Source: Solimonas sp. K1W22B-7 (GTDB taxonomy: Bacteria; Pseudomonadota; Gammaproteobacteria; Nevskiales; Nevskiaceae). From it: DNA of 64,000 nt. A program made the position numbers and the translations under genes. Position 1 is the stretch's first letter. Each line of letters starts with the position of its first letter. The DNA lies in contig NZ_CP031704.1 of assembly GCF_003428335.1 (NCBI RefSeq), positions 2,542,001 to 2,606,000 on the forward strand. Reading direction: 5' to 3'. Shown here in pieces: positions 1 to 64,000 of the stretch. The notes under the pieces are model-generated. The model had not been told where the DNA came from, searched no databases, and worked only from the letters and a program-made list of their open reading frames with translations.

Positions 1-403
1 CCTGCTGCTGGTAGTGAAAGCCTGCCGGCAGCTGGCCATGCACGACCTGCTGCTGCAGCGCCCGTTCGGATTCGAGGATGCCCGAGGTGCTGGTGCCGAG
101 TACCACCGCGACACGCGCGGCGCCGTAGCGGCCGATGGCGCGGTCCACGGCGGGGCGGATTTCAGCCAGCGCCGCCAGCAGCAGCGCGTTGTTGCGGCTG
201 CGCTGCAGGGCCGGCAGAACCTCCAGGCAGGCAAGATCGACCGTGGCCTCGCCCAGGTGCAGGACGCGGCCCGGGGTGTAGCGGTCGCTGGCGCACACGC
301 CGCCGGGCGCGTCGGCGGCGAACAGCGCCGTTGCCACGTCGGCCTTGCCGTTGCCCAGTGCACAGACCAGGCCCAGCTCGTTGAGGTAGACCGGCGCCGT
401 CAT
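1..403 (-). CDS. Beta-ketoacyl-ACP synthase of the aryl polyene cluster (N-terminal part, cut by window edge)
   Basis: Only the first 134 or so residues lie in the window. They read as the N-terminal half of a FabF-type thiolase fold: a MTAPVYLNELGLVCALGNG start, then a V-V-L-G-T-S-T-S-G-I-L-E-S stretch typical of ketosynthases. The active-site Cys would lie beyond the left edge. In aryl polyene loci such an enzyme extends the polyene with malonyl-ACP. The ATG overlaps the TGA of the upstream lipoprotein gene (ATGA at 400-403), so translation is probably coupled. The family call is firm; the exact role within the polyene synthase is inferred from context. Confidence 0.8.
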   Translation of the reverse strand, partial: MTAPVYLNELGLVCALGNGKADVATALFAADAPGGVCASDRYTPGRVLHLGEATVDLACLEVLPALQRSRNNALLLAALAEIRPAVDRAIGRYGAARVAVVLGTSTSGILESERALQQQVVHGQLPAGFHYQQQ

Positions 404-951
404 TCCGCGGACACCGAGTCGATCAGCAGGCGATAGTGCTGCTGCAGGTTGTCGAATTCGGTATGGCCGAGCCAGCGCGGCTGGCCGCCGTAGCGAATCT
501 CGATCGTCACCTGTCCCTCTCGGTACAGGCGCCGCGCGCCGGGTTCCTCGGCCAGGGTCCAGCCGGCGGGCAGGGCGCCGCGCACGGCCTCGGCGGGCCA
601 GTAGGTCAGCTGCAGGTCGCGCAGCACGCGGTGCTCGTCGATCACTGCCGGCAGGCCGGCGATCCTGTCCACCGTCGGCGTGCCGCCGTCGTAGCGCAGG
701 GTGACGACCCGGCGGCCGCCGACCAGTCCGGCCAGCTGCACCTGTTGCGGATCGATCTCCAGCAGCGCGTCGAGGCCGTGGCGCGTGCCGCCCGCCTCGA
801 CCAGCAGGCGCTGTGCCAGCTGCACGCTGCTGCCGAAGGCGGCAGGCGACAGCCACAGCGGCGGCAGTTCCTGTGGCGTGGGCGGCGGCGCGGGCCGCAG
901 CGCCGCACAGGACGCCAGCAGCAGTGCCAGGAGCAGGCTCAGGCAGCGCAC
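400..951 (-). CDS. DUF3261-like outer-membrane lipoprotein of the aryl polyene cluster
   Basis: A 183-residue protein with a lipoprotein signal peptide: MRCLSLLLALLLASC puts the lipobox Cys at about residue 15. The rest is soluble and contains repeated Leu/Arg-rich beta-strand-like segments. Proteins of this size and type (DUF3261) recur in aryl polyene loci and are thought to help with transport or anchoring of the polyene lipid, but no enzymatic activity is known. It overlaps the flavoprotein upstream by 13 bp and the ketosynthase downstream by 4 bp, so it is inside the operon. Confidence 0.75.
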   Translation of the reverse strand: MRCLSLLLALLLASCAALRPAPPPTPQELPPLWLSPAAFGSSVQLAQRLLVEAGGTRHGLDALLEIDPQQVQLAGLVGGRRVVTLRYDGGTPTVDRIAGLPAVIDEHRVLRDLQLTYWPAEAVRGALPAGWTLAEEPGARRLYREGQVTIEIRYGGQPRWLGHTEFDNLQQHYRLLIDSVSAE

Positions 952-2168
952 ACTTCCTCCAGCACGGCCAGCCGACGCTTGGATTCGGCAACGTAGGGGT
1001 TGCTGCGATCCCAGGCATAACCGGCCAGGATCGCGGAGATCATGCGGCGGATCTTCTCGGCCTGGTTCTCATGGAAGATGATCTTCTGGAAGCGGCCCTC
1101 GTACCAGGCCTCGACGAAGGCACGGAAGGTATCGACACCGGCCTTCAGCGGATCGGCATAGTCCTTCTGCCAGTCGACCGTTTCGCCGGCGTATTCACGG
1201 GCGATGCACTGGCTGGCCAGGCTGGCGGACTTGAAGGCGATGGTGACGCCACTGGAAAACACCGGGTCGAGGAACTCGCCGGCGTTGCCGAGCAAGGCGT
1301 AGCCCTTGCCCCAGAGCGTGCGCACGTTGGCCGCGTAGCCGACGATCTGGCGCGCGGGGGTGTCCCAGACGGCGTTGGCGAGCAGCCGCGACAGGGCCGG
1401 GTCCTCGCCGACCAGCGCGCGCAGGCGCTCGGTCTCGGTGCCGCCGTACTGCGCCAGGAACTCGGTACGGGCCACCACGCCCTGCGAGCAGCGGCCGTCG
1501 GAGAAGGGAATGGTCCAGTACCAGACATCGCAATGCTGCGGATGCACGGTGACGCGGATCTTGTTGCGGTCGAAGGTGCCCGGCGGGACACGGTCCTCGA
1601 CGTGGGTGAAGATTGCGCCGCGTGCAGGGAAACTGGAGGGCGTTTCCAGCTTGAGCAGGCGCGGCAGGGTGCGGCCGAAGCCGCTGGCGTCGAGCAGGTA
1701 GCGCGCCGTGACCTGGTAGCTGCTGCCATCGGGCCGCTTCACAGTGACCTGCGGTTGCTCGCCCTCGACGTCTACCGCGGTGACCTCGTGGCAGTAGCGG
1801 ATCTCGGCACCGGCGCGAGCGGCGCTGTCGGCCAGCACCTGGTCGAAGCGTGCGCGCTGCACCTGGTAGGTGGTGCCCCAGCCGGGCGAGAACTTCTCGC
1901 GGAAGTCGAAATCGGTGTAGCGCTCGCCCCAGGCGAAGGCAGCGCCGTTCTTGTACTGGAAGCCGGCTTCCACCACCGCCTGCAGCATGCCGGCGGCCTC
2001 GATGTATTCCATGCTCTGCGGCAGCAGGCTTTCGCCGATGGAGAAGCGCGGAAACTGCTCCCGCTCCAGGATCAGGACCTGGCGGCCCTGCTGACGCAGG
2101 AAGCCCGCGGCAACAGCGCCTGCCGGGCCGGCGCCGACGATCAGGATTTCGGTGGATTCGATGCTCAT
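939..2168 (-). CDS. FAD-dependent oxidoreductase (halogenase/geranylgeranyl-reductase-like flavoprotein)
   Basis: 409 residues. A Rossmann dinucleotide-binding motif G-A-G-P-A-G is at residues 12-17, followed by the E-R-E-Q-F-P-R-F-S-I-G-E-S-L-L-P segment seen in tryptophan-halogenase/PHBH-type flavoproteins. A G-N-A-G-E-F-L-D-P-V-F-S-S-G-V block (about 290-305) is the second FAD-contact region. A flavoprotein of this type is a regular member of aryl polyene operons and may hydroxylate or otherwise oxidise the aryl head group. I did not see a clear halogenase W-x-W-x-I-P motif, so halogenation is not claimed; W-Y-W-T-I-P near residue 215 is only similar. Confidence 0.75.
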   Translation of the reverse strand: MSIESTEILIVGAGPAGAVAAGFLRQQGRQVLILEREQFPRFSIGESLLPQSMEYIEAAGMLQAVVEAGFQYKNGAAFAWGERYTDFDFREKFSPGWGTTYQVQRARFDQVLADSAARAGAEIRYCHEVTAVDVEGEQPQVTVKRPDGSSYQVTARYLLDASGFGRTLPRLLKLETPSSFPARGAIFTHVEDRVPPGTFDRNKIRVTVHPQHCDVWYWTIPFSDGRCSQGVVARTEFLAQYGGTETERLRALVGEDPALSRLLANAVWDTPARQIVGYAANVRTLWGKGYALLGNAGEFLDPVFSSGVTIAFKSASLASQCIAREYAGETVDWQKDYADPLKAGVDTFRAFVEAWYEGRFQKIIFHENQAEKIRRMISAILAGYAWDRSNPYVAESKRRLAVLEEVCAA

Positions 2169-2189
2169 GGATTTCCGGAGGACGAGGGG

Positions 2190-2819
2190 TCAGGGAGAGA
2201 GGGCGCGCGCGATCTGCGGCTGTGCGAACAGGCTTTCCAGCTTCTGTCGATAGGCGCTGGGCACGTCACTGCGTGTCTTGGAGAAGCGGTTGAAGAATTG
2301 TCCGTCGAGGGCGTCATTGCCGCGCAGGCTGGCTTGCGCCAGCTGTACCCCTCGACGATCGAAGATCTGCAGCCGCAGGTCGTAGATCAGCGCGGTGTTG
2401 ACCATGGTGTCACTGCGCCAGTCAACCAGGGTCAGCAGCAGGTAGCGGTCGGCGCCGGTGGCAAGCAAGGTCTCGCGCTCCTTGCGGCCGTTTTTGGTGG
2501 GATCGAGCAGGATCTGCCGCGCCCGTACCTCCTGACGGGTCAGCGCGGCCGTCACGGTCTCGCCGAAATCGGTCGCCAGGGGACGGCCGGAGGTGGTCTT
2601 CACGTTCCAGGGTACGCCATAGCGGCTGCGCGCCAGGCCAACGAAGTCAACCGGCTTGTCGCGGCTGATCACGTAGGGACGTTCGTCGTGTACCCCGACA
2701 TTGACCGTCAGCCGCGTCTGCACCGCGATCTTCGGCTGCGCGCTGTGGTACTCCAGCGTCTTGTTGGCGGCGCAGCCGCCAAGCATCAGCAGCAGCGCCA
2801 GCAGCATCATGCGTGTCAT
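2190..2819 (-). CDS. Lipoprotein of the aryl polyene cluster, function unknown
   Basis: 209 residues from the chosen ATG at 2819, which overlaps the exporter stop codon (ATGA). The N-terminus MTRMMLLALLLMLGGC is a lipoprotein signal with Cys at about residue 16; an upstream in-frame ATG would bury this signal. The mature part has a GADRYLLLTLVDWRSDTM segment resembling proteins that assemble in the outer membrane, but I do not recognise a catalytic motif. Its place directly after the MMPL exporter suggests a part in envelope transport of the pigment. That role is inference. Confidence 0.65.
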   Translation of the reverse strand: MTRMMLLALLLMLGGCAANKTLEYHSAQPKIAVQTRLTVNVGVHDERPYVISRDKPVDFVGLARSRYGVPWNVKTTSGRPLATDFGETVTAALTRQEVRARQILLDPTKNGRKERETLLATGADRYLLLTLVDWRSDTMVNTALIYDLRLQIFDRRGVQLAQASLRGNDALDGQFFNRFSKTRSDVPSAYRQKLESLFAQPQIARALSP

Positions 2820-5134
2820 CGTGTGGTCTCCCGTGAAACGAACAGCGGTGAGATCAGCCATACCAGCGTGATGCCGATCAGCAGGGTCAGGCCGAAGGCG
2901 CGCAGCGCCGGCGTGGTCGACAGGCCCAGCAGGCCGAATGACAGCAATGTGCTGGCCGCGCCGACGCAGACCGACAGCCAGGCGTCGCCATCACCCTCGT
3001 GCTCGAACAGGAAAATGCCGTAGTCCACGCCGATGCCCAGCAGCAGGATCAGCGCCAGCACATTGAACAGCTGCAAGGCTTGTCCGGCCCAGCCAAGGCA
3101 GGCCAGCGTCAGCAGGGTCCCGATTATTGTCGGCAGCATCACTCGCCAGGACGCAGCGCCGAAACGGCGCCAGATCGCGGCGGACACGGCGAGGTAGCCG
3201 ACCAGCAGCAGGCCGCCCATCATCAGCCGGTAACGCTGCATCACCGTCGAGATCTCGGCGGCACGATCCACCCAACGCACACCCTCCATATCTTGCGCCA
3301 ACGCCGCCAGCTGCGGCAGCGCAGCGACGCCCGAGAGCCCGCGCAGCATCACCACGCTGGTGTTGCGGCCGTCGATGCGGCCGAGCCAGAGATCGCGGGC
3401 GCCCAGCGAGGCGGGCCCAGCCAGCCAGGCTTCCTGGCTCAGCGCCGCCGGAGCAAAGGCAGGGCGTGCCAGGTCTTCACCGATTTGCGCACCGGCTTGC
3501 AGCAGCAGTTGTGTTTCCACGCGTGCGGTCAGCGCGGCATCGGCCGCCTGCTGCTTGGCCGAGGGCAGCCAGTCGGACACGGCGCGGTAGCCGCCGATGT
3601 TCCCCTGGGCGATGGCGGCATCCAGGCGTCCCTTCAGCTGTTCCTCGCGCTGCAGGACTTCCTCGGCTGTACTACCGCTGACCAGGTAGAACTGCGCCGG
3701 GCTGGGCAGGCCCAACAGGGTAGCCGCTTCACGCTGCGCCTGTACCAGGGCCGCCGGAGCGCTCTGCAGCTGGCGGATGTCGTCGTTGGACCTCAGCTGC
3801 AACAGGCCCGGCAGGCCGAACAACAGCGCCGCGCCAGCGGCCGACGCCAGTCCGCGGCCGGCGCGCAGGCGTGGCCAGTGTTCGAGGCTGCCGGCGATGC
3901 GCGCGGCGAAGCCGGTGGCGCGGACTTCGCCGCGGTCCAGCCAGGGGAACCAGCACAGTACAGTGAGAAAGGCAGCGGCCAGCCCTACGGCAGAGAACAG
4001 CGCCATCTGGCGCAGCCCGGGAAAAGGGGCGAGGCCGAGAGCGAGATAGGCCAGGGCGCTGGTGGCGAAGGCCAGCAGCAGACCGGGCAACAGGCTGCTC
4101 AACAGCTGCCAGCGCTCCGCCGCGGGCCGGCCCCGGCGGCTGGCGAAGTAGTGGATGCCGTAGTCCTCGGCAACGCCCACCAGGCTCGCGCCGAATACCA
4201 GGGTCAGCAGATGTACGCGCCCGAACACCAGCGCGGTGACAGACAGCGCGACGGCGCAGCCGACCACCAGCGACAAGCCCACCAGCAGGATCGGCCGCAG
4301 CGAGCGGAACGACAGCCACACCAGCAGCAGCACTGCGGCCAGCGAGCCGAGCCCGATGACCGACATTTCGCGACTGGCTTGCACTGCCGCGGCCTCAGCA
4401 AACAGCGGCACGCCGGTGGCGAGCACGCGCAGGCCCGGGACTTGTGCCTGTGCCGCGGCCGCAGCGGCCGCGAGTACCGGGTCGAGCACCGCCTCGCCAT
4501 TGAGCGCGAAGGCCGAGCCCTGCAGATTCAGCGGCAGCACCGCCCAGTCTCGGTTGTCCGCATGCAGCCAGAGTTGGCCGTCGCGTGGGCGCGCGCGGGT
4601 GTCGTCGGAGCGGCTCAGCCACCACTGCGGCCACAGTCCCAGGGGATCCTCCTGCCAGGAGGTCAGACGGGGGCCGGCGGCGGGCTGGTAGAGCTGTGCC
4701 AGGGCCGTTCCGGTGAGTTGTGCGGGATTGCTGTCCTGCAACTGCCTGCGCTGTGCCGGTGTCAGCAAGCGGTCGCGCCAGGGGCGGTACTGCTCCAGCG
4801 CGGCGGACAGCTGCCGGTCGTCCGGCAGTGCCGGACGCAGCCGGTCGCCATGCGTTTCCAGGGACTTGAGATAGACCGCCGCGGCTCGCTGGGCCGAGGG
4901 CCAGTCGGGCGCGCCGAGCAGCACCACGATCTTGCGCGCCGCCTGCTCGGCGAGGCGCTGCGTCGCCAGGCCGATCGCCGGTTGCCGCTCGTCCTGAGGC
5001 AACAGTGCCAGCACGTCGGCATCGACCCCGTTCGAGTGCCAGAACCGCCACTGGTGCAGGGCAGTGGCGGCAACAATCAGCAGCCAGCCGAGGGCCAGCG
5101 CGCGCCAGGTGGACGGGGGCAGGGTCTTACTCAA
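2816..5134 (-). CDS. MMPL/RND-type lipid exporter of the aryl polyene cluster
   Basis: 772 residues with the RND layout in half-size form. One membrane segment at about 10-27 is followed by a large periplasmic domain and a block of five or six helices (about 250-400, with a G-V-A-E-D-Y-G-I-H-Y-F signature). A second periplasmic domain and a second helical block (about 640-765, with G-I-G-V-D-Y-G-I-F-L-F-E-H) follow. The paired Asp-Tyr motifs are the proton-relay-type residues of MMPL transporters. It probably moves the polyene lipid out of the inner membrane, together with the LolA-like protein encoded just upstream (8-bp overlap). Confidence 0.85.
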   Translation of the reverse strand: MSKTLPPSTWRALALGWLLIVAATALHQWRFWHSNGVDADVLALLPQDERQPAIGLATQRLAEQAARKIVVLLGAPDWPSAQRAAAVYLKSLETHGDRLRPALPDDRQLSAALEQYRPWRDRLLTPAQRRQLQDSNPAQLTGTALAQLYQPAAGPRLTSWQEDPLGLWPQWWLSRSDDTRARPRDGQLWLHADNRDWAVLPLNLQGSAFALNGEAVLDPVLAAAAAAAQAQVPGLRVLATGVPLFAEAAAVQASREMSVIGLGSLAAVLLLVWLSFRSLRPILLVGLSLVVGCAVALSVTALVFGRVHLLTLVFGASLVGVAEDYGIHYFASRRGRPAAERWQLLSSLLPGLLLAFATSALAYLALGLAPFPGLRQMALFSAVGLAAAFLTVLCWFPWLDRGEVRATGFAARIAGSLEHWPRLRAGRGLASAAGAALLFGLPGLLQLRSNDDIRQLQSAPAALVQAQREAATLLGLPSPAQFYLVSGSTAEEVLQREEQLKGRLDAAIAQGNIGGYRAVSDWLPSAKQQAADAALTARVETQLLLQAGAQIGEDLARPAFAPAALSQEAWLAGPASLGARDLWLGRIDGRNTSVVMLRGLSGVAALPQLAALAQDMEGVRWVDRAAEISTVMQRYRLMMGGLLLVGYLAVSAAIWRRFGAASWRVMLPTIIGTLLTLACLGWAGQALQLFNVLALILLLGIGVDYGIFLFEHEGDGDAWLSVCVGAASTLLSFGLLGLSTTPALRAFGLTLLIGITLVWLISPLFVSRETTR

Positions 5135-5741
5135 GCGCGGCGCGCTCCTCGCGGCTCATTGGCGGGCCGGTGGCGAGATGCGCGAAGCGGATCTCCGTGC
5201 TGTCGCCATTGGTTTCCTCGAAGCGCACACGGCGCACGTGATGGTCGCCCTGCAGCGAAATGCGCACGAACAGGCGCGCGATGAGCGGGTCGGTCGGTTG
5301 TAGCTCCAGGGCCCATGATCCGGCTTTTGGCGGTTCTCCGAGTACCCGGAACTGGTGACGCACCAGGTAGGCGACGTCGCCCTGCAGCAGACCGAACAAC
5401 AGCTCGTTGATCGCCCGCACGGCCGGCTGCCGACTGGCATCGACACGCAGGACCTCGCTGCCGTCAGCCTGCCGCGACAGTACATGTTCGCGCGTCAACG
5501 CCAGCGTGGAGGCGAAGGGCTTTCGGGTGCGCCAGAGTACGCCCTCGTCGCGCGACAGCACGAAATCACCGCTGGACTGAAGCGGCTTGCGGAAACCGGC
5601 GATGGTCTTGGATTGCTCGAACCCACCACGCAGCAGCGGAGCGTCAAGCAACTCGCGCTGGATCAGGTCGGGCAGGTCGGCGGCGCCCGCCAGGGCGCTC
5701 CAGGACAGGCAGAGCAACAACGTGAATACACGGTTGATCAT
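5127..5741 (-). CDS. LolA-like periplasmic lipid carrier
   Basis: 204 residues from ATG 5741, with a cleavable signal peptide (MINRVFTLLLCLSWSALAGA). The mature protein resembles the LolA fold: an early G-G-F-E-Q-S-K-T-I-A-G-F segment, an F-V-L-S-R-D-E-G-V-L-W-R-T strand and many short beta segments. LolA homologues in aryl polyene loci are thought to shuttle the polyene lipid across the periplasm after release by the MMPL exporter. The chosen start forms an ATGA overlap with the thioesterase stop. The longer in-frame start at 5771 would place the signal peptide internally. Confidence 0.8.
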   Translation of the reverse strand: MINRVFTLLLCLSWSALAGAADLPDLIQRELLDAPLLRGGFEQSKTIAGFRKPLQSSGDFVLSRDEGVLWRTRKPFASTLALTREHVLSRQADGSEVLRVDASRQPAVRAINELLFGLLQGDVAYLVRHQFRVLGEPPKAGSWALELQPTDPLIARLFVRISLQGDHHVRRVRFEETNGDSTEIRFAHLATGPPMSREERAALE

Positions 5742-6160
5742 GCCGGCGGCTCCACGCCGAGCTTGCGCCACAGCAGCTCGGGGCAGACGTACTGCATCTC
5801 CCAGCCGTCGATCTTCACCGCAATCTGGATGCTGGTGGCCTTGGTCAGCCTGGTGCCGGACACGGCGTCACTGACCAGGTAGTCGATCTTCAGCCGGTTC
5901 TCCCATTCGACGATCTCGGCGCGCACCTTGAGCTTGCGACCATAGATCGCCGGCTTCACGTACTTGAGGCGTATGTCGACGATCGGCCAGGCGTAGCCGG
6001 AGTCGCGCATCTGCGGGTAGTCGTAGTCGTAGCGCTGCAGCAGGGCGCTACGCGCCAGTTCGATGTACTTGAGGTAGTGGCCGTGCCAGACCACTTCCAT
6101 CAGGTCGATGTCGTGGAACGCGGGGCTCAGCTCGATCTCGTGGCTCAGGTCAGCTGGCAT
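5738..6160 (-). CDS. Acyl-CoA/ACP thioesterase, hotdog fold (4-hydroxybenzoyl-CoA thioesterase type)
   Basis: 140 residues, the usual length of a single hotdog domain. The F-H-D-I-D-L-M-E-V-V-W-H-G-H-Y-L-K-Y segment (about 15-32) matches the active-site region of this family: the Asp of D-I-D and the H-G-H-Y helix start. In the aryl polyene pathway it would release the finished chain or edit stalled intermediates. It overlaps the ammonia-lyase gene by 11 bp, so it is part of the same transcript. Confidence 0.85.
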   Translation of the reverse strand: MPADLSHEIELSPAFHDIDLMEVVWHGHYLKYIELARSALLQRYDYDYPQMRDSGYAWPIVDIRLKYVKPAIYGRKLKVRAEIVEWENRLKIDYLVSDAVSGTRLTKATSIQIAVKIDGWEMQYVCPELLWRKLGVEPPA

Positions 6161-7709
6161 ACGGCCTCCACTGCTCGTCGCGGATCGCGTCGATCAGCAG
6201 CAGCAGCTCCTTGTCCAGGGCTCGGTCCTCGACGATCAGCGGAATGCGCGCTTCCAGCGAGTCCTGCATGGCGCGCAGCGCCGGTGTCAGCTCCAGTTCG
6301 CCATCCACGCGGGCACGCAGTGCCAGCCCCTGGCGTGCGGCGATCAGCATTGCAGCGGCGACCTGTTCGGTCAGCTCCAGCACGCGCAGGCAGTCGCGCG
6401 CCGCGATCGTGCCCATGCTGACCTTGTCCTGATTGTGGCACTCGGTCGAGCGCGAGAACACCGAGGCCGGCATGGTCAGCTTGAGTGCCTCCGCAGTCCA
6501 GGCCGAGACGCTGATCTGCAAGGCCTTGAGGCCATGGTTGATCGCTGCGCGCGGACCGATGGCGGCCGACAGGTTTGGCGGCAGGCCATGGTTGAAGCGG
6601 GTGTCGACCAGCAACGCCAGTTGCCGGTCGAGCAGGTCGGCGAGATTGGCCACCGCGTTCTTGAGGCTGTCCATGGCGAAGGCGATGTGGCCGCCGTAGA
6701 AATGGCCGCCGTGCAGAACCTGCTCGCGGTCGCCGTCGATGATCGGATTGTCGTTGGCGCTGTTGAGCTCGTTCTCGATCAGGCTGCGCAGGAACGGCAG
6801 CGCGTCCTCCATCACGCCGATGACATGCGGCGCACAGCGCAGCGAGTAGCGGTCCTGCAGGCGCTGCTCATTGCGGCTCGGGCGGTCGCTGGCGAGATCG
6901 GCGCGCAGGCGCGCGGCCACGCGCTGCTGGCCGGGGTGCGGCTTCACCGCGAACAGCGCCTCGTCGTAGTGATGCGCGTTGCCGGCGCTGGCCAGCAGGT
7001 TACAGGCGGTCAGGCGCGTCGCCAGCTGACCGAGCGTCTCGGCGCGGCGCCAGGCCAGGGCGGCGAGTGCGGTCATCACGGCGGTGCCGTTCATGATCGC
7101 CAGGCCCTCCTTGGGGCGCAGGCGCAGCGGCGCGATGCCGAGGCCGGTGAACACCTCGGCGGTGGCGCGGCGCTCACCGCGGTAGCAGACCTCGCGCTCT
7201 CCACAGAGCACGGCGGCGACATAGGACAGCGGCGTCAGGTCGCCGCTGGCGCCGACCGAGCCTTCCGCCGGAATCAGCGGGAGGATGTCCTGCAGCAGCA
7301 GCAGCTCCAGCTGGCGCAGCAGCGCGACGCTGACGCCGGACATGCCCTGGGCCAGTGAAGCCAGCCGCGTGGCGAGCACGGCGCGGGTTTCCTCGGGCGT
7401 CAGGAAACGGCCGGCGCCGACGCCGTGGTAGCTGTACAGGTGGTGCGGCAGTTCGGCGACCAGCTCCGGCGGGATGCTCACCGTGCAGGAATCGCCATAT
7501 CCGGTGGTGACGCCGTAGATCACGCCGTCTTCGGCCAGCAAGCGGTCGAGGAAATCGGCGCCGCGGGCGATGCGCTCGACGAAGGCCGTTTCCGTCGACA
7601 GCCGGGCAGATTTTTCGCGCCGCGCCAGGGCGACGACATCCTCCAGGGTGAGTCGGCTGCCGTCGAAGCAGATCGGCAGCAGTTCAGGGCGCGGGTCGGT
7701 CATGAGCAT
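6150..7709 (-). CDS. Aromatic amino-acid ammonia-lyase (HAL/PAL/TAL family), probably supplying the aryl starter
   Basis: About 519 residues. The MIO cofactor precursor Ala-Ser-Gly sits in G-S-V-G-A-S-G-D-L-T-P-L-S-Y (about 145-158), and the conserved Y-G-V-T-T-G-Y-G motif lies near residue 66. In the selectivity loop L-P-H-H-L-Y-S-Y-H-G-V-G, the Ser-His of histidine lyases is replaced by Tyr-His. This argues for tyrosine or phenylalanine as substrate, giving coumarate or cinnamate as the polyene starter. Two Met codons six bases apart (7709 and 7703) both fit the GGGACTCC ribosome-binding region. It overlaps the acyltransferase gene by 26 bp. Confidence 0.85.
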   Translation of the reverse strand: MLMTDPRPELLPICFDGSRLTLEDVVALARREKSARLSTETAFVERIARGADFLDRLLAEDGVIYGVTTGYGDSCTVSIPPELVAELPHHLYSYHGVGAGRFLTPEETRAVLATRLASLAQGMSGVSVALLRQLELLLLQDILPLIPAEGSVGASGDLTPLSYVAAVLCGEREVCYRGERRATAEVFTGLGIAPLRLRPKEGLAIMNGTAVMTALAALAWRRAETLGQLATRLTACNLLASAGNAHHYDEALFAVKPHPGQQRVAARLRADLASDRPSRNEQRLQDRYSLRCAPHVIGVMEDALPFLRSLIENELNSANDNPIIDGDREQVLHGGHFYGGHIAFAMDSLKNAVANLADLLDRQLALLVDTRFNHGLPPNLSAAIGPRAAINHGLKALQISVSAWTAEALKLTMPASVFSRSTECHNQDKVSMGTIAARDCLRVLELTEQVAAAMLIAARQGLALRARVDGELELTPALRAMQDSLEARIPLIVEDRALDKELLLLIDAIRDEQWRPYAS

Positions 7710-8640
7710 TGGAGTCCCAGAAGGGATAGAAGTTGAACCATTCGTAAGGCGCGCGGCACAGCAGCACCTGCAGGCGTGCGGCGTAGTCGGAGGCCAGGGC
7801 CGCCAGGGCCGCGTCGCGCCGCCCGCGCGGCAGCACGACGCTGTCTGCGATCTGCTCGAAGCGTACGACATGGCCGTCACCCTCGCGCAGGCAGGCCATC
7901 AGGTACAGCGGGCACTTCAGCAGCGCGGCCAGCACGTAGGGCCCCACCGGGAAGTCTGCCGCGGTGCCGAGAAAGGGTGCCTGCGTCGTCCGCCCGAAGC
8001 CGACCGGCACACGATCTCCGGCGATGGCGACGAACTCGCCCGCCTCGATTCTCTGCGACAGTTGCACGGCCGTGGCGGGCGATACCTCAGTGACCTGGAT
8101 GAGGTTGAGCCCGGCATCCGGGTTGACGCGGCGGATGAGGCGGTTGAAGCGCTCGGCGTGCGCGGTGTGCACCAGCACGTTCAGGCGCAGGTTGCGACGG
8201 CGACCCGCGATGACCCGGCATAGCTCCAGGCAGCCCATGTGCGCGGTGACCAGCACGGCGCCGCGGCCACTGTCGATCCGGGCCAGCATCAGGTCCACCG
8301 ACTCGAAGCGGATGCGGTCGTAGCCGTAGCGGCCACTCATGGCCAGGAGCTTGTCGAGCAGTGTCTCGGCGAAGCAGATGAAATGCCGGATGCTGTGCCG
8401 CCAGCCCGGTGGGGAGCCGATCGCGCCGGTGGCCTGTTCCATGCGCACCAGGTAGTCCAGCGAGGCGCGTCGCGCCAGCGGCCGCGTCGCCCAATACCAG
8501 GCGACGATGGGGTAGAGGCAAACTCGGAACGGCAGGCGTCCCAGCAGGCGGTTGACCCAGTAGAGGAACCAGATCCCGGCAACAAAAGTGCTTTCGCCGA
8601 TCTCCGCCCAATGTACGCCGCGCCTGCCGGAATCGCTCAT
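7684..8640 (-). CDS. Lipid A acyltransferase-like (LPLAT/HtrB-type) acyltransferase
   Basis: 318 residues from ATG 8640, which overlaps the glycosyltransferase stop (ATGA). It has an N-terminal hydrophobic segment (about 18-35), a V-T-A-H-M-G-C-L-E-L acyltransferase motif (H-x4-E type, about 152-161) and an I-A-G-D-R-V-P-V substrate motif (about 223-230). This matches the lauroyl/myristoyl-transferase superfamily. In aryl polyene loci such an enzyme is expected to attach an acyl or polyene chain to the lipid carrier. The exact acceptor cannot be read from sequence. Confidence 0.8.
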   Translation of the reverse strand: MSDSGRRGVHWAEIGESTFVAGIWFLYWVNRLLGRLPFRVCLYPIVAWYWATRPLARRASLDYLVRMEQATGAIGSPPGWRHSIRHFICFAETLLDKLLAMSGRYGYDRIRFESVDLMLARIDSGRGAVLVTAHMGCLELCRVIAGRRRNLRLNVLVHTAHAERFNRLIRRVNPDAGLNLIQVTEVSPATAVQLSQRIEAGEFVAIAGDRVPVGFGRTTQAPFLGTAADFPVGPYVLAALLKCPLYLMACLREGDGHVVRFEQIADSVVLPRGRRDAALAALASDYAARLQVLLCRAPYEWFNFYPFWDSNAHDRPAP

Positions 8641-9383
8641 GGCCGGCCTGCAAGCCTGCGCCACAGCAGCAACGGCAGGCGCAGCAACATGCCTGCGAAC
8701 AGCCGCGCGTGCATTCGCGAAATCAGCAGGTTGTCGCGCCACATCCTGAAGTGGGAGATGCCGTCGAGTGGGTAGCGGACATGGGTCGGCTGGTTGACCA
8801 CGGCAACACCGCGCCAGTGCAGCCGCACCATGATCTCGGTATCAAAGTCCATGCGCCGTCCCAGGCGGACCTGGTCGATCAGTGCCAGCGTCGACTGCAG
8901 CGGGTAGATGCGGAAGCCGCACATCGAATCGCGGATGGCCAGCGACAGGGTATTGATCCAGACCCAGACATGCGTGACGTAGCGCCCGTAGAGGCGCGCG
9001 CGCGGCACGGATTCGTCGTAGATCGGGACTCCGCAGATCACCGCCTCCGGCTGCTGCTGTGCCAGTACCAGGAAACGGGCGATGTCGGCCGGGTCATGCT
9101 GGCCATCGGCGTCGATCTGCAGCGCATGGCTGTAGCCCTGCAGGGCAGCTTCACGCAGGCCGGCCATGACGGCACCGCCCTTGCCCTGGTTCTGTGCCAG
9201 GTGCAGGACGCGGATGCCCTGCGGGTCGCGGTGCGCCAGCCGGTCCAGCTCCGCAGCACAGGTGACGCGGCTGCCGTCATCGACCATCAGGCAGGGCAAA
9301 TGCTGCGCGCGCACCGCGTCCACCACGACGCCGATGGCGTGCTCGTGGTTGTACACCGGGATCACGACGACGCAGCGGATCAT
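8637..9383 (-). CDS. Family 2 glycosyltransferase (dolichol-phosphate-mannose-synthase-like)
   Basis: 248 residues from ATG 9383. The N-terminal V-V-V-I-P-V-Y-N-H-E-H-A-I-G block is the nucleotide-binding start of GT2 enzymes, and A-L-Q-I-D-A-D-G-Q-H-D-P (about 87-98) holds the metal-binding D-x-D. The C-terminal part has L-R-L-P-L-L-L-W-R-R, a membrane-associated tail. In this operon it probably glycosylates the lipid or aryl anchor. The start overlaps the AMP-ligase stop by 4 bp (ATGA), and the end overlaps the acyltransferase start. Confidence 0.85.
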   Translation of the reverse strand: MIRCVVVIPVYNHEHAIGVVVDAVRAQHLPCLMVDDGSRVTCAAELDRLAHRDPQGIRVLHLAQNQGKGGAVMAGLREAALQGYSHALQIDADGQHDPADIARFLVLAQQQPEAVICGVPIYDESVPRARLYGRYVTHVWVWINTLSLAIRDSMCGFRIYPLQSTLALIDQVRLGRRMDFDTEIMVRLHWRGVAVVNQPTHVRYPLDGISHFRMWRDNLLISRMHARLFAGMLLRLPLLLWRRLAGRP

Positions 9384-11062
9384 GGCGCGGCGAAGACGAT
9401 GCGACCGCCGGCATGCGTGCCCGCTGGCGAGTGGAGGCGGAAGCCCAGTGTCGCCTTGCCCGCCTGCCATTGCAGGTCGAGCAGGATATCGGCACCGGGA
9501 CGGATGACCTGCTGGAACTTCAGGGCCTCCATGCGCAGGAAATCCGCCGGCAGATCGAACAGCTCACGGCCGAGACGGATGGCCCATTCCACCTGGGCCA
9601 CGCCCGGCAGGATCGGGGCCACCGGGAAGTGCCCCTCGAAGTAAGGGGAGTCCGCATCGAAGCGCAGCGCCAGGCTCGCCGAGGCGGCGTCGTGGTGCTG
9701 CAGCTTGACGCAGGGGCGCCGCGGATCGAACAGCGCGGCGAGCTGGGCCTGCGTGGTCTTGCCCTGGCTGTTGACCGGCAGCGCAGCGACGTAGCGCCAG
9801 CGGCGGGGCAGGGCCATGGGTTCCACGAGCGCGGACAGCTGCTGCCGCAGGGCCTGGTTGAGGGCGGTCTTGCCGTCCTGCTGCAGCAGGTGCTGTCCGG
9901 CGGCGGACGGTACGGCCACGCCGGCCAGTGTCGCGCGCGCTTCGTCGAGCACCAGCAGGCGCAGCTCGTCCAGCAAGCCGCCAGCCAGCAGCTGGCGCTC
10001 CATTGCATCCAGCGACAGGCGCTTTTCCTCGAGCTTGACGATACGATCGGATCGGCCTTCGAGCAGGAAGCTGCCGTCGGCGAGCCAGCGCGCCCGATCC
10101 GATCCCTGGAACCAGTCGGCGTCCGGCAGATGCGCCGAGCGCAGCGCCAGCGGGGCGGCCGGCTCGATACGCAATTCCACGCCGGGCAGCGCCCGCCAGC
10201 CGGCTTCTGCGGTGTGGCGCTGGCGCCAGGCGATGCCACCGGTTTCCGAACTGCCGTAGATCTCTAGCGGCGCGTGGCCGAGCAGTTCGCGAACCAGGCT
10301 CACGGCGGCTTCCGGCAATGGCCCGCCGGATGAGAACACCATGCGCAGCTGTTTTTGCGCGCCGGTCCAGTCCAGCGACTGCGGCAGGCGCTTCAGGTGC
10401 GCCGGGCTGCTGACCACGGCGCAGGGCCGTTCGGCCAGCACCTGCGCCATCTCTTCGGGGAAGGCCAGCCGCTGTACGGCGAAGGCGCGCCCGGCAGCCA
10501 GGGGCCACAGCAGTCCGAACAGCAGTCCGTAGATATGCTGGTGCGAGACGCTGGCGTGGATGCGCGTGTCCACCAGCGACGGGCCCCAGCAGGACTGCAG
10601 GGTCAGCAGTTCGGCGTCGAGTTGGCGCAACTGCTTGCCGATCGCCACAGGTTCGCCGCTGGAGCCGGAGGTGTAGAGCTGCAATACCGGCTCATCGCCA
10701 CCCAGGCTTGCGAAAGGCATGTCGGGGGCGTCGCGGTCCGGCACCAGCGCCTGCGGCAGGTTGCCGGCAAAGCCATCGACCTCGTGTGCCAGGCGGGCCA
10801 GGGTCTCGGGCTGCGCGTCGCCGGGCAGCACAACGGTCTTGCCGGCATGCCAGGCGCCGAACAGGGCACTGGCGCAGGCATAGGCGTCGCCGGAGTACAG
10901 CGCCCAGCGCTTGCCGGGCTGGCGGCGAAACGCCGACTGCCAGCCGGAGACCGCAGCGCGGAACTCACCAAAGCAGAGATCGCGGCCGGCATCGAAAGCC
11001 ACCGGCAGCGCCGCCGGCCGGCCCCGTGACATCAGCTCGCCCAGGGCAATGAATTCAGACAT
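9380..11062 (-). CDS. Fusion of AMP-dependent acyl-ACP ligase and hotdog 3-hydroxyacyl-ACP dehydratase
   Basis: 560 residues in two parts. Residues about 1-445 form an adenylating enzyme: L-Y-T-S-G-S-S-G-E-P (about 129-138) is the phosphate-binding loop, Y-G-S-S-E-T-G-G the A5 motif and G-R-S-D-R-I-V-K-L-E-E-K-R the hinge motif. Residues about 460-560 form a FabZ/FabA-like hotdog domain with S-P-Y-F-E-G-H-F-P-V-A-P-I-L-P-G-V, the His-containing active-site region. The first part would load the aryl starter onto an ACP, the second would dehydrate each elongation product. Ligase and dehydratase activities are often encoded separately. Confidence 0.85.
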   Translation of the reverse strand: MSEFIALGELMSRGRPAALPVAFDAGRDLCFGEFRAAVSGWQSAFRRQPGKRWALYSGDAYACASALFGAWHAGKTVVLPGDAQPETLARLAHEVDGFAGNLPQALVPDRDAPDMPFASLGGDEPVLQLYTSGSSGEPVAIGKQLRQLDAELLTLQSCWGPSLVDTRIHASVSHQHIYGLLFGLLWPLAAGRAFAVQRLAFPEEMAQVLAERPCAVVSSPAHLKRLPQSLDWTGAQKQLRMVFSSGGPLPEAAVSLVRELLGHAPLEIYGSSETGGIAWRQRHTAEAGWRALPGVELRIEPAAPLALRSAHLPDADWFQGSDRARWLADGSFLLEGRSDRIVKLEEKRLSLDAMERQLLAGGLLDELRLLVLDEARATLAGVAVPSAAGQHLLQQDGKTALNQALRQQLSALVEPMALPRRWRYVAALPVNSQGKTTQAQLAALFDPRRPCVKLQHHDAASASLALRFDADSPYFEGHFPVAPILPGVAQVEWAIRLGRELFDLPADFLRMEALKFQQVIRPGADILLDLQWQAGKATLGFRLHSPAGTHAGGRIVFAAP

Positions 11063-11597
11063 GCGCCTGCCGCGCGCGCACGCGCTGACGCACCAGCCAT
11101 TCCCCGGCGAACAGCAAGCCCATCAGCAGGTAGGACAGCAGGCCGTTGTACAGCGCCCACACCGCATCGGGGGCCCACAATGCCGTCGCCAGCGCAATGC
11201 TGCCGTTGACGACGAAAAAAGTGCACCACACCAGGGTGACCTTGCGCGTATAGGCCACCGCCGATGGCGGCAGCTGTGGCTCTCTCAGGCGTGCCAGTCG
11301 CTCAATGATGCTGGGGGGGTGCCACAGGCTGATGCCGAACACCAGCAACAGGGCGGTGCTGACCAGCACGGGGTAGAGCTTGAGAGGCAACACGGCATTG
11401 CCAGCCATGCTGACCGCCGCCAGCACCAGCGCACCGGCCGCTGCCGCGATCCACACCGGCTCGCGCCTGGTGGCCGCGCGCAGCAGGGCCAACATCACCA
11501 GCAGCAGGGCCAGCCAGCGCGGCTCGAAGCGCCCCAGGCCCCAATACACCGCGAAGGGATAGGCCAGGGTCAGCAGGGCGACGATCGCGGTACGCAC
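11055..11597 (-). CDS. COG4648-type integral membrane protein of the aryl polyene cluster
   Basis: 180 residues with about six hydrophobic segments and almost no soluble loop. The GTG start at 11597 lies 8 bp after the ACP stop, and the C-terminus overlaps the ligase gene by 8 bp. A W-C-T-F-F-V-V-N-G segment in the second half is typical of this uncharacterised membrane family, which I know mainly from aryl polyene operons. Its role is unknown; a scaffold or transport function is plausible but unproven. Confidence 0.75.
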   Translation of the reverse strand: MRTAIVALLTLAYPFAVYWGLGRFEPRWLALLLVMLALLRAATRREPVWIAAAAGALVLAAVSMAGNAVLPLKLYPVLVSTALLLVFGISLWHPPSIIERLARLREPQLPPSAVAYTRKVTLVWCTFFVVNGSIALATALWAPDAVWALYNGLLSYLLMGLLFAGEWLVRQRVRARQAHV

Positions 11598-11605
11598 GCG
11601 TGATG

Positions 11606-11851
11606 TCAGGAATGGACAATGCCGTGCAGTGCGTCGACCACGTCCTGCACGGTACGCACCGCCTTGAAGGCTTCCGGCTGGATGCGCTTGCCGATCATCG
11701 GCTTGAGCTGCACGATCAGGTCGACGGCATCGATGCTGTCGATGTCGAGATCCTCGTAGAGCCGTGCCTCGGGCAACACCTTTGCCGGATCGGTGTCGAA
11801 GGTCTGCTGCAGCACGTTGACGATCTGCTGGAGGATTTCATCCTTGGTCAT
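11606..11851 (-). CDS. Acyl carrier protein (aryl polyene ACP 1)
   Basis: 81 residues, the normal ACP length. The phosphopantetheine site is Ser in Y-E-D-L-D-I-D-S-I-D-A-V-D (about residue 39). The helix-rich acidic sequence before the motif and the T-V-Q-D-V-V end fit a discrete ACP. The operon carries two ACPs side by side. Duplicate ACPs are usual in aryl polyene systems and may divide starter loading from extension. Confidence 0.9.
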   Translation of the reverse strand: MTKDEILQQIVNVLQQTFDTDPAKVLPEARLYEDLDIDSIDAVDLIVQLKPMIGKRIQPEAFKAVRTVQDVVDALHGIVHS

Positions 11852-11864
11852 GGTTCACTCCGGC

Positions 11865-12125
11865 TCAGCGCGTCCGCGCGGCGACGACAAAATGTGCCAG
11901 CGTCTGCACGCTGGCGAAATGGGCACGGGTTTCCGCGGAATCGGCCGACAGGCTCACGCCATAGCGCTTCTGCAGCGCCAGTCCGAGTTCCAGTGCATCG
12001 ATCGAGTCCAGGCCCAGGCCCTCGACGAACAGCGGAGCTGCGCTGTCGATCGTCGCGGCCTCGATGTCCTCAAGGGCCAGGGAGTCGATGATCAGCTGCT
12101 TGATTTCGTTTTCAAGCGCCTGCAT
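11865..12125 (-). CDS. Acyl carrier protein (aryl polyene ACP 2)
   Basis: 86 residues with the phosphopantetheine-accepting Ser in G-L-G-L-D-S-I-D-A-L-E (about residue 41). It is only distantly similar to the neighbouring ACP, so the pair is an old duplication or has separate origins. The start overlaps the acyltransferase gene by 14 bp, and a 13-bp gap separates its stop from ACP 1. Confidence 0.9.
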   Translation of the reverse strand: MQALENEIKQLIIDSLALEDIEAATIDSAAPLFVEGLGLDSIDALELGLALQKRYGVSLSADSAETRAHFASVQTLAHFVVAARTR

Positions 12126-12894
12126 GGGTACTGCTCTCCTTGAAGAAATAGTCGTACAGGTATTCGGTCATGCGGCGCGCGGCGATGGCTTCGCTGCTGC
12201 CGTGGCCGATGATCTGGTCGACCGCGAGATCGCTGTCGACGCTGATCGTGAAATGCATGCGGCGCGGCGGTACGCGATACCACTTCTCGCCCTTGCTCAG
12301 GGTCGGCGGCTCGCACTGGATGCGGATCGGCGTCACGTCCAGCCGTCCGCGTACCGCGATGTTGGCCGCGCCGCGCTGCAGCCGGATCTCGCGGCCGTCG
12401 CGCGGCGTGCGGGTTCCTTCCGGAAAGATGATCAGGTTGCCGCCGCGCCGTACCGAGGCGATGCAGTCCTCGACCAGGCCCAGGCCCGAGTCGTTGCTGA
12501 TGTAGCCGGCTGCCTGGATCGGGCCGCGGGTGAAAGCATTGCGCGCCAGCCCTCCCCGGACCACGCAGTCGGCGTTGGGGACCAGCGACACCAGGAACAC
12601 CACGTCCAGCAGCGTCGGGTGATTGGCCAGGATCAGCTGGCCGCCACGCTGCAGGCGCTCCAGGCCGCGAACCTCGTAGGTCAGCACTCTCATCGCGCGC
12701 ATCAGGCCGATGAAGAAGCGGAAGCTGGCCTGCACCATCTGCCGGGCCAGCCGCTTGCGGCGCAAGGGGTCGCGCACCAGCAGCTGCAGCAGCGGGAATA
12801 TCAGCACGCGCAGGCACAGTCCGCCCACGCCGAAGCAGAAGAATGACAGGCCGGTGGCGACGACACGCCAGGCCCGGTCCAGATGCCTGATCAT
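12112..12894 (-). CDS. 1-acyl-glycerol-3-phosphate acyltransferase-like enzyme (PlsC type)
   Basis: 260 residues from ATG 12894, which forms an ATGA overlap with the upstream gene. A hydrophobic N-terminus (about 12-38) is followed by the PlsC motifs: N-H-P-T-L-L-D (catalytic H-x4-D, about 88-94) and F-P-E-G-T-R-T (about 160-166). This is the second acyltransferase of the operon. It probably builds the lipid carrying the polyene ester, but the natural acceptor is not evident. Confidence 0.85.
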   Translation of the reverse strand: MIRHLDRAWRVVATGLSFFCFGVGGLCLRVLIFPLLQLLVRDPLRRKRLARQMVQASFRFFIGLMRAMRVLTYEVRGLERLQRGGQLILANHPTLLDVVFLVSLVPNADCVVRGGLARNAFTRGPIQAAGYISNDSGLGLVEDCIASVRRGGNLIIFPEGTRTPRDGREIRLQRGAANIAVRGRLDVTPIRIQCEPPTLSKGEKWYRVPPRRMHFTISVDSDLAVDQIIGHGSSEAIAARRMTEYLYDYFFKESSTHAGA

Positions 12895-13610
12895 TGCCTG
12901 CACCATTGCCAGCTGCGCTGGCCATCGGAAAAGTCGAGTTGCGCGGCGCCGCCGATCAGGAAGCGCAACACCGCCAGGCCATGCGGGAGGTCTTCCCGCG
13001 AAGCTTCCACGGCGTCTGCCTGCCACTGCAGGCGCAGTACACCAGGACCCAGGCGGCAGGCCCAGGCGTAGGGGGCTTCGGGTTCGTCGCCGAAACTGGC
13101 GAAAACCGTGGGAAGGGGCTCGTCGTAAACGACGACCATCACCTCGGGCGCACCATCGGCCATCAGGCCCGCTGCCTCGACAAAGGCGGCCTCCACCGTG
13201 GAGCGGCCGGCCGCGACGGCCGTGTAGGGCGCGGTGTCACCCCGGGCAATGGAGTACAGGGCGCCAACGGCGTTGTGTACCGACATGCTGAAGACGGTGG
13301 GCGACAGGGGCTCGTGCGCGGCAAGGGCAGCGAGCATGTCCACCGAGGAATGCACGCTGCCATGGCGCGAGGCATAGACGATCGGGCAGCCCGCGGCGCG
13401 ATCCGCCTGGACACGATAGGCCACCTGCAGGGCCATGCGGCCCAGGCGATCAAGGCGGCGGCGCGCCATGGGGGCCAGTTCCGCCAGTTCGGGCTTGTCG
13501 TCGCCCGCGGGCAACGCAGCAGCGCCCGCAGCCCAGTCAACCCAGGCTGCGTTCTGGCCGAGGCCTGGCCCCCAGGCGGCCCACTCGAGAACGGAAAAAC
13601 GGATGCTCAC
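12891..13610 (-). CDS. Ketosynthase-like protein (beta-ketoacyl synthase N-terminal-like domain), first gene of the aryl polyene operon
   Basis: 239 residues, about half a normal ketosynthase. It resembles the stand-alone 'ketoacyl-synt_2' family found as chain-length-factor-like subunits in aryl polyene loci. The S-R-H-G-S-V-H-S-S segment (about 82-90) and F-S-M-S-V-H-N-A-V-G (about 107-116) match that family; no active-site Cys is present there. The start is GTG (GTGAGC). It is the most upstream gene of the operon and lies just below a promoter-like sequence. Confidence 0.75.
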   Translation of the reverse strand: MSIRFSVLEWAAWGPGLGQNAAWVDWAAGAAALPAGDDKPELAELAPMARRRLDRLGRMALQVAYRVQADRAAGCPIVYASRHGSVHSSVDMLAALAAHEPLSPTVFSMSVHNAVGALYSIARGDTAPYTAVAAGRSTVEAAFVEAAGLMADGAPEVMVVVYDEPLPTVFASFGDEPEAPYAWACRLGPGVLRLQWQADAVEASREDLPHGLAVLRFLIGGAAQLDFSDGQRSWQWCRQ

Positions 13611-13638
13611 AGCAGCGCGCGGCTCTTAAACTATTGAG

Positions 13639-13666
13639 ATTGTTGCGCTTTGCCAGCTGTGGTCAA
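13639..13666 (-). promoter_or_regulatory. Candidate sigma-70-type promoter of the aryl polyene operon
   Basis: On the minus strand, TTGACC (-35, five of six consensus bases) is followed after 16 bp by AACAAT (-10, four of six). It lies about 30 bp upstream of the GTG of the first gene. No other strong candidate was seen in the 175-bp gap to the ParA gene. The call rests on hexamer match and position only. Confidence 0.4.
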
Positions 13667-13785
13667 GCTCCCCCAAGGCGCCTGCGAATTTTAGCAGTCC
13701 GTCCGCACCGCAGCATAGATTAAACAGCCCAATCGGCCCGAAAGGGCGGTTTTTGGTGACTAAAGCCGCAGTTTGGAAGCGCGAA

Positions 13786-14559
13786 CTATGCTTTTGCCGT
13801 TCCCAGAGACTCAAAAAGTGCTAAGTACTCCTGGGTGATGCGATGGCCGCGGTCGAAGTGGATCAGCGGCTTGTGCTGCTCGTGCGATTCCTTGACCTTG
13901 ATCGAGCTGCCGATGGCGCAGTCCAGGATCGGCTTGCCTTCGGCGCGCAGCTCCTCGACCAGGCGCGTAGGCAGCTTGGAGCGCGACTGGAACTGGTTGA
14001 CGACGATGCCCTCGATCTCCAGCGCGTCGTTATGGTCGGCGCGGATCTCCTGGATGTTGTCCAGCAGGGTGTACAGCGCCTGGCGCGCGAACTCGTCGCA
14101 ATCGAAGGGGATCAGCACGCGATCGGCGGCGATCAGGGCGGAACGGGAGTAGAAGTTCAGCGCCGGCGGCGTGTCGATGAAGATGGCGTCATAGCCCTTG
14201 AGCTTCTTCAGCGCGTCGCGCAGCTTGTAGATCTTCTGCTTGGCCTCGAGCTTCACCGCCAACTCATCCAGGCGTGGGCTGGCGGCGATCACGTCGAGGT
14301 TGTCGAAGGCGGTGCTGCTGGCGTAGCTGACGAAGGCCGGCGGCGTCAGCGAGAACGACAGCGACGCCTCGAAGAAATCGGCGATCGTGCGGTCCGGCTG
14401 CAGCGGCGCGCTGCCAGTGAGGTACTGCGTGGCGTTGCCCTGGGTGTCGAGATCGATCACCAGGGTGCGCAGGCCGCGGCTGGCCGCGATGGCGGCGAGG
14501 TTGCAGACGATCGTGGTCTTGCCCACGCCGCCTTTCTGGTTGAATACCACGCGCTTCAT
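13786..14559 (-). CDS. Orphan ParA/Soj-family ATPase
   Basis: 257 residues from ATG 14559, preceded by a GGAGCTG ribosome-binding site. The deviant Walker A motif K-G-G-V-G-K-T-T (about 9-16), the D-L-D-T-Q-G-N-A switch and F-I-D-T-P-P-A-L (Walker B) identify a MinD/ParA ATPase. ParA proteins position DNA or protein cargo on the nucleoid or membrane. No parB or parS-like sequence lies next to it, so this is not the chromosomal parAB pair. It may position another cargo. The gene is transcribed alone. Confidence 0.85.
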   Translation of the reverse strand: MKRVVFNQKGGVGKTTIVCNLAAIAASRGLRTLVIDLDTQGNATQYLTGSAPLQPDRTIADFFEASLSFSLTPPAFVSYASSTAFDNLDVIAASPRLDELAVKLEAKQKIYKLRDALKKLKGYDAIFIDTPPALNFYSRSALIAADRVLIPFDCDEFARQALYTLLDNIQEIRADHNDALEIEGIVVNQFQSRSKLPTRLVEELRAEGKPILDCAIGSSIKVKESHEQHKPLIHFDRGHRITQEYLALFESLGTAKA

Positions 14560-14851
14560 TTCAGCTCCAGGGGCTTTTGATGGGCCCGATTGCGGCATCA
14601 GGCTTCGTGCCGGTTTAATGTTGTGTCAGAGGGGAGGCTCGCGCAGGCTGCGGAGCCTGGGAAATCCTAGCGGAAAGACCTGCCCGCCGCATTATCGGAT
14701 GCGGGCCGGCGGGTCAGGGATGGTTCCCGATCCGCACCTCGGGGGGCATCCCCTCGCCGGCAACTGCTCCATTTGTGGCGATATAAGACTATTTCCACTT
14801 ATATGGCGAGTTACATTTAAATAATGCAATGATTTCGCCATTGAAGGCGAT
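14560..14851. other. Intergenic stretch upstream of the ParA gene
   Basis: About 290 bp without a convincing gene. The half next to ParA is GC-rich, while 14770-14860 is unusually AT-rich for this window (runs such as ACATTTAAATAATGCAATGA). No tRNA, terminator with a T-tract or clear promoter was recognised. The AT-rich part lies just downstream of the stop codon of the FMN-binding protein gene. Confidence 0.4.
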
Positions 14852-16519
14852 TTAATTCGCTATAACAGCCATGGCCTTCGATAAAGCAGAGGCATCCTTT
14901 TCGGCGGGCATCTGGGCCTCGAAGGTATGCGCCGCCGCCAGGTGCCAGAAGTACTGGTACACGGGATGACTCGCGCGGCTCTCCAGCAGCTCTCCCGGCT
15001 TCAGCCAGGTCACCAGGTTGGATACCAGCCTCACGTCGTTGGACGACACGCGCCGCACGATGTGGCGCGGCTGCAGGTCGGCCGGGTGCTGCAGGCCGGC
15101 GGCGCCCACCAGTTCGCCCAGGGCGTGCAGGGTGTGGTGGTGGAACTGGTGCACGCGCGTGGCCTTGTCCGCCGGCACCAGGGCGCGCTGGCGCAGGGGG
15201 TCCTGGGTGGTGACGCCGGTGGGGCAGTGGCCGGTATGGCAGGTCTGGGCCTGCAGGCAGCCCAGGGAGAACATGAAGCCGCGTGCGCTGTTGCACCAGT
15301 CGGCGCCCAGGGCCATGTAGCGTGCCATGTCGAAGGCCGAGATGATCTTGCCGCTGGCGCCGATGCGCACGCGGTCCTTGAGGTTGATGCCGACCAGGGT
15401 GTTGCGCACCAGCAGCAGCGCCTCCTGCAGCGGCGTGCCGACATGATCGGTGAACTCCACCGGCGCCGCGCCGGTGCCGCCCTCGGCGCCGTCCACCACG
15501 ATGAAGTCCGGCGTGATGCCGGTCTCCAGCATGGCCTTGCAGATCGCGAAGAACTCCCAGGGGTGGCCCAGCGCGAACTTGAAGCCGGTGGGCTTGCCGC
15601 CCGACAGCTCGCGCAGGCGCGCGATGAACTGCATCAGCTCGATCGGCGTGGCGAAGGCCGCGTGGCGCGGCGGCGAGATGCAGTCCACGCCTATCGGTAC
15701 GCCGCGCGCCTCGGAGATTTCCCGCGTCACCTTGGCGCCCGGCAGCACGCCGCCGTGGCCGGGCTTGGCGCCCTGCGACAGCTTGATCTCGATCATCTTG
15801 ACCTGCGGGTCGCGGGCGTTGCGCGCGAAGGCTTCGGGATCGAACTTTCCCTGTGCGTCGCGGCAGCCGAAGTAGCCGCTGCCGATCTCCCAGATCAGGT
15901 CGCCGCCGTGCTCGCGGTGATAGCGGCTGATCGAGCCCTCGCCGGTGTCATGCGCAAAGCCGCCGAGCTTCGCACCCTTGTTGAGCGCCAGCACCGCGTT
16001 GGCCGACAGCGCGCCGAAGCTCATCGCCGAGATGTTGAACACCGAGGCGTTGTAGGGCTGGGCGCAGGTGTTCTCGCCGATCATCACGCGGAAGTCGGTG
16101 TCGCTGACCTTGAGCGGCAGCATCGAGTGGTTGATCCACTCGTAGTCGTCGGCATAGACGTCCAGCTGCGTGCCGAAGGGCCGCTTGTCCTCCTGGCTCT
16201 TGGCGCGCTGGTAGACCAACGAACGCTGGGCGCGGGAGAAGGGGATGCGCTCGGTGTCCGACTCCAGGAAGTACTGGCGGATTTCCGGGCGGATGAACTC
16301 CAGGAAGAAGCGCAGGTGCGCCAGGATCGGGTAATTGCGCCGGATCGACTGCTTGCTCTGGGCCAGGTCCCAGATGCCGATGATCATGAAGAAGGCGGCG
16401 ATGGGCGTGATCGCCCACCAGGCGGGCTGGATGAAGCCCCCGGCCAGGGTCAGCAGCGTCAGCAGGCAGGCCGCGGCGAATACGAAAAAGCGCGCCGGTA
16501 GCCAGGGTAGCTCCGTCAT
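14852..16519 (-). CDS. FMN-binding glutamate-synthase-like protein (membrane-anchored)
   Basis: 555 residues. Two hydrophobic segments lie at the N-terminus (about 8-25 and 30-50). A GltB-type FMN/Fe-S catalytic core follows, with the A-M-S-F-G-A-L-S motif (about 163-170), G-A-K-P-G-H-G-G-V-L-P-G (about 250-261) and a Cys-containing C-L-Q-A-Q-T-C-H-T-G-H-C-P cluster motif (about 437-449). It lacks the glutaminase domain of true glutamate synthase, so a different electron-transfer or amination role is likely. The start is preceded by GGGAGACGAAG. Such stand-alone proteins are widespread and poorly characterised. Confidence 0.85.
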   Translation of the reverse strand: MTELPWLPARFFVFAAACLLTLLTLAGGFIQPAWWAITPIAAFFMIIGIWDLAQSKQSIRRNYPILAHLRFFLEFIRPEIRQYFLESDTERIPFSRAQRSLVYQRAKSQEDKRPFGTQLDVYADDYEWINHSMLPLKVSDTDFRVMIGENTCAQPYNASVFNISAMSFGALSANAVLALNKGAKLGGFAHDTGEGSISRYHREHGGDLIWEIGSGYFGCRDAQGKFDPEAFARNARDPQVKMIEIKLSQGAKPGHGGVLPGAKVTREISEARGVPIGVDCISPPRHAAFATPIELMQFIARLRELSGGKPTGFKFALGHPWEFFAICKAMLETGITPDFIVVDGAEGGTGAAPVEFTDHVGTPLQEALLLVRNTLVGINLKDRVRIGASGKIISAFDMARYMALGADWCNSARGFMFSLGCLQAQTCHTGHCPTGVTTQDPLRQRALVPADKATRVHQFHHHTLHALGELVGAAGLQHPADLQPRHIVRRVSSNDVRLVSNLVTWLKPGELLESRASHPVYQYFWHLAAAHTFEAQMPAEKDASALSKAMAVIAN

Positions 16520-16756
16520 CTTCGTCTCCCTTTCGCGGGCGCAGACTACCGCCCCACGCCTTCAGTATAGGCGGTTGAGGTCTGCTCAAACCCGACCCTG
16601 CTGGCATCAGTCGCTCCTTAAACCTGACGATCCAGTCAGATTGACGGGGAGCAGCAACCAAGCTCGGATGCCATCGTTTGCTGTGCTGCGAGGTCTCGAG
16701 CAGCGTAGAGCGCCGTTGGCGTTGAGCACAATTCGTTCGTCCTCGGAGGAAGTGGT

Positions 16757-17833
16757 TCAAGCCACGGCGGCGGCAAGGCCGATCAGCCGCTGCTGGTGCT
16801 CGGCGACCTCCACCAGCATGCCGTGAACCGGCAGGTGATGGCCGTCGGCGATGACGCGAAGCGCCTGTTGCCGCAGCTGACGCCAGGCATCGAGATTGGC
16901 CGCGGCCAGGGCCTCGTGCGCTTCAAGCGCCAGGGCTTCGCGCCGGGAAGGAGGCAGCGGCAGGCCGCCGATGACGATGCGGAGCAGCGCCAGGCTGCGG
17001 CCGGGCTTGTCGCAGTGGAAGTTCAGGTGGCTCAGGCTCAATTGCCCGGGGCTGTACTGGACATGGGGGAGGTCCTGCGCCGGCCTGTGGCTGGTACGGC
17101 AGATTCTGAGGCGTCCGAGCCCGGCCAGTTCGATCTCCAGCGACAGGCTGAGGGCGCAGCGAGTCTGGAGGGCGGCGTAGCCGCAGCCCAGGAGAAGGTC
17201 GAGCGCGTCCCTGGAACGGTAGCGGGCATAGCATTGCGCGTCGTCGGCGGGACCGGCACGGCGGATCCTCAGGCCATGCTCCGGTTCTACCCGCAGCCGC
17301 GTGCCCTCCGGGTGGTGGTTGAGGATTTCACCGATCGGGAACAGTACGGGCTCGCGCTGGCCATCGTGCTTCAGCGGCAGGCGGCGGGTGCGCAGGAAGG
17401 CCTCGGCGACACCCTCCGGCCAATCGAAATGCGGGCACCAGCGGGAGAGGTCCACGCGGAGCGGATCGCCGGCGGCCAGCGCGACTGCCGGCAGATGCCG
17501 GCGCGACCAGGCCAGCTTGCCGGTGACCCGGTACAGGCGCAGCATCGCGTCGAGGATCTCGCGCTGGAGCGGGCTGAGGCGGCCGCCATCGTCGCGCAGT
17601 GCCAGCTCGTCTTCGTCATGCCAGCTGAGCCCACTGATCGGAACCAGCAGCGGCCGCGGAATCCATATCAGCCGGTCGCTTGCATCCGCTGTTCCGTCCG
17701 TGCTGGCCCAGAGGTCGCTGCCGCGCTGGTGAACGACCAAGTCGGGGCTCAGCCAACCGCCGTGACGCTCCAGAAGAGCTGCGAGGCTGGCGTAGGCATC
17801 GTGGGCTTCGGGATGGTCTGCGTCGATGCGCAT
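16757..17833 (-). CDS. SET-domain-like protein at the edge of the RiPP locus
   Basis: 358 residues from ATG 17833 (MRIDADHPEAHDAY); a longer reading frame continues upstream but would intrude on the divergent promoter region. The middle resembles the C-terminal half of Rubisco-LSMT/SET proteins: L-F-P-I-G-E-I-L-N-H-H-P-E-G (about 167-180), then Y-R-S-R-D-A-L-D-L-L-L-G-C-G-Y, the counterpart of the 'YG-x-x-S/N-x-x-L-L-x-x-Y-G-F' motif. If active it would be a SAM-dependent protein or peptide lysine methyltransferase. The gene is divergent from the HPr-kinase gene, which places it with the RiPP genes by position only. Confidence 0.5.
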   Translation of the reverse strand: MRIDADHPEAHDAYASLAALLERHGGWLSPDLVVHQRGSDLWASTDGTADASDRLIWIPRPLLVPISGLSWHDEDELALRDDGGRLSPLQREILDAMLRLYRVTGKLAWSRRHLPAVALAAGDPLRVDLSRWCPHFDWPEGVAEAFLRTRRLPLKHDGQREPVLFPIGEILNHHPEGTRLRVEPEHGLRIRRAGPADDAQCYARYRSRDALDLLLGCGYAALQTRCALSLSLEIELAGLGRLRICRTSHRPAQDLPHVQYSPGQLSLSHLNFHCDKPGRSLALLRIVIGGLPLPPSRREALALEAHEALAAANLDAWRQLRQQALRVIADGHHLPVHGMLVEVAEHQQRLIGLAAAVA

Positions 17834-17926
17834 GGTGTGTGTTCGTCGGGGGCGAATGGCAACTCTGCGAGCTCGGGCATGCTGCCGCAGCGAGGCAGCA
17901 GCGGCAAGCCCGCCGCCAGCCGTGCG

Positions 17927-17955
17927 TTTCAAGCTGCGCTCTGCTTGCGTAGAAT
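17927..17955 (+). promoter_or_regulatory. Candidate promoter for the HPr-kinase/PqqD/sulfotransferase operon
   Basis: TTTCAA (weak -35) is followed after 17 bp by TAGAAT (-10, five of six consensus bases). The predicted transcript start near 17962 leaves a leader of about 34 nt before the GTG at 17996. It also makes the in-frame ATG at 17954, which overlaps the -10 element, an unlikely start. Confidence 0.4.
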
Positions 17956-17995
17956 GCGCCGACTCCATTCGACGACAAGGCACAGGCCAGGACCG

Positions 17996-18925
17996 GTGTT
18001 CAGATATCGGTTGTTCGATTTCAACATCGCGTCCGAGATGGCCTGTCCGGAGCTTCCGGAGGCCTGGGGCGACGCGGATGTCCAGATCCGCTTCGGCGCC
18101 ACGCCGGAGCGGCTACCCCAGGCGGTCCGTAGCGGGCTCTGCCTCGCCGCCGCTCCCGGAGAGGCGCTGCTCTCGCTGCCGGGCATCGGCCGCTTCCATG
18201 TGCGCGATGGCGCCGAGATCATGATCGAACCGGCCGCGGGCATCGCGCAGGGTCATCTGCGCGTGTTCCTGCTCAACCTGGTCTTCGGCCTGCTGCTGCT
18301 GCAGCGCGGAGAGCTGGTCCTGCACGCCGCGGTCGTCGAAACGGATGATGGCTGCATCGCCCTGGCCGGCGAATCGGGTACGGGCAAATCGACGCTGGCC
18401 GCGGCCCTGCACGCTCGCGGGCGGCGCGTGCTGTCCGACGAGTTCTGCGTGGTCAGGAACATCCCCGGCCAGGGGCCGAGCGTCGTTCCCGGCCCCCCGT
18501 ATCTCCAGGTCTGGGCCGATGCCCTGAGCCAACTCGGCTACGATCCTGCGCGGCTGGAGCCGGTCCGCCCGGGTCTCGCCAAGCACGTTCTGCCCCTGGG
18601 TTCCGGGCATGCCGACCGCGTCCTGCCGCTGCGCGGTATCCATATCCTGTCCCCCTGGAACGGCGCCGGCGCGGAGTCGGAAGCGCTGTCGGGCCCGGAT
18701 CGCATGGAGGCCTGCATCTGCAACACCTACCGCTCCGAGTGCCTGCGCCCGATGGGGCTGGCCGCCGCGCACTTCGCGCAGGCACTCAAGCTGGCCGGCG
18801 AGGTGCCGTTCCTGCGCTTGCGCACACCCGGATACTGGGGGGCGATGGACCAGATTCTCGAGTTGCTGCCAGCACGCCCGGGGCGGTCGCAACACCCCAC
18901 CACTTCATCGCGGACCATCGAATGA
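17996..18925 (+). CDS. HPr kinase-like protein 1 (putative RiPP peptide serine kinase)
   Basis: 309 residues from GTG 17996, preceded by CCAGGACC. The C-terminal half is an HprK/P-type kinase fold with Walker A G-E-S-G-T-G-K-S (about 125-132) and an acidic L-S-D-E-F pair (about 146-150). The N-terminus FRYRLFDFNIASEMACPEL is characteristic of lasso-cluster HprK homologues. In paeninodin the homologue PadeK phosphorylates the C-terminal Ser of the precursor. The precursor here also ends in Ser, so the same activity is likely. The stop overlaps the PqqD start (ATGA at 18922-18925). Confidence 0.85.
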   Translation: MFRYRLFDFNIASEMACPELPEAWGDADVQIRFGATPERLPQAVRSGLCLAAAPGEALLSLPGIGRFHVRDGAEIMIEPAAGIAQGHLRVFLLNLVFGLLLLQRGELVLHAAVVETDDGCIALAGESGTGKSTLAAALHARGRRVLSDEFCVVRNIPGQGPSVVPGPPYLQVWADALSQLGYDPARLEPVRPGLAKHVLPLGSGHADRVLPLRGIHILSPWNGAGAESEALSGPDRMEACICNTYRSECLRPMGLAAAHFAQALKLAGEVPFLRLRTPGYWGAMDQILELLPARPGRSQHPTTSSRTIE

Positions 18926-19236
18926 CGAAGCTGATACTGACCCCGGACACCCGGATCTCCCGCAAGGGCGACATCCTGGCATCGAAGCTGGACCACGAGA
19001 CCGTGCTGCTGGACGTCGAAGGCGGCCACTACTATGCCTACGACGCCGTGGGCAGCCGAATCTGGGAACTGATCGCCGAGCCCCGGACCATGGCCCAGCT
19101 GTGCCAGGCCCTGGTCCGGCAGTACGACATCGACATGGCGCGTTGCGAGCGTGAGGTGCTGGCTTTCCTGGAGGCCTTGTCCGCGCACGGCCTGCTGCGC
19201 TGCGAGGGAGACGGGTGGGAGCCGCCCCGCCCGTGA
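18922..19236 (+). CDS. PqqD-like RiPP recognition element (lasso B1 protein)
   Basis: 104 residues, a complete stand-alone PqqD domain. The first half supplies the beta strands that bind leader peptides (ETVLLDVEGGHYYAYDAVG), and the second half a three-helix bundle with W-E-L-I-A-E and V-L-A-F-L-E-A-L. In lasso pathways this protein captures the leader through its Y/W-x-x-P-x-L motif and hands it to the B2 protease. It is translationally coupled to the kinase (4-bp overlap) and to the next sulfotransferase (GTGA). Confidence 0.88.
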   Translation: MTKLILTPDTRISRKGDILASKLDHETVLLDVEGGHYYAYDAVGSRIWELIAEPRTMAQLCQALVRQYDIDMARCEREVLAFLEALSAHGLLRCEGDGWEPPRP

Positions 19237-20087
19237 GGCGCATCGTCTGGCTCGCGTCCTACCCGAAGTCGGGCAACACCTGGTTTCGCGCTCTGCTGGC
19301 GAACCTGCAGCGCGATCGTTCCGGGCCGGCATCCATCAACGAGCTCGGCGCCCTGGGTTTCGGCTCGCGCTCGCGTTTCGACCACGTGGCCGGCGTCGAT
19401 TCGGCGGACCTGAGCGCGGTGGAGACGGATCGCCTGCGGTCGCAGGTCTACCGGCAGCTGGCCGTGTCGATACCGGACGACGAGCCGGTGTTCTTCAAGA
19501 TCCACGATGCCTACCTCGGGCCCTTGGAACGGCAGCCCCTGGTTCCGGCCGATGCCAGCCGCGGCGCGATCTACCTGGTGCGCAACCCGCTCGACGTCTG
19601 CGTGTCCTACGCCCGGCATTCGAACTGGGACATCGACACCGCCATCGCTCGCATGGCGGACGAGGAGCATGGACTGGCAAGGAGCAGGAATCGCCTGGAC
19701 CGGCAACTGCGCCAGCACCTGTCGAGCTGGGGCGGGCATGTGCGCAGCTGGATCGACAACGGCGAGGTTCCGGTCCACCTCGTCCGCTACGAGGACCTCC
19801 GGGCCAGGCCGGTGGAGACCGTGGCCGCCGCGCTGGCCTTCGCCGGCTTGGCCCGTGATGCGGCGGAGATCGAACGCGCGGTCGAGTGGAGCAGCTTCGA
19901 GCGCCTCCAGGCGCAGGAGCGGGCAGGGGGCTTCAGCGAGAAGCCGCGCCTGCTGCCGGCCTTCTTCCGGCGGGGCGTCAGCGACGGCTGGCGCCAGGAC
20001 CTGACGCCCGACCAAGCTGCCTGCATCACCCGCGACCATGCGCCGACCATGCGACGGCTGGGATACCTCGATACAGCCGGTCCGTGA
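19233..20087 (+). CDS. Sulfotransferase 1 (PAPS-dependent)
   Basis: 284 residues if the GTG at 19233, which overlaps the PqqD stop as GTGA, is used; another GTG at 19215 is possible. The 5'-phosphosulfate loop is A-S-Y-P-K-S-G-N-T-W (about 6-15) and the 3'-phosphate-binding segment is Y-L-V-R-N-P-L-D-V-C-V-S-Y (about 118-130). The fold matches cytosolic sulfotransferases. Its coupling to the leader-binding protein and its position just before the precursor gene make the precursor's only Tyr (residue 57) or a Ser/Thr a likely acceptor. That substrate is inference. Confidence 0.85.
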   Translation: MRRIVWLASYPKSGNTWFRALLANLQRDRSGPASINELGALGFGSRSRFDHVAGVDSADLSAVETDRLRSQVYRQLAVSIPDDEPVFFKIHDAYLGPLERQPLVPADASRGAIYLVRNPLDVCVSYARHSNWDIDTAIARMADEEHGLARSRNRLDRQLRQHLSSWGGHVRSWIDNGEVPVHLVRYEDLRARPVETVAAALAFAGLARDAAEIERAVEWSSFERLQAQERAGGFSEKPRLLPAFFRRGVSDGWRQDLTPDQAACITRDHAPTMRRLGYLDTAGP

Positions 20088-20192
20088 AGGCTGGGCGCGG
20101 GCTCTGCGAGCAGGAGTGCCGCTCCGGACTCCCGTCCGCCACAGCCATCTGCTACGATCCTTGAAGCCCCATTCGTTTCGAGGACGACGAAC

Positions 20193-20375
20193 ATGACTGA
20201 ACTCAACGGCCGCTTCCCCCGCCCGGTGCCGGGCACGGATCAGGCGGAGTCCACGGGCGAGCGGGAGCCCTGGGTCACGCCCACGCTGCGTGTGCTCGCG
20301 ATGCCGCAGACCAAGGGTAGCGGCAAGACCAGCACCCCGACTCCCATGGAAGGCACGATGTACGGGCCGTCCTGA
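20193..20375 (+). CDS. Lasso-type RiPP precursor peptide
   Basis: 60 residues with a GAGGACG ribosome-binding site nine bases before the ATG. The leader carries W27-V-T-P30-T-L32-R-V-L35, fitting the Y/W-x-x-P-x-L motif bound by B1 proteins. Thr40-Lys41 then fits the Thr(-2) cleavage rule, giving a 19-residue core from Gly42 to Ser60. The C-terminal Tyr57-Gly-Pro-Ser60 offers one Tyr and a terminal Ser as modification sites. The core's only acidic residue is Glu53 (position 12), not 7-9 as in known lasso rings. The alignment to the paeninodin precursor (P-x-L-x-V-L-x-x-x-Q-T) is from memory. The gene sits between sulfotransferase 1 and the hydroxylase. Confidence 0.8.
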   Translation: MTELNGRFPRPVPGTDQAESTGEREPWVTPTLRVLAMPQTKGSGKTSTPTPMEGTMYGPS

Positions 20376-20415
20376 GCGAAGGGTTTCTGACGCGCGAACT
20401 GGACGACAGGCAGGC

Positions 20416-21414
20416 ATGCGGCTGGCCGCGGCATTCCATCGTCTGGGCCTGCTGTTCGATGCCGAGTGCCTGCGGCAGGAGGCTCTGCAGTTCGGCGAGG
20501 CGGCCTGGCGGCCTCACCCGGGTGGGTTGCCCGGCAACACCTCGCTGCCCCTGGTGTCAGCGCACGGGGGCGACAACGACGACACGCGCGGTCCCATGCG
20601 GCCCACGGCCGCACTGCGGCGTTGCCCCTACATCCGGCAGGCGCTCGCTTCCTTCGAGACGGTGATCGGCCGCACGCGGCTGATGCGCCTGGAGGCCGGG
20701 GCCGAGGTCCCCCCTCACTTCGATTCGCATTACTACTGGCACGACCGTGTGCGCGTTCACCTGCCTGTGGTCAGTGACCCGGAGGTCAGGTTCGTCTGCG
20801 ACGGTCATGAGCTGCACATGGCGCCGGGCGAGGCCTGGCTGCTGGACAATTCGCGGAGCCATGCGGTCGTCAATGCCTCCGGCGTCGCCCGCATCCACCT
20901 GGTCTTCGATACGGTCGGCTCGGCGGCTTTCTGGGAGTTGCTGGACCGCGCCGGGCCACCTGAGCACCCGCAGCCCGCAGCCCTTGGCCCGCGTCGCATC
21001 GTCTTCGATCCGGGGCTCGACGCGCGGGTCATCACCGAGCGCTGCAACCTGCCGGCCGTGATGCCGGCGACCGAACTGGCCGCGCTGATCGCCGAGGCGC
21101 TGGCCGACGCCGCGCCGGAGCCCGGCAACCCGCTCCATGCCGAGGCACTGCCGCGTTTCGCCGCGTCCTCGCGGCGCTGCTTGAGCGACTGGCGGGCCAC
21201 CTGGGCCGCGCATGGCGAGGACCCCGACGGCTGGGCAGCGTTCCGCGTCCTGCAGCAGCGGCTCCTTGCGGAGCTTGCCCAGCTGCCCGAGGACCTGCGG
21301 GTGCGCAGCAACGGCCGCAGGCTGGTGCGGGTGCTCAAGCCCTTCTACCAGGCCGCGCTCGATCCTGCGATCGTGGCGGAGACCTCGCGCCGGCCCGCAG
21401 CCCTGTCCCCGTGA
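20416..21414 (+). CDS. Aspartyl/asparaginyl beta-hydroxylase-like dioxygenase 1, with C-terminal extension
   Basis: 332 residues from ATG 20416, which lies after CAGGCAGGC and 40 bp after the precursor stop. Residues about 85-165 form the double-stranded beta-helix of the Asp/Asn hydroxylase family: metal ligands H101-x-D103 in P-P-H-F-D-S-H-Y-Y-W-H, H115 in R-V-H-L-P-V, and His149 in N-S-R-S-H-A-V-V-N. About 150 further residues after the fold have no motif I recognise. An Fe(II)/2-oxoglutarate hydroxylase next to a precursor suggests peptide hydroxylation; the core has no Asp/Asn, so the target may be Pro or another residue. Confidence 0.75.
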   Translation: MRLAAAFHRLGLLFDAECLRQEALQFGEAAWRPHPGGLPGNTSLPLVSAHGGDNDDTRGPMRPTAALRRCPYIRQALASFETVIGRTRLMRLEAGAEVPPHFDSHYYWHDRVRVHLPVVSDPEVRFVCDGHELHMAPGEAWLLDNSRSHAVVNASGVARIHLVFDTVGSAAFWELLDRAGPPEHPQPAALGPRRIVFDPGLDARVITERCNLPAVMPATELAALIAEALADAAPEPGNPLHAEALPRFAASSRRCLSDWRATWAAHGEDPDGWAAFRVLQQRLLAELAQLPEDLRVRSNGRRLVRVLKPFYQAALDPAIVAETSRRPAALSP

Positions 21415-22295
21415 CCGGGCTGTTGCCAGCGCTCGACCGGCCGGTCTTCATCGTCGCCGCACCGCGCTCCGGCAGCAGCCTGCTGTTCGAGATGCTGTCG
21501 CGTGCATCGGCGCTCTGGACCCTGGGGGGCGAGGCGCGCGCCGAGTTCGAGACCGTTCCCCGCTGGAACCCGCGCCAGCGGGGATACGATTCGAACCGGC
21601 TCACGGCGGGCGACCTCGGGCTCGGCGACCGCGCGCAACTGCTGCTGGCGATGTCGCGGCGGCTGCGCAACAGTGAAGGCGTCCGATGGCGTGCGCTCAC
21701 CGCCGAGGCACGGCCCGGTTGCCTGCGCTTCCTGGAAAAGACCCCAAAGAATGCTCTGCGCGTCCCGCTGCTGCGTACCCTGTTCCCGGACGCCCGCTTC
21801 ATCTTCCTGCTGCGGGATCCCCGCGATAACGTCAGCAGCATCCTGGAGGCCTGGCGCTCCGGTCGCTTCGTGAACTACCGGGACCTGCCGGACTGGCCCG
21901 GGCCGCCGTGGTCCCTGCTGCTGCCGCCGGGCTGGCGGGAGCTGCGGGGCGCTTCGCTGGAGCGGATTGCCGCCTTCCAGTGGCGCGCCGCCAACGAGAT
22001 CGCGCTGAACGATCTGCTCGCGCTGCCCGGCAGCGACTGGTGCGCGCTGCGCTACGAGGATCTGCTTGCGGCGCCGGCCGCGGCGGTTGCGCAACTCTGC
22101 AGCTTCATGGAAGTTCCCTGCTGCCTCGGGCTCCAGGCGGCCGTCGCTTCCGACCTGCCCCCTTCGCAGCACACCCTGACGCCGCCCGCGCCCGGAAAGT
22201 GGCGGCAGAACGAAGCGCAGATCCGATCGGTGCTGCCCGGGCTGGAGGAGACCTGGGCGCGGCTGCAGGCGCTGCCCGCGCTGGGCGCGCAGTAG
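21411..22295 (+). CDS. Sulfotransferase 2
   Basis: 294 residues from GTG 21411, which overlaps the hydroxylase stop (GTGA). PAPS-binding motifs are V-A-A-P-R-S-G-S-S-L-L-F-E-M-L (about 14-28) and F-L-L-R-D-P-R-D-N-V-S-S-I (about 131-143). It belongs to the 'Sulfotransfer_3'-like group and is only remotely similar to sulfotransferase 1, so the three sulfotransferases are not recent copies of each other. A tail-specific or sugar-specific acceptor is possible. Confidence 0.85.
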   Translation: MTGLLPALDRPVFIVAAPRSGSSLLFEMLSRASALWTLGGEARAEFETVPRWNPRQRGYDSNRLTAGDLGLGDRAQLLLAMSRRLRNSEGVRWRALTAEARPGCLRFLEKTPKNALRVPLLRTLFPDARFIFLLRDPRDNVSSILEAWRSGRFVNYRDLPDWPGPPWSLLLPPGWRELRGASLERIAAFQWRAANEIALNDLLALPGSDWCALRYEDLLAAPAAAVAQLCSFMEVPCCLGLQAAVASDLPPSQHTLTPPAPGKWRQNEAQIRSVLPGLEETWARLQALPALGAQ

Positions 22296-22309
22296 GGACG
22301 CGCTGCTGC

Positions 22310-23242
22310 ATGGAATACCGGGTGCCCACCGGAATCGACTTCGCCGCGCAGCCGCCGCAGCTGCTCTGGCGGCCGACGGATGGCGGGCGTTTCGCCGAAC
22401 CCTTTTTCGATGACACGCTGTCGCGGCTGCGACGCGCCGCCGCAGGGCGCCCGCCGGTTTCGACGACGCCGCTGGCGTCCTGGAGGCAGGGTAGCGGCGC
22501 GACGCGGCCCGCGGCGTTCATCCTGCACGTCTCGCGCTGCGGCTCGACCCTGCTGTCGCGGATGCTCGCCGCGCTGCCCGTTCACCTCGTGGTGTCGGAG
22601 GCGCGCATCTTCGACGATATCCTCAGGGCGCAGGCGCCACTCCAGGGCATGGCGCCGGACTGGCGCGATGCCTGCCTGGCTAGTGCCGTGGAGGCCTTCG
22701 CCGCCTCGCAGGCGCTGCCCGCGCAGAGGCTGTTCATCAAGCTGGACTGCTGGCACCTCTTCGAGCTGCAGCGGCTGCGCCGGGTCTTCCCGGGCGTACC
22801 CCTGCTGTTCGTGCATCGGCATCCGCTGGAAGTGCTGGTGTCGCTGATGCAGCGCCCTTCGTTCACGCTGGTGCGCGACACGGTGACACCGGAGGAGATG
22901 GGGGTCTCGGCGGAACAGCGCGATGCCATGCCGCCGGAAGTCCACGCCGCCGCCATCCTCGGCGCCTTCTTCCGCGAGGCCGCGAGGCAGCGCGAGCAGC
23001 TGGTTTCCGTGCCCTACGAAGCATTGCCGGACCTGGCCTGGAGCGGCATGGCGGGACTGCGGTTCTCGCCGCAGGAGGTGGCGGCGCTGCGGCTTGCGGG
23101 GGAGAACGATGCCAAGCACCCCGACGGTCGCTTCGTCCCCGACGCGGAGCGCAAGCGGGCCGCCGCGAGCGGCGCGATCCGCGCCGCTTGCGCGCAGTGG
23201 GCCGAGCCCGCCTACGAACGCTGGTGCTCGGGCAGGGACTGA
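22310..23242 (+). CDS. Sulfotransferase 3 (divergent family member)
   Basis: 310 residues from ATG 22310, preceded by AGGGACG. H-V-S-R-C-G-S-T-L-L-S-R-M-L (about 71-84) replaces the usual P-R-S-G-S-S loop but keeps the phosphate-binding Ser-Arg-x-Gly-Ser-Thr pattern. L-F-V-H-R-H-P-L-E-V-L-V-S-L (about 165-178) matches the 3'-phosphate segment. Such C-G-S-T variants are common among uncharacterised sulfotransferases near peptide clusters. Its last 31 bp overlap the convergent hydroxylase gene. Confidence 0.75.
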   Translation: MEYRVPTGIDFAAQPPQLLWRPTDGGRFAEPFFDDTLSRLRRAAAGRPPVSTTPLASWRQGSGATRPAAFILHVSRCGSTLLSRMLAALPVHLVVSEARIFDDILRAQAPLQGMAPDWRDACLASAVEAFAASQALPAQRLFIKLDCWHLFELQRLRRVFPGVPLLFVHRHPLEVLVSLMQRPSFTLVRDTVTPEEMGVSAEQRDAMPPEVHAAAILGAFFREAARQREQLVSVPYEALPDLAWSGMAGLRFSPQEVAALRLAGENDAKHPDGRFVPDAERKRAAASGAIRAACAQWAEPAYERWCSGRD

Positions 23243-23910
23243 GCCCGGACCATGAGCGCCCGCAGTTCCGGGCCCACCGGCGCATCCACCACCAGGTGGA
23301 CGCGCGCTTCGCTGCCGTCGTTGTGGAGCGAGTGGGTGTCCGAGAGTCGCAGGTACCAGCATTCCCCCGCCCGCATGACAACCGGCGTTCCGTTCAACAC
23401 GAAGCGGACGCCAGGGTTGGTCCGCACCGGGATGTGAATCCGCGCATGCCCCTGCCCGTCCAGGTCCGGGTCGCTGTGCGGCTTCACCACGGCGCCAGGG
23501 TCGAGCCGCATCAGCCTGGCGGCAGCCAGGGGAAAGCCCAGCCCCCGCAGGACCTCCTGGAAGGCGGGCAGCCGGTCGAGCAACGGCGCATCGACGTAGG
23601 CGGTGGTTCCGGGGTGGGAGCTGATCTGCAGGATGGGGTGCTGCCGCTCGGTCCCCGCCGGAATCCGCAGCGGGATCGCGCACCATCGCCCCTGGTAGTG
23701 GTCGGACACGAAGTGATCGATCCAGGCCCGGGCCTCCAGGGCGGCGAGTTCCCCGGCCAGCCGGGCCGGATCGAATCGCAGGGGCAGCCGCAGCCGGTCC
23801 GGCCACTCATCACGGGCCAGCGAGGCCGGTGGGGCAAGCCTGCGGCGGGCGGGGGTTCCGGTCACGGCGATTCGGGTCTCGCGGTCGGGCTGTGGGCGGC
23901 GACCCATCAT
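23212..23910 (-). CDS. Aspartyl/asparaginyl beta-hydroxylase-like dioxygenase 2
   Basis: 232 residues with the full Asp_Arg_Hydrox fold: H145-x-D147 in V-V-K-P-H-S-D-P-D-L, the R-I-H-I-P-V strand (His159), and T-H-S-L-H-N (about 192-197) carrying the third metal ligand. It is compact and lacks the long tail of hydroxylase 1. It faces the sulfotransferase operon from the opposite strand with a 31-bp coding overlap. A second 2-oxoglutarate oxygenase implies either two different hydroxylations or two different peptide substrates. Confidence 0.8.
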   Translation of the reverse strand: MMGRRPQPDRETRIAVTGTPARRRLAPPASLARDEWPDRLRLPLRFDPARLAGELAALEARAWIDHFVSDHYQGRWCAIPLRIPAGTERQHPILQISSHPGTTAYVDAPLLDRLPAFQEVLRGLGFPLAAARLMRLDPGAVVKPHSDPDLDGQGHARIHIPVRTNPGVRFVLNGTPVVMRAGECWYLRLSDTHSLHNDGSEARVHLVVDAPVGPELRALMVRAQSLPEHQRS

Positions 23911-24043
23911 GCCTCAACCGATCGCCATTGAAACATGAATATTCACTTGCGGCCCGCTGCGAAAGTCATCACACTGAAACCGGACCTGATCGGGTCCAGG
24001 CGAAGCACGGGGTAGCAAACACAGCATCACAGGGAGACTGGCA

Positions 24044-24619
24044 ATGTCTGAACCTTTTCTGGGCATGATTTCGATCTTCGGCTTCAACTTTGCGCCAAGG
24101 GGCTGGGCGTTCTGCAACGGACAGATACTTCCGATCGCACAGAGTACCGCCCTTTTTTCACTGCTCGGAACCACCTACGGCGGCAACGGCCAGACGACCT
24201 ACGCCCTGCCCAATCTGCAGGGGCGGATGCCGATGCATTTCGGCAATGGCCCCGGGCTGAGCAGCCGCAATCTGGGAGAAATGGGCGGGACCGAAAGTAC
24301 GACCCTGACCCAGGCACAGATGCCCTCGCACTCGCACACGGCCACCGTCACCGTGACGGCCTCCCTGTACGGAGAAACCGCGACGGCGAGCGCGCTCAAC
24401 CCGCTCAACAACATGCTGGCCTCGCCAGCGGTCGGTAACCATATCTATGCGCCGCCGGTTGCGGCCGACAACAAGCTGATGGCCGCGGATTCGATCAAGG
24501 CCAGCGGCACCGCCACCATCGGCCTCGCGGGCGGCAACCAGCCGTTCGGCATCATGCCGCCCTTCCTGGCCCTCAACTTCTGCATCGCCTTGGAGGGGAT
24601 TTTCCCCAGCCGCAACTGA
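24044..24619 (+). CDS. Phage tail-collar domain protein (microcystin-dependent-protein family)
   Basis: 191 residues. The tail-collar domain fills the first half: G-M-I-S-I-F-G-F-N-F-A-P-R-G-W-A-F-C-N-G-Q, G-G-N-G-Q-T-T-Y-A-L-P-N-L-Q-G-R and Q-M-P-S-H-S-H. The second half is Ala/Thr-rich and ends in a repeat of the P-F-L-A-L-N-F-C-I-A pattern. Members occur in phage tails but also as isolated chromosomal genes of unknown role. No other phage gene is nearby. Its neighbours here are an HPr-kinase, a GNAT enzyme and a DUF6916-like protein. The ribosome-binding site is AGGGAGACTGGCA. Confidence 0.85.
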   Translation: MSEPFLGMISIFGFNFAPRGWAFCNGQILPIAQSTALFSLLGTTYGGNGQTTYALPNLQGRMPMHFGNGPGLSSRNLGEMGGTESTTLTQAQMPSHSHTATVTVTASLYGETATASALNPLNNMLASPAVGNHIYAPPVAADNKLMAADSIKASGTATIGLAGGNQPFGIMPPFLALNFCIALEGIFPSRN

Positions 24620-24625
24620 AGCGAC

Positions 24626-25555
24626 TCAGGGCGTCCTGCGGCGCGCCGGGGCCAGCTCTCCGAGCTGGTCCACGAGCCGCAGGACGCCGGCCAGGCCATC
24701 CGGGCGGGGCAGCAGGCTCACCGGCGTATCCCGCGCGATGCGCGCGGCGAGCGTGAAGTGGTCAGCCTGCCGCCCCAGTCCGGAGAACATCCTGCGGCGA
24801 TAGGTCTCCCGCAGCAGCAGGCGGATCTTGTCGGCACCCTGGAGCGGGGACAGTGCCGATACGCCCTCCGCTCCGGGCGTGATCGCGAAGATCGCACGGA
24901 CGGGCAGCGCCGGCAGGGGCCTGGCCTGCGGCAGCGCGATGTGCTGCTTGCCGAGGCGCACGGCCAGCGAGCGTAGCCCGCCCAGGGCCGGGCCCAGCCC
25001 GTTGAGGCTGTTGTCGCAAAGCTTGAGGACCCGGTAGCCCGGATGGACCATGGGACTGGTGTGCCCGACGGCGGCGATGGCGGAGAGATCGTCGCTGTAG
25101 ACGCTGAGGCCGCGCGCGTGACAGGCCGCGGCGAGCGTCGACTTGCCGGCTCCGGACGCGCCCATGAAGAGGACACACTCGCCGCCGAGGTCCACGGCGC
25201 TCGCGTGCAGCGGGAACAGCCCGTGCTGGTACACCAGCGCGCCCATGACATTGGACAGAATGCCGGCCCGCAGGTCCTCCGCGGACGCTCCGGGCTCGGG
25301 CGCCACCGTCACCTCGCGCCCGGCGCGCACCCAGAAGCGCGCCACGCCCGGAAAGTCCAGCAGGCATTCCCCTGGTGCGATGCGATGGCGGGTTCCGCAG
25401 GCGACCGCGTTCCCGATCGACGGCGGAACCGCGCCATAGCGGATGATCGCGTCCGCCGCGCCGGGCGCCCTCGGACTGGCCTCGGGGAATTCGATCTCGC
25501 TGGAGATATCCAGGCCGTGCGCGCGGTAGTGGAAGTCCAGGCCCTGGCCGGTCAT
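24626..25555 (-). CDS. HPr kinase-like protein 2
   Basis: 309 residues from ATG 25555, exactly as long as kinase 1 and with the same layout: an N-terminal FHYRAHGLDISSEIEFPEA, Walker A G-A-S-G-A-G-K-S-T (about 132-140) and S-D-D-L-S (about 153). The two kinases share the pattern of motifs but differ throughout, so they are old paralogues. Convergent with the tail-collar gene (6-bp gap) and divergent from the GNAT gene. Kinase 2 may act on another peptide, or serve the module formed with the tail-collar protein. Confidence 0.85.
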   Translation of the reverse strand: MTGQGLDFHYRAHGLDISSEIEFPEASPRAPGAADAIIRYGAVPPSIGNAVACGTRHRIAPGECLLDFPGVARFWVRAGREVTVAPEPGASAEDLRAGILSNVMGALVYQHGLFPLHASAVDLGGECVLFMGASGAGKSTLAAACHARGLSVYSDDLSAIAAVGHTSPMVHPGYRVLKLCDNSLNGLGPALGGLRSLAVRLGKQHIALPQARPLPALPVRAIFAITPGAEGVSALSPLQGADKIRLLLRETYRRRMFSGLGRQADHFTLAARIARDTPVSLLPRPDGLAGVLRLVDQLGELAPARRRTP

Positions 25556-25663
25556 GCCGGTTCCGCCAACGGGACGCTGCCGCAATGGCGCGGAGCACGC
25601 CCTTTTCGCCCGATGGAGACTTGGGCATAGTGCGGATTCAACGGCCAGACCTGTGTCTCGATC

Positions 25664-26173
25664 ATGTTCGGAACTGCCGATCTTCCCAATGGCATCCGCT
25701 TGCGGATGACGCGCGCGTCGGACAATACCACCGAACGCCGCATCCACGATGCCAACCGTCCGGAACTGCAGCTGCTGCAAGGAGGCGCGGACTATATCCA
25801 GTCGATCCTGGACATGCAGTTGCGGGCGCGGGATGCGGAGTACGCCCGTCGTTTCGCGAATGCGCTGTACTACATGATCGAGAAGTCCGGCGACACGATC
25901 GGGCGCCTGGTGCTGGACTTCGGCGCCGACGGCATCCGGATCGTGGACCTCGCGGTGCTGCCCGCGTTTCACCGCCAGGGGATCGGCACCACGGTGATCG
26001 GCGCCATGCAGCGTGTCGCGGCGACCTTGCCGGCGCCCGTGATCCTCAGCGTGAGGCTCGACAATACCGACGCCATCCGGCTCTACGTGTCGATGGGGTT
26101 CGTGGCCGATGGCCCCACCGAAGCGTCCAGGCTGCACTTCCAGATGCGCTGGTCGCCCCCGCCGCCCGCCTAG
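25664..26173 (+). CDS. GNAT-family acetyltransferase
   Basis: 169 residues. The acetyl-CoA-binding motif is A-F-H-R-Q-G-I-G-T-T-V-I (about 105-116), preceded by the I-V-D-L-A-V-L-P strand and followed by N-T-D-A-I-R-L-Y-V-S-M-G-F, the classic C-terminal GNAT signature. The target could be a peptide amine or an unrelated small molecule. The gene diverges from kinase 2 with a 108-bp gap that holds no obvious repeat. Nothing else decides its substrate. Confidence 0.85.
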   Translation: MFGTADLPNGIRLRMTRASDNTTERRIHDANRPELQLLQGGADYIQSILDMQLRARDAEYARRFANALYYMIEKSGDTIGRLVLDFGADGIRIVDLAVLPAFHRQGIGTTVIGAMQRVAATLPAPVILSVRLDNTDAIRLYVSMGFVADGPTEASRLHFQMRWSPPPPA

Positions 26174-26205
26174 TGTCTTGTTCGAGATATTCGCTGAACA
26201 AGTTT

Positions 26206-26336
26206 CCCTCTCCCGCTTGCGGGAGAGGGGTTGGGGGAGAGGGTTTCTGTAGATCCATCTTGGACTAACCACAGTGAAGATTTACAGAAACCCTCTCCCG
26301 CCCTCCGGGCACCCTCTCCCGCAAGCGGGAGAGGGG
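26206..26336. repeat. Paired REP-like palindromes (BIME-like element) rich in CTCTCCC
   Basis: CCCTCTCCCGC at 26206 pairs with GCGGGAGAGGGG to form a hairpin ending at 26230. A second hairpin, CCCTCTCCCGCAAGCGGGAG, lies near 26311-26336. Between them a long inverted repeat joins GGGAGAGGGTTTCTGTAGAT (26235) to ATTTACAGAAACCCTCTCCC (26280). The element fills most of the gap between the GNAT and DUF6916-like genes, which converge. It is dispersed repeat DNA, possibly also a two-way transcription stop. Confidence 0.8.
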
Positions 26337-26394
26337 ACTGCCACTTGGTTCAACGGCCTTCCGGGACACCACACCAGGGTCTGTCGAAGGCCGG

Positions 26395-26679
26395 TCAGCC
26401 GAAGACGATCTGATAGCGCATCAGCCCCGAGGCCGGCGGTGGTCCGATGGGCACGACGAACAGGATCTCGGGGGTTAGCGCGGGATGGTGCAGCCAGTAG
26501 GTGCCTTGTGGCCAGTGCGGCTGAACGTCGGTTTCGAAGATAAGACTGAAGCCTCCCGGGGGCCCGCCCGCGCAGGCGCGCTGGCATTCGGCCAGCTGGA
26601 GGGGCAGCCGGTAGCCTTCCGCCGATTCCAGTTCGAACGGCTGGGACAGCAGTGAATCGAAGGTCTCGAAAGTCATCAT
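26395..26679 (-). CDS. DUF6916-like small protein
   Basis: 94 residues. MMTFETFDSLLSQPFELES followed by L-I-F-E-T-D-V-Q-P-H-W-P-Q-G-T-Y-W-L-H-H-P and a hydrophobic E-I-L-F-V-V-P-I strand match my memory of DUF6916, short beta-rich proteins often found beside tail-collar proteins. No catalytic motif is visible. Here it is the fourth member of the tail-collar/kinase/GNAT group. Family naming is from memory. Confidence 0.6.
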   Translation of the reverse strand: MMTFETFDSLLSQPFELESAEGYRLPLQLAECQRACAGGPPGGFSLIFETDVQPHWPQGTYWLHHPALTPEILFVVPIGPPPASGLMRYQIVFG

Positions 26680-26890
26680 GGGGGACTGCTTCCGTCGCAG
26701 CGATCACGGTAGTGTTGAGATGCTACCGCAAGTCCTCGACGGGAGGCGCAGGCATGGCCTGCCCGGGCCACACGGCAGCCAGGTATTGTCGGACCCTGGG
26801 GCAGTTGTGCGACGCTTGAGACATCTGGATTCGCAGGGAAACCCGGCACATGTCTGAGAACCGCGCCGCATGGGTTCAGCGGGAGCAACG

Positions 26891-28777
26891 ATGTTCGCCG
26901 GACTGATGTGCCCCGGAACCGGGACCAGTCCGCTGCAGTTTGCGGAGCCCGGACGCCTGGGCGCGGCGCTCGCGCCCTATCACCGGCCCGACCGCGAGGG
27001 CCTGTGGTGCGAGGGGCCCGCCTTGCTGCTGGCGCAGCGGGTATTCAACGCGGCGGCCTCGCGCGATGAAGTCCTGCCGCTGCGCTGTGCCGAATCCGGC
27101 GCCGTGGTGGCCTTCTGGGGGCGCCTGGACAATCGCGGCGAGCTGGCGCAGGCCCTGGGGCTTCAGCCTGCGCAGCTCGGCCCCATGCTCGACAGCGCGC
27201 TGGTCCTCCAGGCCTGGCGCCGCTGGGGCGACGCCCTGCCGGAGCATCTGGCCGGCGATTTCGCGATCGCGGTGGTCGATCCGCGGCGCCGTCGCCTGCT
27301 CCTCGTGCGCGACGCGATGGGCATCAAGCCCTTGTACTACCGCGATGATGCCGGCGCCCTGGCCTTCGCGACCTCGGCCGCGGCCTTGAAGACGCTGCGC
27401 GGCATGGCGCTGACGCCCGATCGGCGCTGGATGGCCGAGTATGTGCTCTGGCTGTCGCCGTCCGAGGAGCGCACCGGCTACCGCGAGATCAGGAAACTGC
27501 CGCCCGGGCACCTGATGATCCTGGAGGCAGGCGCCAGGCCCCTGTTGCGGCGCTGGCACCACTGGCGCGACGACAGCCCGGACGCGGTCATCCGCGATTC
27601 CCGCTGGGTCGATGCCTATCGCGCGCGGCTGGAGGAGGCGATCCGCTGTCGCATGCCCAGCGAATATCCGCTGGGCACGGAGAACAGCGGCGGCATCGAT
27701 TCCGCGACGGTCACCAGCTACCTCGCGCGTTTCCTGGACGATCCCGGCGATCGCCTGCACGGCTTCGCCTTGCTGCTCTACGAAGAGGAGCAGGCCTTCA
27801 TCCTGGAAACCAGCCAGGCTGCGGGAATCCGCCACAACTACGTGGCCACCTCCCGCAACGAGAGCGAGGAGCAGCGCGAAGCCCTGCGGCTGCGCACGCT
27901 GCGGGTCATCGGCTATCCCGAGGAGAACGCCAACGGCAGCGGCCATACCCCGTTCTACCGCGAGGCGCAGGCGCGCGGCATCCGTACCCTGTACTCGGGC
28001 TTCGGCGGCGATGAGGTGGTCTCCAATCCGGCGGCACATGTGCGGCTGGAGATGCTGGATGCCGGCCGCTACGAAACCCTGCAGGACATGCTGCCAGGCA
28101 ATGCCCTGACCCGCCGCCTGCGCGTCGCCAGGATGCTGCTCAAGCGACGCGGCAAGCCCAGCCACGACCCGGTTTCCTGGCGGGCCCGCAACCTGCGGTG
28201 GTCGCAGCAGCCCCTGCGCCGGGAGGTGGTGGAGGAATTCGGCCTGCGCGATGCCTGGTTCGCCACCGCCGTTCATGATGCGCCCTACCGGCGCACCAAC
28301 GACTTCATCCTGCAGTACCTGCTGCGGCAGCCCTACATCGGGCAGCGCTTCGAAAGCTGCACGCTGTCGGCAGCGAGCTGGGGCATCGAATACCGCTGGC
28401 CCTTGTGGGATGCGCGCCTGGTGCAGCAGTACCTGTCGACGCCCAGCATCGAGAAACGCGGGCCGCGGCAGATGGGGCGCTATCTGCACCGGCGCGCCAT
28501 CGACGGCGTGGTGCCGGAGCGGGTGGCGTGGAAGCCCTCCAAGGACATGGGCCGCTTCATCCAGTGGCCGGATGGGCCCGCGCTGTCCGGCAGCCAGATC
28601 CGGGCGCTGGCGGGGAACCTGCACCCGGCGGTCGCCGAACTGGTCGATCCGTCCTGCCTGCTGCGCTGGGTGGATGGGCAGCCTAGCGGCAACCTGGCTC
28701 CCGCGGCAGGTTTCGCCGTACGCCGCTACCTGGGGACGCTGCTCTGGCTGAATGCCTGGCTCGTGCAGGCGCCTTGA
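26891..28777 (+). CDS. Lasso-type macrolactam cyclase (asparagine-synthetase homologue, lasso C)
   Basis: 628 residues from ATG 26891, chosen because GGGAGC lies just upstream and the protein then starts M-F-A-G-L-M-C, the usual beginning of lasso cyclases. Position 2 is Phe, so the glutaminase Cys nucleophile is missing, as in known lasso cyclases. The N-terminal domain keeps L-L-V-R-D-A-M-G-I-K-P-L-Y-Y. The ATP-pyrophosphatase motif S-G-G-I-D-S-A-T-V (about 262-270) and G-F-G-G-D-E-V-V (about 370-377) indicate an active adenylating domain. It would activate a side-chain carboxylate and close the ring. It is coupled to the ATP-grasp gene (TTGA). Confidence 0.88.
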   Translation: MFAGLMCPGTGTSPLQFAEPGRLGAALAPYHRPDREGLWCEGPALLLAQRVFNAAASRDEVLPLRCAESGAVVAFWGRLDNRGELAQALGLQPAQLGPMLDSALVLQAWRRWGDALPEHLAGDFAIAVVDPRRRRLLLVRDAMGIKPLYYRDDAGALAFATSAAALKTLRGMALTPDRRWMAEYVLWLSPSEERTGYREIRKLPPGHLMILEAGARPLLRRWHHWRDDSPDAVIRDSRWVDAYRARLEEAIRCRMPSEYPLGTENSGGIDSATVTSYLARFLDDPGDRLHGFALLLYEEEQAFILETSQAAGIRHNYVATSRNESEEQREALRLRTLRVIGYPEENANGSGHTPFYREAQARGIRTLYSGFGGDEVVSNPAAHVRLEMLDAGRYETLQDMLPGNALTRRLRVARMLLKRRGKPSHDPVSWRARNLRWSQQPLRREVVEEFGLRDAWFATAVHDAPYRRTNDFILQYLLRQPYIGQRFESCTLSAASWGIEYRWPLWDARLVQQYLSTPSIEKRGPRQMGRYLHRRAIDGVVPERVAWKPSKDMGRFIQWPDGPALSGSQIRALAGNLHPAVAELVDPSCLLRWVDGQPSGNLAPAAGFAVRRYLGTLLWLNAWLVQAP

Positions 28778-30015
28778 GCACCGGGCCGCAGCGCTGGGCG
28801 ATGCTCCTGCGCAGGTATGGGCGCAAGCCTGGCCCGCATGGCTTGCTGGGGCCCGGGGTGCTGTTGCACGGGTTCGGCGCGCGGGGGCGCTTGCACCTGC
28901 GGCTCTGGTGGCGATCCGGGCCGCGGCTGCCCCGGCTGCTGTGGTTGCTGGGAGAAAGCTGGTTGTGGCTGCGCTGGTCGGGCCTCCACGCCTGGCGCCA
29001 GAGCTACCAGGCCGCAGGCTCGCTGTCCCGCGAGGCGGGCGGCGCGGGAGCCGGGCCCTTGCCGCGCGAGTTCTTCCGCTTGCTGCGGCTGGCGCTCTGG
29101 TGGGGCATCCCGCCCTTCGAGGCCCGGCGCCTGGGCGTTCACCACCGCCCCGGCACGGCGCTGGACTACGTCTACGATCTGGAGGCGGGCGCCTGGAGCC
29201 GCCTCTGCAGCCCGGGGCCCGAGGCGGAGCGCTCCCGCAGGCTGCTGGCCGACAAGATCCGCTGCGCCGAAGTCTTGCGGGCCGAAGGAATCCCGACCGT
29301 CGAAACACTGCACTGCCTGCCGCGGCATGACGGCGCGGCACTGGATCCCTGCCTGGGCCGCGGCCAGCAGGCCTGGTTCTGCAAGGCCCGGGCGGGACAT
29401 GCCGGGCTGGGTGCGTTCGCGGTGTGGCGCGAAGGCGACAGCCTGCGCGGAAAAGGCTTCGACGGGCGACCCCTGGTGGATGCCGCGGCCGTGGCACAGG
29501 CCTGGCAGGCGCTTCTCGAACGCGGCGACGCGCTGGTCCAGCCCGCCCTGCGCAACCACCGCGGGCTGGGGGCGCTGTGCGACAGCGAAGAGGCCATCAC
29601 CCTGCGGCTGTTCACGCGCGGCGGGGGCGGACCCGCGTGGTTCGCGATGCTGGAGATCCCCGCGCCGGAGCCGCCGGGCGGCAAGGCAGGGCACAGCTAC
29701 GTGATCCTGCCGCTGGACGAGCAGGGATGCCCGCAACCGCGCCGTCCGGAGGACCTGCCGCCGGCGGCCCGCGCGGCGCAGACCGAGGTCTGTGCGCGTC
29801 TGCCGCAGGGATTCCGGGTGCCTCACTGGGAGGAGGTACTGGATCAGAGCAGGCATGCGCAGTCCCTGGTCCCCGGTCTCTGGGCGGCGGCCTGGGACTG
29901 GGTGATCACGCCGGAGGGCCCGGTCCTGCTGGAGGGCAACGCCGGCTTCGGCTTGTCGATGCTGCAGGCAGTCCGTGGCGGGCTGCTGGCGACCGGCGGT
30001 GGCATCGGGCGGTGA
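28774..30015 (+). CDS. ATP-grasp protein (sugar-transfer-associated type)
   Basis: 413 residues if the TTG overlapping the cyclase stop is used; ATG 28801 is the alternative, giving 404 residues. The N-terminal 70 residues are rich in Leu, Arg and Trp and may touch the membrane. From about 150 on there is an ATP-grasp fold: L-A-D-K-I-R-C-A-E-V-L-R-A-E-G-I-P, then A-L-V-Q-P-A-L-R-N-H and W-V-I-T-P-E-G-P-V-L-L-E-G-N-A-G-F-G with the metal-binding E-x-N (E388, N390). It resembles the 'ATPgrasp_ST' family linked with surface-sugar loci. Its role in the RiPP pathway is inferred. Confidence 0.7.
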   Translation: MSTGPQRWAMLLRRYGRKPGPHGLLGPGVLLHGFGARGRLHLRLWWRSGPRLPRLLWLLGESWLWLRWSGLHAWRQSYQAAGSLSREAGGAGAGPLPREFFRLLRLALWWGIPPFEARRLGVHHRPGTALDYVYDLEAGAWSRLCSPGPEAERSRRLLADKIRCAEVLRAEGIPTVETLHCLPRHDGAALDPCLGRGQQAWFCKARAGHAGLGAFAVWREGDSLRGKGFDGRPLVDAAAVAQAWQALLERGDALVQPALRNHRGLGALCDSEEAITLRLFTRGGGGPAWFAMLEIPAPEPPGGKAGHSYVILPLDEQGCPQPRRPEDLPPAARAAQTEVCARLPQGFRVPHWEEVLDQSRHAQSLVPGLWAAAWDWVITPEGPVLLEGNAGFGLSMLQAVRGGLLATGGGIGR

Positions 30016-30049
30016 GTGCCGCCGGCACCGCCCTGCGTAGCGCTGCCGC

Positions 30050-30577
30050 TCAGCGGGCCCCGGCGTAGTAGAACGTGCCCACCACGGTGAACTGCCTGAA
30101 GCTCGCGCCACCCGTGACCTTGACCGGGCCGGCGCTGATCCAGGCGTGGGCATTCATCTCGCTGCCGTCCGTGCCGTGGCGCAATCCGAAGTGCAGGGTG
30201 TAGGGTACGCGATAGAGCCGCAGCATCGCAGTGGCGGCAAGGGCTTGGGGAAAGCAGTTGGCGGTCCAGGGCGCGTAGCGCGCGGCCAGGCGCACCGAGC
30301 GGCCGATCTGGTCCGCGCGCCGGCTCTGCCGCGGCGTCAGCAGCGGAATCCAGGGGCAGGGACCCTGCTGGCGTCCCACCACGGGGGCCATCCTGCGGAA
30401 CGGCACCAGCAGGACCGCCGCCCGGCCGGCTCCGAGCAATAGCAGCACAGGGAAGAACCAGCCGAGCTCGAAGGCGGACCGGGAAGCTGCGTTACGGAGT
30501 CGTCGGCGCAGCCGCTGCCATCGCCCGGCGATCGCGGAGTCCGGGGTGGGGCTGGAAGTTTCGGCTGGCGGCGGCAT
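30050..30577 (-). CDS. Transglutaminase-like leader peptidase (lasso B2 protein)
   Basis: 175 residues. The catalytic Cys is in W-T-A-N-C-F-P-Q-A-L-A-A (about 107-118) and the catalytic His in M-N-A-H-A-W-I-S-A-G (about 143-152), the expected arrangement in lasso B2 proteases. One hydrophobic segment (about 39-60) precedes the catalytic core. With the PqqD-like protein it would remove the leader just before ring closure. It converges on the ATP-grasp gene with a 34-bp gap, so B2 is not co-transcribed with the cyclase. Confidence 0.85.
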   Translation of the reverse strand: MPPPAETSSPTPDSAIAGRWQRLRRRLRNAASRSAFELGWFFPVLLLLGAGRAAVLLVPFRRMAPVVGRQQGPCPWIPLLTPRQSRRADQIGRSVRLAARYAPWTANCFPQALAATAMLRLYRVPYTLHFGLRHGTDGSEMNAHAWISAGPVKVTGGASFRQFTVVGTFYYAGAR

Positions 30578-30674
30578 GCGTTCGGTTCACAGGACACGAT
30601 ATTCGGCGTTTGGCCGCAAGTACAGCCTTCCGCAAGGCCGGATTCCGGGCACCGTGCTCTTGCGGGGCACCACC

Positions 30675-31835
30675 TCAGCCCCGGAATTCGCGCCGTAGTG
30701 CCGCGGTGAGCCGCAGCAGCGGTGCCAGCCAGGGCCTGCGGGCGACCCGGGAGTAGGCTGCTTCGCCGATCTCCGGCGACACGCGCGTGGCGACCCAGCT
30801 CAGGTACTCGAAGCGTGCCGGGCCATCGCGCAGGGCCGCCCAGGCTGCAGCGTGCAGCAGGGCGCCCTCAGCGAGGGTTCGCCCCATGCCAGGGCCGCCG
30901 CGCAGCAGCTCGCTGCGCTCGCTGGCGGCGGCACGGCCCGTCAGGGCATCCGACAGCGAGCACCGCCAACCTGGCAGCCGCAGCTGCGCCGCCATGCTGC
31001 GCAGCACCTGGCGGGTGTAGGGATCCTGCGCCGCGATGACGCGCGGCTCCCAGGGCGAGGCGCCGGCGGCGCCGACGATCTCCAGCAGGTCATAGCCCCA
31101 TTTCCAGCGTGCGCAGCGGGAGCGGCAGGCGTGGCTGGCCAGGGAGTGTTGCTGCAGGGCCGGCGACAGCTGGCGCAGGCCCTGCAGTGGCCCTTCGGCG
31201 ATGACGCCGAGCCGCGGCAGCAGCTGCGCCAGCGGCGGCAGCGAGGTGCGGCGCAGGGGGTCGGTGCGCCAATGCAGCTCCAGGTAGCTGCCGCGCTCGT
31301 CGCGGAAATTGACGTGGTGCACCGTGCGCATGCGCTCGCGCCAGTGCAGGGCGTTGGGTGGCAGCGGCAGCGTCGGTCGGTAGCCCAGCCCCTGGAGCAC
31401 TTCCACCGCCTGCGGCAGCGCGGCAGGATCGACCAGCAGGTCGATGTCGCCGCTGTGGCGTACGCCGATGGCACCGTAGAGCTGCCAGGACAGCGCCTGG
31501 CCCTTGAGCGGCAGGCAGGGGATGCCCGCCCGTTCCAGCGCCTGGCTCGCCGCGAGACAGGCGGCGGTCTGCGACAGCGATGCGACAGCGCCGCGACGCT
31601 GCGCCTGGACCACCTCGTTCGCCAGTTGCGGCGGCAGCTGCTGCAATTGCTCGCGATGCCGCAGCGCCAGCACGCTGGCCACGCCGTGCAGCCGCAACTG
31701 CGCCGCGAACGCTGCCGAATCCACCAAGGCAACATCGGTTGCCGCGACCTGCTCGCCGGTCCAGCGGGAACGCAGCAGCAGCGCCAGCAGTTCCTCGGCG
31801 GAGCCAAGACTTTCGGGAGGAATCCTGGCCTTCAT
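30675..31835 (-). CDS. Nucleotidyltransferase family protein of RiPP-cluster type
   Basis: 386 residues from ATG 31835, which overlaps the glycosyltransferase stop (ATGA). The G-I-P-C-L-P-L-K-G-Q-A-L-S segment and the G-D-I-D-L-L-V-D motif (about 132-139), with its two metal-binding Asp residues, match the 'NTP_transf_5' family. That family occurs repeatedly beside HPr-kinase-like and lasso genes; in pseudomycoidin the homologue is linked to sugar addition on the phosphorylated peptide. Here it neighbours a glycosyltransferase, which fits such a role. Confidence 0.8.
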   Translation of the reverse strand: MKARIPPESLGSAEELLALLLRSRWTGEQVAATDVALVDSAAFAAQLRLHGVASVLALRHREQLQQLPPQLANEVVQAQRRGAVASLSQTAACLAASQALERAGIPCLPLKGQALSWQLYGAIGVRHSGDIDLLVDPAALPQAVEVLQGLGYRPTLPLPPNALHWRERMRTVHHVNFRDERGSYLELHWRTDPLRRTSLPPLAQLLPRLGVIAEGPLQGLRQLSPALQQHSLASHACRSRCARWKWGYDLLEIVGAAGASPWEPRVIAAQDPYTRQVLRSMAAQLRLPGWRCSLSDALTGRAAASERSELLRGGPGMGRTLAEGALLHAAAWAALRDGPARFEYLSWVATRVSPEIGEAAYSRVARRPWLAPLLRLTAALRREFRG

Positions 31836-32683
31836 TTCTCGATCGGCACGCCGGGATAGAGCTGCTGCAGCAATTCGCGGTCGGCCTGGTAGTCCTGGCG
31901 ATATCGCATGTAGTGGCGGTCGAACAGCGACTTGACGTGCAGGCAGCGCAGCGAGGGATCGAGCACGCTGCACAGCAGACCGTCGGCGCGGGTGAAGAAG
32001 TCGATGTGGTCGAGCCGCTTGAGCCGGGCGTCCCAGCCGACCTGCGCCAAGCGCGCGGTGCGCGCGATGAAGAAATTGGGCACCTTGCGCCGCCGCTCCA
32101 GACCGCCGATGCGTTCCGCCGCCGGCGCCGCGTCGGGCTTGTAGATCGACATCCGGCTGGAATCGTTCCACTCCATCATCGGCAGCGTGATGACGATCCC
32201 GCCAAGGATGTCGATGCACTCCTCCGCGACCAGCCGGCGCAGCGAGGCCAGCAGGTCGGTGCCGCGATAGAAGACGAAGTCGTCATCGAGGATCATCGTG
32301 TACGGCGTCCGCACCCGCGCCAGGCCGGCGTTGCGCCCGGCGGACACGCCGCTGTCGAAGGGCAGCGTCAGGTACTCCACGCTCTCGACCGGCTCGGAGT
32401 GGCGGCTGTCGTCGGCCACGACGATGCGGATGCGCGGGTAGTGCCGGCGGATGCTGCGCAGCAGGCGCAGCAGCAGCGGGCGACGCTCGAAGGTCTTGAC
32501 CACCAGAGTCAGCTGGTCCAGCAGGGCATCGTCGCCGCAGGGCGCCGGGCGCAGGACATCCGTCGCGCGTACCAGCCTCATCTGCGCGGCGACCAGACCG
32601 TGGTACAGCGGCGCGAAGACCGGGTTCAGCAGGGGATGCGCGGCCAGGAAGCGCCCCGGCCGCTTGATCAGGCGTTCACGCAT
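31832..32683 (-). CDS. Family 2 glycosyltransferase of the RiPP locus
   Basis: 283 residues from ATG 32683 (MRERLIKRPG), which overlaps the ABC transporter gene by 8 bp. The Rossmann start is L-T-L-V-V-K-T-F-E-R-R-P (about 59-70). V-V-A-D-D-S-R (about 88-94) and M-I-L-D-D-D-F-V-F-Y (about 131-140) hold the nucleotide-sugar and metal-binding acids, and W-D-A-R-L-K-R-L-D-H-I-D-F-F is the acceptor-region helix. It shares an apparent operon with the exporter and the nucleotidyltransferase, so it probably glycosylates the peptide product. Confidence 0.85.
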   Translation of the reverse strand: MRERLIKRPGRFLAAHPLLNPVFAPLYHGLVAAQMRLVRATDVLRPAPCGDDALLDQLTLVVKTFERRPLLLRLLRSIRRHYPRIRIVVADDSRHSEPVESVEYLTLPFDSGVSAGRNAGLARVRTPYTMILDDDFVFYRGTDLLASLRRLVAEECIDILGGIVITLPMMEWNDSSRMSIYKPDAAPAAERIGGLERRRKVPNFFIARTARLAQVGWDARLKRLDHIDFFTRADGLLCSVLDPSLRCLHVKSLFDRHYMRYRQDYQADRELLQQLYPGVPIEK

Positions 32684-34472
32684 GCACAGCCCCTTCGCCA
32701 CCCAGCCGCGCCAGGTAGCCGCTGCGGGAGAGTTCCTCGAAGCTGCCGCCCTCGCGTACCGTGCCGCGCTCCACCACATAGAGCCGGTCGGCGTCACGCA
32801 CCGTGGCGAGGCGGTGCGCGATGACCAGGATCGTCAGCTGGCCGTGCAGCTGCGTGAGGGAGTCCTGGATGCGGCGCTCGCTGTCGCGGTCGAGCGCGCT
32901 GGTGGCCTCGTCCAAGATCAGCAGCTGTGGCCGGCGCAGCAGCGCGCGGGCGATGGCCAGCCGTTGGCGCTCGCCGCCGGACAGGCGCAGGCCGCGCTCG
33001 CCCAGCACGGTGTCCAGGCCCTGCGGCAACTCGCGCACGAAGTCCGCGGCAGCCTGTGCCAGCGCTTCCCACAACTCCGTCTCGGTGACGTCCGGCTGGG
33101 TCCACAGCAGGTTGTCGCGCACGCTGGCATTGAGCAGGAAACCGTCCTGCGGCACATAGGCGACGCACTGGCGCCAGGCGCGCCGGTCGCGCAACACGGC
33201 GCCGTCGATCAGGATGCGCCCGGCACTGGGCGCAAGCAGGCCGCTGACCAGGTCGGCCAGCGTGCTCTTGCCTGCGCCGGAGGGGCCGATCAGGGCGACC
33301 GTGCTGAGCCAGGGGATGTCCAGGCTCACCTCCCGCAGGATATCGGCGGACGCTTCGGGCGGGCGATAGCAGATCTGCTCCAGCCGCAGCGCCTCGCGAA
33401 ACGGCGGCGGCGCACCCAGGCTGTCCGGCTCGGCGGCGGCGGCGCAACGACGGCGCATGGCGTCGAACGCGGCGTAGGCAGGCAGGGTGTAAAGCAGGCG
33501 CTCGTAGTTCTGCTGCAAGGTCGACAGGAACGGAAACAGGCGCGAGAAGATGAAGACCAGCACCAGCACCTTCGCCGGCGCGATGCGCATCTGCGTCAGC
33601 GCGAGATAGGTGAGCGCGGCCAGCGCGAGCGCACCGCCGACGCGCAGCAGGCCGCGTGAGATCGCCTGCCGCTGGGTGAAGGCCAGCAGCTCCGCGCGCG
33701 CCTCGCGCAGGCGTCCGCGATAGCGCTGCTCCGCGGCCTCCTCGAGGTTGCCGCCCTTGATCAGCCTGAGGCCGGACAGGAACTCGCTGGTTTCGCCCTG
33801 CAGCTGTCGCGTGACCTGGGTCAGGTGGTAGCCGCCGGCATGCGAGGCGGCATGCTGGCGACGCAGCAGCAGGAGCAGCATCCCGCCGAGAGCCAGCGTG
33901 AGGCCGGTCAGGGGTGCCGACAGGCTGAAGGCGATCGCAAGGTAGGCCAAGGCCATCACCGCCGTGGTCGACAGCTGCAGCAGCGCAGTCAGGCTCTGGT
34001 TGATACGGCCCAGGTCGGTGTTGAGCGCGTGGCTCAGTTCGGCGCTGTGCGTGCGCGCCAGGAACGACCACTCGGCGCGGCCGATGCCGCGGTACAGGTC
34101 CATGCGCAGGCGATCCACCAGACCCTGCTGAAGTTGCGCCGTGGCCAGGTCGCGCCGCCAGGAGAACAGCGAATGCAGCAGGATCAGCAGCAGGTAGCCC
34201 AGCAGCACGCCGCCCAGCGTGGGCGCCAGTCCGAGCTGCGCGAGCATCCCGAGCGGCCCGCCTGCATCGGTCTGCGGCCCTGTGCTCAGGCCGACCAGGC
34301 CCAGCATCGGTGCCAGTACCAGCAGCCCGCTGCCCTCGAGAACCGCCACCAGCAGCATCAGCGCGGCCGCCGCCAGCACGCCTGCGCGGTCGTGCCGGAG
34401 CACCTCCCGCAGCAGCCTGCGCAGCAGCGCGCCGCGCGCTTCGGGTTCGGGGTTCGGCAAGTCTGGGTTCAT
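32676..34472 (-). CDS. ABC exporter of the RiPP locus (lasso D protein, half-transporter)
   Basis: 598 residues from ATG 34472; an in-frame ATG at 34499 would add nine. Five or six membrane helices span about 35-320, followed by a nucleotide-binding domain: Walker A I-G-P-S-G-A-G-K-S-T-L-A-D (about 388-400), signature L-S-G-G-E-R-Q-R-L-A-I (about 500-510) and Walker B L-L-I-L-D-E-A-T. No peptidase C39 domain precedes the helices, so it exports a mature peptide and gives self-resistance, as lasso D proteins do. It heads the exporter/glycosyltransferase/nucleotidyltransferase operon. Confidence 0.88.
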   Translation of the reverse strand: MNPDLPNPEPEARGALLRRLLREVLRHDRAGVLAAAALMLLVAVLEGSGLLVLAPMLGLVGLSTGPQTDAGGPLGMLAQLGLAPTLGGVLLGYLLLILLHSLFSWRRDLATAQLQQGLVDRLRMDLYRGIGRAEWSFLARTHSAELSHALNTDLGRINQSLTALLQLSTTAVMALAYLAIAFSLSAPLTGLTLALGGMLLLLLRRQHAASHAGGYHLTQVTRQLQGETSEFLSGLRLIKGGNLEEAAEQRYRGRLREARAELLAFTQRQAISRGLLRVGGALALAALTYLALTQMRIAPAKVLVLVFIFSRLFPFLSTLQQNYERLLYTLPAYAAFDAMRRRCAAAAEPDSLGAPPPFREALRLEQICYRPPEASADILREVSLDIPWLSTVALIGPSGAGKSTLADLVSGLLAPSAGRILIDGAVLRDRRAWRQCVAYVPQDGFLLNASVRDNLLWTQPDVTETELWEALAQAAADFVRELPQGLDTVLGERGLRLSGGERQRLAIARALLRRPQLLILDEATSALDRDSERRIQDSLTQLHGQLTILVIAHRLATVRDADRLYVVERGTVREGGSFEELSRSGYLARLGGEGAVHA

Positions 34473-34935
34473 GGTGAAGGGGCGCTGGGGACGGCGCATG
34501 CGCGGATCGGATCAGAATACTCGAAGGCCTGCGGCGCGACAGCACCGCGGAGGCGGGGCAGGGCCGCCGGCATGTACCGCGACGCTGCTGCTATCCTGAC
34601 GGCGATCCTTTTCCCGGGCCAATCCCGTGCACCAGCCCACCGCTCCCCAGGCTTCCACCGCCACGGTTCCCGGCTTCGTCGGGCGCTGGTGGCTGCGGCT
34701 GCGCATTGGCGGGAGAGACGTAGTCGAGCCCAAGACTTGACGAAGATGTCAGGTTGCTGGAACTCTCGAATTTTGTTTCATTGTCATGGCGCCGGCCCCG
34801 TTGTCGGCCTGCGCAGATGGCGTTGGCGAAAGTGCCCTTTGAAGACTGATGGCAGGAAGAAAACCTTCGGCCACCTCTGCCGATGGATAAACTGTCGCTC
34901 TCAGTCAATCGTGATTGCCATGGGGGAATTACCTG
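34473..34935. other. 463-bp intergenic region right of the RiPP locus
   Basis: No convincing gene. A short open frame from GTG 34627 to TGA 34740 (37 codons, starting V-H-Q-P-T-A-P-Q) lacks a ribosome-binding site and looks like chance. On the minus strand TATTCT near 34515-34520 could be a -10 element for the exporter operon. Base composition becomes more AT-rich from about 34740 on, which marks the end of the GC-rich RiPP block. Confidence 0.35.
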
Positions 34936-35451
34936 ATGTCCAGTCGTGCCCGGTACCTTTCGAAAGTCGCATGCATGGTTTTTCTGGCGGTAACGGCGTT
35001 CCTGCCCATGACGAGCATGGCAGCGGAGGACTTCAACGGCCCCCGAAGGGCTTGGTGGTGCAGGACCGAGGGCGGTGCCATCATCGCCCAGCTCGAGGCT
35101 TGTGAGCCGGGCAAGGAGATCGCCACCGGGAGAATCAGCAAGGACCAGAACGACATGTTCTGGATCGAGGAAGATCCGGTAGGTTCGCAGACGAAACCGA
35201 CGACGAGGCTGGCCACACCGCTCGAGAAGATCACCCTCGCGGGCTACCAGAACGCCGCCGTCACCAGCGGCGAGAAGCAAAGCGGCGAGGCGGTGGTGGG
35301 AGACGCGTTCAAGCGGCTCCTCAAGCTCCTGGGATTCGGCTTTGTGGGCGGCATCCTGCTGAAGCTGATGGGACGCTCCTTCTTCATGGGCTTCGTGTCC
35401 GGCGTGGCGCTGGAGTTCCTGCTGGTGCTGACGAAGATCATGAAGTACTAG
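34936..35451 (+). CDS. Hypothetical secreted or membrane protein
   Basis: 171 residues from ATG 34936, preceded by GGGGGAA ten bases upstream. An N-terminal signal peptide (MSSRARYLSKVACMVFLAV to about residue 30, A-M-A cleavage zone) is followed by a soluble stretch holding two Cys (W-W-C-R-T and L-E-A-C-E-P). A C-terminal hydrophobic hairpin (about 130-168, G-F-G-F-V-G-G-I-L-L and F-V-S-G-V-A-L-E-F-L-L-V-L) completes the protein. I do not recognise the family. The strong ribosome-binding site and ordered topology support a real gene. Confidence 0.6.
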   Translation: MSSRARYLSKVACMVFLAVTAFLPMTSMAAEDFNGPRRAWWCRTEGGAIIAQLEACEPGKEIATGRISKDQNDMFWIEEDPVGSQTKPTTRLATPLEKITLAGYQNAAVTSGEKQSGEAVVGDAFKRLLKLLGFGFVGGILLKLMGRSFFMGFVSGVALEFLLVLTKIMKY

Positions 35452-35484
35452 AGCAGTTTCGATTCAGTCAAAAACATTCGAGAC

Positions 35485-35570
35485 CCGTCATGCCGGCGGA
35501 AGCCGGTATCCAGTCCCTCAACTGCTGCAGCGCTTGCAGGACTGGATACCGGCTTTCGCCGGTATGACGG
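35485..35570. repeat. Long inverted repeat (dispersed palindromic element)
   Basis: The arm CCGTCATGCCGGCGGAAGCC at 35485 continues to 35516. It pairs with an arm from 35539 to 35570 ending GGCTTTCGCCGGTATGACGG. The 32-bp arms differ at only a few places and are separated by 22 bp. The sequence looks like the common 'CGTCATTCCGGCGAAAGCCGG' type of dispersed repeat. It lies just after the hypothetical membrane-protein gene. Confidence 0.8.
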
Positions 35571-35670
35571 TAGTGATGAAGCGACCGCGATGTAAGCATC
35601 AGGATCAAAAATGCTCCAGCGGGTGCATGATGGGTATCGCGGCGTGCGACGCAACAGGAAATGGTGAGCG

Positions 35671-35943
35671 ATGGATGTCTACGCCCTGATATTTCGCAGC
35701 AGCGCATCGGCCCTGCTGGAAAAGATCGATGAGGACAGCAGCTGCATTCCAGCGTTCACCACGGCGGAGGCTGCGTTCCACTATCTCAGCAGTCGGATCG
35801 ACGAATCCGCGTCGGAGCTGCTTGAAGTGCGTCCGCTCGACCTCGAAACGGTGCTCGCATCAAAGAAGAGCCGGCCAGGGCATGCGGTGTACCTCGACAT
35901 CCGGTGGGGGCCTGCCGAGGGCTTTGCAGGAGCTGCTCATTGA
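35671..35943 (+). CDS. Hypothetical small protein
   Basis: 90 residues starting MDVYALIFRSSASALLEKID, with a GTGAGCG region ahead of the ATG. It is acidic, has no signal peptide and no membrane segment, and shows no motif I recognise. The codon pattern is less GC-extreme than the neighbours. It could be a real accessory gene or a chance frame, so confidence is low. Confidence 0.35.
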   Translation: MDVYALIFRSSASALLEKIDEDSSCIPAFTTAEAAFHYLSSRIDESASELLEVRPLDLETVLASKKSRPGHAVYLDIRWGPAEGFAGAAH

Positions 35944-36103
35944 AACTCGGGCAGGTTGGGCCGGCATCCAACCTACATCAACTCGAGTAGATCGAACTGA
36001 GCGCAGCGATGCCCAACAAATCGACCATCGCATGTTGGACATCGCTGCGCTCGCTTGGAGCCGTACTTTTGGCAACCCAAGCTTCATGGGCCGCAGTCGA
36101 TCA

Positions 36104-36655
36104 ATGAACAGGATTGCCCTATGGCTGCTCGCTACGATGGTATTCCTGCTGACGGCCTTGTTTGTCGCTGGCAAGGGCTGGATTTTCGAAAGGCATCGGC
36201 CAGAGATCCTGAACCTTGTCGAGACGGCAGAGCCTGCGGATCGTCATCTTCCCGAACCGACGCGAGAATTATTGCTCTTCAGTAGCCGGAGCACGGCTTC
36301 TTACGCGGCTCGACTTGCTGTCATGCAGTTCCACCCGGAGGCAGCGAGGCTAGGGACGACGAACTGGCAGCTGACCTGGGCGACTTGGAGCCTGCTGATC
36401 TACCTTCATCTCTCCGAGGATGAGCGCCTGGCACTGATCGCCCGGCTCGCTCCTACCGGCAAGGGGCGGCTTGGCCTGAGTGCAACGTCCCGGGAATTGT
36501 TCGGCCGGCCCTTGGATAGCCTGTCGGAAGAAGAAGCCGCGATGCTGGTGGTGCTGGTGAAAGCGCCTTCGTTTTCTGATCGGCCGGAAGCCCTGGCAAG
36601 GATGCGCGACCGACTCATTGCCAAGTGGCGGGAGCAAAAAGCGACCAAGCGGTAG
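36104..36655 (+). CDS. Membrane-anchored protein resembling the C-terminal part of a GT51 transglycosylase domain
   Basis: 183 residues from ATG 36104 with an N-terminal anchor (MNRIALWLLATMVFLLTALF). The L-G-L-S-A-T-S-R-E-L-F-G-R-P segment and L-S-E-E-E-A-A-M-L-V-V-L-V-K-A-P-S (about 128-160) copy the end of GT51 peptidoglycan glycosyltransferases. The catalytic E-D-x-x-F-x-x-H-x-G motif is absent. It is therefore probably inactive as a polymerase. No ribosome-binding site is clear. It may be a degenerate or regulatory derivative. Confidence 0.55.
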   Translation: MNRIALWLLATMVFLLTALFVAGKGWIFERHRPEILNLVETAEPADRHLPEPTRELLLFSSRSTASYAARLAVMQFHPEAARLGTTNWQLTWATWSLLIYLHLSEDERLALIARLAPTGKGRLGLSATSRELFGRPLDSLSEEEAAMLVVLVKAPSFSDRPEALARMRDRLIAKWREQKATKR

Positions 36656-36773
36656 TCATCGCGGTGGACCGCAGAAAAACGGAGTTCCGTTAGGAGCTAC
36701 GCCGCCATCGGCGTAAGATGTTCGGCAGAGAGCTTGCGTCCGCAGGTCGGCAATGGCGCAACGGGTTACGGCC

Positions 36774-37490
36774 TCAGACCGTCAGCCGCTCCATCCCGTC
36801 CTGCGTCACCACCAGGTACTCCATCCGCTCCGGTCGCCAGTCGGCCAGCACGATGCGCTCGTTGCCGCCGGCCAGTTCGTGCAGCTCGGGGCGATGGGTG
36901 TGGCCATGGATCAGGCGGTGGGCGCCGGAGAGCTGGAAGAAGGCGGTCACGGCCGTCGTGTTGACGTCCATGATGTCTTCGGCCTTGTAGCGCTTCTGGT
37001 GGTTGCTGCGCCCGCGGACGCGCTGGGCTACGCGCTCGCGCCAGGCGCGGGGCAGGGCGCGGAAGATGCCCTGCGCGGTGGGGTTGTGCGCGAAGCGGCG
37101 CCAGCGCTGGTAGCCGACGTCGTCGGTGCAGAGCAGGTCGCCATGCGACAGCACGGTGGCGGTGCCGTAGAGATCGATCACTTCAGGATCGGGCAGCAGT
37201 TCGACGCCGCTGATCTGGCAGAAGTCCTCGCCGACCAGGAAGTCGCGGTTGCCGCGCTGGAAGAAGATGCGGACGCCATGCTGCGACAGCGCGGCCAACT
37301 GGGCGACTTCCGCCGCATAGTCCTGCATGCCGATGTCGTCGCCGATCCAGTATTCGAACAGGTCCCCGAGGATGTAGACCGCCTCGGCGTCGCGGGCGGG
37401 GCCTTCGAGGAAGCGCCGGAAGCCCTCGCGGAATGGCGAGGGCCCCGGCGGCAGGTGCAGGTCCGACAGGAGCAGCGTGCGCGGTGTCAC
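36774..37490 (-). CDS. lpxH: UDP-2,3-diacylglucosamine diphosphatase LpxH
   Basis: 238 residues, the usual length. Metallophosphoesterase motifs are L-L-L-S-D-L-H-L (Asp/His, about 6-13), G-D-L-F-E-Y-W-I-G-D-D (about 42-52), R-G-N-R-D-F (about 78-83) and H-G-D-L, plus the late G-H-T-H-R-P (about 194-199). LpxH cleaves UDP-2,3-diacylglucosamine to lipid X in lipid A synthesis, at the inner face of the inner membrane. It lies just downstream of the cyclophilin gene on the same strand. Confidence 0.93.
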   Translation of the reverse strand: MTPRTLLLSDLHLPPGPSPFREGFRRFLEGPARDAEAVYILGDLFEYWIGDDIGMQDYAAEVAQLAALSQHGVRIFFQRGNRDFLVGEDFCQISGVELLPDPEVIDLYGTATVLSHGDLLCTDDVGYQRWRRFAHNPTAQGIFRALPRAWRERVAQRVRGRSNHQKRYKAEDIMDVNTTAVTAFFQLSGAHRLIHGHTHRPELHELAGGNERIVLADWRPERMEYLVVTQDGMERLTV

Positions 37491-37511
37491 GCGGGCCGGA
37501 CCTGCGTCGGC

Positions 37512-38075
37512 TTACTTCGCTTCGACGACGGTGACCTTGCGGATCACGATCGGGGTGACCGGCACGTCGCGGCCGAAGGGCGGCAGGTTGCCGGTGCGGG
37601 TGTTGGCGATCTTGTCGACCACGTCCATGCCCTCGGTGACCTTGCCGAACACGGCGTAGCCCCAGCCGTCCTGGCCCGGGTAGTTGAGGAAGTCGTTGTT
37701 GCCGTCGTTGATGAAGAACTGCGACGAGGCCGAGTGCGGCACCGAGGTGCGCGCCATGGCGATGGTACCGCGGTCGTTCTTCAGGCCGTTCTTGGCTTCG
37801 TTCTCGATGTTGGCGCGGGTCTTGCGCTGGTCGCTCTTCTCGTCGTAGCCGCCGCCCTGGATCATGAAGCCCTTGATCACGCGGTGGAACACCAGGCCGT
37901 CATAGTGACCGTCCTTGGCGTACTGGACGAAGTTGGCGACCGACTTCGGCGCCTTGGCGGCATCAAGCTCGAGCTTGATGTTGCCTTCGGTGGTTTCCAT
38001 CAGCACCTGCACGGGTGCGGCATTGGCAATCGACATGGTAAGTCCCAGGGCTAGTAAGAGCAGCAATTGTTTCAT
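37512..38075 (-). CDS. Periplasmic cyclophilin-type peptidyl-prolyl isomerase
   Basis: 187 residues from ATG 38075, with a signal peptide (MKQLLLLLALGLTMSIANA) and then a complete cyclophilin domain. Typical residues are F-H-R-V-I-K-G-F-M-I-Q-G-G (catalytic Arg about 65), S-A-S-S-Q-F-F-I-N and W-G-Y-A-V-F-G-K-V. It isomerises proline bonds during folding in the periplasm, as PpiA does. It is followed by lpxH on the same strand with a 21-bp gap. Confidence 0.9.
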   Translation of the reverse strand: MKQLLLLLALGLTMSIANAAPVQVLMETTEGNIKLELDAAKAPKSVANFVQYAKDGHYDGLVFHRVIKGFMIQGGGYDEKSDQRKTRANIENEAKNGLKNDRGTIAMARTSVPHSASSQFFINDGNNDFLNYPGQDGWGYAVFGKVTEGMDVVDKIANTRTGNLPPFGRDVPVTPIVIRKVTVVEAK

Positions 38076-38098
38076 GTTTTTCCTCTCGGTTCTCGGGT

Positions 38099-39091
38099 TC
38101 AGGCCGCCGGCCGCAGGCTGGCCGCCTCGACTTCCGCCAGGGCGGCGCGGATCACGTCCGCGCCGGCACCGGGCCGGGTGGCATTCTGCGAGATCACGCG
38201 GCGGAATGCTCGTCCGCCGGGCTGGCCGCGGAACAGGCCGAGGATATGGCGGCTGATGTGGTTGAGGTGGGCACCGGTGGCCAGCTCGCGCTCGACGTAG
38301 TCCAGCAGGGCTTCGGCCACCTCGGTGCGTCCCAGGTTCACCGGCTCGGCGCCGTAGAGGCGGGAGTCCACCTCGGTCATGAAGTAGGGGTTTTCGTAGA
38401 CCTCGCGGCCCAGCATGACGCCGTCCAGCTCCTGGATCTGCTCGACGCAGGCATCCATGGTCTTGAGGCCGCCGTTGAGCACGATGGTGAGCTGCGGGAA
38501 CTCGCGCTTGAGGCGGTGGACCAGCTCGTACTGCAGCGGCGGAATCTCGCGGTTTTCCTTCGGTGAAAGGCCCTTCAGCCAGGCCTTGCGGGCATGGACG
38601 ATGAAGATCTCGCAGCCGGCGGCGGCCACGGTCTCGATGAAGTCTTTCAGGAAGACGTAGTCCTCGGACTCGTCCACGCCGATACGGGTCTTGACCGTGA
38701 CCGGCAGGTGGGTGGCGCGGCGCATGGCGGCCACGGCGGCGGCTACGCGCTCCGGCTCCTTCATCAGGCAGGCGCCGAAGCGGCCTTCCTGCACGCGGTC
38801 GGAGGGGCAGCCGCAGTTGAGGTTGATCTCGTCGTAACCGTAGGACGTGCCGATCTCGGCGCAGCGCGCCAGGTCCTCGGGCTCGGAGCCGCCCAGTTGC
38901 AGGGCCACCGGGTGCTCGGCAGGGGCAAAGCGCAGGAAACGCTCGCGGTCGCCGTGGATGATGGCGCCGGTGGTGACCATCTCGGTGTAGAGCCAGGCAC
39001 GGCGCGACATCAGGCGCAGGAAGAACCGGCAATGCCGGTCAGTCCAGTCCATCATCGGGGCGACACAGAATTTACGTTCAGTTTTAGACAC
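38099..39091 (-). CDS. dusA: tRNA-dihydrouridine(20/20a) synthase DusA
   Basis: 330 residues. The FMN barrel starts V-A-P-M-M-D-W-T-D-R-H-C-R-F; I-N-L-N-C-G-C-P-S-D-R-V (about 90-101) carries the catalytic Cys. The K-T-R-I-G-V-D motif and the G-R-E-V-Y-E-N-P-Y-F signature point to the DusA subgroup rather than DusB/C. It reduces uridines in the tRNA D-loop. It begins divergent from the acyl-CoA dehydrogenase genes and leads a minus-strand group with the cyclophilin gene and lpxH. Confidence 0.93.
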   Translation of the reverse strand: MSKTERKFCVAPMMDWTDRHCRFFLRLMSRRAWLYTEMVTTGAIIHGDRERFLRFAPAEHPVALQLGGSEPEDLARCAEIGTSYGYDEINLNCGCPSDRVQEGRFGACLMKEPERVAAAVAAMRRATHLPVTVKTRIGVDESEDYVFLKDFIETVAAAGCEIFIVHARKAWLKGLSPKENREIPPLQYELVHRLKREFPQLTIVLNGGLKTMDACVEQIQELDGVMLGREVYENPYFMTEVDSRLYGAEPVNLGRTEVAEALLDYVERELATGAHLNHISRHILGLFRGQPGGRAFRRVISQNATRPGAGADVIRAALAEVEAASLRPAA

Positions 39092-39249
39092 TTAAAGACA
39101 AAAGCTCAGGCTGGCCGATGTGGCAGGATGCTGGAACGGGACCGCCGGGTCGCATTTTAAGCCGCCGGAGCTTGCGCTGCCCGCGAACGAGGGCAATCGC
39201 CGGCGCCAAGGCTAAGATCGCTGGAACTATAAGAGGAGACACAGGAACC

Positions 39250-40377
39250 ATGGACTTCGACTACAGCGTCGAACAGGACATGCTGCGCGATACGCTCGCC
39301 AGCTACCTGGCCGATCACTATGACTTCGAGACGCGCGGCGCCGTGGTGGCCACGCCGGCCGGCTGGCGCCCGAAGGTCTGGGCGGACCTGGCCGAACGCC
39401 TGAACCTGCTGGGGGCGGCCTTCCCCGAGGAATACGGCGGCCTCGGCGGCGGTGCCCTCGAGAACGCGGTGGTGATGGAGGAACTGGGCAAGGCGCTGGT
39501 GGTGGAGCCTTACCTGGGCACTGTGGTGATCGGCGGCGGGCTGCTGAAGCAGGTCGGCGGTGCACTGGCGGCCGAGTGGCTGCCGCGCATCATCGCCGGG
39601 CAGGCCGTGCTGGCCTTCGCGTACAGCGAACCGCAGGCGCGCTACAGCCTTGCGGAGGTGGCGACCACGGCCACGAAGCGCGACGGCGGCTACGTGCTCA
39701 ACGGCCGCAAGACCGGTGTCACCGGCGGGCCCTGGGCCAGCCAGTTGCTGGTCACGGCGCGCAGCGGCGAGGGCATCAGCCTGCTGCTGGTGGACGCGGA
39801 CGCCCAGGGGCTCACGCGCAGCGACTACCCGACCATCGACGGCGGCCGTGCCTCCGATATCACTTTCCACGATGTCTTCGTGCCGGCGGAACGCCTGCTC
39901 GGTGCCGAGGGCGCGGCGCTGCCGCTGGTGGAGCGTGCCGCCGACGAAGCGATCTGCGCGCTCTGTGCCGAGGCCGTGGGCGGCATGCGCCGCATGCTGG
40001 CCGACACCGTGGCCTATGCCAGCCAGCGCAAGCAGTTCGGCGTGGCGCTGGCGACGTTCCAGGTGCTGCAGCACCGCATGGCCGACATGTTCACCGCGCT
40101 GGAGCAGTCCGCGGCGCTGACCCTGGTGGCGACGATGAAGCTGGACCGCCCCGCGGCCGAGCGCGCGCTGGTCGCCAGTGCCGCCAAGGCGCAGGTCGGC
40201 AAGGCGGCGAAGCTCGTGGGGCAGGCGGCGGTGCAGATCCACGGCGGCATGGGCATCACCGAGGAGCTGGCGCTGGGGCATTACTTCCGCCGTGCCACCG
40301 CCATCGGCAGCCAGTTCGGCAGCACCGATTTCCACCTGCGGCGCTACGCCGACCTGTCGCTGGCCGACGCCGCCTGA
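39250..40377 (+). CDS. Acyl-CoA dehydrogenase (subunit 1 of a paired system)
   Basis: 375 residues from ATG 39250, with AGAGGAGA upstream. The fold shows A-F-A-Y-S-E-P (about 121-127) as the FAD/substrate strand, R-K-Q-F-G-V-A-L-A-T-F-Q-V-L-Q-H-R-M-A-D (about 261-280) and V-Q-I-H-G-G-M-G-I-T-E-E (about 328-339). It lies 10 bp before a second dehydrogenase. Paired genes of this kind often encode alpha2-beta2 enzymes acting on steroid side chains or cyclic acids. The pairing is visible here; the substrate is unknown. Confidence 0.87.
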   Translation: MDFDYSVEQDMLRDTLASYLADHYDFETRGAVVATPAGWRPKVWADLAERLNLLGAAFPEEYGGLGGGALENAVVMEELGKALVVEPYLGTVVIGGGLLKQVGGALAAEWLPRIIAGQAVLAFAYSEPQARYSLAEVATTATKRDGGYVLNGRKTGVTGGPWASQLLVTARSGEGISLLLVDADAQGLTRSDYPTIDGGRASDITFHDVFVPAERLLGAEGAALPLVERAADEAICALCAEAVGGMRRMLADTVAYASQRKQFGVALATFQVLQHRMADMFTALEQSAALTLVATMKLDRPAAERALVASAAKAQVGKAAKLVGQAAVQIHGGMGITEELALGHYFRRATAIGSQFGSTDFHLRRYADLSLADAA

Positions 40378-40387
40378 GAAAGCAACC

Positions 40388-41626
40388 ATGAATCTCGATT
40401 TCACCGCAGAAGAACTGGCCTTCCGTGACGAGGTCCGCGCCTGGATCAAGCAGGCCTACGACTCCGAGCTGAAGCAACTGATGTCGCAGAGCAAGAACGG
40501 CTATCTCGACAAGGCCGGGCAGGTGCGCTGGCAGAAGAAGCTGGCGGAAAAGGGTTGGGCCGCACCGGGCTGGCCGGTGCAGTACGGCGGGCCCGACTGG
40601 ACGCCGACGCAGCGTTATCTCTTCCAGAGCGAGACCGCGGCGGCGGGTTGCCCGATCGTCTCGCCCATGGGCATCGCGATGGTGGCCTACGTCATCATGG
40701 AATACGGCAGCGAGGCGCAGAAGCGGCGCTTCCTGCCGAAGATCCTCAGCACCGACGAATGCTGGTGCCAGGGCTACTCCGAGCCGGGCTCGGGCTCGGA
40801 CCTGGCCTCGCTGCAGATGAGCGCGGTGCGCGACGGCGACCACTACGTGCTCAACGGCTCCAAGATATGGACCACGCATGCGCAGTGGGCCGACTGGATC
40901 TTCTGCCTGGTGCGCACCAGCCGCGACGCCAAGGCACAGAGCGGCATCTCCTTCCTGCTGGCCGACATGCGCACGCCGGGCATCAGCATCCGCCCGCTGC
41001 CTTCGCTGGATGGGCCGATCGACGGCGAGCAGGAAGTGAACCAGCTGTTCTTCGAGAACGTGCGCGTGCCGGTGGAGAACCGCATCGGCGAAGAAGGCCT
41101 GGGCTGGACCTATGCCAAGTACCTGCTGCAGTTCGAGCGCGGCGTGGCCTACGGCTCGCTGCTGCGCTACCTGCTGGCCAAGATCCGCAAGATCGCGAAG
41201 CAGCAGCCGGCCGGGGGCGGAGGCATGCTGATCGACGACCCGGATTTCCGTCGCCGCTATGCCGAGCTGGCGGTGCGCGTGGAGGCGGTGGACGCCGCCG
41301 AGATGCGCTTCTTCTCCGGCGTGGAATCCGGCACCGCCGTCGGCGCCATGTCCAGCCTGTTCAAGCTGGTGGGCACCGAGCTGCAGCAGGACCTGAGCGA
41401 GCTGGCGGTGGAGGCCCTGGGCCCCGACGCGCTGCCCTTCGTGCAGGACAGCTTCGCCGAGATCCGCGGCAGGCCGGCGTCGCCGCGGCCGATTCCCGAT
41501 CACGTGGCGGCGGTGACGCCGCTGTACTTCAACTATCGCAAGACCTCGATCTATGCCGGCACCAACGAGATCCAGCGCAACCTGCTGGCGCGGCATGTGC
41601 TGAGCTCGGCGGGAGTGCGCGGATGA
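40388..41626 (+). CDS. Acyl-CoA dehydrogenase (subunit 2 of a paired system)
   Basis: 412 residues from ATG 40388. FAD-binding parts are C-Q-G-Y-S-E-P-G-S-G-S-D-L-A-S (about 127-141) and W-T-T-H-A-Q-W-A. The C-terminal I-Y-A-G-T-N-E-I-Q-R-N motif (about 387-397) has Ala where medium-chain enzymes have their catalytic Glu. The base may instead come from the F-E-R-G-V-A-Y-G helix, as in isovaleryl-type enzymes (inference). The ATG of the next gene overlaps its stop by 4 bp. Confidence 0.9.
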   Translation: MNLDFTAEELAFRDEVRAWIKQAYDSELKQLMSQSKNGYLDKAGQVRWQKKLAEKGWAAPGWPVQYGGPDWTPTQRYLFQSETAAAGCPIVSPMGIAMVAYVIMEYGSEAQKRRFLPKILSTDECWCQGYSEPGSGSDLASLQMSAVRDGDHYVLNGSKIWTTHAQWADWIFCLVRTSRDAKAQSGISFLLADMRTPGISIRPLPSLDGPIDGEQEVNQLFFENVRVPVENRIGEEGLGWTYAKYLLQFERGVAYGSLLRYLLAKIRKIAKQQPAGGGGMLIDDPDFRRRYAELAVRVEAVDAAEMRFFSGVESGTAVGAMSSLFKLVGTELQQDLSELAVEALGPDALPFVQDSFAEIRGRPASPRPIPDHVAAVTPLYFNYRKTSIYAGTNEIQRNLLARHVLSSAGVRG

Positions 41627-42405
41627 GCTACCCGCCTTTCGATCTCAGCGGCCGCGTGGTGCTGGTCACCGGCGGCAATGCCGGCATCGGCCTTGGGTTT
41701 GCCGAGGGCCTGGCCAGGGCCGGCGCCGACATCTGCATCTGGGGCACCAGCGAGGCGCGCAATGCCGAGGCGCTCGAGAAGCTGAGCGCCCAGGGCAGGC
41801 GCGTGGCGGCGCTGCGCTGCGACGTATCGGACAAGGCCGAAGTCGAGCGCAGCTTCGCCGCCACGCTGGAGCAGTTCGGGCGCGTGGATGGCTGCTTCGC
41901 CAATGCCGGCATCATGAGCGTGCAGCGGCCGTTCCACGAGATGACCGAGGCCGACCTGGACCGTACCTTCGGCGTCAACCTCAAGGGTGCGATGTTCACG
42001 CTGCAATGCGCGGCGCTGCACATGAAGCAGCGCGCCGAGGCTGGCGACCCTTTCGGCCGCCTGGTCGTCACCAGCAGCCTGTCCGCCGTCTCGGGCCTGG
42101 CCCGCGGCGAGGACTACGCCGCCACCAAGGGCGCGATGCTGTCGGTGATGCGCGGGCTCTGCGTGGAATACGCGCGCTACGGCGTCACCGCCAATTCCAT
42201 CGTGCCGGGCTGGATCGAGACGGCGATGACCGGGCCGCTGCTGGAGAGCGACAAGTTCGTGAAGGCCGTGACGGCGCGCATCCCGCTGCGCCGTTTCGGC
42301 AAGCCCGAGGACTTCGCCGGCATCGCGGTGTACCTGATGTCCACGGCCAGCGCGCACCACACCGGCGACCAGTTCACGATTGACGGCGGGTATCAGAATT
42401 TTTGA
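41623..42405 (+). CDS. Short-chain dehydrogenase/reductase
   Basis: 260 residues with the SDR NAD(P)-binding T-G-G-N-A-G-I-G-L-G-F (about 17-27), the N-A-G motif in F-A-N-A-G-I-M, catalytic Ser in V-T-S-S-L-S-A, and Y-A-A-T-K (about 166-170). G-G-Y-Q-N ends the protein. It shares an operon with the two acyl-CoA dehydrogenases (ATGA overlap), so it probably oxidises a hydroxy intermediate of the same degradation route. Confidence 0.88.
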   Translation: MSYPPFDLSGRVVLVTGGNAGIGLGFAEGLARAGADICIWGTSEARNAEALEKLSAQGRRVAALRCDVSDKAEVERSFAATLEQFGRVDGCFANAGIMSVQRPFHEMTEADLDRTFGVNLKGAMFTLQCAALHMKQRAEAGDPFGRLVVTSSLSAVSGLARGEDYAATKGAMLSVMRGLCVEYARYGVTANSIVPGWIETAMTGPLLESDKFVKAVTARIPLRRFGKPEDFAGIAVYLMSTASAHHTGDQFTIDGGYQNF

Positions 42406-42503
42406 GAGGATGAAGAAATCTGCTTTGGGAAAGCCATCCATGGCGGGGCTGCAGCTACCTGATTGACCCCCGGCCCGGCCATCCGTGGCCGGGCGTTCGG
42501 CGG

Positions 42504-42528
42504 GGCGAATGTCCACTGGACATTCGCC
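42504..42528. terminator. Perfect 11-bp hairpin between converging genes
   Basis: GGCGAATGTCC at 42504 pairs exactly with GGACATTCGCC ending at 42528, around a three-base loop. It lies in the 132-bp gap between the SDR gene and the convergent EAL gene, next to a second GGCC-rich palindrome (about 42470-42495). There is no T-tract, so a stop for both transcripts is plausible but not certain. Confidence 0.4.
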
Positions 42529-42537
42529 TGATCCGCC

Positions 42538-44562
42538 TCACCCAACCAACGCCTGCGCCATGCCCAGGCGCTTCTGGTTCTTGATCATCCAGATTTCGAA
42601 GTCGGTGGCCGCCAGAGCCTTGCTGAACAGCCAGCCCTGGCCGCAGTTGACGCCCTTGCGCGACAGGAACATCTGCTGCTCGACGGTCTCGACGCCCTCG
42701 GCGATGACGCGCAGGCCGAGGTCGTGGCCCAGGGTGATGATGGTGCTCATCACCGACATCGCCTCCTGCTCCTGCGGGATGCCCTGCAGGAAGCTGCGGT
42801 CGATCTTGATCGCCTGCACCGGCAGCTTGCGCAGGTAGTTGAGCGAGGAGTAGCCGACGCCGAAGTCGTCCACCGCTGCGCTGACGCCACGGTCCAGCAG
42901 CTGCTGCAGCAGGGCGCTGGTGCTCTCGATGTCGTCGAGCACGATGTTCTCGGTGATCTCCAGCACCAGGCGGTTGCGCGACAGCGGTGCGGCGGCCACG
43001 GCCATTTCGACGTGGCGCAGGAACTCGGGATGGCGGAACTGATGCGCGGAGACGTTGACCGCCACGTAGGGCAGGTCGAGCCCGCGGGATTGCCAGTCGG
43101 CAATCTGGCGGCAGGCCTGCTGCATCACCCACTCGCCCAGCTGCACGATGATGCCGCTGGCTTCGGCCACCGGGATGAACTCGCCCGGCGGCACCATGAC
43201 GCCGTCGCGTGGCCAGCGGATCAGCGCTTCGCAGCCACGCAGCTCGCCCTGTTCCAGGCCGACCAGGGGCTGGTAGTGCAGCACCAGCTCGTTGCGGATC
43301 AGGGCCTGGCGCAGTTCCTTGGCCAGGCGCAGGTGCTGATGCGACTGCTGATGCTGCTGGAACACCGTGACCTCGCCCAGGCCGGCCTGCTCGGTACGGT
43401 ACAGGGCTTCGTCGCTGCGGCGCAGCAGCAGGTCGACGTCGCCGCCATGGTCCGGGTAGATGGCGTAGCCGATGTCGCAGGCCACCATCACGCCGCCGGC
43501 GTTGGCCAGGGGTGCGCCGATGTCGCGGCGCAGGCCCAGGCAGCGGCCCTGCAGGTCCAGCAGCTCGCCGCTGGGGTGGATCGTGGTGACCCAGATGAAG
43601 GTGTCGCGGTCGGCGCGCGTCAGCAGCTCGCCGGAGCCGATCGACTGGCGCAGGCGCAGGGCGATCTCGGCCAGGCCGGCGTCGGCGGCGTTGCCGTCGA
43701 TGCCATGGCGCAGCGTGCGGTAGGACGACAGGCTGATGCTGACGATGGCCAGGCGCTCCTTCTGGTCGTGCGCCTCGCGGATGCGCTTGAGCAGCAGTTC
43801 GCGGAAGCGGCGGCGATCGGGCAGGCGGGTGATCTCGTCGATGCTGGCCTTGTTCAGGGCGGTGCGCTGGCTGTCCAGGGCCAGCTTCATCTCGGCCATG
43901 CGGTCCTCGCGACGGCGCTGCAGCGACGCCACCGCTCCCAGGCAGAACACGGTCAGCGCCAGGCCACTGCCGAGCTGGTAGACGTTCATCCAGAACGCCG
44001 GCGTCGGCGGCAGCGACTGCCCCAGCCAGAGCCAGGCATTGGGCAGCAGCGCGGCCAGCAGCAACAGCAGGCCCACCAGGGCGTGGGCGGCCATCCAGTG
44101 GCGGCGGCGCAGGCGGATGCAGGCCGCTGCCGCCAGGCCGATCACGATGGCGAGCGACACCGGGGCCAGCAGGCCCAGCGCCCAGCGGGGCAGCAGCAGG
44201 GACAGGCCGGCGATGAAGATCACCATGCCGCCGAAGGCCCGCAGGGCGGTATCCAGTTCGGGAATGCTGCGGCGGGTTTCCAGCGACAGCCGGCCGTAGC
44301 GCAGGATGCAGCCCATGAACAGCGCACCCAGCAGGGGCATGGCGCGGTCGCGCATGGCCACGTCCGCGGGAAAGCGTCCCTGCCAGACCAGCAGCCACAG
44401 GGCCGACAGCAGGGCCGCCAGGGCAAACCAGGGTACGGACGGGTCGTCGCGGTGCCGGACGGAACCGGCCAGGGCGAAAAGGCCGATCGCCAGCAGGAAG
44501 CCGAAATACAGGCTGCTGATCGAGTCGGGGTAGGGGGTCCCCAGGATCAGGGATTCGGGCAT
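42538..44562 (-). CDS. Membrane EAL phosphodiesterase with a degenerate GGDEF domain
   Basis: 674 residues. Seven hydrophobic segments span about 10-210. A GGDEF domain follows (about 230-385) in which the signature is R-A-D-R-D-T-F, not R-x-G-G-D-E-F, so c-di-GMP synthesis is unlikely. The EAL domain (about 405-665) keeps C-E-A-L-I-R-W, N-V-S-A-H-Q-F, L-E-I-T-E-N-I, D-D-F-G-V-G-Y, K-I-D-R-S-F and A-E-G-V-E-T. It should therefore hydrolyse c-di-GMP, with the degenerate domain as a GTP sensor or dimer module. It probably responds to a membrane signal. Confidence 0.88.
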   Translation of the reverse strand: MPESLILGTPYPDSISSLYFGFLLAIGLFALAGSVRHRDDPSVPWFALAALLSALWLLVWQGRFPADVAMRDRAMPLLGALFMGCILRYGRLSLETRRSIPELDTALRAFGGMVIFIAGLSLLLPRWALGLLAPVSLAIVIGLAAAACIRLRRRHWMAAHALVGLLLLLAALLPNAWLWLGQSLPPTPAFWMNVYQLGSGLALTVFCLGAVASLQRRREDRMAEMKLALDSQRTALNKASIDEITRLPDRRRFRELLLKRIREAHDQKERLAIVSISLSSYRTLRHGIDGNAADAGLAEIALRLRQSIGSGELLTRADRDTFIWVTTIHPSGELLDLQGRCLGLRRDIGAPLANAGGVMVACDIGYAIYPDHGGDVDLLLRRSDEALYRTEQAGLGEVTVFQQHQQSHQHLRLAKELRQALIRNELVLHYQPLVGLEQGELRGCEALIRWPRDGVMVPPGEFIPVAEASGIIVQLGEWVMQQACRQIADWQSRGLDLPYVAVNVSAHQFRHPEFLRHVEMAVAAAPLSRNRLVLEITENIVLDDIESTSALLQQLLDRGVSAAVDDFGVGYSSLNYLRKLPVQAIKIDRSFLQGIPQEQEAMSVMSTIITLGHDLGLRVIAEGVETVEQQMFLSRKGVNCGQGWLFSKALAATDFEIWMIKNQKRLGMAQALVG

Positions 44563-44781
44563 CAGCCGGCCCCCGGGGTCGCCCTGGACCCCTCCCTGCG
44601 CTCTTGTGCGATGGCGTTCATGTGGTCAGCCATTCTGGCATTAAGTACGCCCGGATGGCGACGGGAATTCCACACCCGTCCTGTCAACGCCCGGACAGTC
44701 ACTGCGTTGCAACATCAGGTGACACAATACCGCTGCTAAGCTTTCCGACCCCCGTCTTTCCAACCTGCCACTTCCGCATTC

Positions 44782-46140
44782 ATGAATTCCAACAATGGAG
44801 TGCGCCACGGCCAGCCCGGCCGGCGCCTGGGCCTCTGGGCCGTCGTCGCCCTGCTGCTGATCGCCGGACTCTGGTTCGGCCGCAGTCTCTGGGCCGGCAA
44901 GAAAGAACCCGAATACACCACCGTGACCGTGGAACGCGGCGACGTGGTGGCCAAGGTCACCGCCACCGGCACGGTGTCGGCCCTGGTCACGGTGCAGGTC
45001 GGCAGCCAGGTCAGCGGCCGCATCCAGGAACTGCATGCCGACTTCAATTCCCAGGTCAAGAAGGGCCAGCTGATCGCCAAGATCGACCCGCGCCTGTTCC
45101 TGGCCGAGCTGGAACAGCAGCAGGCCAATGTCCAGGCGGCGCAGGCCAACCTGACCCGGTCGAAGGTCCAGGCGCAGGACGCGCGCCGCCAGGCCAGGCG
45201 GGCCGACGAGCTGTCCCCGCGCGGCCTGATCTCGCAGAGCGAGCGCGATACCGCCCAGGCCACGGCCGAGGCGGCCGAGGCGACCGTGGTGTCGTCGCAG
45301 GCTTCGCTGGCGCAGGCCCGCGCGGCCCTGAACCGTGCCCAGGTGAATCTCAACTATACCGACATCATCTCGCCTACCGACGGCGTGGTGATCTCGCGCA
45401 GCGTCGACGTGGGCCAGACCGTGGCGGCCTCGCTGCAGGCGCCGGTGCTGTTCACCATCGCCCAGGACCTGCGGCAGATGCAGGTGGACACCAGCGTCGC
45501 CGAATCCGACGTGGGCAAGCTGGCGGCCGGCATGAAAGCCAATTTCACCGTGGACGCCTACCCGGGCGAGCGTTTCCGCGGCGAAGTGCGCCAGGTGCGC
45601 GATGCTGCCACCACCACCCAGAACGTGGTCACCTATGACGCCGTGCTGGACGTGAAGAACGAGGAACTCAAGCTCAAGCCCGGCATGACCGCCAACGTCA
45701 CCTTCGTCTACGCGCGCCGCGAGGCGGTGCTGAAGGTGCCCAACGCGGCGCTGCGCTTCCGCATGCCGAACACGGGCAAGGACAAGGCCAAGGACAGCAA
45801 GGCGGCGGGCCAGGACAAGAGCGGTTCGCAGGGGCAGCCGCAGGGCGAGCGCCCTGCACAGGGTGCCCAGGCGGGTGGCGAGGGTGCAGGCGGCGGTGGC
45901 AACGGCGAGCGTCGCCGGCGCAACCGTGGCGAGGACGGCAATCCGGGCGCACCGCGCACGGTCTACGTGCTGCGCGAGGGCAAGGCGCTGCCGGTGGAGA
46001 TCAAGACCGGCATTTCCGACGGCAGCAATACCGAGGTGGTGGAGGGCGGCCTGGTGGAAGGCGACGAGCTGATCACCGACATGCCGGGCGCCGAAGACGA
46101 CAAGCCGCGCGCCGCTGCGCCCGGCATGCGCATGTTCTAG
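44782..46140 (+). CDS. MacA-like periplasmic adaptor subunit of a tripartite efflux pump
   Basis: 452 residues. An N-terminal anchor (about 18-35) is followed by a biotinyl-lipoyl-like segment (V-Q-V-G-S-Q-V-S-G-R-I-Q-E-L), a long Gln/Ala coiled-coil hairpin (about 108-185) and beta-barrel strands. Between about residues 330 and 393 there is an unusual Lys/Gly/Gln/Arg-rich low-complexity insert. It lies 14 bp before the ATPase gene. The adaptor links the inner-membrane ABC pair to an outer-membrane TolC-type channel, which is not encoded here. Confidence 0.87.
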   Translation: MNSNNGVRHGQPGRRLGLWAVVALLLIAGLWFGRSLWAGKKEPEYTTVTVERGDVVAKVTATGTVSALVTVQVGSQVSGRIQELHADFNSQVKKGQLIAKIDPRLFLAELEQQQANVQAAQANLTRSKVQAQDARRQARRADELSPRGLISQSERDTAQATAEAAEATVVSSQASLAQARAALNRAQVNLNYTDIISPTDGVVISRSVDVGQTVAASLQAPVLFTIAQDLRQMQVDTSVAESDVGKLAAGMKANFTVDAYPGERFRGEVRQVRDAATTTQNVVTYDAVLDVKNEELKLKPGMTANVTFVYARREAVLKVPNAALRFRMPNTGKDKAKDSKAAGQDKSGSQGQPQGERPAQGAQAGGEGAGGGGNGERRRRNRGEDGNPGAPRTVYVLREGKALPVEIKTGISDGSNTEVVEGGLVEGDELITDMPGAEDDKPRAAAPGMRMF

Positions 46141-46154
46141 GACCTGCCGACGCC

Positions 46155-46858
<704 letters not shown>

Positions 46859-46862
<4 letters not shown>

Positions 46863-48085
46863 ACCTGCTCGCGATCATCCGCGTCGCTGTCCGCGCGCTG
46901 TTGCGCAACCGCCTGCGCTCCTTCCTCACCGCCCTGGGCATCATCATCGGCGTCGCCGCGGTGATCGCCATGGTGTCGATCGGCGAGGGCGCCAAGGCGC
47001 GCGTCGAGGCCAGCTTCTCGGCCATGGGCACCAACCTGCTGGTGGTGCGTTCGGGCTCCAGTTCCACCGGCGGCTCGCGCGGCGGCTTCGGCAGCCAGCC
47101 GACGCTGACCTGGGACGACCTCAAGGCGATCCAGACCGAGCTGGCCTCGGTGAAGTACGCCGCCCCTGAACTGCGCAGCAATGCGCCGCTGATCTCCGAG
47201 GAGCAGAACTGGACCACGCGCGTGGCCGGCGTCACCTCGGATTACATGCTGGCGCGCAACTGGCGGCTCGCCAGCGGCAGTTCGCTGCCGGAGGACCCGG
47301 AGTCCAGCTCCAAGGTGGTGCTGCTGGGCCAGACCGTGGTGGAGAAGCTGTACGGTGCCTACTCCGACCCGGTGGGCCAGATCGTACGCATCCGCAACGT
47401 GCCCTTCGAGGTGATCGGCGTGCTGGCGCCCAAGGGCCAGTCGCCGATGGGCGACGACTACGACGACACCGCCCTGGTGCCGGTGCGCGCCTACGCCGAG
47501 AAGCTGCAGGGCGGCCTGAAGAAGTACATCGCCGGCACGATCTACGTCAGCGCCGCGCCCGGGATTCCGACCTCCAAGGCCGAGAACGACGTCGCCAACC
47601 TGCTGCGCGACCGTCACCGCATCCGCCTGGGCGCCGAGGACGACTTCAACGTGCGCAACCTGGCCGAGATGGCCAGCGCGCAGGAGGAAAGCACCAGCAC
47701 CCTGACCACGCTGCTGGCCGCGATCGCCGCGGTGTCGCTGCTGGTAGGCGGCATCGGCGTGATGAACATCATGCTGGTGTCGGTCACCGAGCGTACCCGC
47801 GAGATCGGCGTGCGCATGGCGGTGGGCGCCAGGCCGCGCGATATCCTGATGCAGTTCCTGGTCGAGGCCCTGGTGCTGGCCCTGATCGGCGGCCTCACCG
47901 GCGTGGCGCTGGGCATCACCATCGCCCAGCAGCTGTCTGCCTCCTTCGGCTGGCCGCTGCTGATCCGGGTGGACGTGGTACTGCTGGCGGTGGCGGTGAG
48001 CGCCGCGGTGGGTATCGGCTTCGGCCTCTACCCGGCACGCAAGGCGGCGCAGCTGGATCCGATCGAGGCACTGCGCTACGAGTAA
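46859..48085 (+). CDS. MacB-like ABC transporter permease subunit
   Basis: 408 residues with the MacB/FtsX layout: a first helix (about 18-43, with L-G-I-I-I-G-V-A-A-V), a large periplasmic domain (about 45-275) and three C-terminal helices. I-G-V-M-N-I-M-L-V-S-V-T-E-R-T-R-E-I-G (about 299-317) is the coupling-helix signature. No ATPase domain is attached. Export would be of a peptide, macrolide-like drug or lipid; the natural substrate is unknown. The gene ends the three-gene efflux operon. Confidence 0.9.
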
Positions 48086-48132
48086 AGCGTGTTGCGCCGC
48101 CAGTAAAGTAGCGCAGGGACATATGCGCCAAA

Positions 48133-48195
48133 AGGGGGATGCGCTGCCGACGGTTTCGGGCATGCTGCGATCCGGTGCATCATTCGCATCCCCCT
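48133..48195. other. 11-bp inverted repeat in the leader of the SDR/pterin-synthase operon
   Basis: AGGGGGATGCG at 48133 is an exact inverted match to CGCATCCCCCT ending at 48195, with 41 bp between. The second arm ends 17 bp before the SDR start codon. It could form a long-range stem in the mRNA leader or terminate the efflux operon's transcript. No T-tract follows. Function is not evident. Confidence 0.4.
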
Positions 48196-48212
48196 GACAG
48201 TCCAAGGTCCTG

Positions 48213-48920
48213 ATGTCCCAGTCTTCCAAGCGCCATATCCTGATCACCGGCGGCGGTTCCGGCCTGGGGGCTGCCACCGCGCGCCTGCTGGCCGCGCAGG
48301 GTCACCGCCTGACCCTGGTCGGGCGCCGTGCCGACGCCCTGGAGCAGGTCGCCGCGCCGCTCTGCGGGATGGGCGCCGACGTGCGGGTGCAGGCCTGCGA
48401 CATCGGCGATACGGCCGCCATCGACGCGCTCTATGCCCGCTTCGGCACCGAGACGCCGGATGGCCTGGTCGGCAGTGCCGCGCTGCTGCTGATCAAGCCG
48501 TTCATGCAGACCACGCTGGAGGAGTACGACCAGGTCATGGACGTCAACGTCCGTGGGCTCTGGTATCTCTGCCAGCAGGCGTTCCGCACGATGAGTGCAC
48601 GCGGCGGCGGCGACATCGTGCTGGTGTCCTCGCTGTCGGGCATCCGCGGCCTGCAGATCGCGCCGGGCAAGAGCGTCTATACGCCCAGCAAGCACGCCGT
48701 CACCGGCCTGACCGAGGCCCTGGCCTTCGACGGCCGCGAATTCAACATCCGCGTCAACGCGGTGGCACCGGGCTACATGAAGACCGAGATGAACGCGCGC
48801 TTCGGCCTGTATGGCGGCGCGCAGGCGGAAGAGGTGGCCCCCAGCGTGGCCTATCTGCTGGACCGCGCGCAGTCCGGCGCGACCACCGGCACCACCCTGG
48901 AGGTGTTCTGCAATGGCTGA
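48213..48920 (+). CDS. Short-chain dehydrogenase paired with a pterin synthase (possible sepiapterin-reductase-like role)
   Basis: 235 residues with T-G-G-G-S-G-L-G-A-A-T (about 12-22), S-S-L-S-G catalytic Ser region, and Y-T-P-S-K (about 156-160). The usual N-A-G motif reads G-S-A-A-L-L. Its end overlaps the pterin synthase start by 8 bp. In animals and some bacteria, sepiapterin reductase (an SDR) acts directly after 6-pyruvoyl-tetrahydropterin synthase, so this pair may do the same. That role is inference from position. Confidence 0.75.
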   Translation: MSQSSKRHILITGGGSGLGAATARLLAAQGHRLTLVGRRADALEQVAAPLCGMGADVRVQACDIGDTAAIDALYARFGTETPDGLVGSAALLLIKPFMQTTLEEYDQVMDVNVRGLWYLCQQAFRTMSARGGGDIVLVSSLSGIRGLQIAPGKSVYTPSKHAVTGLTEALAFDGREFNIRVNAVAPGYMKTEMNARFGLYGGAQAEEVAPSVAYLLDRAQSGATTGTTLEVFCNG

Positions 48921-49341
48921 TCCCCGGCCCGTCGTCACCCTGAGCCGCCGCGAGTCCTTCTGCGCCTCGCACCGCCTGTGGGAACCGACGCTGTCGCGCG
49001 AGGACAACTTCGCGCTCTACGGCAAATGCGCCCGCGACAACGGCCACGGCCACAACTACGTGCTGCAGGTGACCCTGCGCGGCGGCGTGGACCCGGCCAC
49101 CGGCATGGTGGTGAACCTGGCGGACCTGAAGAACTTCCTGCGCGAGGAGATCATCGCGCGCGTGGACCACTACCACCTGAACTTCGACGTGGAGATGTTC
49201 AAGGGCATCAACCCCACTTCCGAGAACGTGGCGCTGGTGTTCTGGAAGGTCTGCCACGCGCGCTTCGGCGCGCTGCTGTCCGAGGTACGTGTCGAGGAGA
49301 CGCCGGACAATATTGTCTGTTATCGGGGCGAGACGGCCTGA
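48913..49341 (+). CDS. 6-pyruvoyl-tetrahydropterin synthase family enzyme
   Basis: 142 residues. Zinc ligands are His in C-A-S-H-R-L-W and the two His of N-G-H-G-H-N-Y; catalytic Cys is in Y-G-K-C-A-R-D. V-D-H-Y-H-L-N-F-D-V carries the Asp-His pair. D-P-A-T-G-M-V-V-N-L-A-D-L-K and the end P-D-N-I-V-C-Y-R-G-E look closer to animal-type PTPS than to queuosine-pathway QueD. It would convert dihydroneopterin triphosphate to 6-pyruvoyl-tetrahydropterin. It is co-transcribed with an SDR, and no queuosine genes are nearby. Confidence 0.85.
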   Translation: MADPRPVVTLSRRESFCASHRLWEPTLSREDNFALYGKCARDNGHGHNYVLQVTLRGGVDPATGMVVNLADLKNFLREEIIARVDHYHLNFDVEMFKGINPTSENVALVFWKVCHARFGALLSEVRVEETPDNIVCYRGETA

Positions 49342-49359
49342 GTGAGAGTGCGTTGACCC

Positions 49360-49463
49360 GTAGCCCGGTTTGCCGCAGGCAAGCCGGGAGCGCGGGGACG
49401 CCTTGGCGATGACGCTCTTCCTTGCGAGTGTGTTCCCGGCTTCGCTGCGCGAATCCGGGCTAC
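49360..49463. repeat. Inverted repeat of the 'GTAGCCCGG' type between converging genes
   Basis: GTAGCCCGGTTTGCCGCAGG at 49360 pairs with the inverted sequence GCTGCGCGAATCCGGGCTAC ending at 49463. Additional short inverted matches lie inside (GCCGGGAGCG with the facing TTCCCGGC). The element lies in the gap between the pterin synthase gene and the convergent TonB receptor gene. Confidence 0.75.
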
Positions 49464-49478
49464 GTTCTCTTCAGGGAT

Positions 49479-51755
49479 TCACTCCATCTGCCACTCGACG
49501 ACAGCACCAAAGCTGCGCGGCTCGCCGTAGCGGCTGGCCAGGCGCGTGCCGGCCACCAGTGCCCCCTGGTCGTTCAACTCGTCGCCGAGGTTGCGGCCGT
49601 AGACCGCGAGGCTGAAGCCGGCGGGCAGCGCGTAGCCCAGCTTGGCGTTGAGCAGCACGCGGGCGTCGGCGCGCGAACGCGGGTCGTTGTCCGGGTCGCT
49701 GTAGAAAGCGCCGATGTAGTTGGCGGCGAGCTGGCCGCTGAGGCGGTGCCACCGCTTCAGCGTCAGGCCGATGCCGGCGGTCTCGCGCGGGGCATAGGGG
49801 AACTCGTTGCCCCTGTAGTCCGCGTCGTCCGCGTCCGTGGTGTCGCCGTCGCCGTTGAGGTCGTTGCCGAACTCGTCGAATTCGCTGCGCAGCAGGCCCA
49901 GCGTCAGGAAGGCTTCGAGCGGTCCGTCGAGCTTCCACAGCAGTTCCGTTTCCAGGCCGTAGTAGTGCGAGCGGCCGGCATTTTTCGTATAGGTGTTGAA
50001 GCCTGAGGTTTCGCCGATGGTGACCTGCTGGTCGCGCCAGCGGGTGTAGAACAGGTTGGCGTTGAGGGTCAGGCGCTGCTGCAGCCCGCTCGAGCGGGCC
50101 GACAGCTCGATGGTCCGGGTGTATTCCGGATCGTAGGGGCTGACCGCGCCGCCAAAGAAGGAGACGCTGGTCCCGCCTGAGCGGTAGCCCTCCTGGTAGC
50201 TCAGGCCCAGGGAACTGCTGTCGCCGAGGAACCAGGTCAGCCCGGCCTTGGGCAGCAGGTCGGTGAAGCGCGTGCGGCCGCTTTCGTCGTAGTCCGGCGG
50301 CACGGCGCCGGAGGCGACGGCGGAAAGGACGTCGGCCAACGGGTCCGGCAGCGGCAGCGCCGCCGGAATCGGCACTTGCGGCGGCGTGGTGACGCTGAGA
50401 TCGAGATCGCTGATGTCGCGGCGGCGTGCGCGCTCCTGGTTGAGGCGCAGGCCGGCGGTGAGGCGCCAGGCATCGGCGAAGTCCCAGTCGGCCTCGGCGA
50501 ACAGCGCGCCGGTGCGGGTATTGGCGTCGGAGTCGATGCTGCCGTTGAGCAGGGCGGCGCCGCCGGCCGCGGCCACGTCATGGCCGGTGGTGTTCTTCAG
50601 CACGTCGGAGTCGGACCAGTACAGGCCGGTGACGGCCTTCAGGCGCGGATGCGAATAGTGCAGCCGCAGTTCCTGGCTGAAGATGTCCTCGTCCTCGGTA
50701 TTGTCGGAATAGCCGCCCTCGGCGGCGCTGCGGTCGTAATCGATGGTGTAGAGGTTGGACAACTCGGACCAGCCGCTGATCGCGTCCACTCGCCAGTGCT
50801 TCGCGAACGCGTAGCTCTGCTCCAGGCTGTGCAGGCGCGTCTCGACATCCTCGTTGGGCCGCACGTTGGAGGTCTCGGTGCGCTCGCCGCCGGAGGAGTC
50901 GTGGAAGGGATCGCCGAATTCGTTGCCGGAGCGGGTATAGCCGTACAGGACGCGGTAGCCGCTCAGGGCTTCCGGCGTCCAGGCCAGCCTGGCGCGGGTG
51001 TTGCGCGTGCGCTCGCGCTGCGCGTCGTCCTCGTTGCGCGTGACGTTGACCACGTCGCCGTTGTCGTAGCGGTCCTGCGTGGAAACACGGAAGCGCAGCG
51101 TGTCGGCCAGGGGGCCGCCGCCGGCGAGGGCGTAGTCGTGGCCGTCGCGGCTCATGACGCCGGCGCGCAGGCGGGCGTCCCAATCGGCGGTGGGCTCCAC
51201 CGAGCGCAACACCACCGAGCCCGCGAGGCTGTTGCGGCCCTGGTTGGTGGACTGGGCACCGCGCAGGATCTCGACCTGCTCCAGGTCCCAGGCCGACAGC
51301 GGTCCGGCGAAGGCGCCAGCACGGGAGGGCAGGGCGACGCCGTCGAGGTAGACGCTGATGGTGTCGCCCTGGCCGCCGATGCCGCCCTGGGGCACGCCGC
51401 GGATCGCGATCTCGCGATCGCCGTTGGCGGAGACGACGTTGGCGAACTGCGTGACCACGTCCTTCATCGAGGCATCGCTGCCGGCCTCGAGGTCCTCGCG
51501 GGTAACGATGCCGACGCTGCTGTTGGTTTCTGCCAGCGAGCGGCCGAGCTTTTCGCCGGTGACCACGACGGGGGCGAGCATCACCGCCGGGGCAGGCTCG
51601 GCGAGTTTCGGGGTCGGCTGCGCGGCCTGTGGCAGTTCGATCACGGGCGTGGCCCGCTCCGGTGCCGGGGGCTCACCTTGCGCGGTGGCGGCCAGTGGCA
51701 GCAGGCCGCTGAGCAGGGCGAGCGCCTTCGGGCGCAGGGTGGGGCTTGCGGTCAT
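49479..51755 (-). CDS. TonB-dependent outer-membrane receptor
   Basis: 758 residues from ATG 51755, which overlaps the upstream stop by 4 bp. A signal peptide (about 1-26) precedes a plug domain with V-V-T-G-E-K-L-G-R-S, A-I-R-G-V-P-Q-G-G-I-G-G-Q-G-D and V-E-I-L-R-G-A-Q-S-T-N-Q-G-R-N-S-L-A-G. The C-terminal beta barrel ends S-F-G-A-V-V-E-W-Q-M-E. The Pro/Glu-rich stretch at about 25-60 may be a linker. The Fur-like box upstream suggests iron-linked control; the ligand could be a siderophore or other iron complex. Confidence 0.92.
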   Translation of the reverse strand: MTASPTLRPKALALLSGLLPLAATAQGEPPAPERATPVIELPQAAQPTPKLAEPAPAVMLAPVVVTGEKLGRSLAETNSSVGIVTREDLEAGSDASMKDVVTQFANVVSANGDREIAIRGVPQGGIGGQGDTISVYLDGVALPSRAGAFAGPLSAWDLEQVEILRGAQSTNQGRNSLAGSVVLRSVEPTADWDARLRAGVMSRDGHDYALAGGGPLADTLRFRVSTQDRYDNGDVVNVTRNEDDAQRERTRNTRARLAWTPEALSGYRVLYGYTRSGNEFGDPFHDSSGGERTETSNVRPNEDVETRLHSLEQSYAFAKHWRVDAISGWSELSNLYTIDYDRSAAEGGYSDNTEDEDIFSQELRLHYSHPRLKAVTGLYWSDSDVLKNTTGHDVAAAGGAALLNGSIDSDANTRTGALFAEADWDFADAWRLTAGLRLNQERARRRDISDLDLSVTTPPQVPIPAALPLPDPLADVLSAVASGAVPPDYDESGRTRFTDLLPKAGLTWFLGDSSSLGLSYQEGYRSGGTSVSFFGGAVSPYDPEYTRTIELSARSSGLQQRLTLNANLFYTRWRDQQVTIGETSGFNTYTKNAGRSHYYGLETELLWKLDGPLEAFLTLGLLRSEFDEFGNDLNGDGDTTDADDADYRGNEFPYAPRETAGIGLTLKRWHRLSGQLAANYIGAFYSDPDNDPRSRADARVLLNAKLGYALPAGFSLAVYGRNLGDELNDQGALVAGTRLASRYGEPRSFGAVVEWQME

Positions 51756-52267
51756 GTTCTGCACAGGTAGCGGTAAGGAGGGGCCAACGAGGCTCGGCGA
51801 CCGGGCCAGGGCAGGCCGTTTTCGACCTGGAAGCTCAGGATCGCCAGCGGTTTCGCCGGCCAGGAAGTGTGCGGGTGGTTCATTGGACTCGTAGCCGGGA
51901 TGGTTTCCAGCGGCGCGGCCGGGTTTTCGGCGACGGCGGGGGGCGCCAGCAGGAGAGAGCCGAGGCTGAGTGCGACGTGGGACACCGGCGCCAGGAAGCG
52001 GCGCAGCGTCAGGCTGCGGACCTCGCGCAGTTCCAGCGCGAGCCGCAACGCCAGGGCCGCGATGGCAGCGGCGACCGCCTGCTGCAGCCAGAGCCCTGGG
52101 AGCTCCGCAAGACGGTGTCCGGCATTCCACAACGACAGGGCGGAGGCATTGAGCAGCACGATGGTCAGCGCCCATTCGCAACGCTCCGAGGAGTCGGACC
52201 GGCGCGCCAGCAGGCCGCTACAGGCAATGGCGGCCAGGGCGATCTGCAGCGACGCCAGGTGATCCAT
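51752..52267 (-). CDS. Hypothetical membrane protein upstream of the TonB receptor
   Basis: 171 residues from ATG 52267. There are three or four hydrophobic segments (about 6-17, 32-45, 58-72, 95-108), then a Pro-rich C-terminus (P-A-T-S-P-M-N-H-P-H-T). No family is recognised. It is co-transcribed with the receptor (ATGA overlap) and is the first gene after the Fur-like box. It may help assemble or regulate the uptake system. Confidence 0.55.
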   Translation of the reverse strand: MDHLASLQIALAAIACSGLLARRSDSSERCEWALTIVLLNASALSLWNAGHRLAELPGLWLQQAVAAAIAALALRLALELREVRSLTLRRFLAPVSHVALSLGSLLLAPPAVAENPAAPLETIPATSPMNHPHTSWPAKPLAILSFQVENGLPWPGRRASLAPPYRYLCRT

Positions 52268-52321
52268 GGTTTCCCCGTTGGTTGTTCGCTTCTGCGGCCC
52301 CACCCTCCCGCAACTTTCAAA

Positions 52322-52336
52322 TAATAGTAATTCTCA
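52322..52336. promoter_or_regulatory. Fur-box-like sequence between divergent genes
   Basis: Read on the minus strand, TGAGAATTACTATTA matches 11 of the 14 fixed positions of the Fur 7-1-7 core (TGATAATnATTATCA). It lies 55 bp from the receptor-operon start and 46 bp from the divergent lipoprotein start, in an AT-rich island. Iron-dependent repression of both genes is likely. The match was made by eye. Confidence 0.6.
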
Positions 52337-52382
52337 TTTAAATAAGAAAGCAATTTGATTCATCCATTTGCCGCGCGTCCCC

Positions 52383-52940
52383 ATGATCCATCGCTGCCTC
52401 GGCGTTTCCCTGGCCCTGTTGCTCGGCGCCTGCGCCATGGCGCCGAGCCAGCCCATCGCTGCCGCCGACCGGGAACGCGACCGTCGCGCGATCCTGGCGA
52501 TGGCGGGCGAATACGAGGTGCAGTTCCGCTTCGACGAAACCGTGGTGCTGCAGACGGACTACCAGCCGCATGCGCCACACACCACCCTCGGGCGTGAGTT
52601 CGTCGAGGTGCTGGCGGCGGGTGGCCCGCGTGCGCTGGTGCGCGAGCGCGGCCTGAACATCTACACGCGCCTGCAGGGCCACGACTTCGGGCCCGGCCGC
52701 GAGTACCAGCGCAAGACCCGGGCCTACTGGGCCGCGATGCGCGGGGTCTGGGCGGAACTGCTGTCCAGGAATCCGCGCGTGGCCCTGCGAGAGGAAGTGG
52801 ACGAGACGCCGCACTACATGGCGGTGCTGGCGCAGGCCAACGACCTGGCGAACAAGCCGCTGGGCGATGCGGAGCTGCGGGGCAAGGTGCGCGAGGTGCT
52901 GGGGCCTTACCTGGTGCTGGAGAACGCGGCACCGAAATGA
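52383..52940 (+). CDS. Lipoprotein resembling an internally shortened DUF6607 protein
   Basis: 185 residues from ATG 52383 with a lipoprotein signal (L-L-L-G-A-C, Cys about 17). The segment I-L-A-M-A-G-E-Y-E-V-Q-F-R-F-D-E-T-V resembles the start of DUF6607 proteins. L-N-I-Y-T-R-L-Q-G-H-D-F-G-P-G, followed by Y-W-A-A-M-R-G-V-W-A-E-L-L and E-V-D-E-T-P-H-Y-M-A-V, resembles their end. The middle of the family (about 100-150 residues with Trp-rich motifs) seems absent. Family recognition is from memory. It shares the Fur-like control region with the receptor. Confidence 0.55.
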   Translation: MIHRCLGVSLALLLGACAMAPSQPIAAADRERDRRAILAMAGEYEVQFRFDETVVLQTDYQPHAPHTTLGREFVEVLAAGGPRALVRERGLNIYTRLQGHDFGPGREYQRKTRAYWAAMRGVWAELLSRNPRVALREEVDETPHYMAVLAQANDLANKPLGDAELRGKVREVLGPYLVLENAAPK

Positions 52941-52943
52941 CCC

Positions 52944-53000
52944 GGTCGCGAGCAAGCTCGCTCCTACAATGCTAGACCTTGTAGGAGCGAGCTTGTGACC
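52944..53000. repeat. REP-like 'GTAGGAGCGAGCTTG' inverted repeat
   Basis: GGTCGCGAGCAAGCTCGCTC at 52944 and its inverted partner ending GGAGCGAGCTTGTGACC at 53000 form a stem around a short loop (TGCTAGACC). A related copy lies at 60079-60131. Both sit between converging genes, so they may also stop transcription. Confidence 0.8.
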
Positions 53001-53042
53001 GAAGGAAATCCCTGTGGGACTCGCGACAAGCTTGTTCTGCCT

Positions 53043-54725
53043 CTAGCGCTCTTCGATATCCGAGCGCAGCGCCGTCGACGGCTCGTTGCCCAGGTTCAGC
53101 ACCATGCGCACGAAGGCGCCGACCTGCGCGTGCATCAGCGGATAGTCGGTGAACTCGCTGGTGACCTTGGGAATGCCGAAGTTGAGCAGGTACACCGGGC
53201 CGGTGATGTACTGGATCATCGGCAGGCCACCCTCGTTGCGGTAGGCCTGGCCTTCGCCGAAGGGCAGCACCGGCGGCAGCACGATGCTGCGGTCGAACTG
53301 CTCCGACAGCAGGATGCTCTCGCGCTCGAAGGGGGCGCCGAAGGGCGTCATGATCACCTGCGGCTCGTTGAGGCCGGTCAGGCCCATCACGCCGGGGGCG
53401 ATCTCCAGCCACTCGCGCGCGCCGACGTGCTCGATCTCGATCGCCGCCAGGGCCTTTTCGTCCAGCTCGTCGTGGTTTTCCTCGATGTAGTGGGCCAGGC
53501 CGCCGCCGCCGAAGTGGCCGCCGCTGAACACCACGCGCAGGCTGCGCTTGCGCTGCGCCTTCGGGATGCGGGTGTAGTAACGCATGATGCCGAGGATCGC
53601 GGCCGGGCCGTTGTCCTCGATGGAGTTGGTGCCGTCGGTGTGCGAGCTGAGCACGATCTCGAGCGGGCTTGCGCCCGGCAGCACGGCGACGACGTTGTAG
53701 GCCTCGACCTCTTCTTCCAGCGCATGCAGGGTCAGGCGCGCCGGCTTGGCCGCAAGGGGGTTGGCCAGCAGGCGCTGCTTCAGCGCGGCACCGCTGTCGC
53801 GGTCCAGGTAGACCGTGGGCGAGGCCGGCAGGAAGCGCGCGAAGAAGGGGTAGTAGGAACCCTGCGCGGCTTCCTTCGGGTAGTCGACGATGCCGACCGC
53901 ACCGGCGGCGCCGGCCGCCTTCAGTGCCGTGGTGACGACCTGCGCCACGACCATGTCGAGGAAGGGCCGCGAGAACGGCGTGGTGAAGCCCATCGTGCCG
54001 GCCTTGTCGGTGACATGCAGGGCGATGCTGCTCAGCGCGCCGATGGGAATGGTCAGGCGCGGCAGATCGTAGACCACGATCTTGCCACGCACGTCGGCGC
54101 TGGCGATGGAAGCGACGATGGACGACAGGCCGCTGCCGGTATCGCCGAGCAGGCCGACCAGGCCCTGCACCAGGCCGGTGCGGCCACCGACGACCGCGCC
54201 GCTGTCCAGCAGCCTCACCACCACGTCGGTCAGGTCCACCGCGGCCAGGCCCGGCACGTAGACCAGCGGCCCTTCGAGACCTTCGGGCCCGGTGTTGCCG
54301 GAGAAGGGGATGTAGGACACCAGCGGGATGTCCTCGGCGGCGGCGCCGTCCAGCAGCTGCAGCTGCGCCTTCTGCGCGATCCAGCGGCTTACCGGGTAGG
54401 GCTCGAGCCTGACCTCCGGCACGCCCATGGCGCGCAGCTGGCTGGCGAGGCGCTGGGCGTAGGCGATCTCGGCGACGCTGCCGGCGGGGCGGAAGCCGCC
54501 GCCGAAGGTATCGATCTCGTACTGCCAGGCACGGACCTGGGCCAGCGTGGGCATCAGTTTCGCGTCGAACTCGCGGCTGTGGTCGATGCCGGGGGTGCTG
54601 CCGCCGTCGGCGCTGACCGGCTTGCTGCTGCCGCAGCCGGCAAGCAGGGTCAGGGCGGCGGTCAGCAGGGCAGGGGCGACGGCTCGCAGCAGCCGCCGGC
54701 GCGGGGCCGGCACGCGGATGCTCAT
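53043..54725 (-). CDS. Lipoprotein M28-type metallopeptidase with PA-like insert
   Basis: 560 residues with a lipoprotein signal (L-T-L-L-A-G-C, Cys about 31). Residues about 120-320 hold a PA-like domain. The M28 core follows: V-L-S-S-H-T-D-G-T-N-S-I-E-D-N-G-P-A-A-I (His and Asp zinc ligands, about 365-384) and V-V-F-S-G-G-H-F-G-G-G-G. The usual bridging E-E pair is not clear, so zinc binding could be incomplete. One half of a shared palindrome lies 89 bp upstream of its start. Confidence 0.75.
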   Translation of the reverse strand: MSIRVPAPRRRLLRAVAPALLTAALTLLAGCGSSKPVSADGGSTPGIDHSREFDAKLMPTLAQVRAWQYEIDTFGGGFRPAGSVAEIAYAQRLASQLRAMGVPEVRLEPYPVSRWIAQKAQLQLLDGAAAEDIPLVSYIPFSGNTGPEGLEGPLVYVPGLAAVDLTDVVVRLLDSGAVVGGRTGLVQGLVGLLGDTGSGLSSIVASIASADVRGKIVVYDLPRLTIPIGALSSIALHVTDKAGTMGFTTPFSRPFLDMVVAQVVTTALKAAGAAGAVGIVDYPKEAAQGSYYPFFARFLPASPTVYLDRDSGAALKQRLLANPLAAKPARLTLHALEEEVEAYNVVAVLPGASPLEIVLSSHTDGTNSIEDNGPAAILGIMRYYTRIPKAQRKRSLRVVFSGGHFGGGGLAHYIEENHDELDEKALAAIEIEHVGAREWLEIAPGVMGLTGLNEPQVIMTPFGAPFERESILLSEQFDRSIVLPPVLPFGEGQAYRNEGGLPMIQYITGPVYLLNFGIPKVTSEFTDYPLMHAQVGAFVRMVLNLGNEPSTALRSDIEER

Positions 54726-54813
54726 GGATTCTCCTCGGGAAAAATTTCTAGTCGTAGTCCCGGAAGTGTGCCAGCGCAGTCCCCGAGGGCGCCATTGGGG
54801 AAAACACGAAGGC

Positions 54814-54833
54814 TTTTGTGCTCTGGCACAAAA
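54814..54833. promoter_or_regulatory. 20-bp palindrome TTTTGTGC-N4-GCACAAAA, copy 1 (putative operator)
   Basis: TTTTGTGCTCTGGCACAAAA has two perfect 8-bp arms around four bases. It lies 89 bp from the start of the M28-like peptidase gene and 138 bp from the VOC-ankyrin gene, which diverge. The same palindrome recurs at 57485-57504 upstream of the PucR-type regulator and S15 hydrolase genes. Two copies in this arrangement suggest one transcription factor, probably the PucR-type protein encoded between them. Confidence 0.6.
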
Positions 54834-54970
54834 CCTGCGAAATCTTGGCAGAACGAGGGTTTCATGCGATTTTAGGAGGTTGTGGGGACATTTTCACAGG
54901 AAAGTGCCTCCTTTTCGGGCGGACGCCACCATCGGCACAGCCATGGGGCGCGGGGATTCAGGGGAATTTC

Positions 54971-56119
54971 ATGGCGGCCAAGCTTTTTCGGATCGTGATC
55001 CCGGTGTCCGGGATCGAGCCGGCTGTACGCTTCTACCAGCGTCTGCTGCTGGTGGACGGTGTCCGCCAGACCCCCGCGATGCACTGCTTTCCCCTGGGGC
55101 AGGCCACGCTGGCCTGCTACGACGCCCGTGCCGACGGCGAGGCGCCGCTGGGCCCCGCGCCGCAGCCGATCTGCATCTCGGTGGAGGAAAACCTGATGCA
55201 GCTGCGCGTCCGCGCCCAGCAGATGGGTGCGCGCGAGATCGACCCCGAACCCCGCCGCCTGCCGGGCGGCGAGGCCGGGCTCTACCTGACCGATCCCTGG
55301 GGCAACCGCCTGGCCATGGTCGACAGCAACAGCATGCACTGGGGCGTGAACATGCCGGCCGCCAGGGCCAGGGTGGCGCTGCCGGAGACCCAGAGCGTGC
55401 TGCTGTTCCGGCAGGATTTCCTCAACGCGGTGAAGGGTGGCGAATTCGCCCGCGTCAAGGAACTGCTGGCGCTGGACCACGACCTGATCGACACGGTCGA
55501 CAACAGCGGCGCCTCGGTGCTGCTGGTGGCCGCCTACAAGCGCCACGAGCGCATTGCGGCCTACCTGCTGGCACTGCGTGACGAACTGAATCTCTGCGAG
55601 GCTGCGGCGATGGGCGCGATCGAGCCGCTCACCGCCCTGCTGCGGCGGCAGCCCGAGCGGGTCAACCTGCCGGGTGCCGACGGCTTCCTGCCGCTGGGCC
55701 TGGCCTGCTTCTTCGGCCACGGCGACTGCGTGGACCTGTTGCTGCAGGCCCGCGCCGACGTCAACGCGGTATCGCGCAACAACATGCGCTCCCATCCGCT
55801 CAACAGCGCCTTGTCGCAGACCTCGCAGGAATGCGCGCTGGGCATCGTCAGCCGCCTGCTGCGTGCCGGCGCCAATCCCAACGCGGCGCAGGTGTCCGGG
55901 CACACGCCGTTGCACCAGGCGGCCGGCCGCGGCCTGATGGAACTGGTGAACCTGCTGCTGTCGGCGGGCGCCAACCCGGCGGCACGGGCCGACAACGGCG
56001 CGACGCCGGCCATGCTGGCCCATCGCGGCGGGCACGCGGCGGTGGTGGCGCGGCTGCGCGCCTACGAGCACTCCGGCCCGGCGGTGGTCGATCCCTTCGG
56101 CGAGACCATGATGTTCTGA
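54971..56119 (+). CDS. VOC/glyoxalase domain fused to ankyrin repeats
   Basis: 382 residues from ATG 54971, with AGGGGAA upstream. Residues about 1-120 form a vicinal-oxygen-chelate fold (F-R-I-V-I-P-V-S-G-I-E-P-A-V-R-F-Y-Q and Y-L-T-D-P-W-G-N-R-L-A-M-V). From about 160 on come ankyrin repeats, including D-G-F-L-P-L-G-L-A-C-F-F-G-H and G-H-T-P-L-H-Q-A-A-G-R-G-L. A short leader hairpin (AGGAGG/CCTCCT at 54874-54912) lies ahead. This two-part architecture is uncommon; the VOC part may bind a ligand while the repeats bind a partner protein. Confidence 0.8.
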   Translation: MAAKLFRIVIPVSGIEPAVRFYQRLLLVDGVRQTPAMHCFPLGQATLACYDARADGEAPLGPAPQPICISVEENLMQLRVRAQQMGAREIDPEPRRLPGGEAGLYLTDPWGNRLAMVDSNSMHWGVNMPAARARVALPETQSVLLFRQDFLNAVKGGEFARVKELLALDHDLIDTVDNSGASVLLVAAYKRHERIAAYLLALRDELNLCEAAAMGAIEPLTALLRRQPERVNLPGADGFLPLGLACFFGHGDCVDLLLQARADVNAVSRNNMRSHPLNSALSQTSQECALGIVSRLLRAGANPNAAQVSGHTPLHQAAGRGLMELVNLLLSAGANPAARADNGATPAMLAHRGGHAAVVARLRAYEHSGPAVVDPFGETMMF

Positions 56120-56125
56120 TACCGG

Positions 56126-57400
56126 CTAGCCGGTATCCGCACGACCCATGCGCCGCATCAGCAGCGCCGCGCTCAGGCGCGACTGCCAGGACAGCTCGTC
56201 AAGGTCTGCCTTCAGCAGCGTCTCGATGCGCTTGAGGCGATAGCTCAGCGTGTTGGGGTGGATCTGCAGCGTCGCCGCCACGGTCTTGCGTTGTTGCCGT
56301 TGCAGGAAATAGCTGTCCAGGGTTTCCAGCAGGTGCGGCTCCGGCGCGATCAGTTCCAGCAGGCCCTCCAGGTACCCGGCGACGTTGCGCGACTGCAGCG
56401 CGGTGTCGTCGAGCACGTAGTCGGAATAGCGGAACTGGCGCCCGCGCGTGGCGAGCCTGCGGCCGATCTCCAGTGCCCGCAACGCCTGCTCGGCGCTCAG
56501 GTGCCAGCCACGCGCGCCGGTGCCGGCCAGGCCGATGCCGACCGGTTGGGTGCGCATGCGCAGCGCCGGCAGTTGCGCCAGCTGCGCAGCGAGCCTGCGC
56601 TCGTGGCGGATCGCATTCTCGCCGCCGGTGACGGCCATCCAGATGATGGCGTGCTCGCGCCATAGCGTGCCGATGGGGCGTGGCTCGTCGGCGGCGGTGA
56701 GTGCACGCGTCAGCGCTTCCAGTTCGTCTTCAGCCGCGCTGCGGGCGGTGCCGGCGGCGGCCACGGCGAAGGCCAGGGCGATGCGCCGGCCCAGCGGATC
56801 GGCGCCCAGGGCCAGCGCCCGCTCGCGGAAGCCGTCGCTGTCGTCGGGGCGGTCGAAGACGATCGAGCAGAGTTCGTGCTGCAGTCGGCTCTGCCAGCGC
56901 TCGCCGCGGCGCTGTTCATCGACGTAGGCGTGGCTGATGGTCTGCCCCAGCAGGTCGGTGTGGTACATCATGTAGGGCGACAGCTTGAGCAGCACCTCGT
57001 CGCGCAGTTCGTGGCGATGCTGCACGCCGTCGAGGAAGGCCTGCCACAGCACGGTGCTGCCGACGCGGAAGGAGTGCAGCAGCCCGGTCAGCGGAATGCC
57101 CTGGTGGAAGCGCCGCCGCGCGAAGTCGGACACCGGCTTGAGCATCTCGGCGTCGGGCGAGCGGCCGGCCAGCAGGGCGCGGAACCAGATGTCGACGTTG
57201 ACGCGGATCATCGTCTCCACCTCCAGCACCACCGCCGGATCGCGAATCGCCGCGTACTCCGGCACGGCCTCGCGCACCGTGATGAAGACGCGCTGCACGA
57301 TCGCCTCGGCGTGCTGCGACAGCGCGCGCACTTCCGGTGCCATGCGGCGCGATACCGACGGTACGGCGGCGCCGTCGCGCCGTGCTGCTGACTTGGCCAT
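56126..57400 (-). CDS. PucR/CdaR-type transcriptional regulator
   Basis: 424 residues from ATG 57400, with GAGGAGAG upstream. The N-terminal half is helix-rich with no clear sensor fold. The C-terminal helix-turn-helix is K-T-V-A-A-T-L-Q-I-H-P-N-T-L-S-Y-R-L-K-R (about 372-391), the hallmark of PucR-family regulators. It lies convergent with the VOC-ankyrin gene and divergent from the S15 hydrolase gene. The 20-bp palindrome 85 bp upstream fits self-regulation and control of its neighbours. Confidence 0.85.
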   Translation of the reverse strand: MAKSAARRDGAAVPSVSRRMAPEVRALSQHAEAIVQRVFITVREAVPEYAAIRDPAVVLEVETMIRVNVDIWFRALLAGRSPDAEMLKPVSDFARRRFHQGIPLTGLLHSFRVGSTVLWQAFLDGVQHRHELRDEVLLKLSPYMMYHTDLLGQTISHAYVDEQRRGERWQSRLQHELCSIVFDRPDDSDGFRERALALGADPLGRRIALAFAVAAAGTARSAAEDELEALTRALTAADEPRPIGTLWREHAIIWMAVTGGENAIRHERRLAAQLAQLPALRMRTQPVGIGLAGTGARGWHLSAEQALRALEIGRRLATRGRQFRYSDYVLDDTALQSRNVAGYLEGLLELIAPEPHLLETLDSYFLQRQQRKTVAATLQIHPNTLSYRLKRIETLLKADLDELSWQSRLSAALLMRRMGRADTG

Positions 57401-57484
57401 GCGATCTCTCCTCGGTCTGCGTGCCCGGTCTGTGCCGCCGGGCTGCGCGCTGTATAGCACGGCTGGCACAGGCGTCACCCCGGC

Positions 57485-57504
57485 CTTTGTGCTGCGTCAC
57501 AAAA
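57485..57504. promoter_or_regulatory. 20-bp palindrome, copy 2 (putative operator)
   Basis: CTTTGTGCTGCGTCACAAAA matches copy 1 at 15 of 20 positions and keeps the TTTGTG...CACAAA arms and spacing. It lies 85 bp upstream of the PucR-type regulator start and 121 bp upstream of the S15 hydrolase start. The spacing to the minus-strand gene is nearly the same as at copy 1 (89 bp). Confidence 0.6.
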
Positions 57505-57624
57505 GCCCCGGTGAACCTGCCAATGGCGGGCAGGGCAAGGCTTGCCAATACTCGGTGCCACAGATACGCGACCGCGAAGGGCCGGACAGGCCCTCGACGT
57601 TCGCGACCCGAGGAGAGAGACCCG

Positions 57625-59568
57625 ATGGCCGCAGTCCGGGCGCGTTCGCGCCGTGGTGGATTCCTGTTGTTCGCGATCCTGTGGCTGACGCTGCTGCAGC
57701 CCGCCGCCGCCGAGGTCCGGCGCCAGGGCTACATCACGCTGCGCGACGGCGTGACGCTGCACTACAACCTGGCGTTGCCGGCCGGGCAGGGCAATTTTCC
57801 CACGGTGTTCATCTACGACCCCTACGAGGCCGGCGCCGCCGGCAACGGCCCGGTCACGCGGCCCTATGTCACCTCGTTCTGGGCGGAGCACGGCTACGCC
57901 GCGATAGGGGTCAACATCCGCGGCACCGGCTGTTCCGGCGGTACCTTCCGGGCCGAAGACGCGCCGGAGTGGGCTCAGGATGGCGCCGAGGTGGTGGACT
58001 GGATCGCCGCGCAGCCCTGGTCCAACGGCAGTGTCGGCATGTTCGGCATTTCATTCACCGGCACCTCGCAGTTCGCGGTGGCGGCGCTGGCTTCGCCGCA
58101 CCTGAAGGCCATCGCGCCCTGGCAGGTGTTCCCGGACTTCTATCGCGACATGGCGTATCCCGGCGGCATCTACAACAGCGTGTTCGTCACCGGCTGGGGC
58201 CTGGTGTCGCGGCCGCTGCTGCAATCCTCGGGCGCCAATGCCGGTGCGCTGGGCGACGTGCAGTGCCTGGCCAACATCCTGCAGTCGCTGGTCCCGAACC
58301 TCGCCGCCAATGTCGGCGTGCAGATGCTGCTGCACCCCTACCGCGACGACTACTGGTCGCGCGATCCCTCGACGCTGCTGCCGGCGGTGCGCCTGCCCGC
58401 GCTGGGCTGCGTCACCTGGCAGGACTCCACGGTCACCAGCCGCGCCGCCGACCTGTTCGCCGACGATCTGATGCCCGATCGCAGCTGGCTGGTGGCGAAC
58501 AACGGGCCGCACGGCGGCTGCGCGGTGGCGCAGGACATGCTGCTGCGCTTCTACGGCCGCTACCTGAAGGGCGAAGCCAATGGCTGGGAGCGCACACCAC
58601 GCCTGACCGTGCATCACGAGGTGCCGCCGCAGGGCGATGCCAACATCGAGCGCTGGACCGCGCCCGGCCGCCCGGCCTGGACCACGACCCATGCGCGCTT
58701 CGACGGCGGCGTGCAGCCCCTGAGACTGCGCCTGCAGGCCGGTGGACGTCTCGACCAGGAGCCAGCGGCGAAGGAGGAGCAGGTGGAGCGCTACCTGTAT
58801 CCCTCGGTTTCGGCCAACACCGCCTACGACTGGCTCGGCGCCTTCAGCCGCTGGGGCTGGCCGCAGCTGCCGGGGACGACGCTGAGCTACACCACGCCGC
58901 CGCTGGCGCAGGACGCGGAGTTCCTCGGTTCCGGCAGCGCGGACCTGTGGATGTCCGCGCTGGCCACCGACATGGACGTGCAGCTGACGCTCAGCGAAGT
59001 GCGGCCCGACGGGCAGGAGATGTACATCCAGAACGGCTGGCTGCGCGCCTCGCACCGCCGCCTGGACGAGTCGCGCTCGACGCGGCTGCGGCCCTGGCAT
59101 ACGCACCTGTCGGCGGACGCCGAGGCGCTGCGGCCGGGCGAGCCGGTGCTGCTGCGTATCCAGATGCTGCCGTTCAACCACGTGTTCCGCGCCGGTTCGT
59201 CGATCCGCCTGGCGATCGATACGCCGAATCTCGACCACGGTGCCCGCCTGGTGCCCTCGGTCAACGCAGTGCACCTGGGCGGGGCGCATGATTCGCTGCT
59301 GGTGCTGGGGTGGCTGCCCGGCGCCCGTGCCGGCGCACCCCTGCCGGACTGCATGGCGGTCAAAGACCAGCCCTGCCGCGCGGATCGCGCCGGCGTGCCG
59401 GACGGCAGCCTGCGGTTGAGCGCGGATCGCGTGCAGGCTTCCGGCGATTCCGGCGGCGGCGCCCTCGATCCGCTGCTCCTGATCCTGCTGCTGGCGGCGC
59501 TGCTGCGCCGGCAGCGGCGCACCGTACCCTTCGTGGGGATACCTGGGGCTCTCCGCCGCCAGGTTTGA
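57625..59568 (+). CDS. Secreted S15/CocE-type hydrolase with GlyGly-CTERM-like tail
   Basis: 647 residues from ATG 57625, preceded by GAGGAGAGA. A signal peptide (about 12-30) precedes an alpha/beta-hydrolase domain of the X-Pro dipeptidyl-peptidase/CocE family: N-I-R-G-T-G-C-S-G-G and the nucleophile elbow G-I-S-F-T-G (about 143-148). A C-terminal jelly-roll domain follows. The last 45 residues read G-D-S-G-G-G-A-L-D-P, then L-L-L-I-L-L-L-A-A-L-L, then R-R-Q-R-R: a GlyGly-CTERM-like sorting signal, though 14 residues follow it. It probably acts on peptides or esters outside the cell. Confidence 0.85.
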   Translation: MAAVRARSRRGGFLLFAILWLTLLQPAAAEVRRQGYITLRDGVTLHYNLALPAGQGNFPTVFIYDPYEAGAAGNGPVTRPYVTSFWAEHGYAAIGVNIRGTGCSGGTFRAEDAPEWAQDGAEVVDWIAAQPWSNGSVGMFGISFTGTSQFAVAALASPHLKAIAPWQVFPDFYRDMAYPGGIYNSVFVTGWGLVSRPLLQSSGANAGALGDVQCLANILQSLVPNLAANVGVQMLLHPYRDDYWSRDPSTLLPAVRLPALGCVTWQDSTVTSRAADLFADDLMPDRSWLVANNGPHGGCAVAQDMLLRFYGRYLKGEANGWERTPRLTVHHEVPPQGDANIERWTAPGRPAWTTTHARFDGGVQPLRLRLQAGGRLDQEPAAKEEQVERYLYPSVSANTAYDWLGAFSRWGWPQLPGTTLSYTTPPLAQDAEFLGSGSADLWMSALATDMDVQLTLSEVRPDGQEMYIQNGWLRASHRRLDESRSTRLRPWHTHLSADAEALRPGEPVLLRIQMLPFNHVFRAGSSIRLAIDTPNLDHGARLVPSVNAVHLGGAHDSLLVLGWLPGARAGAPLPDCMAVKDQPCRADRAGVPDGSLRLSADRVQASGDSGGGALDPLLLILLLAALLRRQRRTVPFVGIPGALRRQV

Positions 59569-59612
59569 GATTCATGGCCGGCCCTCATCCGGCCGGCCAT
59601 GAATCTTTTTTT
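59569..59612 (+). terminator. Rho-independent terminator after the S15 hydrolase gene
   Basis: GATTCATGGCCGGCC and GGCCGGCCATGAATC form a perfect 15-bp stem with a seven-base loop (CTCATCC), directly followed by TTTTTTT. It begins at the last base of the hydrolase stop codon. The stem is symmetric, but the T-tract follows it on the plus strand only. Confidence 0.88.
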
Positions 59613-59684
59613 GCAGCCCCAGCCGGGAGTGGCGCTGGCCATGGCGCTTGCTATGCTCGGCCGGAGATCTCCCCGGGGAACACG

Positions 59685-60116
59685 ATGCAAGCGGACTCTT
59701 CGTACACGCGGCTGCTGTTCAGTGTCGCCGCCTTCTTCAACTACCTGGTCGCTGCCGGCCTGCTGATCGCCAGCAGCCAGGTCAGCGAGCAGCTGGGCCT
59801 GGGCGCCGCGACGCCCGGCAGTGTGGTGCTGGCCAATCTCTCCGGTGCCCTGGTCGGCATCTTCGGCTATGCCTATACGCGCGTTGCGCTGGAACCGCAG
59901 CGCTACCGCGTCTATGTCGAGCTGGGCATCATCGGCAAGCTGGCCGTGCTGCCGGCGGTGGGTGTGCCCTGGGCCATGGGCTACATCGGCTGGCAACTGC
60001 CGCTGCTGGCCTCGGGCGACCTGCTTTTCGCCCTGCTGTTCTGGCACTGGCTGCAGGCGACGCGCGTGGCGCAGCAAGAGGTCGCGAGCAAGCTCGCTCC
60101 TACACTGGGCAGGTAG
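59685..60116 (+). CDS. Small four-helix membrane protein
   Basis: 143 residues from ATG 59685, after GGGGAACACG. Four hydrophobic segments (about 10-30, 46-62, 76-98, 103-122) resemble small membrane proteins of unknown function. The last 11 residues (VASKLAPTLGR) are encoded inside a dispersed palindromic repeat, so the native C-terminus may have been changed by repeat insertion. No family is named. Confidence 0.6.
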   Translation: MQADSSYTRLLFSVAAFFNYLVAAGLLIASSQVSEQLGLGAATPGSVVLANLSGALVGIFGYAYTRVALEPQRYRVYVELGIIGKLAVLPAVGVPWAMGYIGWQLPLLASGDLLFALLFWHWLQATRVAQQEVASKLAPTLGR

Positions 60117-60131
60117 GAGCGGGCTTGCTCG
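60079..60131. repeat. REP-like 'GTAGGAGCG' inverted repeat, second copy
   Basis: GGTCGCGAGCAAGCTCGCTC at 60079 is the same arm as at 52944, and GTAGGAGCGGGCTTGCTCGC (60111-60130) is its inverted partner. The copy overlaps the last codons of the small membrane protein and reaches into the gap before the convergent AraC-type gene. Confidence 0.8.
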
Positions 60132-60150
60132 CGGCAGGGTCTTTTCGCCG

Positions 60151-61062
60151 CTACAGCGGTGCCACCGGTATGCACAGCTCGCAGTCGAACACGCCGGTGG
60201 CGGCGTCGTAGCAGCCCTCGCGCGGGTAGTGCTCGAAGCAAGGGCGCGCATCCAGCTGCAGGCCGCTCCCGGGTAGCCAGTCGCGCAACAGGCGCAGCCA
60301 TGCCGCGCCGATCTCTGCGGAGGTGCCCTTGAAGTAGAGCGTGGCATAGCGGCCGCCGGGGAGCGTGGTCTTGTGTGCCGGGCCGCTGGCGACGAAATCC
60401 TGCGGTACTTCAACGCAGGCGTCGTAGCGCTGCTTCGCCGGCGCGGTGATGGCCGGGTCGTCCAGCGCCAAGCCGTAGCGCGTCTGTCCCAGCAGGCCGT
60501 TGGCCAGCATCCAGGGATAGACGGTCTCGCCCCAGAAACGCTGCAACGGCGGACCGAAGGGACCGGTGTGGCGCAGGTAGGCCACCGTGACCGGCGGGCG
60601 CTCGATGAGCTTCACTTCCATGGGCGACTCCTTCGCGTGAGAGGAGCCTGCATGATTCGCCGATGCGGCCGGCGCCGCCTGATCGGGCTTGCGATCGACC
60701 TGACCAGGATTGCGGTTCTGTCGGCGCCAGGCTGTCGGCGAGGAGCCGAAGCGGGCGCGGAAGGCACGGCTGAAGGCCTCGGCCGATCCGAAGCCCACCG
60801 ACAGCGCGGCCGACAGCACCGGCAGGCCCGGCTGGCCGGCCAGGCGCATCGCCGCGGTTTCCACGCGCCGCCGCCGCAGGTAGTCCCCGAGGGTTTCTCC
60901 CATCCAGGCGGCGAACAGCCGGTGGAAATGGAAGGGCGAGAAATGGGCCACCGCGGCGAGCCGTTCCAGGTCCAGCGGCTGGTCCAGATGGCGGTCGATA
61001 TGCTCGATCACGCGGTGCATGCGGCGCTCGTACTCGGCGCGTGCTGCGGGTGCGTCCTTCAT
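60151..61062 (-). CDS. AraC-family regulator with GyrI-like effector domain
   Basis: 303 residues. The N-terminal AraC domain (about 10-115) holds two helix-turn-helix motifs, with L-E-R-L-A-A-V-A-H-F-S-P-F-H-F-H-R-L-F and S-V-G-F-G-S-A-E-A-F-S-R-A-F. From about 150 to 303 lies a GyrI-like small-molecule-binding domain (V-K-L-I-E-R-P-P-V-T-V-A-Y and C-I-P-V). Such Rob/SoxS-like fusions often sense hydrophobic compounds or drugs. It is followed, on the same strand, after three small genes that lie upstream. Confidence 0.88.
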   Translation of the reverse strand: MKDAPAARAEYERRMHRVIEHIDRHLDQPLDLERLAAVAHFSPFHFHRLFAAWMGETLGDYLRRRRVETAAMRLAGQPGLPVLSAALSVGFGSAEAFSRAFRARFGSSPTAWRRQNRNPGQVDRKPDQAAPAASANHAGSSHAKESPMEVKLIERPPVTVAYLRHTGPFGPPLQRFWGETVYPWMLANGLLGQTRYGLALDDPAITAPAKQRYDACVEVPQDFVASGPAHKTTLPGGRYATLYFKGTSAEIGAAWLRLLRDWLPGSGLQLDARPCFEHYPREGCYDAATGVFDCELCIPVAPL

Positions 61063-61326
61063 TCAGAGGCGCAGCGTGATGGCGGCGACCAGCATCGCCA
61101 GTGTCAGCAATGGCACCGGCAGGCTCACCAGCACGGTGCGTCCCGCACGCGGCTGTTGCCGCGTCAGGAGGAGGTTGATCAGGGCCGTGAGCGGGATGCC
61201 ATAGAGCCCCAGCAGCATCGCCGCCAGGCCGACGAAGGAGCCGCCGCCGTTGGTCGCCAGCATCACGCCGCCGGTGACCGCGAGCTGGATCAGCAGGGGC
61301 AGGACGACATGGAGCAGGTACTTCAT
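61063..61326 (-). CDS. Small membrane protein
   Basis: 87 residues from ATG 61326, ending right where the AraC-type gene starts. Two or three hydrophobic stretches (MKYLLHVVLPLLIQLAVTGG, M-L-L-G-L-Y-G-I-P-L-T-A-L-I-N and L-L-T-L-A-M-L-V-A-A-I-T) suggest an integral membrane protein. No family recognised. Gene spacing suggests co-transcription with the AraC-type regulator. Confidence 0.55.
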   Translation of the reverse strand: MKYLLHVVLPLLIQLAVTGGVMLATNGGGSFVGLAAMLLGLYGIPLTALINLLLTRQQPRAGRTVLVSLPVPLLTLAMLVAAITLRL

Positions 61327-61331
61327 GGGGT

Positions 61332-61610
61332 CTAGGCGGAGACCAGCACGATCAGGACGAAGACCGCTGCCAGCAGCGCCAGGCCCAGCGCCAGCCAGGA
61401 CAGCTTGCCCTGCCAGGCGAGCGCGGCAGCGGCACCGAGCAACAGCAGCGCGACGATGCTGCCGATGATCGCGTAGGCCTGCGCCATGCCCTGGCCGGCC
61501 AGGTCGCTCCGCGAAGCCGTGAAGGCAAGGCGCAGCCAGCCCGCCACCAGCAGCAGCGCCTCGATCGCGACAAGGATGAGGATGCCGCGGCTCAGCTCCA
61601 GTCCGTTCAT
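61332..61610 (-). CDS. Small membrane protein
   Basis: 92 residues from ATG 61610 (an earlier in-frame ATG at 61637 overlaps the upstream gene). Three hydrophobic segments span nearly the whole length (I-L-I-L-V-A-I-E-A-L-L-L-V, A-I-I-G-S-I-V-A-L-L-L-L-G and A-L-G-L-A-L-L-A-A-V-F-V-L-I-V-L). Function is unknown. It lies 5 bp upstream of the next membrane-protein gene and 2 bp after the small Cys-containing gene. Confidence 0.5.
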   Translation of the reverse strand: MNGLELSRGILILVAIEALLLVAGWLRLAFTASRSDLAGQGMAQAYAIIGSIVALLLLGAAAALAWQGKLSWLALGLALLAAVFVLIVLVSA

Positions 61611-61612
61611 CT

Positions 61613-61780
61613 TCAGTCCGTCTTTTCCTTGCGGCATTGCGCCAGGGAGTAGGTCTTGTTGTCGCGCGGGCAGGTGACCAGCTTGAGCGGCCGGCGCACG
61701 TCGGACTGGTGCGCGTCGGAGCGCGGATCATCGTCGTGCAGCACCTGGTCCGGGTGGTCCGGGCAGTAGTAGCGGTACAT
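61613..61780 (-). CDS. Small Cys-containing protein
   Basis: 55 residues from ATG 61780 (MYRYYCPDHPDQVLHDDDP). Three Cys and two His (Y-Y-C-P-D-H and L-V-T-C-P-R-D, then A-Q-C-R) could bind a metal, but the spacing is not a standard zinc ribbon. It is in a row with two membrane-protein genes and the AraC-type regulator. Real but uncharacterised. Confidence 0.45.
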   Translation of the reverse strand: MYRYYCPDHPDQVLHDDDPRSDAHQSDVRRPLKLVTCPRDNKTYSLAQCRKEKTD

Positions 61781-61863
61781 GGCGGCTCCCGAAGCGGGCA
61801 TGCAGGGCCCTGCGCGGCATGATTGCCGCTGCGGCGCAGCACGTCCAGTTCAGCGAATCCGGT

Positions 61864-63291
61864 TCAGGGAATCCACTCCACCGGCTCCAGCGCCTTGAAC
61901 AGGAAGGGCAGCATCACGTCGGCCTGCGACCAGCCCCACTGGAAGGCACGGTCGAAATCCTGCGGCGAGGGCAGCAGGTTGACCGGCGACAGGGTCGGCT
62001 CGAAGCTCAGGAGCCAGTCGAAGTAGGGCTTCTGCGTGGCCAGCTGCAGCTGCACGGCCTGCGTCACCGGCCACAGCCAGAGGTGGCGTGCCTCCCACTG
62101 CGGATGAAAGCAGTCCAGCGCGAGGTAGAAGGCATTGCGCGTGCCGATGCGTCCTTCCTGCACGCGCTCCCAGGCGATGCGCGCCGGCACGTTGGCGGCG
62201 ACGCCGCCGTCCACGAACAGGGCCACATCGTGCTGCTGGCGCAAGGCGGCGAGGATGGCGTCGCTCTCGGCGTCGCGCGACGGCGGCTCGTACTGCAGCA
62301 CCGCCGGGATGGCGGCCGACAGGCCCACGGCATCGACCACGCGCAGGTTCTGCGTGGCGGCGTCGCCGCCGAGCACGATCGGCTTGACCACGCTGGGATT
62401 GACGATGGCGGCGAGCAGCAGCATGCGCTCCGCCAGCAGCTTGGAGAAGCTCTTGCCGCTGGTCAGCGGCGAGGTGAAGTCGCGCAGGCTGGAGGGCAGG
62501 TGCTCATAGGCGCGGGTACGCATGCCGGAGACCACCGCGTCGTAGGGGATCTCCAGGTCCTTGAGCCGCAGCGGGCTGCCGTCGGGATGCGACATGACCT
62601 GGTGCATGCTGTGCAGGTGCAGCCGCGTGATGCCCGGCATGCTGTGCGTGGCCCCGATATAGGGGCGGCTGAAGATGTCGCGCATGCGCAGCGCCTTGGC
62701 CCACTCCATCAGGGCCTCGATGTCGGTATGCCGCGAGCGCGTCAGGAAGGCGCCGATCAGCGCGCCGATCGAGGAGCCGATCAGGTAGTCGGAGGAGCGA
62801 CCTTCGGCGCGCAGCCTGGCGGCGGCACCGACGTAGACATAGCCCGCGCCGCCACCGCCGCCGGCGATCGTCACCAGGGCCTTGCGGCTGACCTCGGCAT
62901 GCAGTTCCTCCTCGCTGAACTCGCCTGCGTGGCGCGCCAGCAGGGCCTTGCGCGCCAGCAGCAGGGCTGCGTGCAGCGCGTCCAGCGCCGACATGCAGCC
63001 GCCGAGCCTCGCGCGTGGCGTTTCGCCGTAGCGCAGCGGCTTGTAGAGGCTGCGCAGGACCAACTCGCGGAAGGGTGTGACGATGGCCGGGTCCAGTTCC
63101 ACGTCTGCACGTGCCGTCCTGCCCAGCGCGGCACCGGGGGCGAAGCGGTGCAGGCGCGCGAAGGAGAGGATGTAGCGCAGGCGCTGGTACTCCTTCGGCA
63201 GCAGGAAGGCCGGCTGTGCCAGCACCGCGCGGATCGCCGACATCTCCATGCGCTGGAGCTTGAGCAGGACCTTGGTGCCGGGGTCGGACAT
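61864..63291 (-). CDS. Patatin-like phospholipase (DUF3336-containing type)
   Basis: 475 residues. An N-terminal helix-rich region (about 1-135) of the kind seen in DUF3336 patatins is followed by the patatin fold: G-G-G-G-G-A-G-Y (oxyanion loop, about 143-150), I-G-S-S-I-G-A-L-I-G with the catalytic Ser (G-x-S-x-G, about 171-180), and V-D-G-G-V-A-A-N with the catalytic Asp (about 378-385). It is a lipid acyl hydrolase, probably membrane-associated. It stands alone on its strand. Confidence 0.87.
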   Translation of the reverse strand: MSDPGTKVLLKLQRMEMSAIRAVLAQPAFLLPKEYQRLRYILSFARLHRFAPGAALGRTARADVELDPAIVTPFRELVLRSLYKPLRYGETPRARLGGCMSALDALHAALLLARKALLARHAGEFSEEELHAEVSRKALVTIAGGGGGAGYVYVGAAARLRAEGRSSDYLIGSSIGALIGAFLTRSRHTDIEALMEWAKALRMRDIFSRPYIGATHSMPGITRLHLHSMHQVMSHPDGSPLRLKDLEIPYDAVVSGMRTRAYEHLPSSLRDFTSPLTSGKSFSKLLAERMLLLAAIVNPSVVKPIVLGGDAATQNLRVVDAVGLSAAIPAVLQYEPPSRDAESDAILAALRQQHDVALFVDGGVAANVPARIAWERVQEGRIGTRNAFYLALDCFHPQWEARHLWLWPVTQAVQLQLATQKPYFDWLLSFEPTLSPVNLLPSPQDFDRAFQWGWSQADVMLPFLFKALEPVEWIP

Positions 63292-63384
63292 GCAGCGGTA
63301 CTCCGCGTTGTTATGATGGCGATCGCGGTCCGTATCATGCCATCGGCCAATGGCGCTCCGCTTCGGGAATCCGCATTTCCCCGT

Positions 63385-63921
63385 TCAGCCGGCGGCCAGC
63401 AGCTTGCCCGGATCGACGAAGAACATGCGCTTCCAGCCCTGGGTTGCGGCCGTTGCCTGCCAGGGCCGCGGCAACAGCGACAAGATGGCGTAGTGCAGGT
63501 GCGGGGGCTTGCCCGCGGCATTGCCGGACGTGCCGACGCTCCCGAGCCGGCTGCCGGGTGCTACCGCCGACAGGGGTTTCGCCGATGATTCGTCGAGGTG
63601 CGCGTAGTAGTGCAGCCGCCATTTCGGGCCGAGCACGGCGACGACCTTGCCGCCGATGCCCAGCTGTCCGCGGTACACCACGATGCCCCAGGTGGAGGAG
63701 CGCACCTCGCGGCCGCGGGGGGCAAAGACGTCGATGCCCTTGTGCACGCCCGACTGGCCCCAGGGCTCGTACCAGAAGGACTGCGGGTTCCAGTCCCGCG
63801 ACGTGGCGCCCTGCACCGGAATCTGCGCCCGTTCCGGTACCGCGAAGGGCAGGAGGAGAAGCGCGAGCAGCAGGAACAGGAGCCGGCGACACCGGCGCGG
63901 GCGGGGTGTCGCGTCGCTCAT
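63385..63921 (-). CDS. M23-family metallopeptidase (periplasmic, LytM-like)
   Basis: 178 residues with an N-terminal anchor or signal (about 12-30). The LytM motifs are present: H-K-G-I-D-V-F-A (zinc His and Asp, about 60-67), Y-Y-A-H-L (about 104-108) and P-H-L-H-Y-A-I (H-x-H, about 139-145). It would cut cell-wall peptides or act as an activator of amidases. It precedes a gene that continues past the right edge. Confidence 0.87.
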   Translation of the reverse strand: MSDATPRPRRCRRLLFLLLALLLLPFAVPERAQIPVQGATSRDWNPQSFWYEPWGQSGVHKGIDVFAPRGREVRSSTWGIVVYRGQLGIGGKVVAVLGPKWRLHYYAHLDESSAKPLSAVAPGSRLGSVGTSGNAAGKPPHLHYAILSLLPRPWQATAATQGWKRMFFVDPGKLLAAG

Positions 63922-63940
63922 GCGACTCCCCTCGGCAAGC

Positions 63941-64000
63941 CTAGCGGCCGTGGTCGTCCCAGGGCGAGGCGCGGCTGGGCCTGGTGTTCGCGAGCTCCAG
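63941..64000 (-). CDS. Possible C-terminal fragment of a gene running off the right edge
   Basis: The last 60 bp read as 19 sense codons and a TAG on the minus strand, ending S-P-W-D-D-H-G-R. Only this tail lies in the window, so no family can be assigned. It lies 19 bp upstream of the M23 peptidase start and would be the gene before it. Confidence 0.3.
   Translation of the reverse strand: MELANTRPSRASPWDDHGR

Follow-up and report, generated by a model that had tools for sequence, protein, structure and literature searches.

A lasso-type RiPP locus in Solimonas sp. K1W22B-7 with kinase-like, sulfotransferase and hydroxylase genes around its core

A lasso-type core with many tailoring-type genes

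Which of the many modifying-enzyme genes that surround a lasso-type RiPP core in Solimonas sp. K1W22B-7 belong to one pathway, and what would that pathway do to its precursor peptide? We addressed this in a 64-kb stretch of contig NZ_CP031704.1 (the window; all coordinates are positions within it). Profile matches outline a lasso-type locus with a precursor (A), split B1 and B2 proteins, an Asn-synthetase-like cyclase (C) and an ABC exporter (D), around which lie two HPr-kinase-like proteins, three sulfotransferases, two PF05118 hydroxylases, an ATP-grasp protein, a nucleotidyltransferase and a glycosyltransferase. The gene positions of the initial annotation were correct after re-mapping:

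16757..17833, − strand: SET-like protein, divergent from the operon; no Pfam match, best solved-structure match SETD6 (E 0.71)
17996..18925, + strand: HPrK1, HPr-kinase-like; TIGR04352 E 3e-14 and PF07475 E 4e-4, both below cut-off
18922..19236, + strand: B1, PqqD-type leader-binding protein; PF05402 E 8e-20, NF033536 78.1 bits (cut-off 80)
19215..20087, + strand: ST1, sulfotransferase; PF00685 E 6e-20, SYPKSGNTW loop
20193..20375, + strand: A, precursor peptide; leader W..P.L...Thr, core end E-G-T-M-Y-G-P-S
20416..21414, + strand: OH1, Asp_Arg_Hydrox 2-oxoglutarate hydroxylase; PF05118 E 1e-15, HxD motif
21411..22295, + strand: ST2, sulfotransferase; PF13469 E 4e-24
22310..23242, + strand: ST3, sulfotransferase; PF13469 E 1e-8
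23212..23910, − strand: OH2, second PF05118 hydroxylase; E 6e-13, HxD motif
24044..24619, + strand: tail-collar (tail fibre family) protein; PF07484 E 1e-26
24626..25555, − strand: HPrK2, HPr-kinase-like; PF07475 E 3e-4 and TIGR04352 E 5e-8, both below cut-off
25664..26173, + strand: GNAT acetyltransferase; PF00583 E 2e-11
26395..26679, − strand: DUF6916 protein; PF21880 E 3e-21
26891..28777, + strand: C, Asn-synthetase-like macrolactam cyclase; PF00733 E 4e-26, NF033535 E 3e-71 (240.8 bits, cut-off 525)
28774..30015, + strand: ATP-grasp protein; PF14397 E 4e-15
30050..30577, − strand: B2, leader peptidase; PF13471 E 7e-23
30675..31835, − strand: nucleotidyltransferase; PF14907 E 9e-32
31832..32683, − strand: family 2 glycosyltransferase; PF00535 E 1e-11
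32676..34499, − strand: D, ABC exporter; PF00005 E 2e-31, PF00664 E 2e-13

The four core lasso functions proposed in the initial annotation are borne out by family matches for B1, B2, C and D; A, which had no family match in Pfam and NCBIfam profile searches, was recognized by its leader motif and gene position, both of which agree with the precursors of relative loci. B1 (PqqD-type) and B2 (transglutaminase-like) exceed the Pfam cut-offs, and the NCBIfam lasso models for the cyclase and B1 matched below their own. In Asn synthetase the N-terminal Cys is the nucleophile, and lasso cyclases are homologs without it; the cyclase of the window, above cut-off for PF00733, begins with MFAG and has no N-terminal Cys. 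The whole genome contains a single PF13471 match and a single cyclase match at E 1e-40, both inside the locus.

The list of tailoring families also held in large part, as all three sulfotransferases, both hydroxylases, the ATP-grasp protein, the nucleotidyltransferase, the glycosyltransferase and the GNAT protein exceed the Pfam cut-off and the two kinase-like proteins match their families more weakly. The exception is the SET-like protein, whose assignment is unproven at the level of sequence comparison: no solved structure but SETD6 matched it at E values of up to 5, and a structure prediction from two sequences (mean pLDDT 39.9) was not used. A homolog of this protein lies in the lasso locus of Solimonas sp. 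SE-A11 (39–45% by alignment). Graspetide pathways use an ATP-grasp macrocyclase of their own family that acts on side chains; for such an origin of the window's ATP-grasp protein we found no support: at E ≤0.1 PF14397 was the only Pfam match, and two NCBIfam models matched weakly, below cut-off.

Kinase-like and sulfotransferase genes recur at related loci

Conservation was analyzed across 19 relative cyclase loci, which are not independent, because L018/L019 and L037/L040 each come from one genome and L006/L007 are near-copies; absences in L019 (4.1 kb), L048 (6.2 kb) and L007 (8.0 kb) weigh little because these stretches are short. Four loci were kept outside this set: L010, a second SE-A11 cyclase match (30%) with no match to another window protein within 19 kb; L025 and L026, of 4.6 kb each, with a cyclase at 29% and an ST1 homolog; and L027, with no cyclase in its stretch. 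The initial annotation had proposed, as a test of the grouping, to see whether related genomes keep all the tailoring genes together with the lasso genes. Among the 19 loci this holds for the HPr-kinase-like gene (16/19), which directly precedes ST1 in 12, and for a sulfotransferase (14/19), but much less for the ATP-grasp protein (7), the nucleotidyltransferase (6), PF05118 (3) and the SET-like protein (1), and the glycosyltransferase had no homolog in any of them. ST3 relatives are present in the lasso loci L006, L007 and L028. Judged by gene content, the grouping of kinase and sulfotransferase with the lasso core is not coincidental. Searching plasmids with the cyclase gave no match at E 1e-60, and at 1e-20 the sole match was an asparagine synthase of Halopiger; two plasmid loci found by sulfotransferase, L028 and L029, carry distant cyclases.

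The matches of HPrK1 and HPrK2 to PF07475 and TIGR04352 stay below the curated cut-offs, and the P-loop is intact in both. HPrK2 has the His, the P-loop Lys and two Asp residues (SDD motif intact). In HPrK1, Glu replaces the second Asp of the DD pair, a counterpoint to a kinase step by this protein.

The GNAT protein and a collar module

The unusually large gene set at this lasso-type locus stands, but the idea that it forms one tailoring set does not extend to the GNAT protein and perhaps not to OH2. GNAT homologs occur in L018 and L022, both of which also carry collar genes, and on three plasmids GNAT genes are clustered with collar and DUF6916 genes; on these plasmids, tblastn with the window's lasso proteins found collar genes only, plus an ABC ATPase in one. 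We therefore rejected the GNAT protein as a lasso tailoring enzyme and place it, like the DUF6916 protein, with the collar module. The tail-collar family is found in 6/19 relative loci and also on plasmid stretches that lack lasso genes, and the protein is probably part of a separate module. A fourth plasmid stretch, unannotated and from Pseudoalteromonas, contains three collar genes, a GNAT match and an OH2 homolog (32%, E 1e-31) and no lasso gene; thus, OH2 may belong with the collar module as well.

A hydroxylase–sulfotransferase pair next to the precursor

The plus-strand run in which HPrK1 overlaps B1 and B1 overlaps ST1 continues through A to OH1, which starts 40 bases past A when its start is set where the L049 alignment begins. 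OH1 and ST2 overlap by 4 bases, with ST3 following after a gap of 14 bases. In two distant lasso loci, L049 and L051, the homologs of OH1 and ST2 form one fused protein that adjoins the precursor. This fusion suggests that the order of reactions would be hydroxylation, then sulfation.

Of the 9 gamma genomes matched among 369 searched, 7 have OH–ST fusions (four genomes) or OH alone (three) outside lasso loci, in stretches with no homolog of the cyclase, B1, B2, HPrK or ST1; TonB receptors lie within 4 kb in three of these loci and TPR-sulfotransferases occur in three. Moreover, one such relative is closer to the window's OH1 and ST2 (47%/52%) than the fusions at lasso loci are (33%/40%). The occurrence of fusions outside lasso loci argues that the pair was recruited, and together with the closer identity there it means that the presence of the pair does not establish a peptide as its substrate. 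Transfer of OH1–ST2 together with the precursor from one origin was considered and not retained: the cyclase tree rejects a clade of the window, L049 and L051 (p 3e-7), but the trees of OH and ST speak neither for nor against such a clade (p 0.10 and 0.18).

The pathway might consist of lasso core, kinase and ST1 only, with OH1, ST2, ST3 and OH2 as passengers or acting on something else. The non-lasso loci and their TonB and TPR-sulfotransferase neighbors favor such a reading, as do the same-genus locus L005, the nearest cyclase relative (67% identical), which has no PF05118 hydroxylase, ST2 or ST3 within the 21.9 kb read, and the OH2 homolog beside the plasmid collar genes. It is at odds with the position of OH1 directly behind A, in the strand run of B1 and ST1 and overlapping ST2, with the placement of the fused protein beside the precursor at L049 and L051, and with a precursor motif that tracks PF05118. 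This motif emerged from 26 precursors, the window's A and 25 others found by pattern, with noise candidates removed by eye; L022, L047 and L048 yielded none, and two came from L027, which has a kinase and sulfotransferases. E-G-x-x-Y is present in 4/4 precursors from PF05118 loci vs 0/22 others, although the Fisher p of 7e-5 overstates the correlation because the precursors are few and possibly related. Altogether we regard the passenger role as improbable; for OH2 the counter-evidence is weak.

Ring size or leader cleavage site

The usual lasso precursor has a YxxP or WxxP leader, Thr at the penultimate leader position (−2) and Asp or Glu at core position 7–9. The leader of A carries W-V-T-P with Thr at P+10, and Thr occurs at P+10 or P+11 in 24/26 precursors. 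Under the Thr(−2) rule, however, the core of A has no Asp/Glu at 7–9, its sole acid being Glu12, a feature on which the initial annotation did not remark, and six precursors from four loci lack the acid in this way.

Normal Thr(−2) cleavage would thus lead to macrolactam rings of 10–12 residues, that of the window having 12 (GSGKTSTPTPME). All six odd precursors retain the conserved Thr, and fusilassin enzymes tolerated engineered rings of 7–10 residues according to the part of a review used here (PMC13352647), which both speak for this outcome; the 7–9 residues given for lasso rings in the cited part of another review (PMC8498205) speak against it. A second difficulty is a [Ser/Thr]-Gly pair which, in 6/6 odd precursors, lies exactly where a cut gives an 8- or 9-residue ring. 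The permutation product for this placement is 3.6e-5 (one precursor per locus, four loci), from a test that was post hoc, because the core was first read as an expanded ring and the Ser-Gly alternative was noticed later. We consider the wide ring a serious candidate, if somewhat short of an even chance.

Cleavage after Ser-Gly would instead put the acid of A at Glu9 and give a ring of ordinary size (9 residues, KTSTPTPME), though Lys would be unusual at position 1. Besides the placement of the pair, this fits the precedent that −2 is not always Thr: the section on BsfA in PMC10368454 describes a proven Ile(−2) with YxxPxL at −17 to −12, i.e., Pro 12 residues before −2. It requires, however, a Pro-to-(−2) spacing of 12–14 vs 10–11 in the 18 precursors with Thr(−2) and an acid at 7–9, and leaves the conserved P+10 Thr without explanation; we rate it as close to an even bet. 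The computed unmodified macrolactam is 1665.738 Da for the 16-residue core that a cut after Ser-Gly would leave and 1866.813 Da for the 19-residue core with the 12-residue ring.

Discussion

We think it rather probable that the locus encodes a kinase-bearing lasso-type RiPP pathway resembling those of paeninodin and pseudomycoidin, with phosphorylation, hydroxylation and sulfation by OH1–ST2, and a ring on the Glu of E-G. In this model B1 would bind the W/YxxP leader and offer the still-linear precursor A to the tailoring enzymes. At least one HPr-kinase-like enzyme would phosphorylate the C-terminal Ser (...YGPS), and the nucleotidyltransferase may extend the phosphate with a sugar. The target of OH1 would be a residue within or close to E-G-x-x-Y, and its new hydroxyl would be sulfated by ST2, as other hydroxyls would be by ST1 and ST3. 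B2 would then remove the leader, C would form the macrolactam between the core amino terminus and the E-G Glu, and D would export the product. Each chemical step, target residue and their order are what we infer from genes, families, motifs, operon overlaps, recurrence and the OH–ST fusion.

The kinases of paeninodin and pseudomycoidin place their phosphate on a C-terminal Ser, like the one at the end of A, and PsmN of pseudomycoidin adds a hexose to that phosphate, according to the passages cited (PMC8498205, PMC9266682). As a counterpoint to an argument from the Ser end, a Ser/Thr C-terminus was part of the precursor filter at most loci. Lasso kinases also vary in site: in the kinase-bearing lasso system BsfA/BsfK, where position −2 is not Thr, BsfK phosphorylates Ser3 and the precursor ends in Asp, unlike that of the window (PMC10368454, section cited).

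Paeninodin (padeA,K,B1,B2,C,D) and SyanA/K share with the window the split B1/B2, the Asn-synthetase-like cyclase, an HPr-kinase homolog and a Ser end (PMC8498205, PMC5067487). The cited passages describe one kinase and mention no hydroxylase there, whereas the window has two kinase-like proteins, three sulfotransferases, two hydroxylases and an ATP-grasp protein, and under Thr(−2) its acceptor is not at 7–9. Pseudomycoidin (psm) combines kinase and nucleotidyltransferase as the window does, but no sulfotransferase or hydroxylase is mentioned in the passages on it; canucin A, likened here by description only, has the 2-oxoglutarate hydroxylase CanE acting on the linear precursor, and no sulfotransferase coupled to CanE is mentioned, unlike OH1–ST2 (for both, PMC8498205, PMC9266682). 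HPr kinase and sulfotransferase genes were noted in some anaerobe lasso clusters in 2014 (PMC4289311), and clusters of Firmicutes were reported to contain a sulfotransferase gene (Zhu 2016c, cited by PMC8498205); in the parts consulted these are known as genes, and no hydroxylase–sulfotransferase pair like that of the window is mentioned. The initial annotation's view that known lasso clusters usually have two tailoring genes at most is out of date, as a 2026 review (PMC13352647) lists many modifications and mentions lasso peptides that bear several unique PTMs. The kinase–sulfotransferase pairing is therefore already published; new are the OH1–ST2 pair, the link of E-G-x-x-Y to PF05118 and the odd position of the core acid under Thr(−2). 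Among the matches listed in the literature searched, we found no sulfated lasso peptide.

A bolder possibility, which we consider unlikely, is a family in which normal Thr(−2) cleavage leads to naturally occurring macrolactams with 10, 11 and 12 ring residues. The recruited pair would hydroxylate and then sulfate the precursors, whose C-terminus would be phosphorylated; as side chains could not plug so wide a ring, the bulky charged groups might take over as stoppers. The locus offers several candidate enzymes for one substrate, including a pair whose fusion elsewhere predicts its chemistry, and precursor A poses a sharp question of either ring size or leader cleavage site.

Core and tailoring genes of the lasso-type locus

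Pfam analysis of the window, which belongs to a genome of 5.37 Mb, identified the core parts of a complete lasso-type gene set:

16757-34499, complete lasso-type gene set

The leader-binding protein B1 (PF05402), the leader peptidase B2 (PF13471), the cyclase C (PF00733) and the exporter D (PF00005/PF00664) exceed the curated Pfam cut-offs, while the NCBIfam lasso models score under theirs, with 240.8 bits for C (cut-off 525) and 78.1 bits for B1 (PqqD model, cut-off 80). C begins with MFAG and thus does not carry the N-terminal Cys typical of glutamine-dependent asparagine synthetases. The whole genome contains a single PF13471 match and a single match to the window cyclase at E 1e-40. The precursor A (60 aa) lies between the sulfotransferase ST1 and the hydroxylase OH1 in a tight plus-strand run of HPrK1, B1, ST1, A, OH1, ST2 and ST3.

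The tailoring set comprises two HPr-kinase-like proteins (HPrK1 and HPrK2), three sulfotransferases (ST1 to ST3), two PF05118 hydroxylases (OH1 and OH2), an ATP-grasp protein (PF14397), a PF14907 nucleotidyltransferase and a family 2 glycosyltransferase. Both kinases have an intact P-loop, with an Asp-Asp pair in HPrK2 and Asp-Glu instead in HPrK1; the HxD motif is retained in OH1 and OH2, and the PAPS-binding loop in ST1 and ST2. ST3 was not matched by the PAPS-loop pattern search, and a similar segment, SRCGSTLL, is visible in its translation. Among named records, the best match to the window cyclase comes from Solimonas sp. SE-A11. The lasso locus of this strain (L005) encodes a homologue of the window's SET-like protein, whose SET family assignment is putative and unproven. 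It also contains a gene for a methyltransferase-like protein, placed between those of B1 and the kinase (L005 16622-17767, plus strand); a counterpart was not noticed in the window locus.

Kinase and sulfotransferase genes in relative loci

With the window cyclase as query, positives were found in 2 of 85 genomes of the order (E 1e-40), 2 of 369 of the class (E 1e-80) and 5 of 398 of the phylum (E 1e-60), each of these three counts including the window's own genome, and in 1 of 48 genomes in the order of genome G617 (E 1e-100). The cyclase of genome G506 detected 3 of 78 genomes (E 1e-60), and a cyclase profile 5 of 385 (E 1e-90) as well as 1/3 and 6/109 in further sets. From the cyclase, named-record and plasmid searches, 19 relative cyclase-bearing loci were read and three further cyclase matches were left out. 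Loci L028 and L029, first encountered in a sulfotransferase search, were also recovered by the cyclase profile (G1059 C4, G862 C2).

An HPr-kinase-like gene is present in 16 of the 19 loci and an ST1- or ST3-family sulfotransferase in 14, and the kinase immediately precedes ST1 in 12; thus, kinase and sulfotransferase are a standing part of these lasso-type loci. B2 was found in 11, ATP-grasp in seven, the nucleotidyltransferase in six, PF05118 in three and the SET-like protein in one, and neither the glycosyltransferase nor DUF6916 in any of the 19. Pfam analysis of selected ORFs revealed further families of 2-oxoglutarate oxygenases, PF13640 in at least L028, L029, L039 and L040 and JmjC_2 in at least L007 and L028.

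That lasso clusters can include genes for a kinase and a sulfotransferase is already described in passages of earlier papers (PMC4289311; PMC8498205), and a 2026 review mentions, in one part, lasso peptides bearing multiple unique modifications (PMC13352647); the term "sulfotransferase" is absent from its text. No sulfated lasso peptide was among the matches listed in the open-licence literature.

Locus L039 contains three adjoining lasso-type sub-clusters within 20 kb (1-19900; three each of cyclases, kinases, ST1 and B1). In L022, a tryptophan halogenase family protein (12559-14046, minus strand; PF04820, E 2e-94) is encoded among lasso-type genes, and a precursor search in this locus found none; Trp chlorination of lasso peptides is reported in a section of PMC13352647.

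Precursor features and ring size

All 26 precursors compared end in Ser; for most loci the search pattern itself required a terminal Ser or Thr, and precursors found without this requirement are likewise Ser-terminated. The motif E-G-x-x-Y occurs in 4/4 precursors of PF05118 loci versus 0/22 others (Fisher 7e-5, kinship ignored). Thr is found at position 10 or 11 after the leader Pro in 24 of the 26, and 18 of these 24 have an acid at core positions 7-9. Six precursors have no acid there: those of the window, L049 and L051, and three paralogues of L020, which share T-E-x-x-S-G-K and have Glu at core position 12 if Thr is the penultimate leader residue (the Thr(-2) rule):

11279-11434, minus strand, L020 precursor
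11530-11685, minus strand, L020 precursor
11780-11959, minus strand, L020 precursor

The L020 locus has a kinase and an ATP-grasp gene; no sulfotransferase was found in it. By the same rule, Glu falls at 12 in the window, 10 in L049 and 11 in L051. Cleavage at Thr(-2) would therefore yield rings of 10-12 residues, which exceed the 7-9 given for lasso peptides in a passage of PMC8498205 and lie mostly beyond the 7-10 tolerated by fusilassin enzymes according to part of PMC13352647. Cleavage after a Ser/Thr-Gly pair would instead give rings of 8 or 9, in line with the placement of this pair in the odd precursors (permutation test 3.6e-5, post hoc), but offers no reason for the conserved Thr and requires a spacing of 12-14, of which the BsfA precedent, as described in part of PMC10368454, covers 12. 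We consider expanded rings and Ser/Thr-Gly cleavage about equally probable.

A probable separate collar module

Three window genes probably form a group of their own:

24044-24619, tail-collar (PF07484) protein
25664-26173, GNAT protein
26395-26679, DUF6916 protein

All three occur together on Aminobacter, Pontibrevibacter and Azospirillum plasmids, in stretches with no lasso genes, and are probably a separate module that stands alone on plasmids. Besides the window, collar proteins are found near a lasso cyclase in six of the 19 relatives (L018, where the distance is about 8 kb, L019, L022, L037, L049 and L051), accompanied by GNAT in two. In a stretch of a Pseudoalteromonas plasmid (L053, 4975-9520) that has no lasso genes, a homologue of OH2 (32%) accompanies three collar genes and a GNAT match, so that OH2 of the window may also be a member of the collar module.

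A hydroxylase-sulfotransferase pair recruited into lasso loci

In both L049 and L051, PF05118 and PF13469 reside within a single protein, which suggests that OH1 and ST2 could act consecutively, by hydroxylation and then sulfation. OH1 matches the fused proteins at 33% (L049) and 32% (L051) over about 330 residues, and ST2 at 40% and 38% over about 275. No such pair in a lasso locus was among the matches listed in the open-licence literature.

Fusions of a PF05118-like hydroxylase to a sulfotransferase also exist away from lasso loci (L066-L069); the one in L068 lies close to genes for a TonB receptor, a TPR-sulfotransferase and two further 2-oxoglutarate oxygenases.

With the L049 fusion as query, nine of 369 gammaproteobacterial genomes matched at E 1e-25, only two of them (the window's genome and G338) at lasso loci. 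The other seven comprise four fusions and three hydroxylases alone; no homologues of C, B1, B2, HPrK or ST1 were found in the stretches read around them, and TonB receptors lie within 4 kb in three and TPR-sulfotransferases occur in three. These occurrences count against lasso specificity of the pair. Moreover, OH1 and ST2 are closer to the non-lasso fusion L066 (47% and 52%) than to L049 and L051, and in the cyclase tree the window groups with SE-A11 (support 100/99), a clade of window, L049 and L051 being rejected (p 3e-7). Together, the non-lasso occurrences, the nearness to L066 and the cyclase tree indicate recruitment of the hydroxylase-sulfotransferase pair into lasso loci, in one event or in several.
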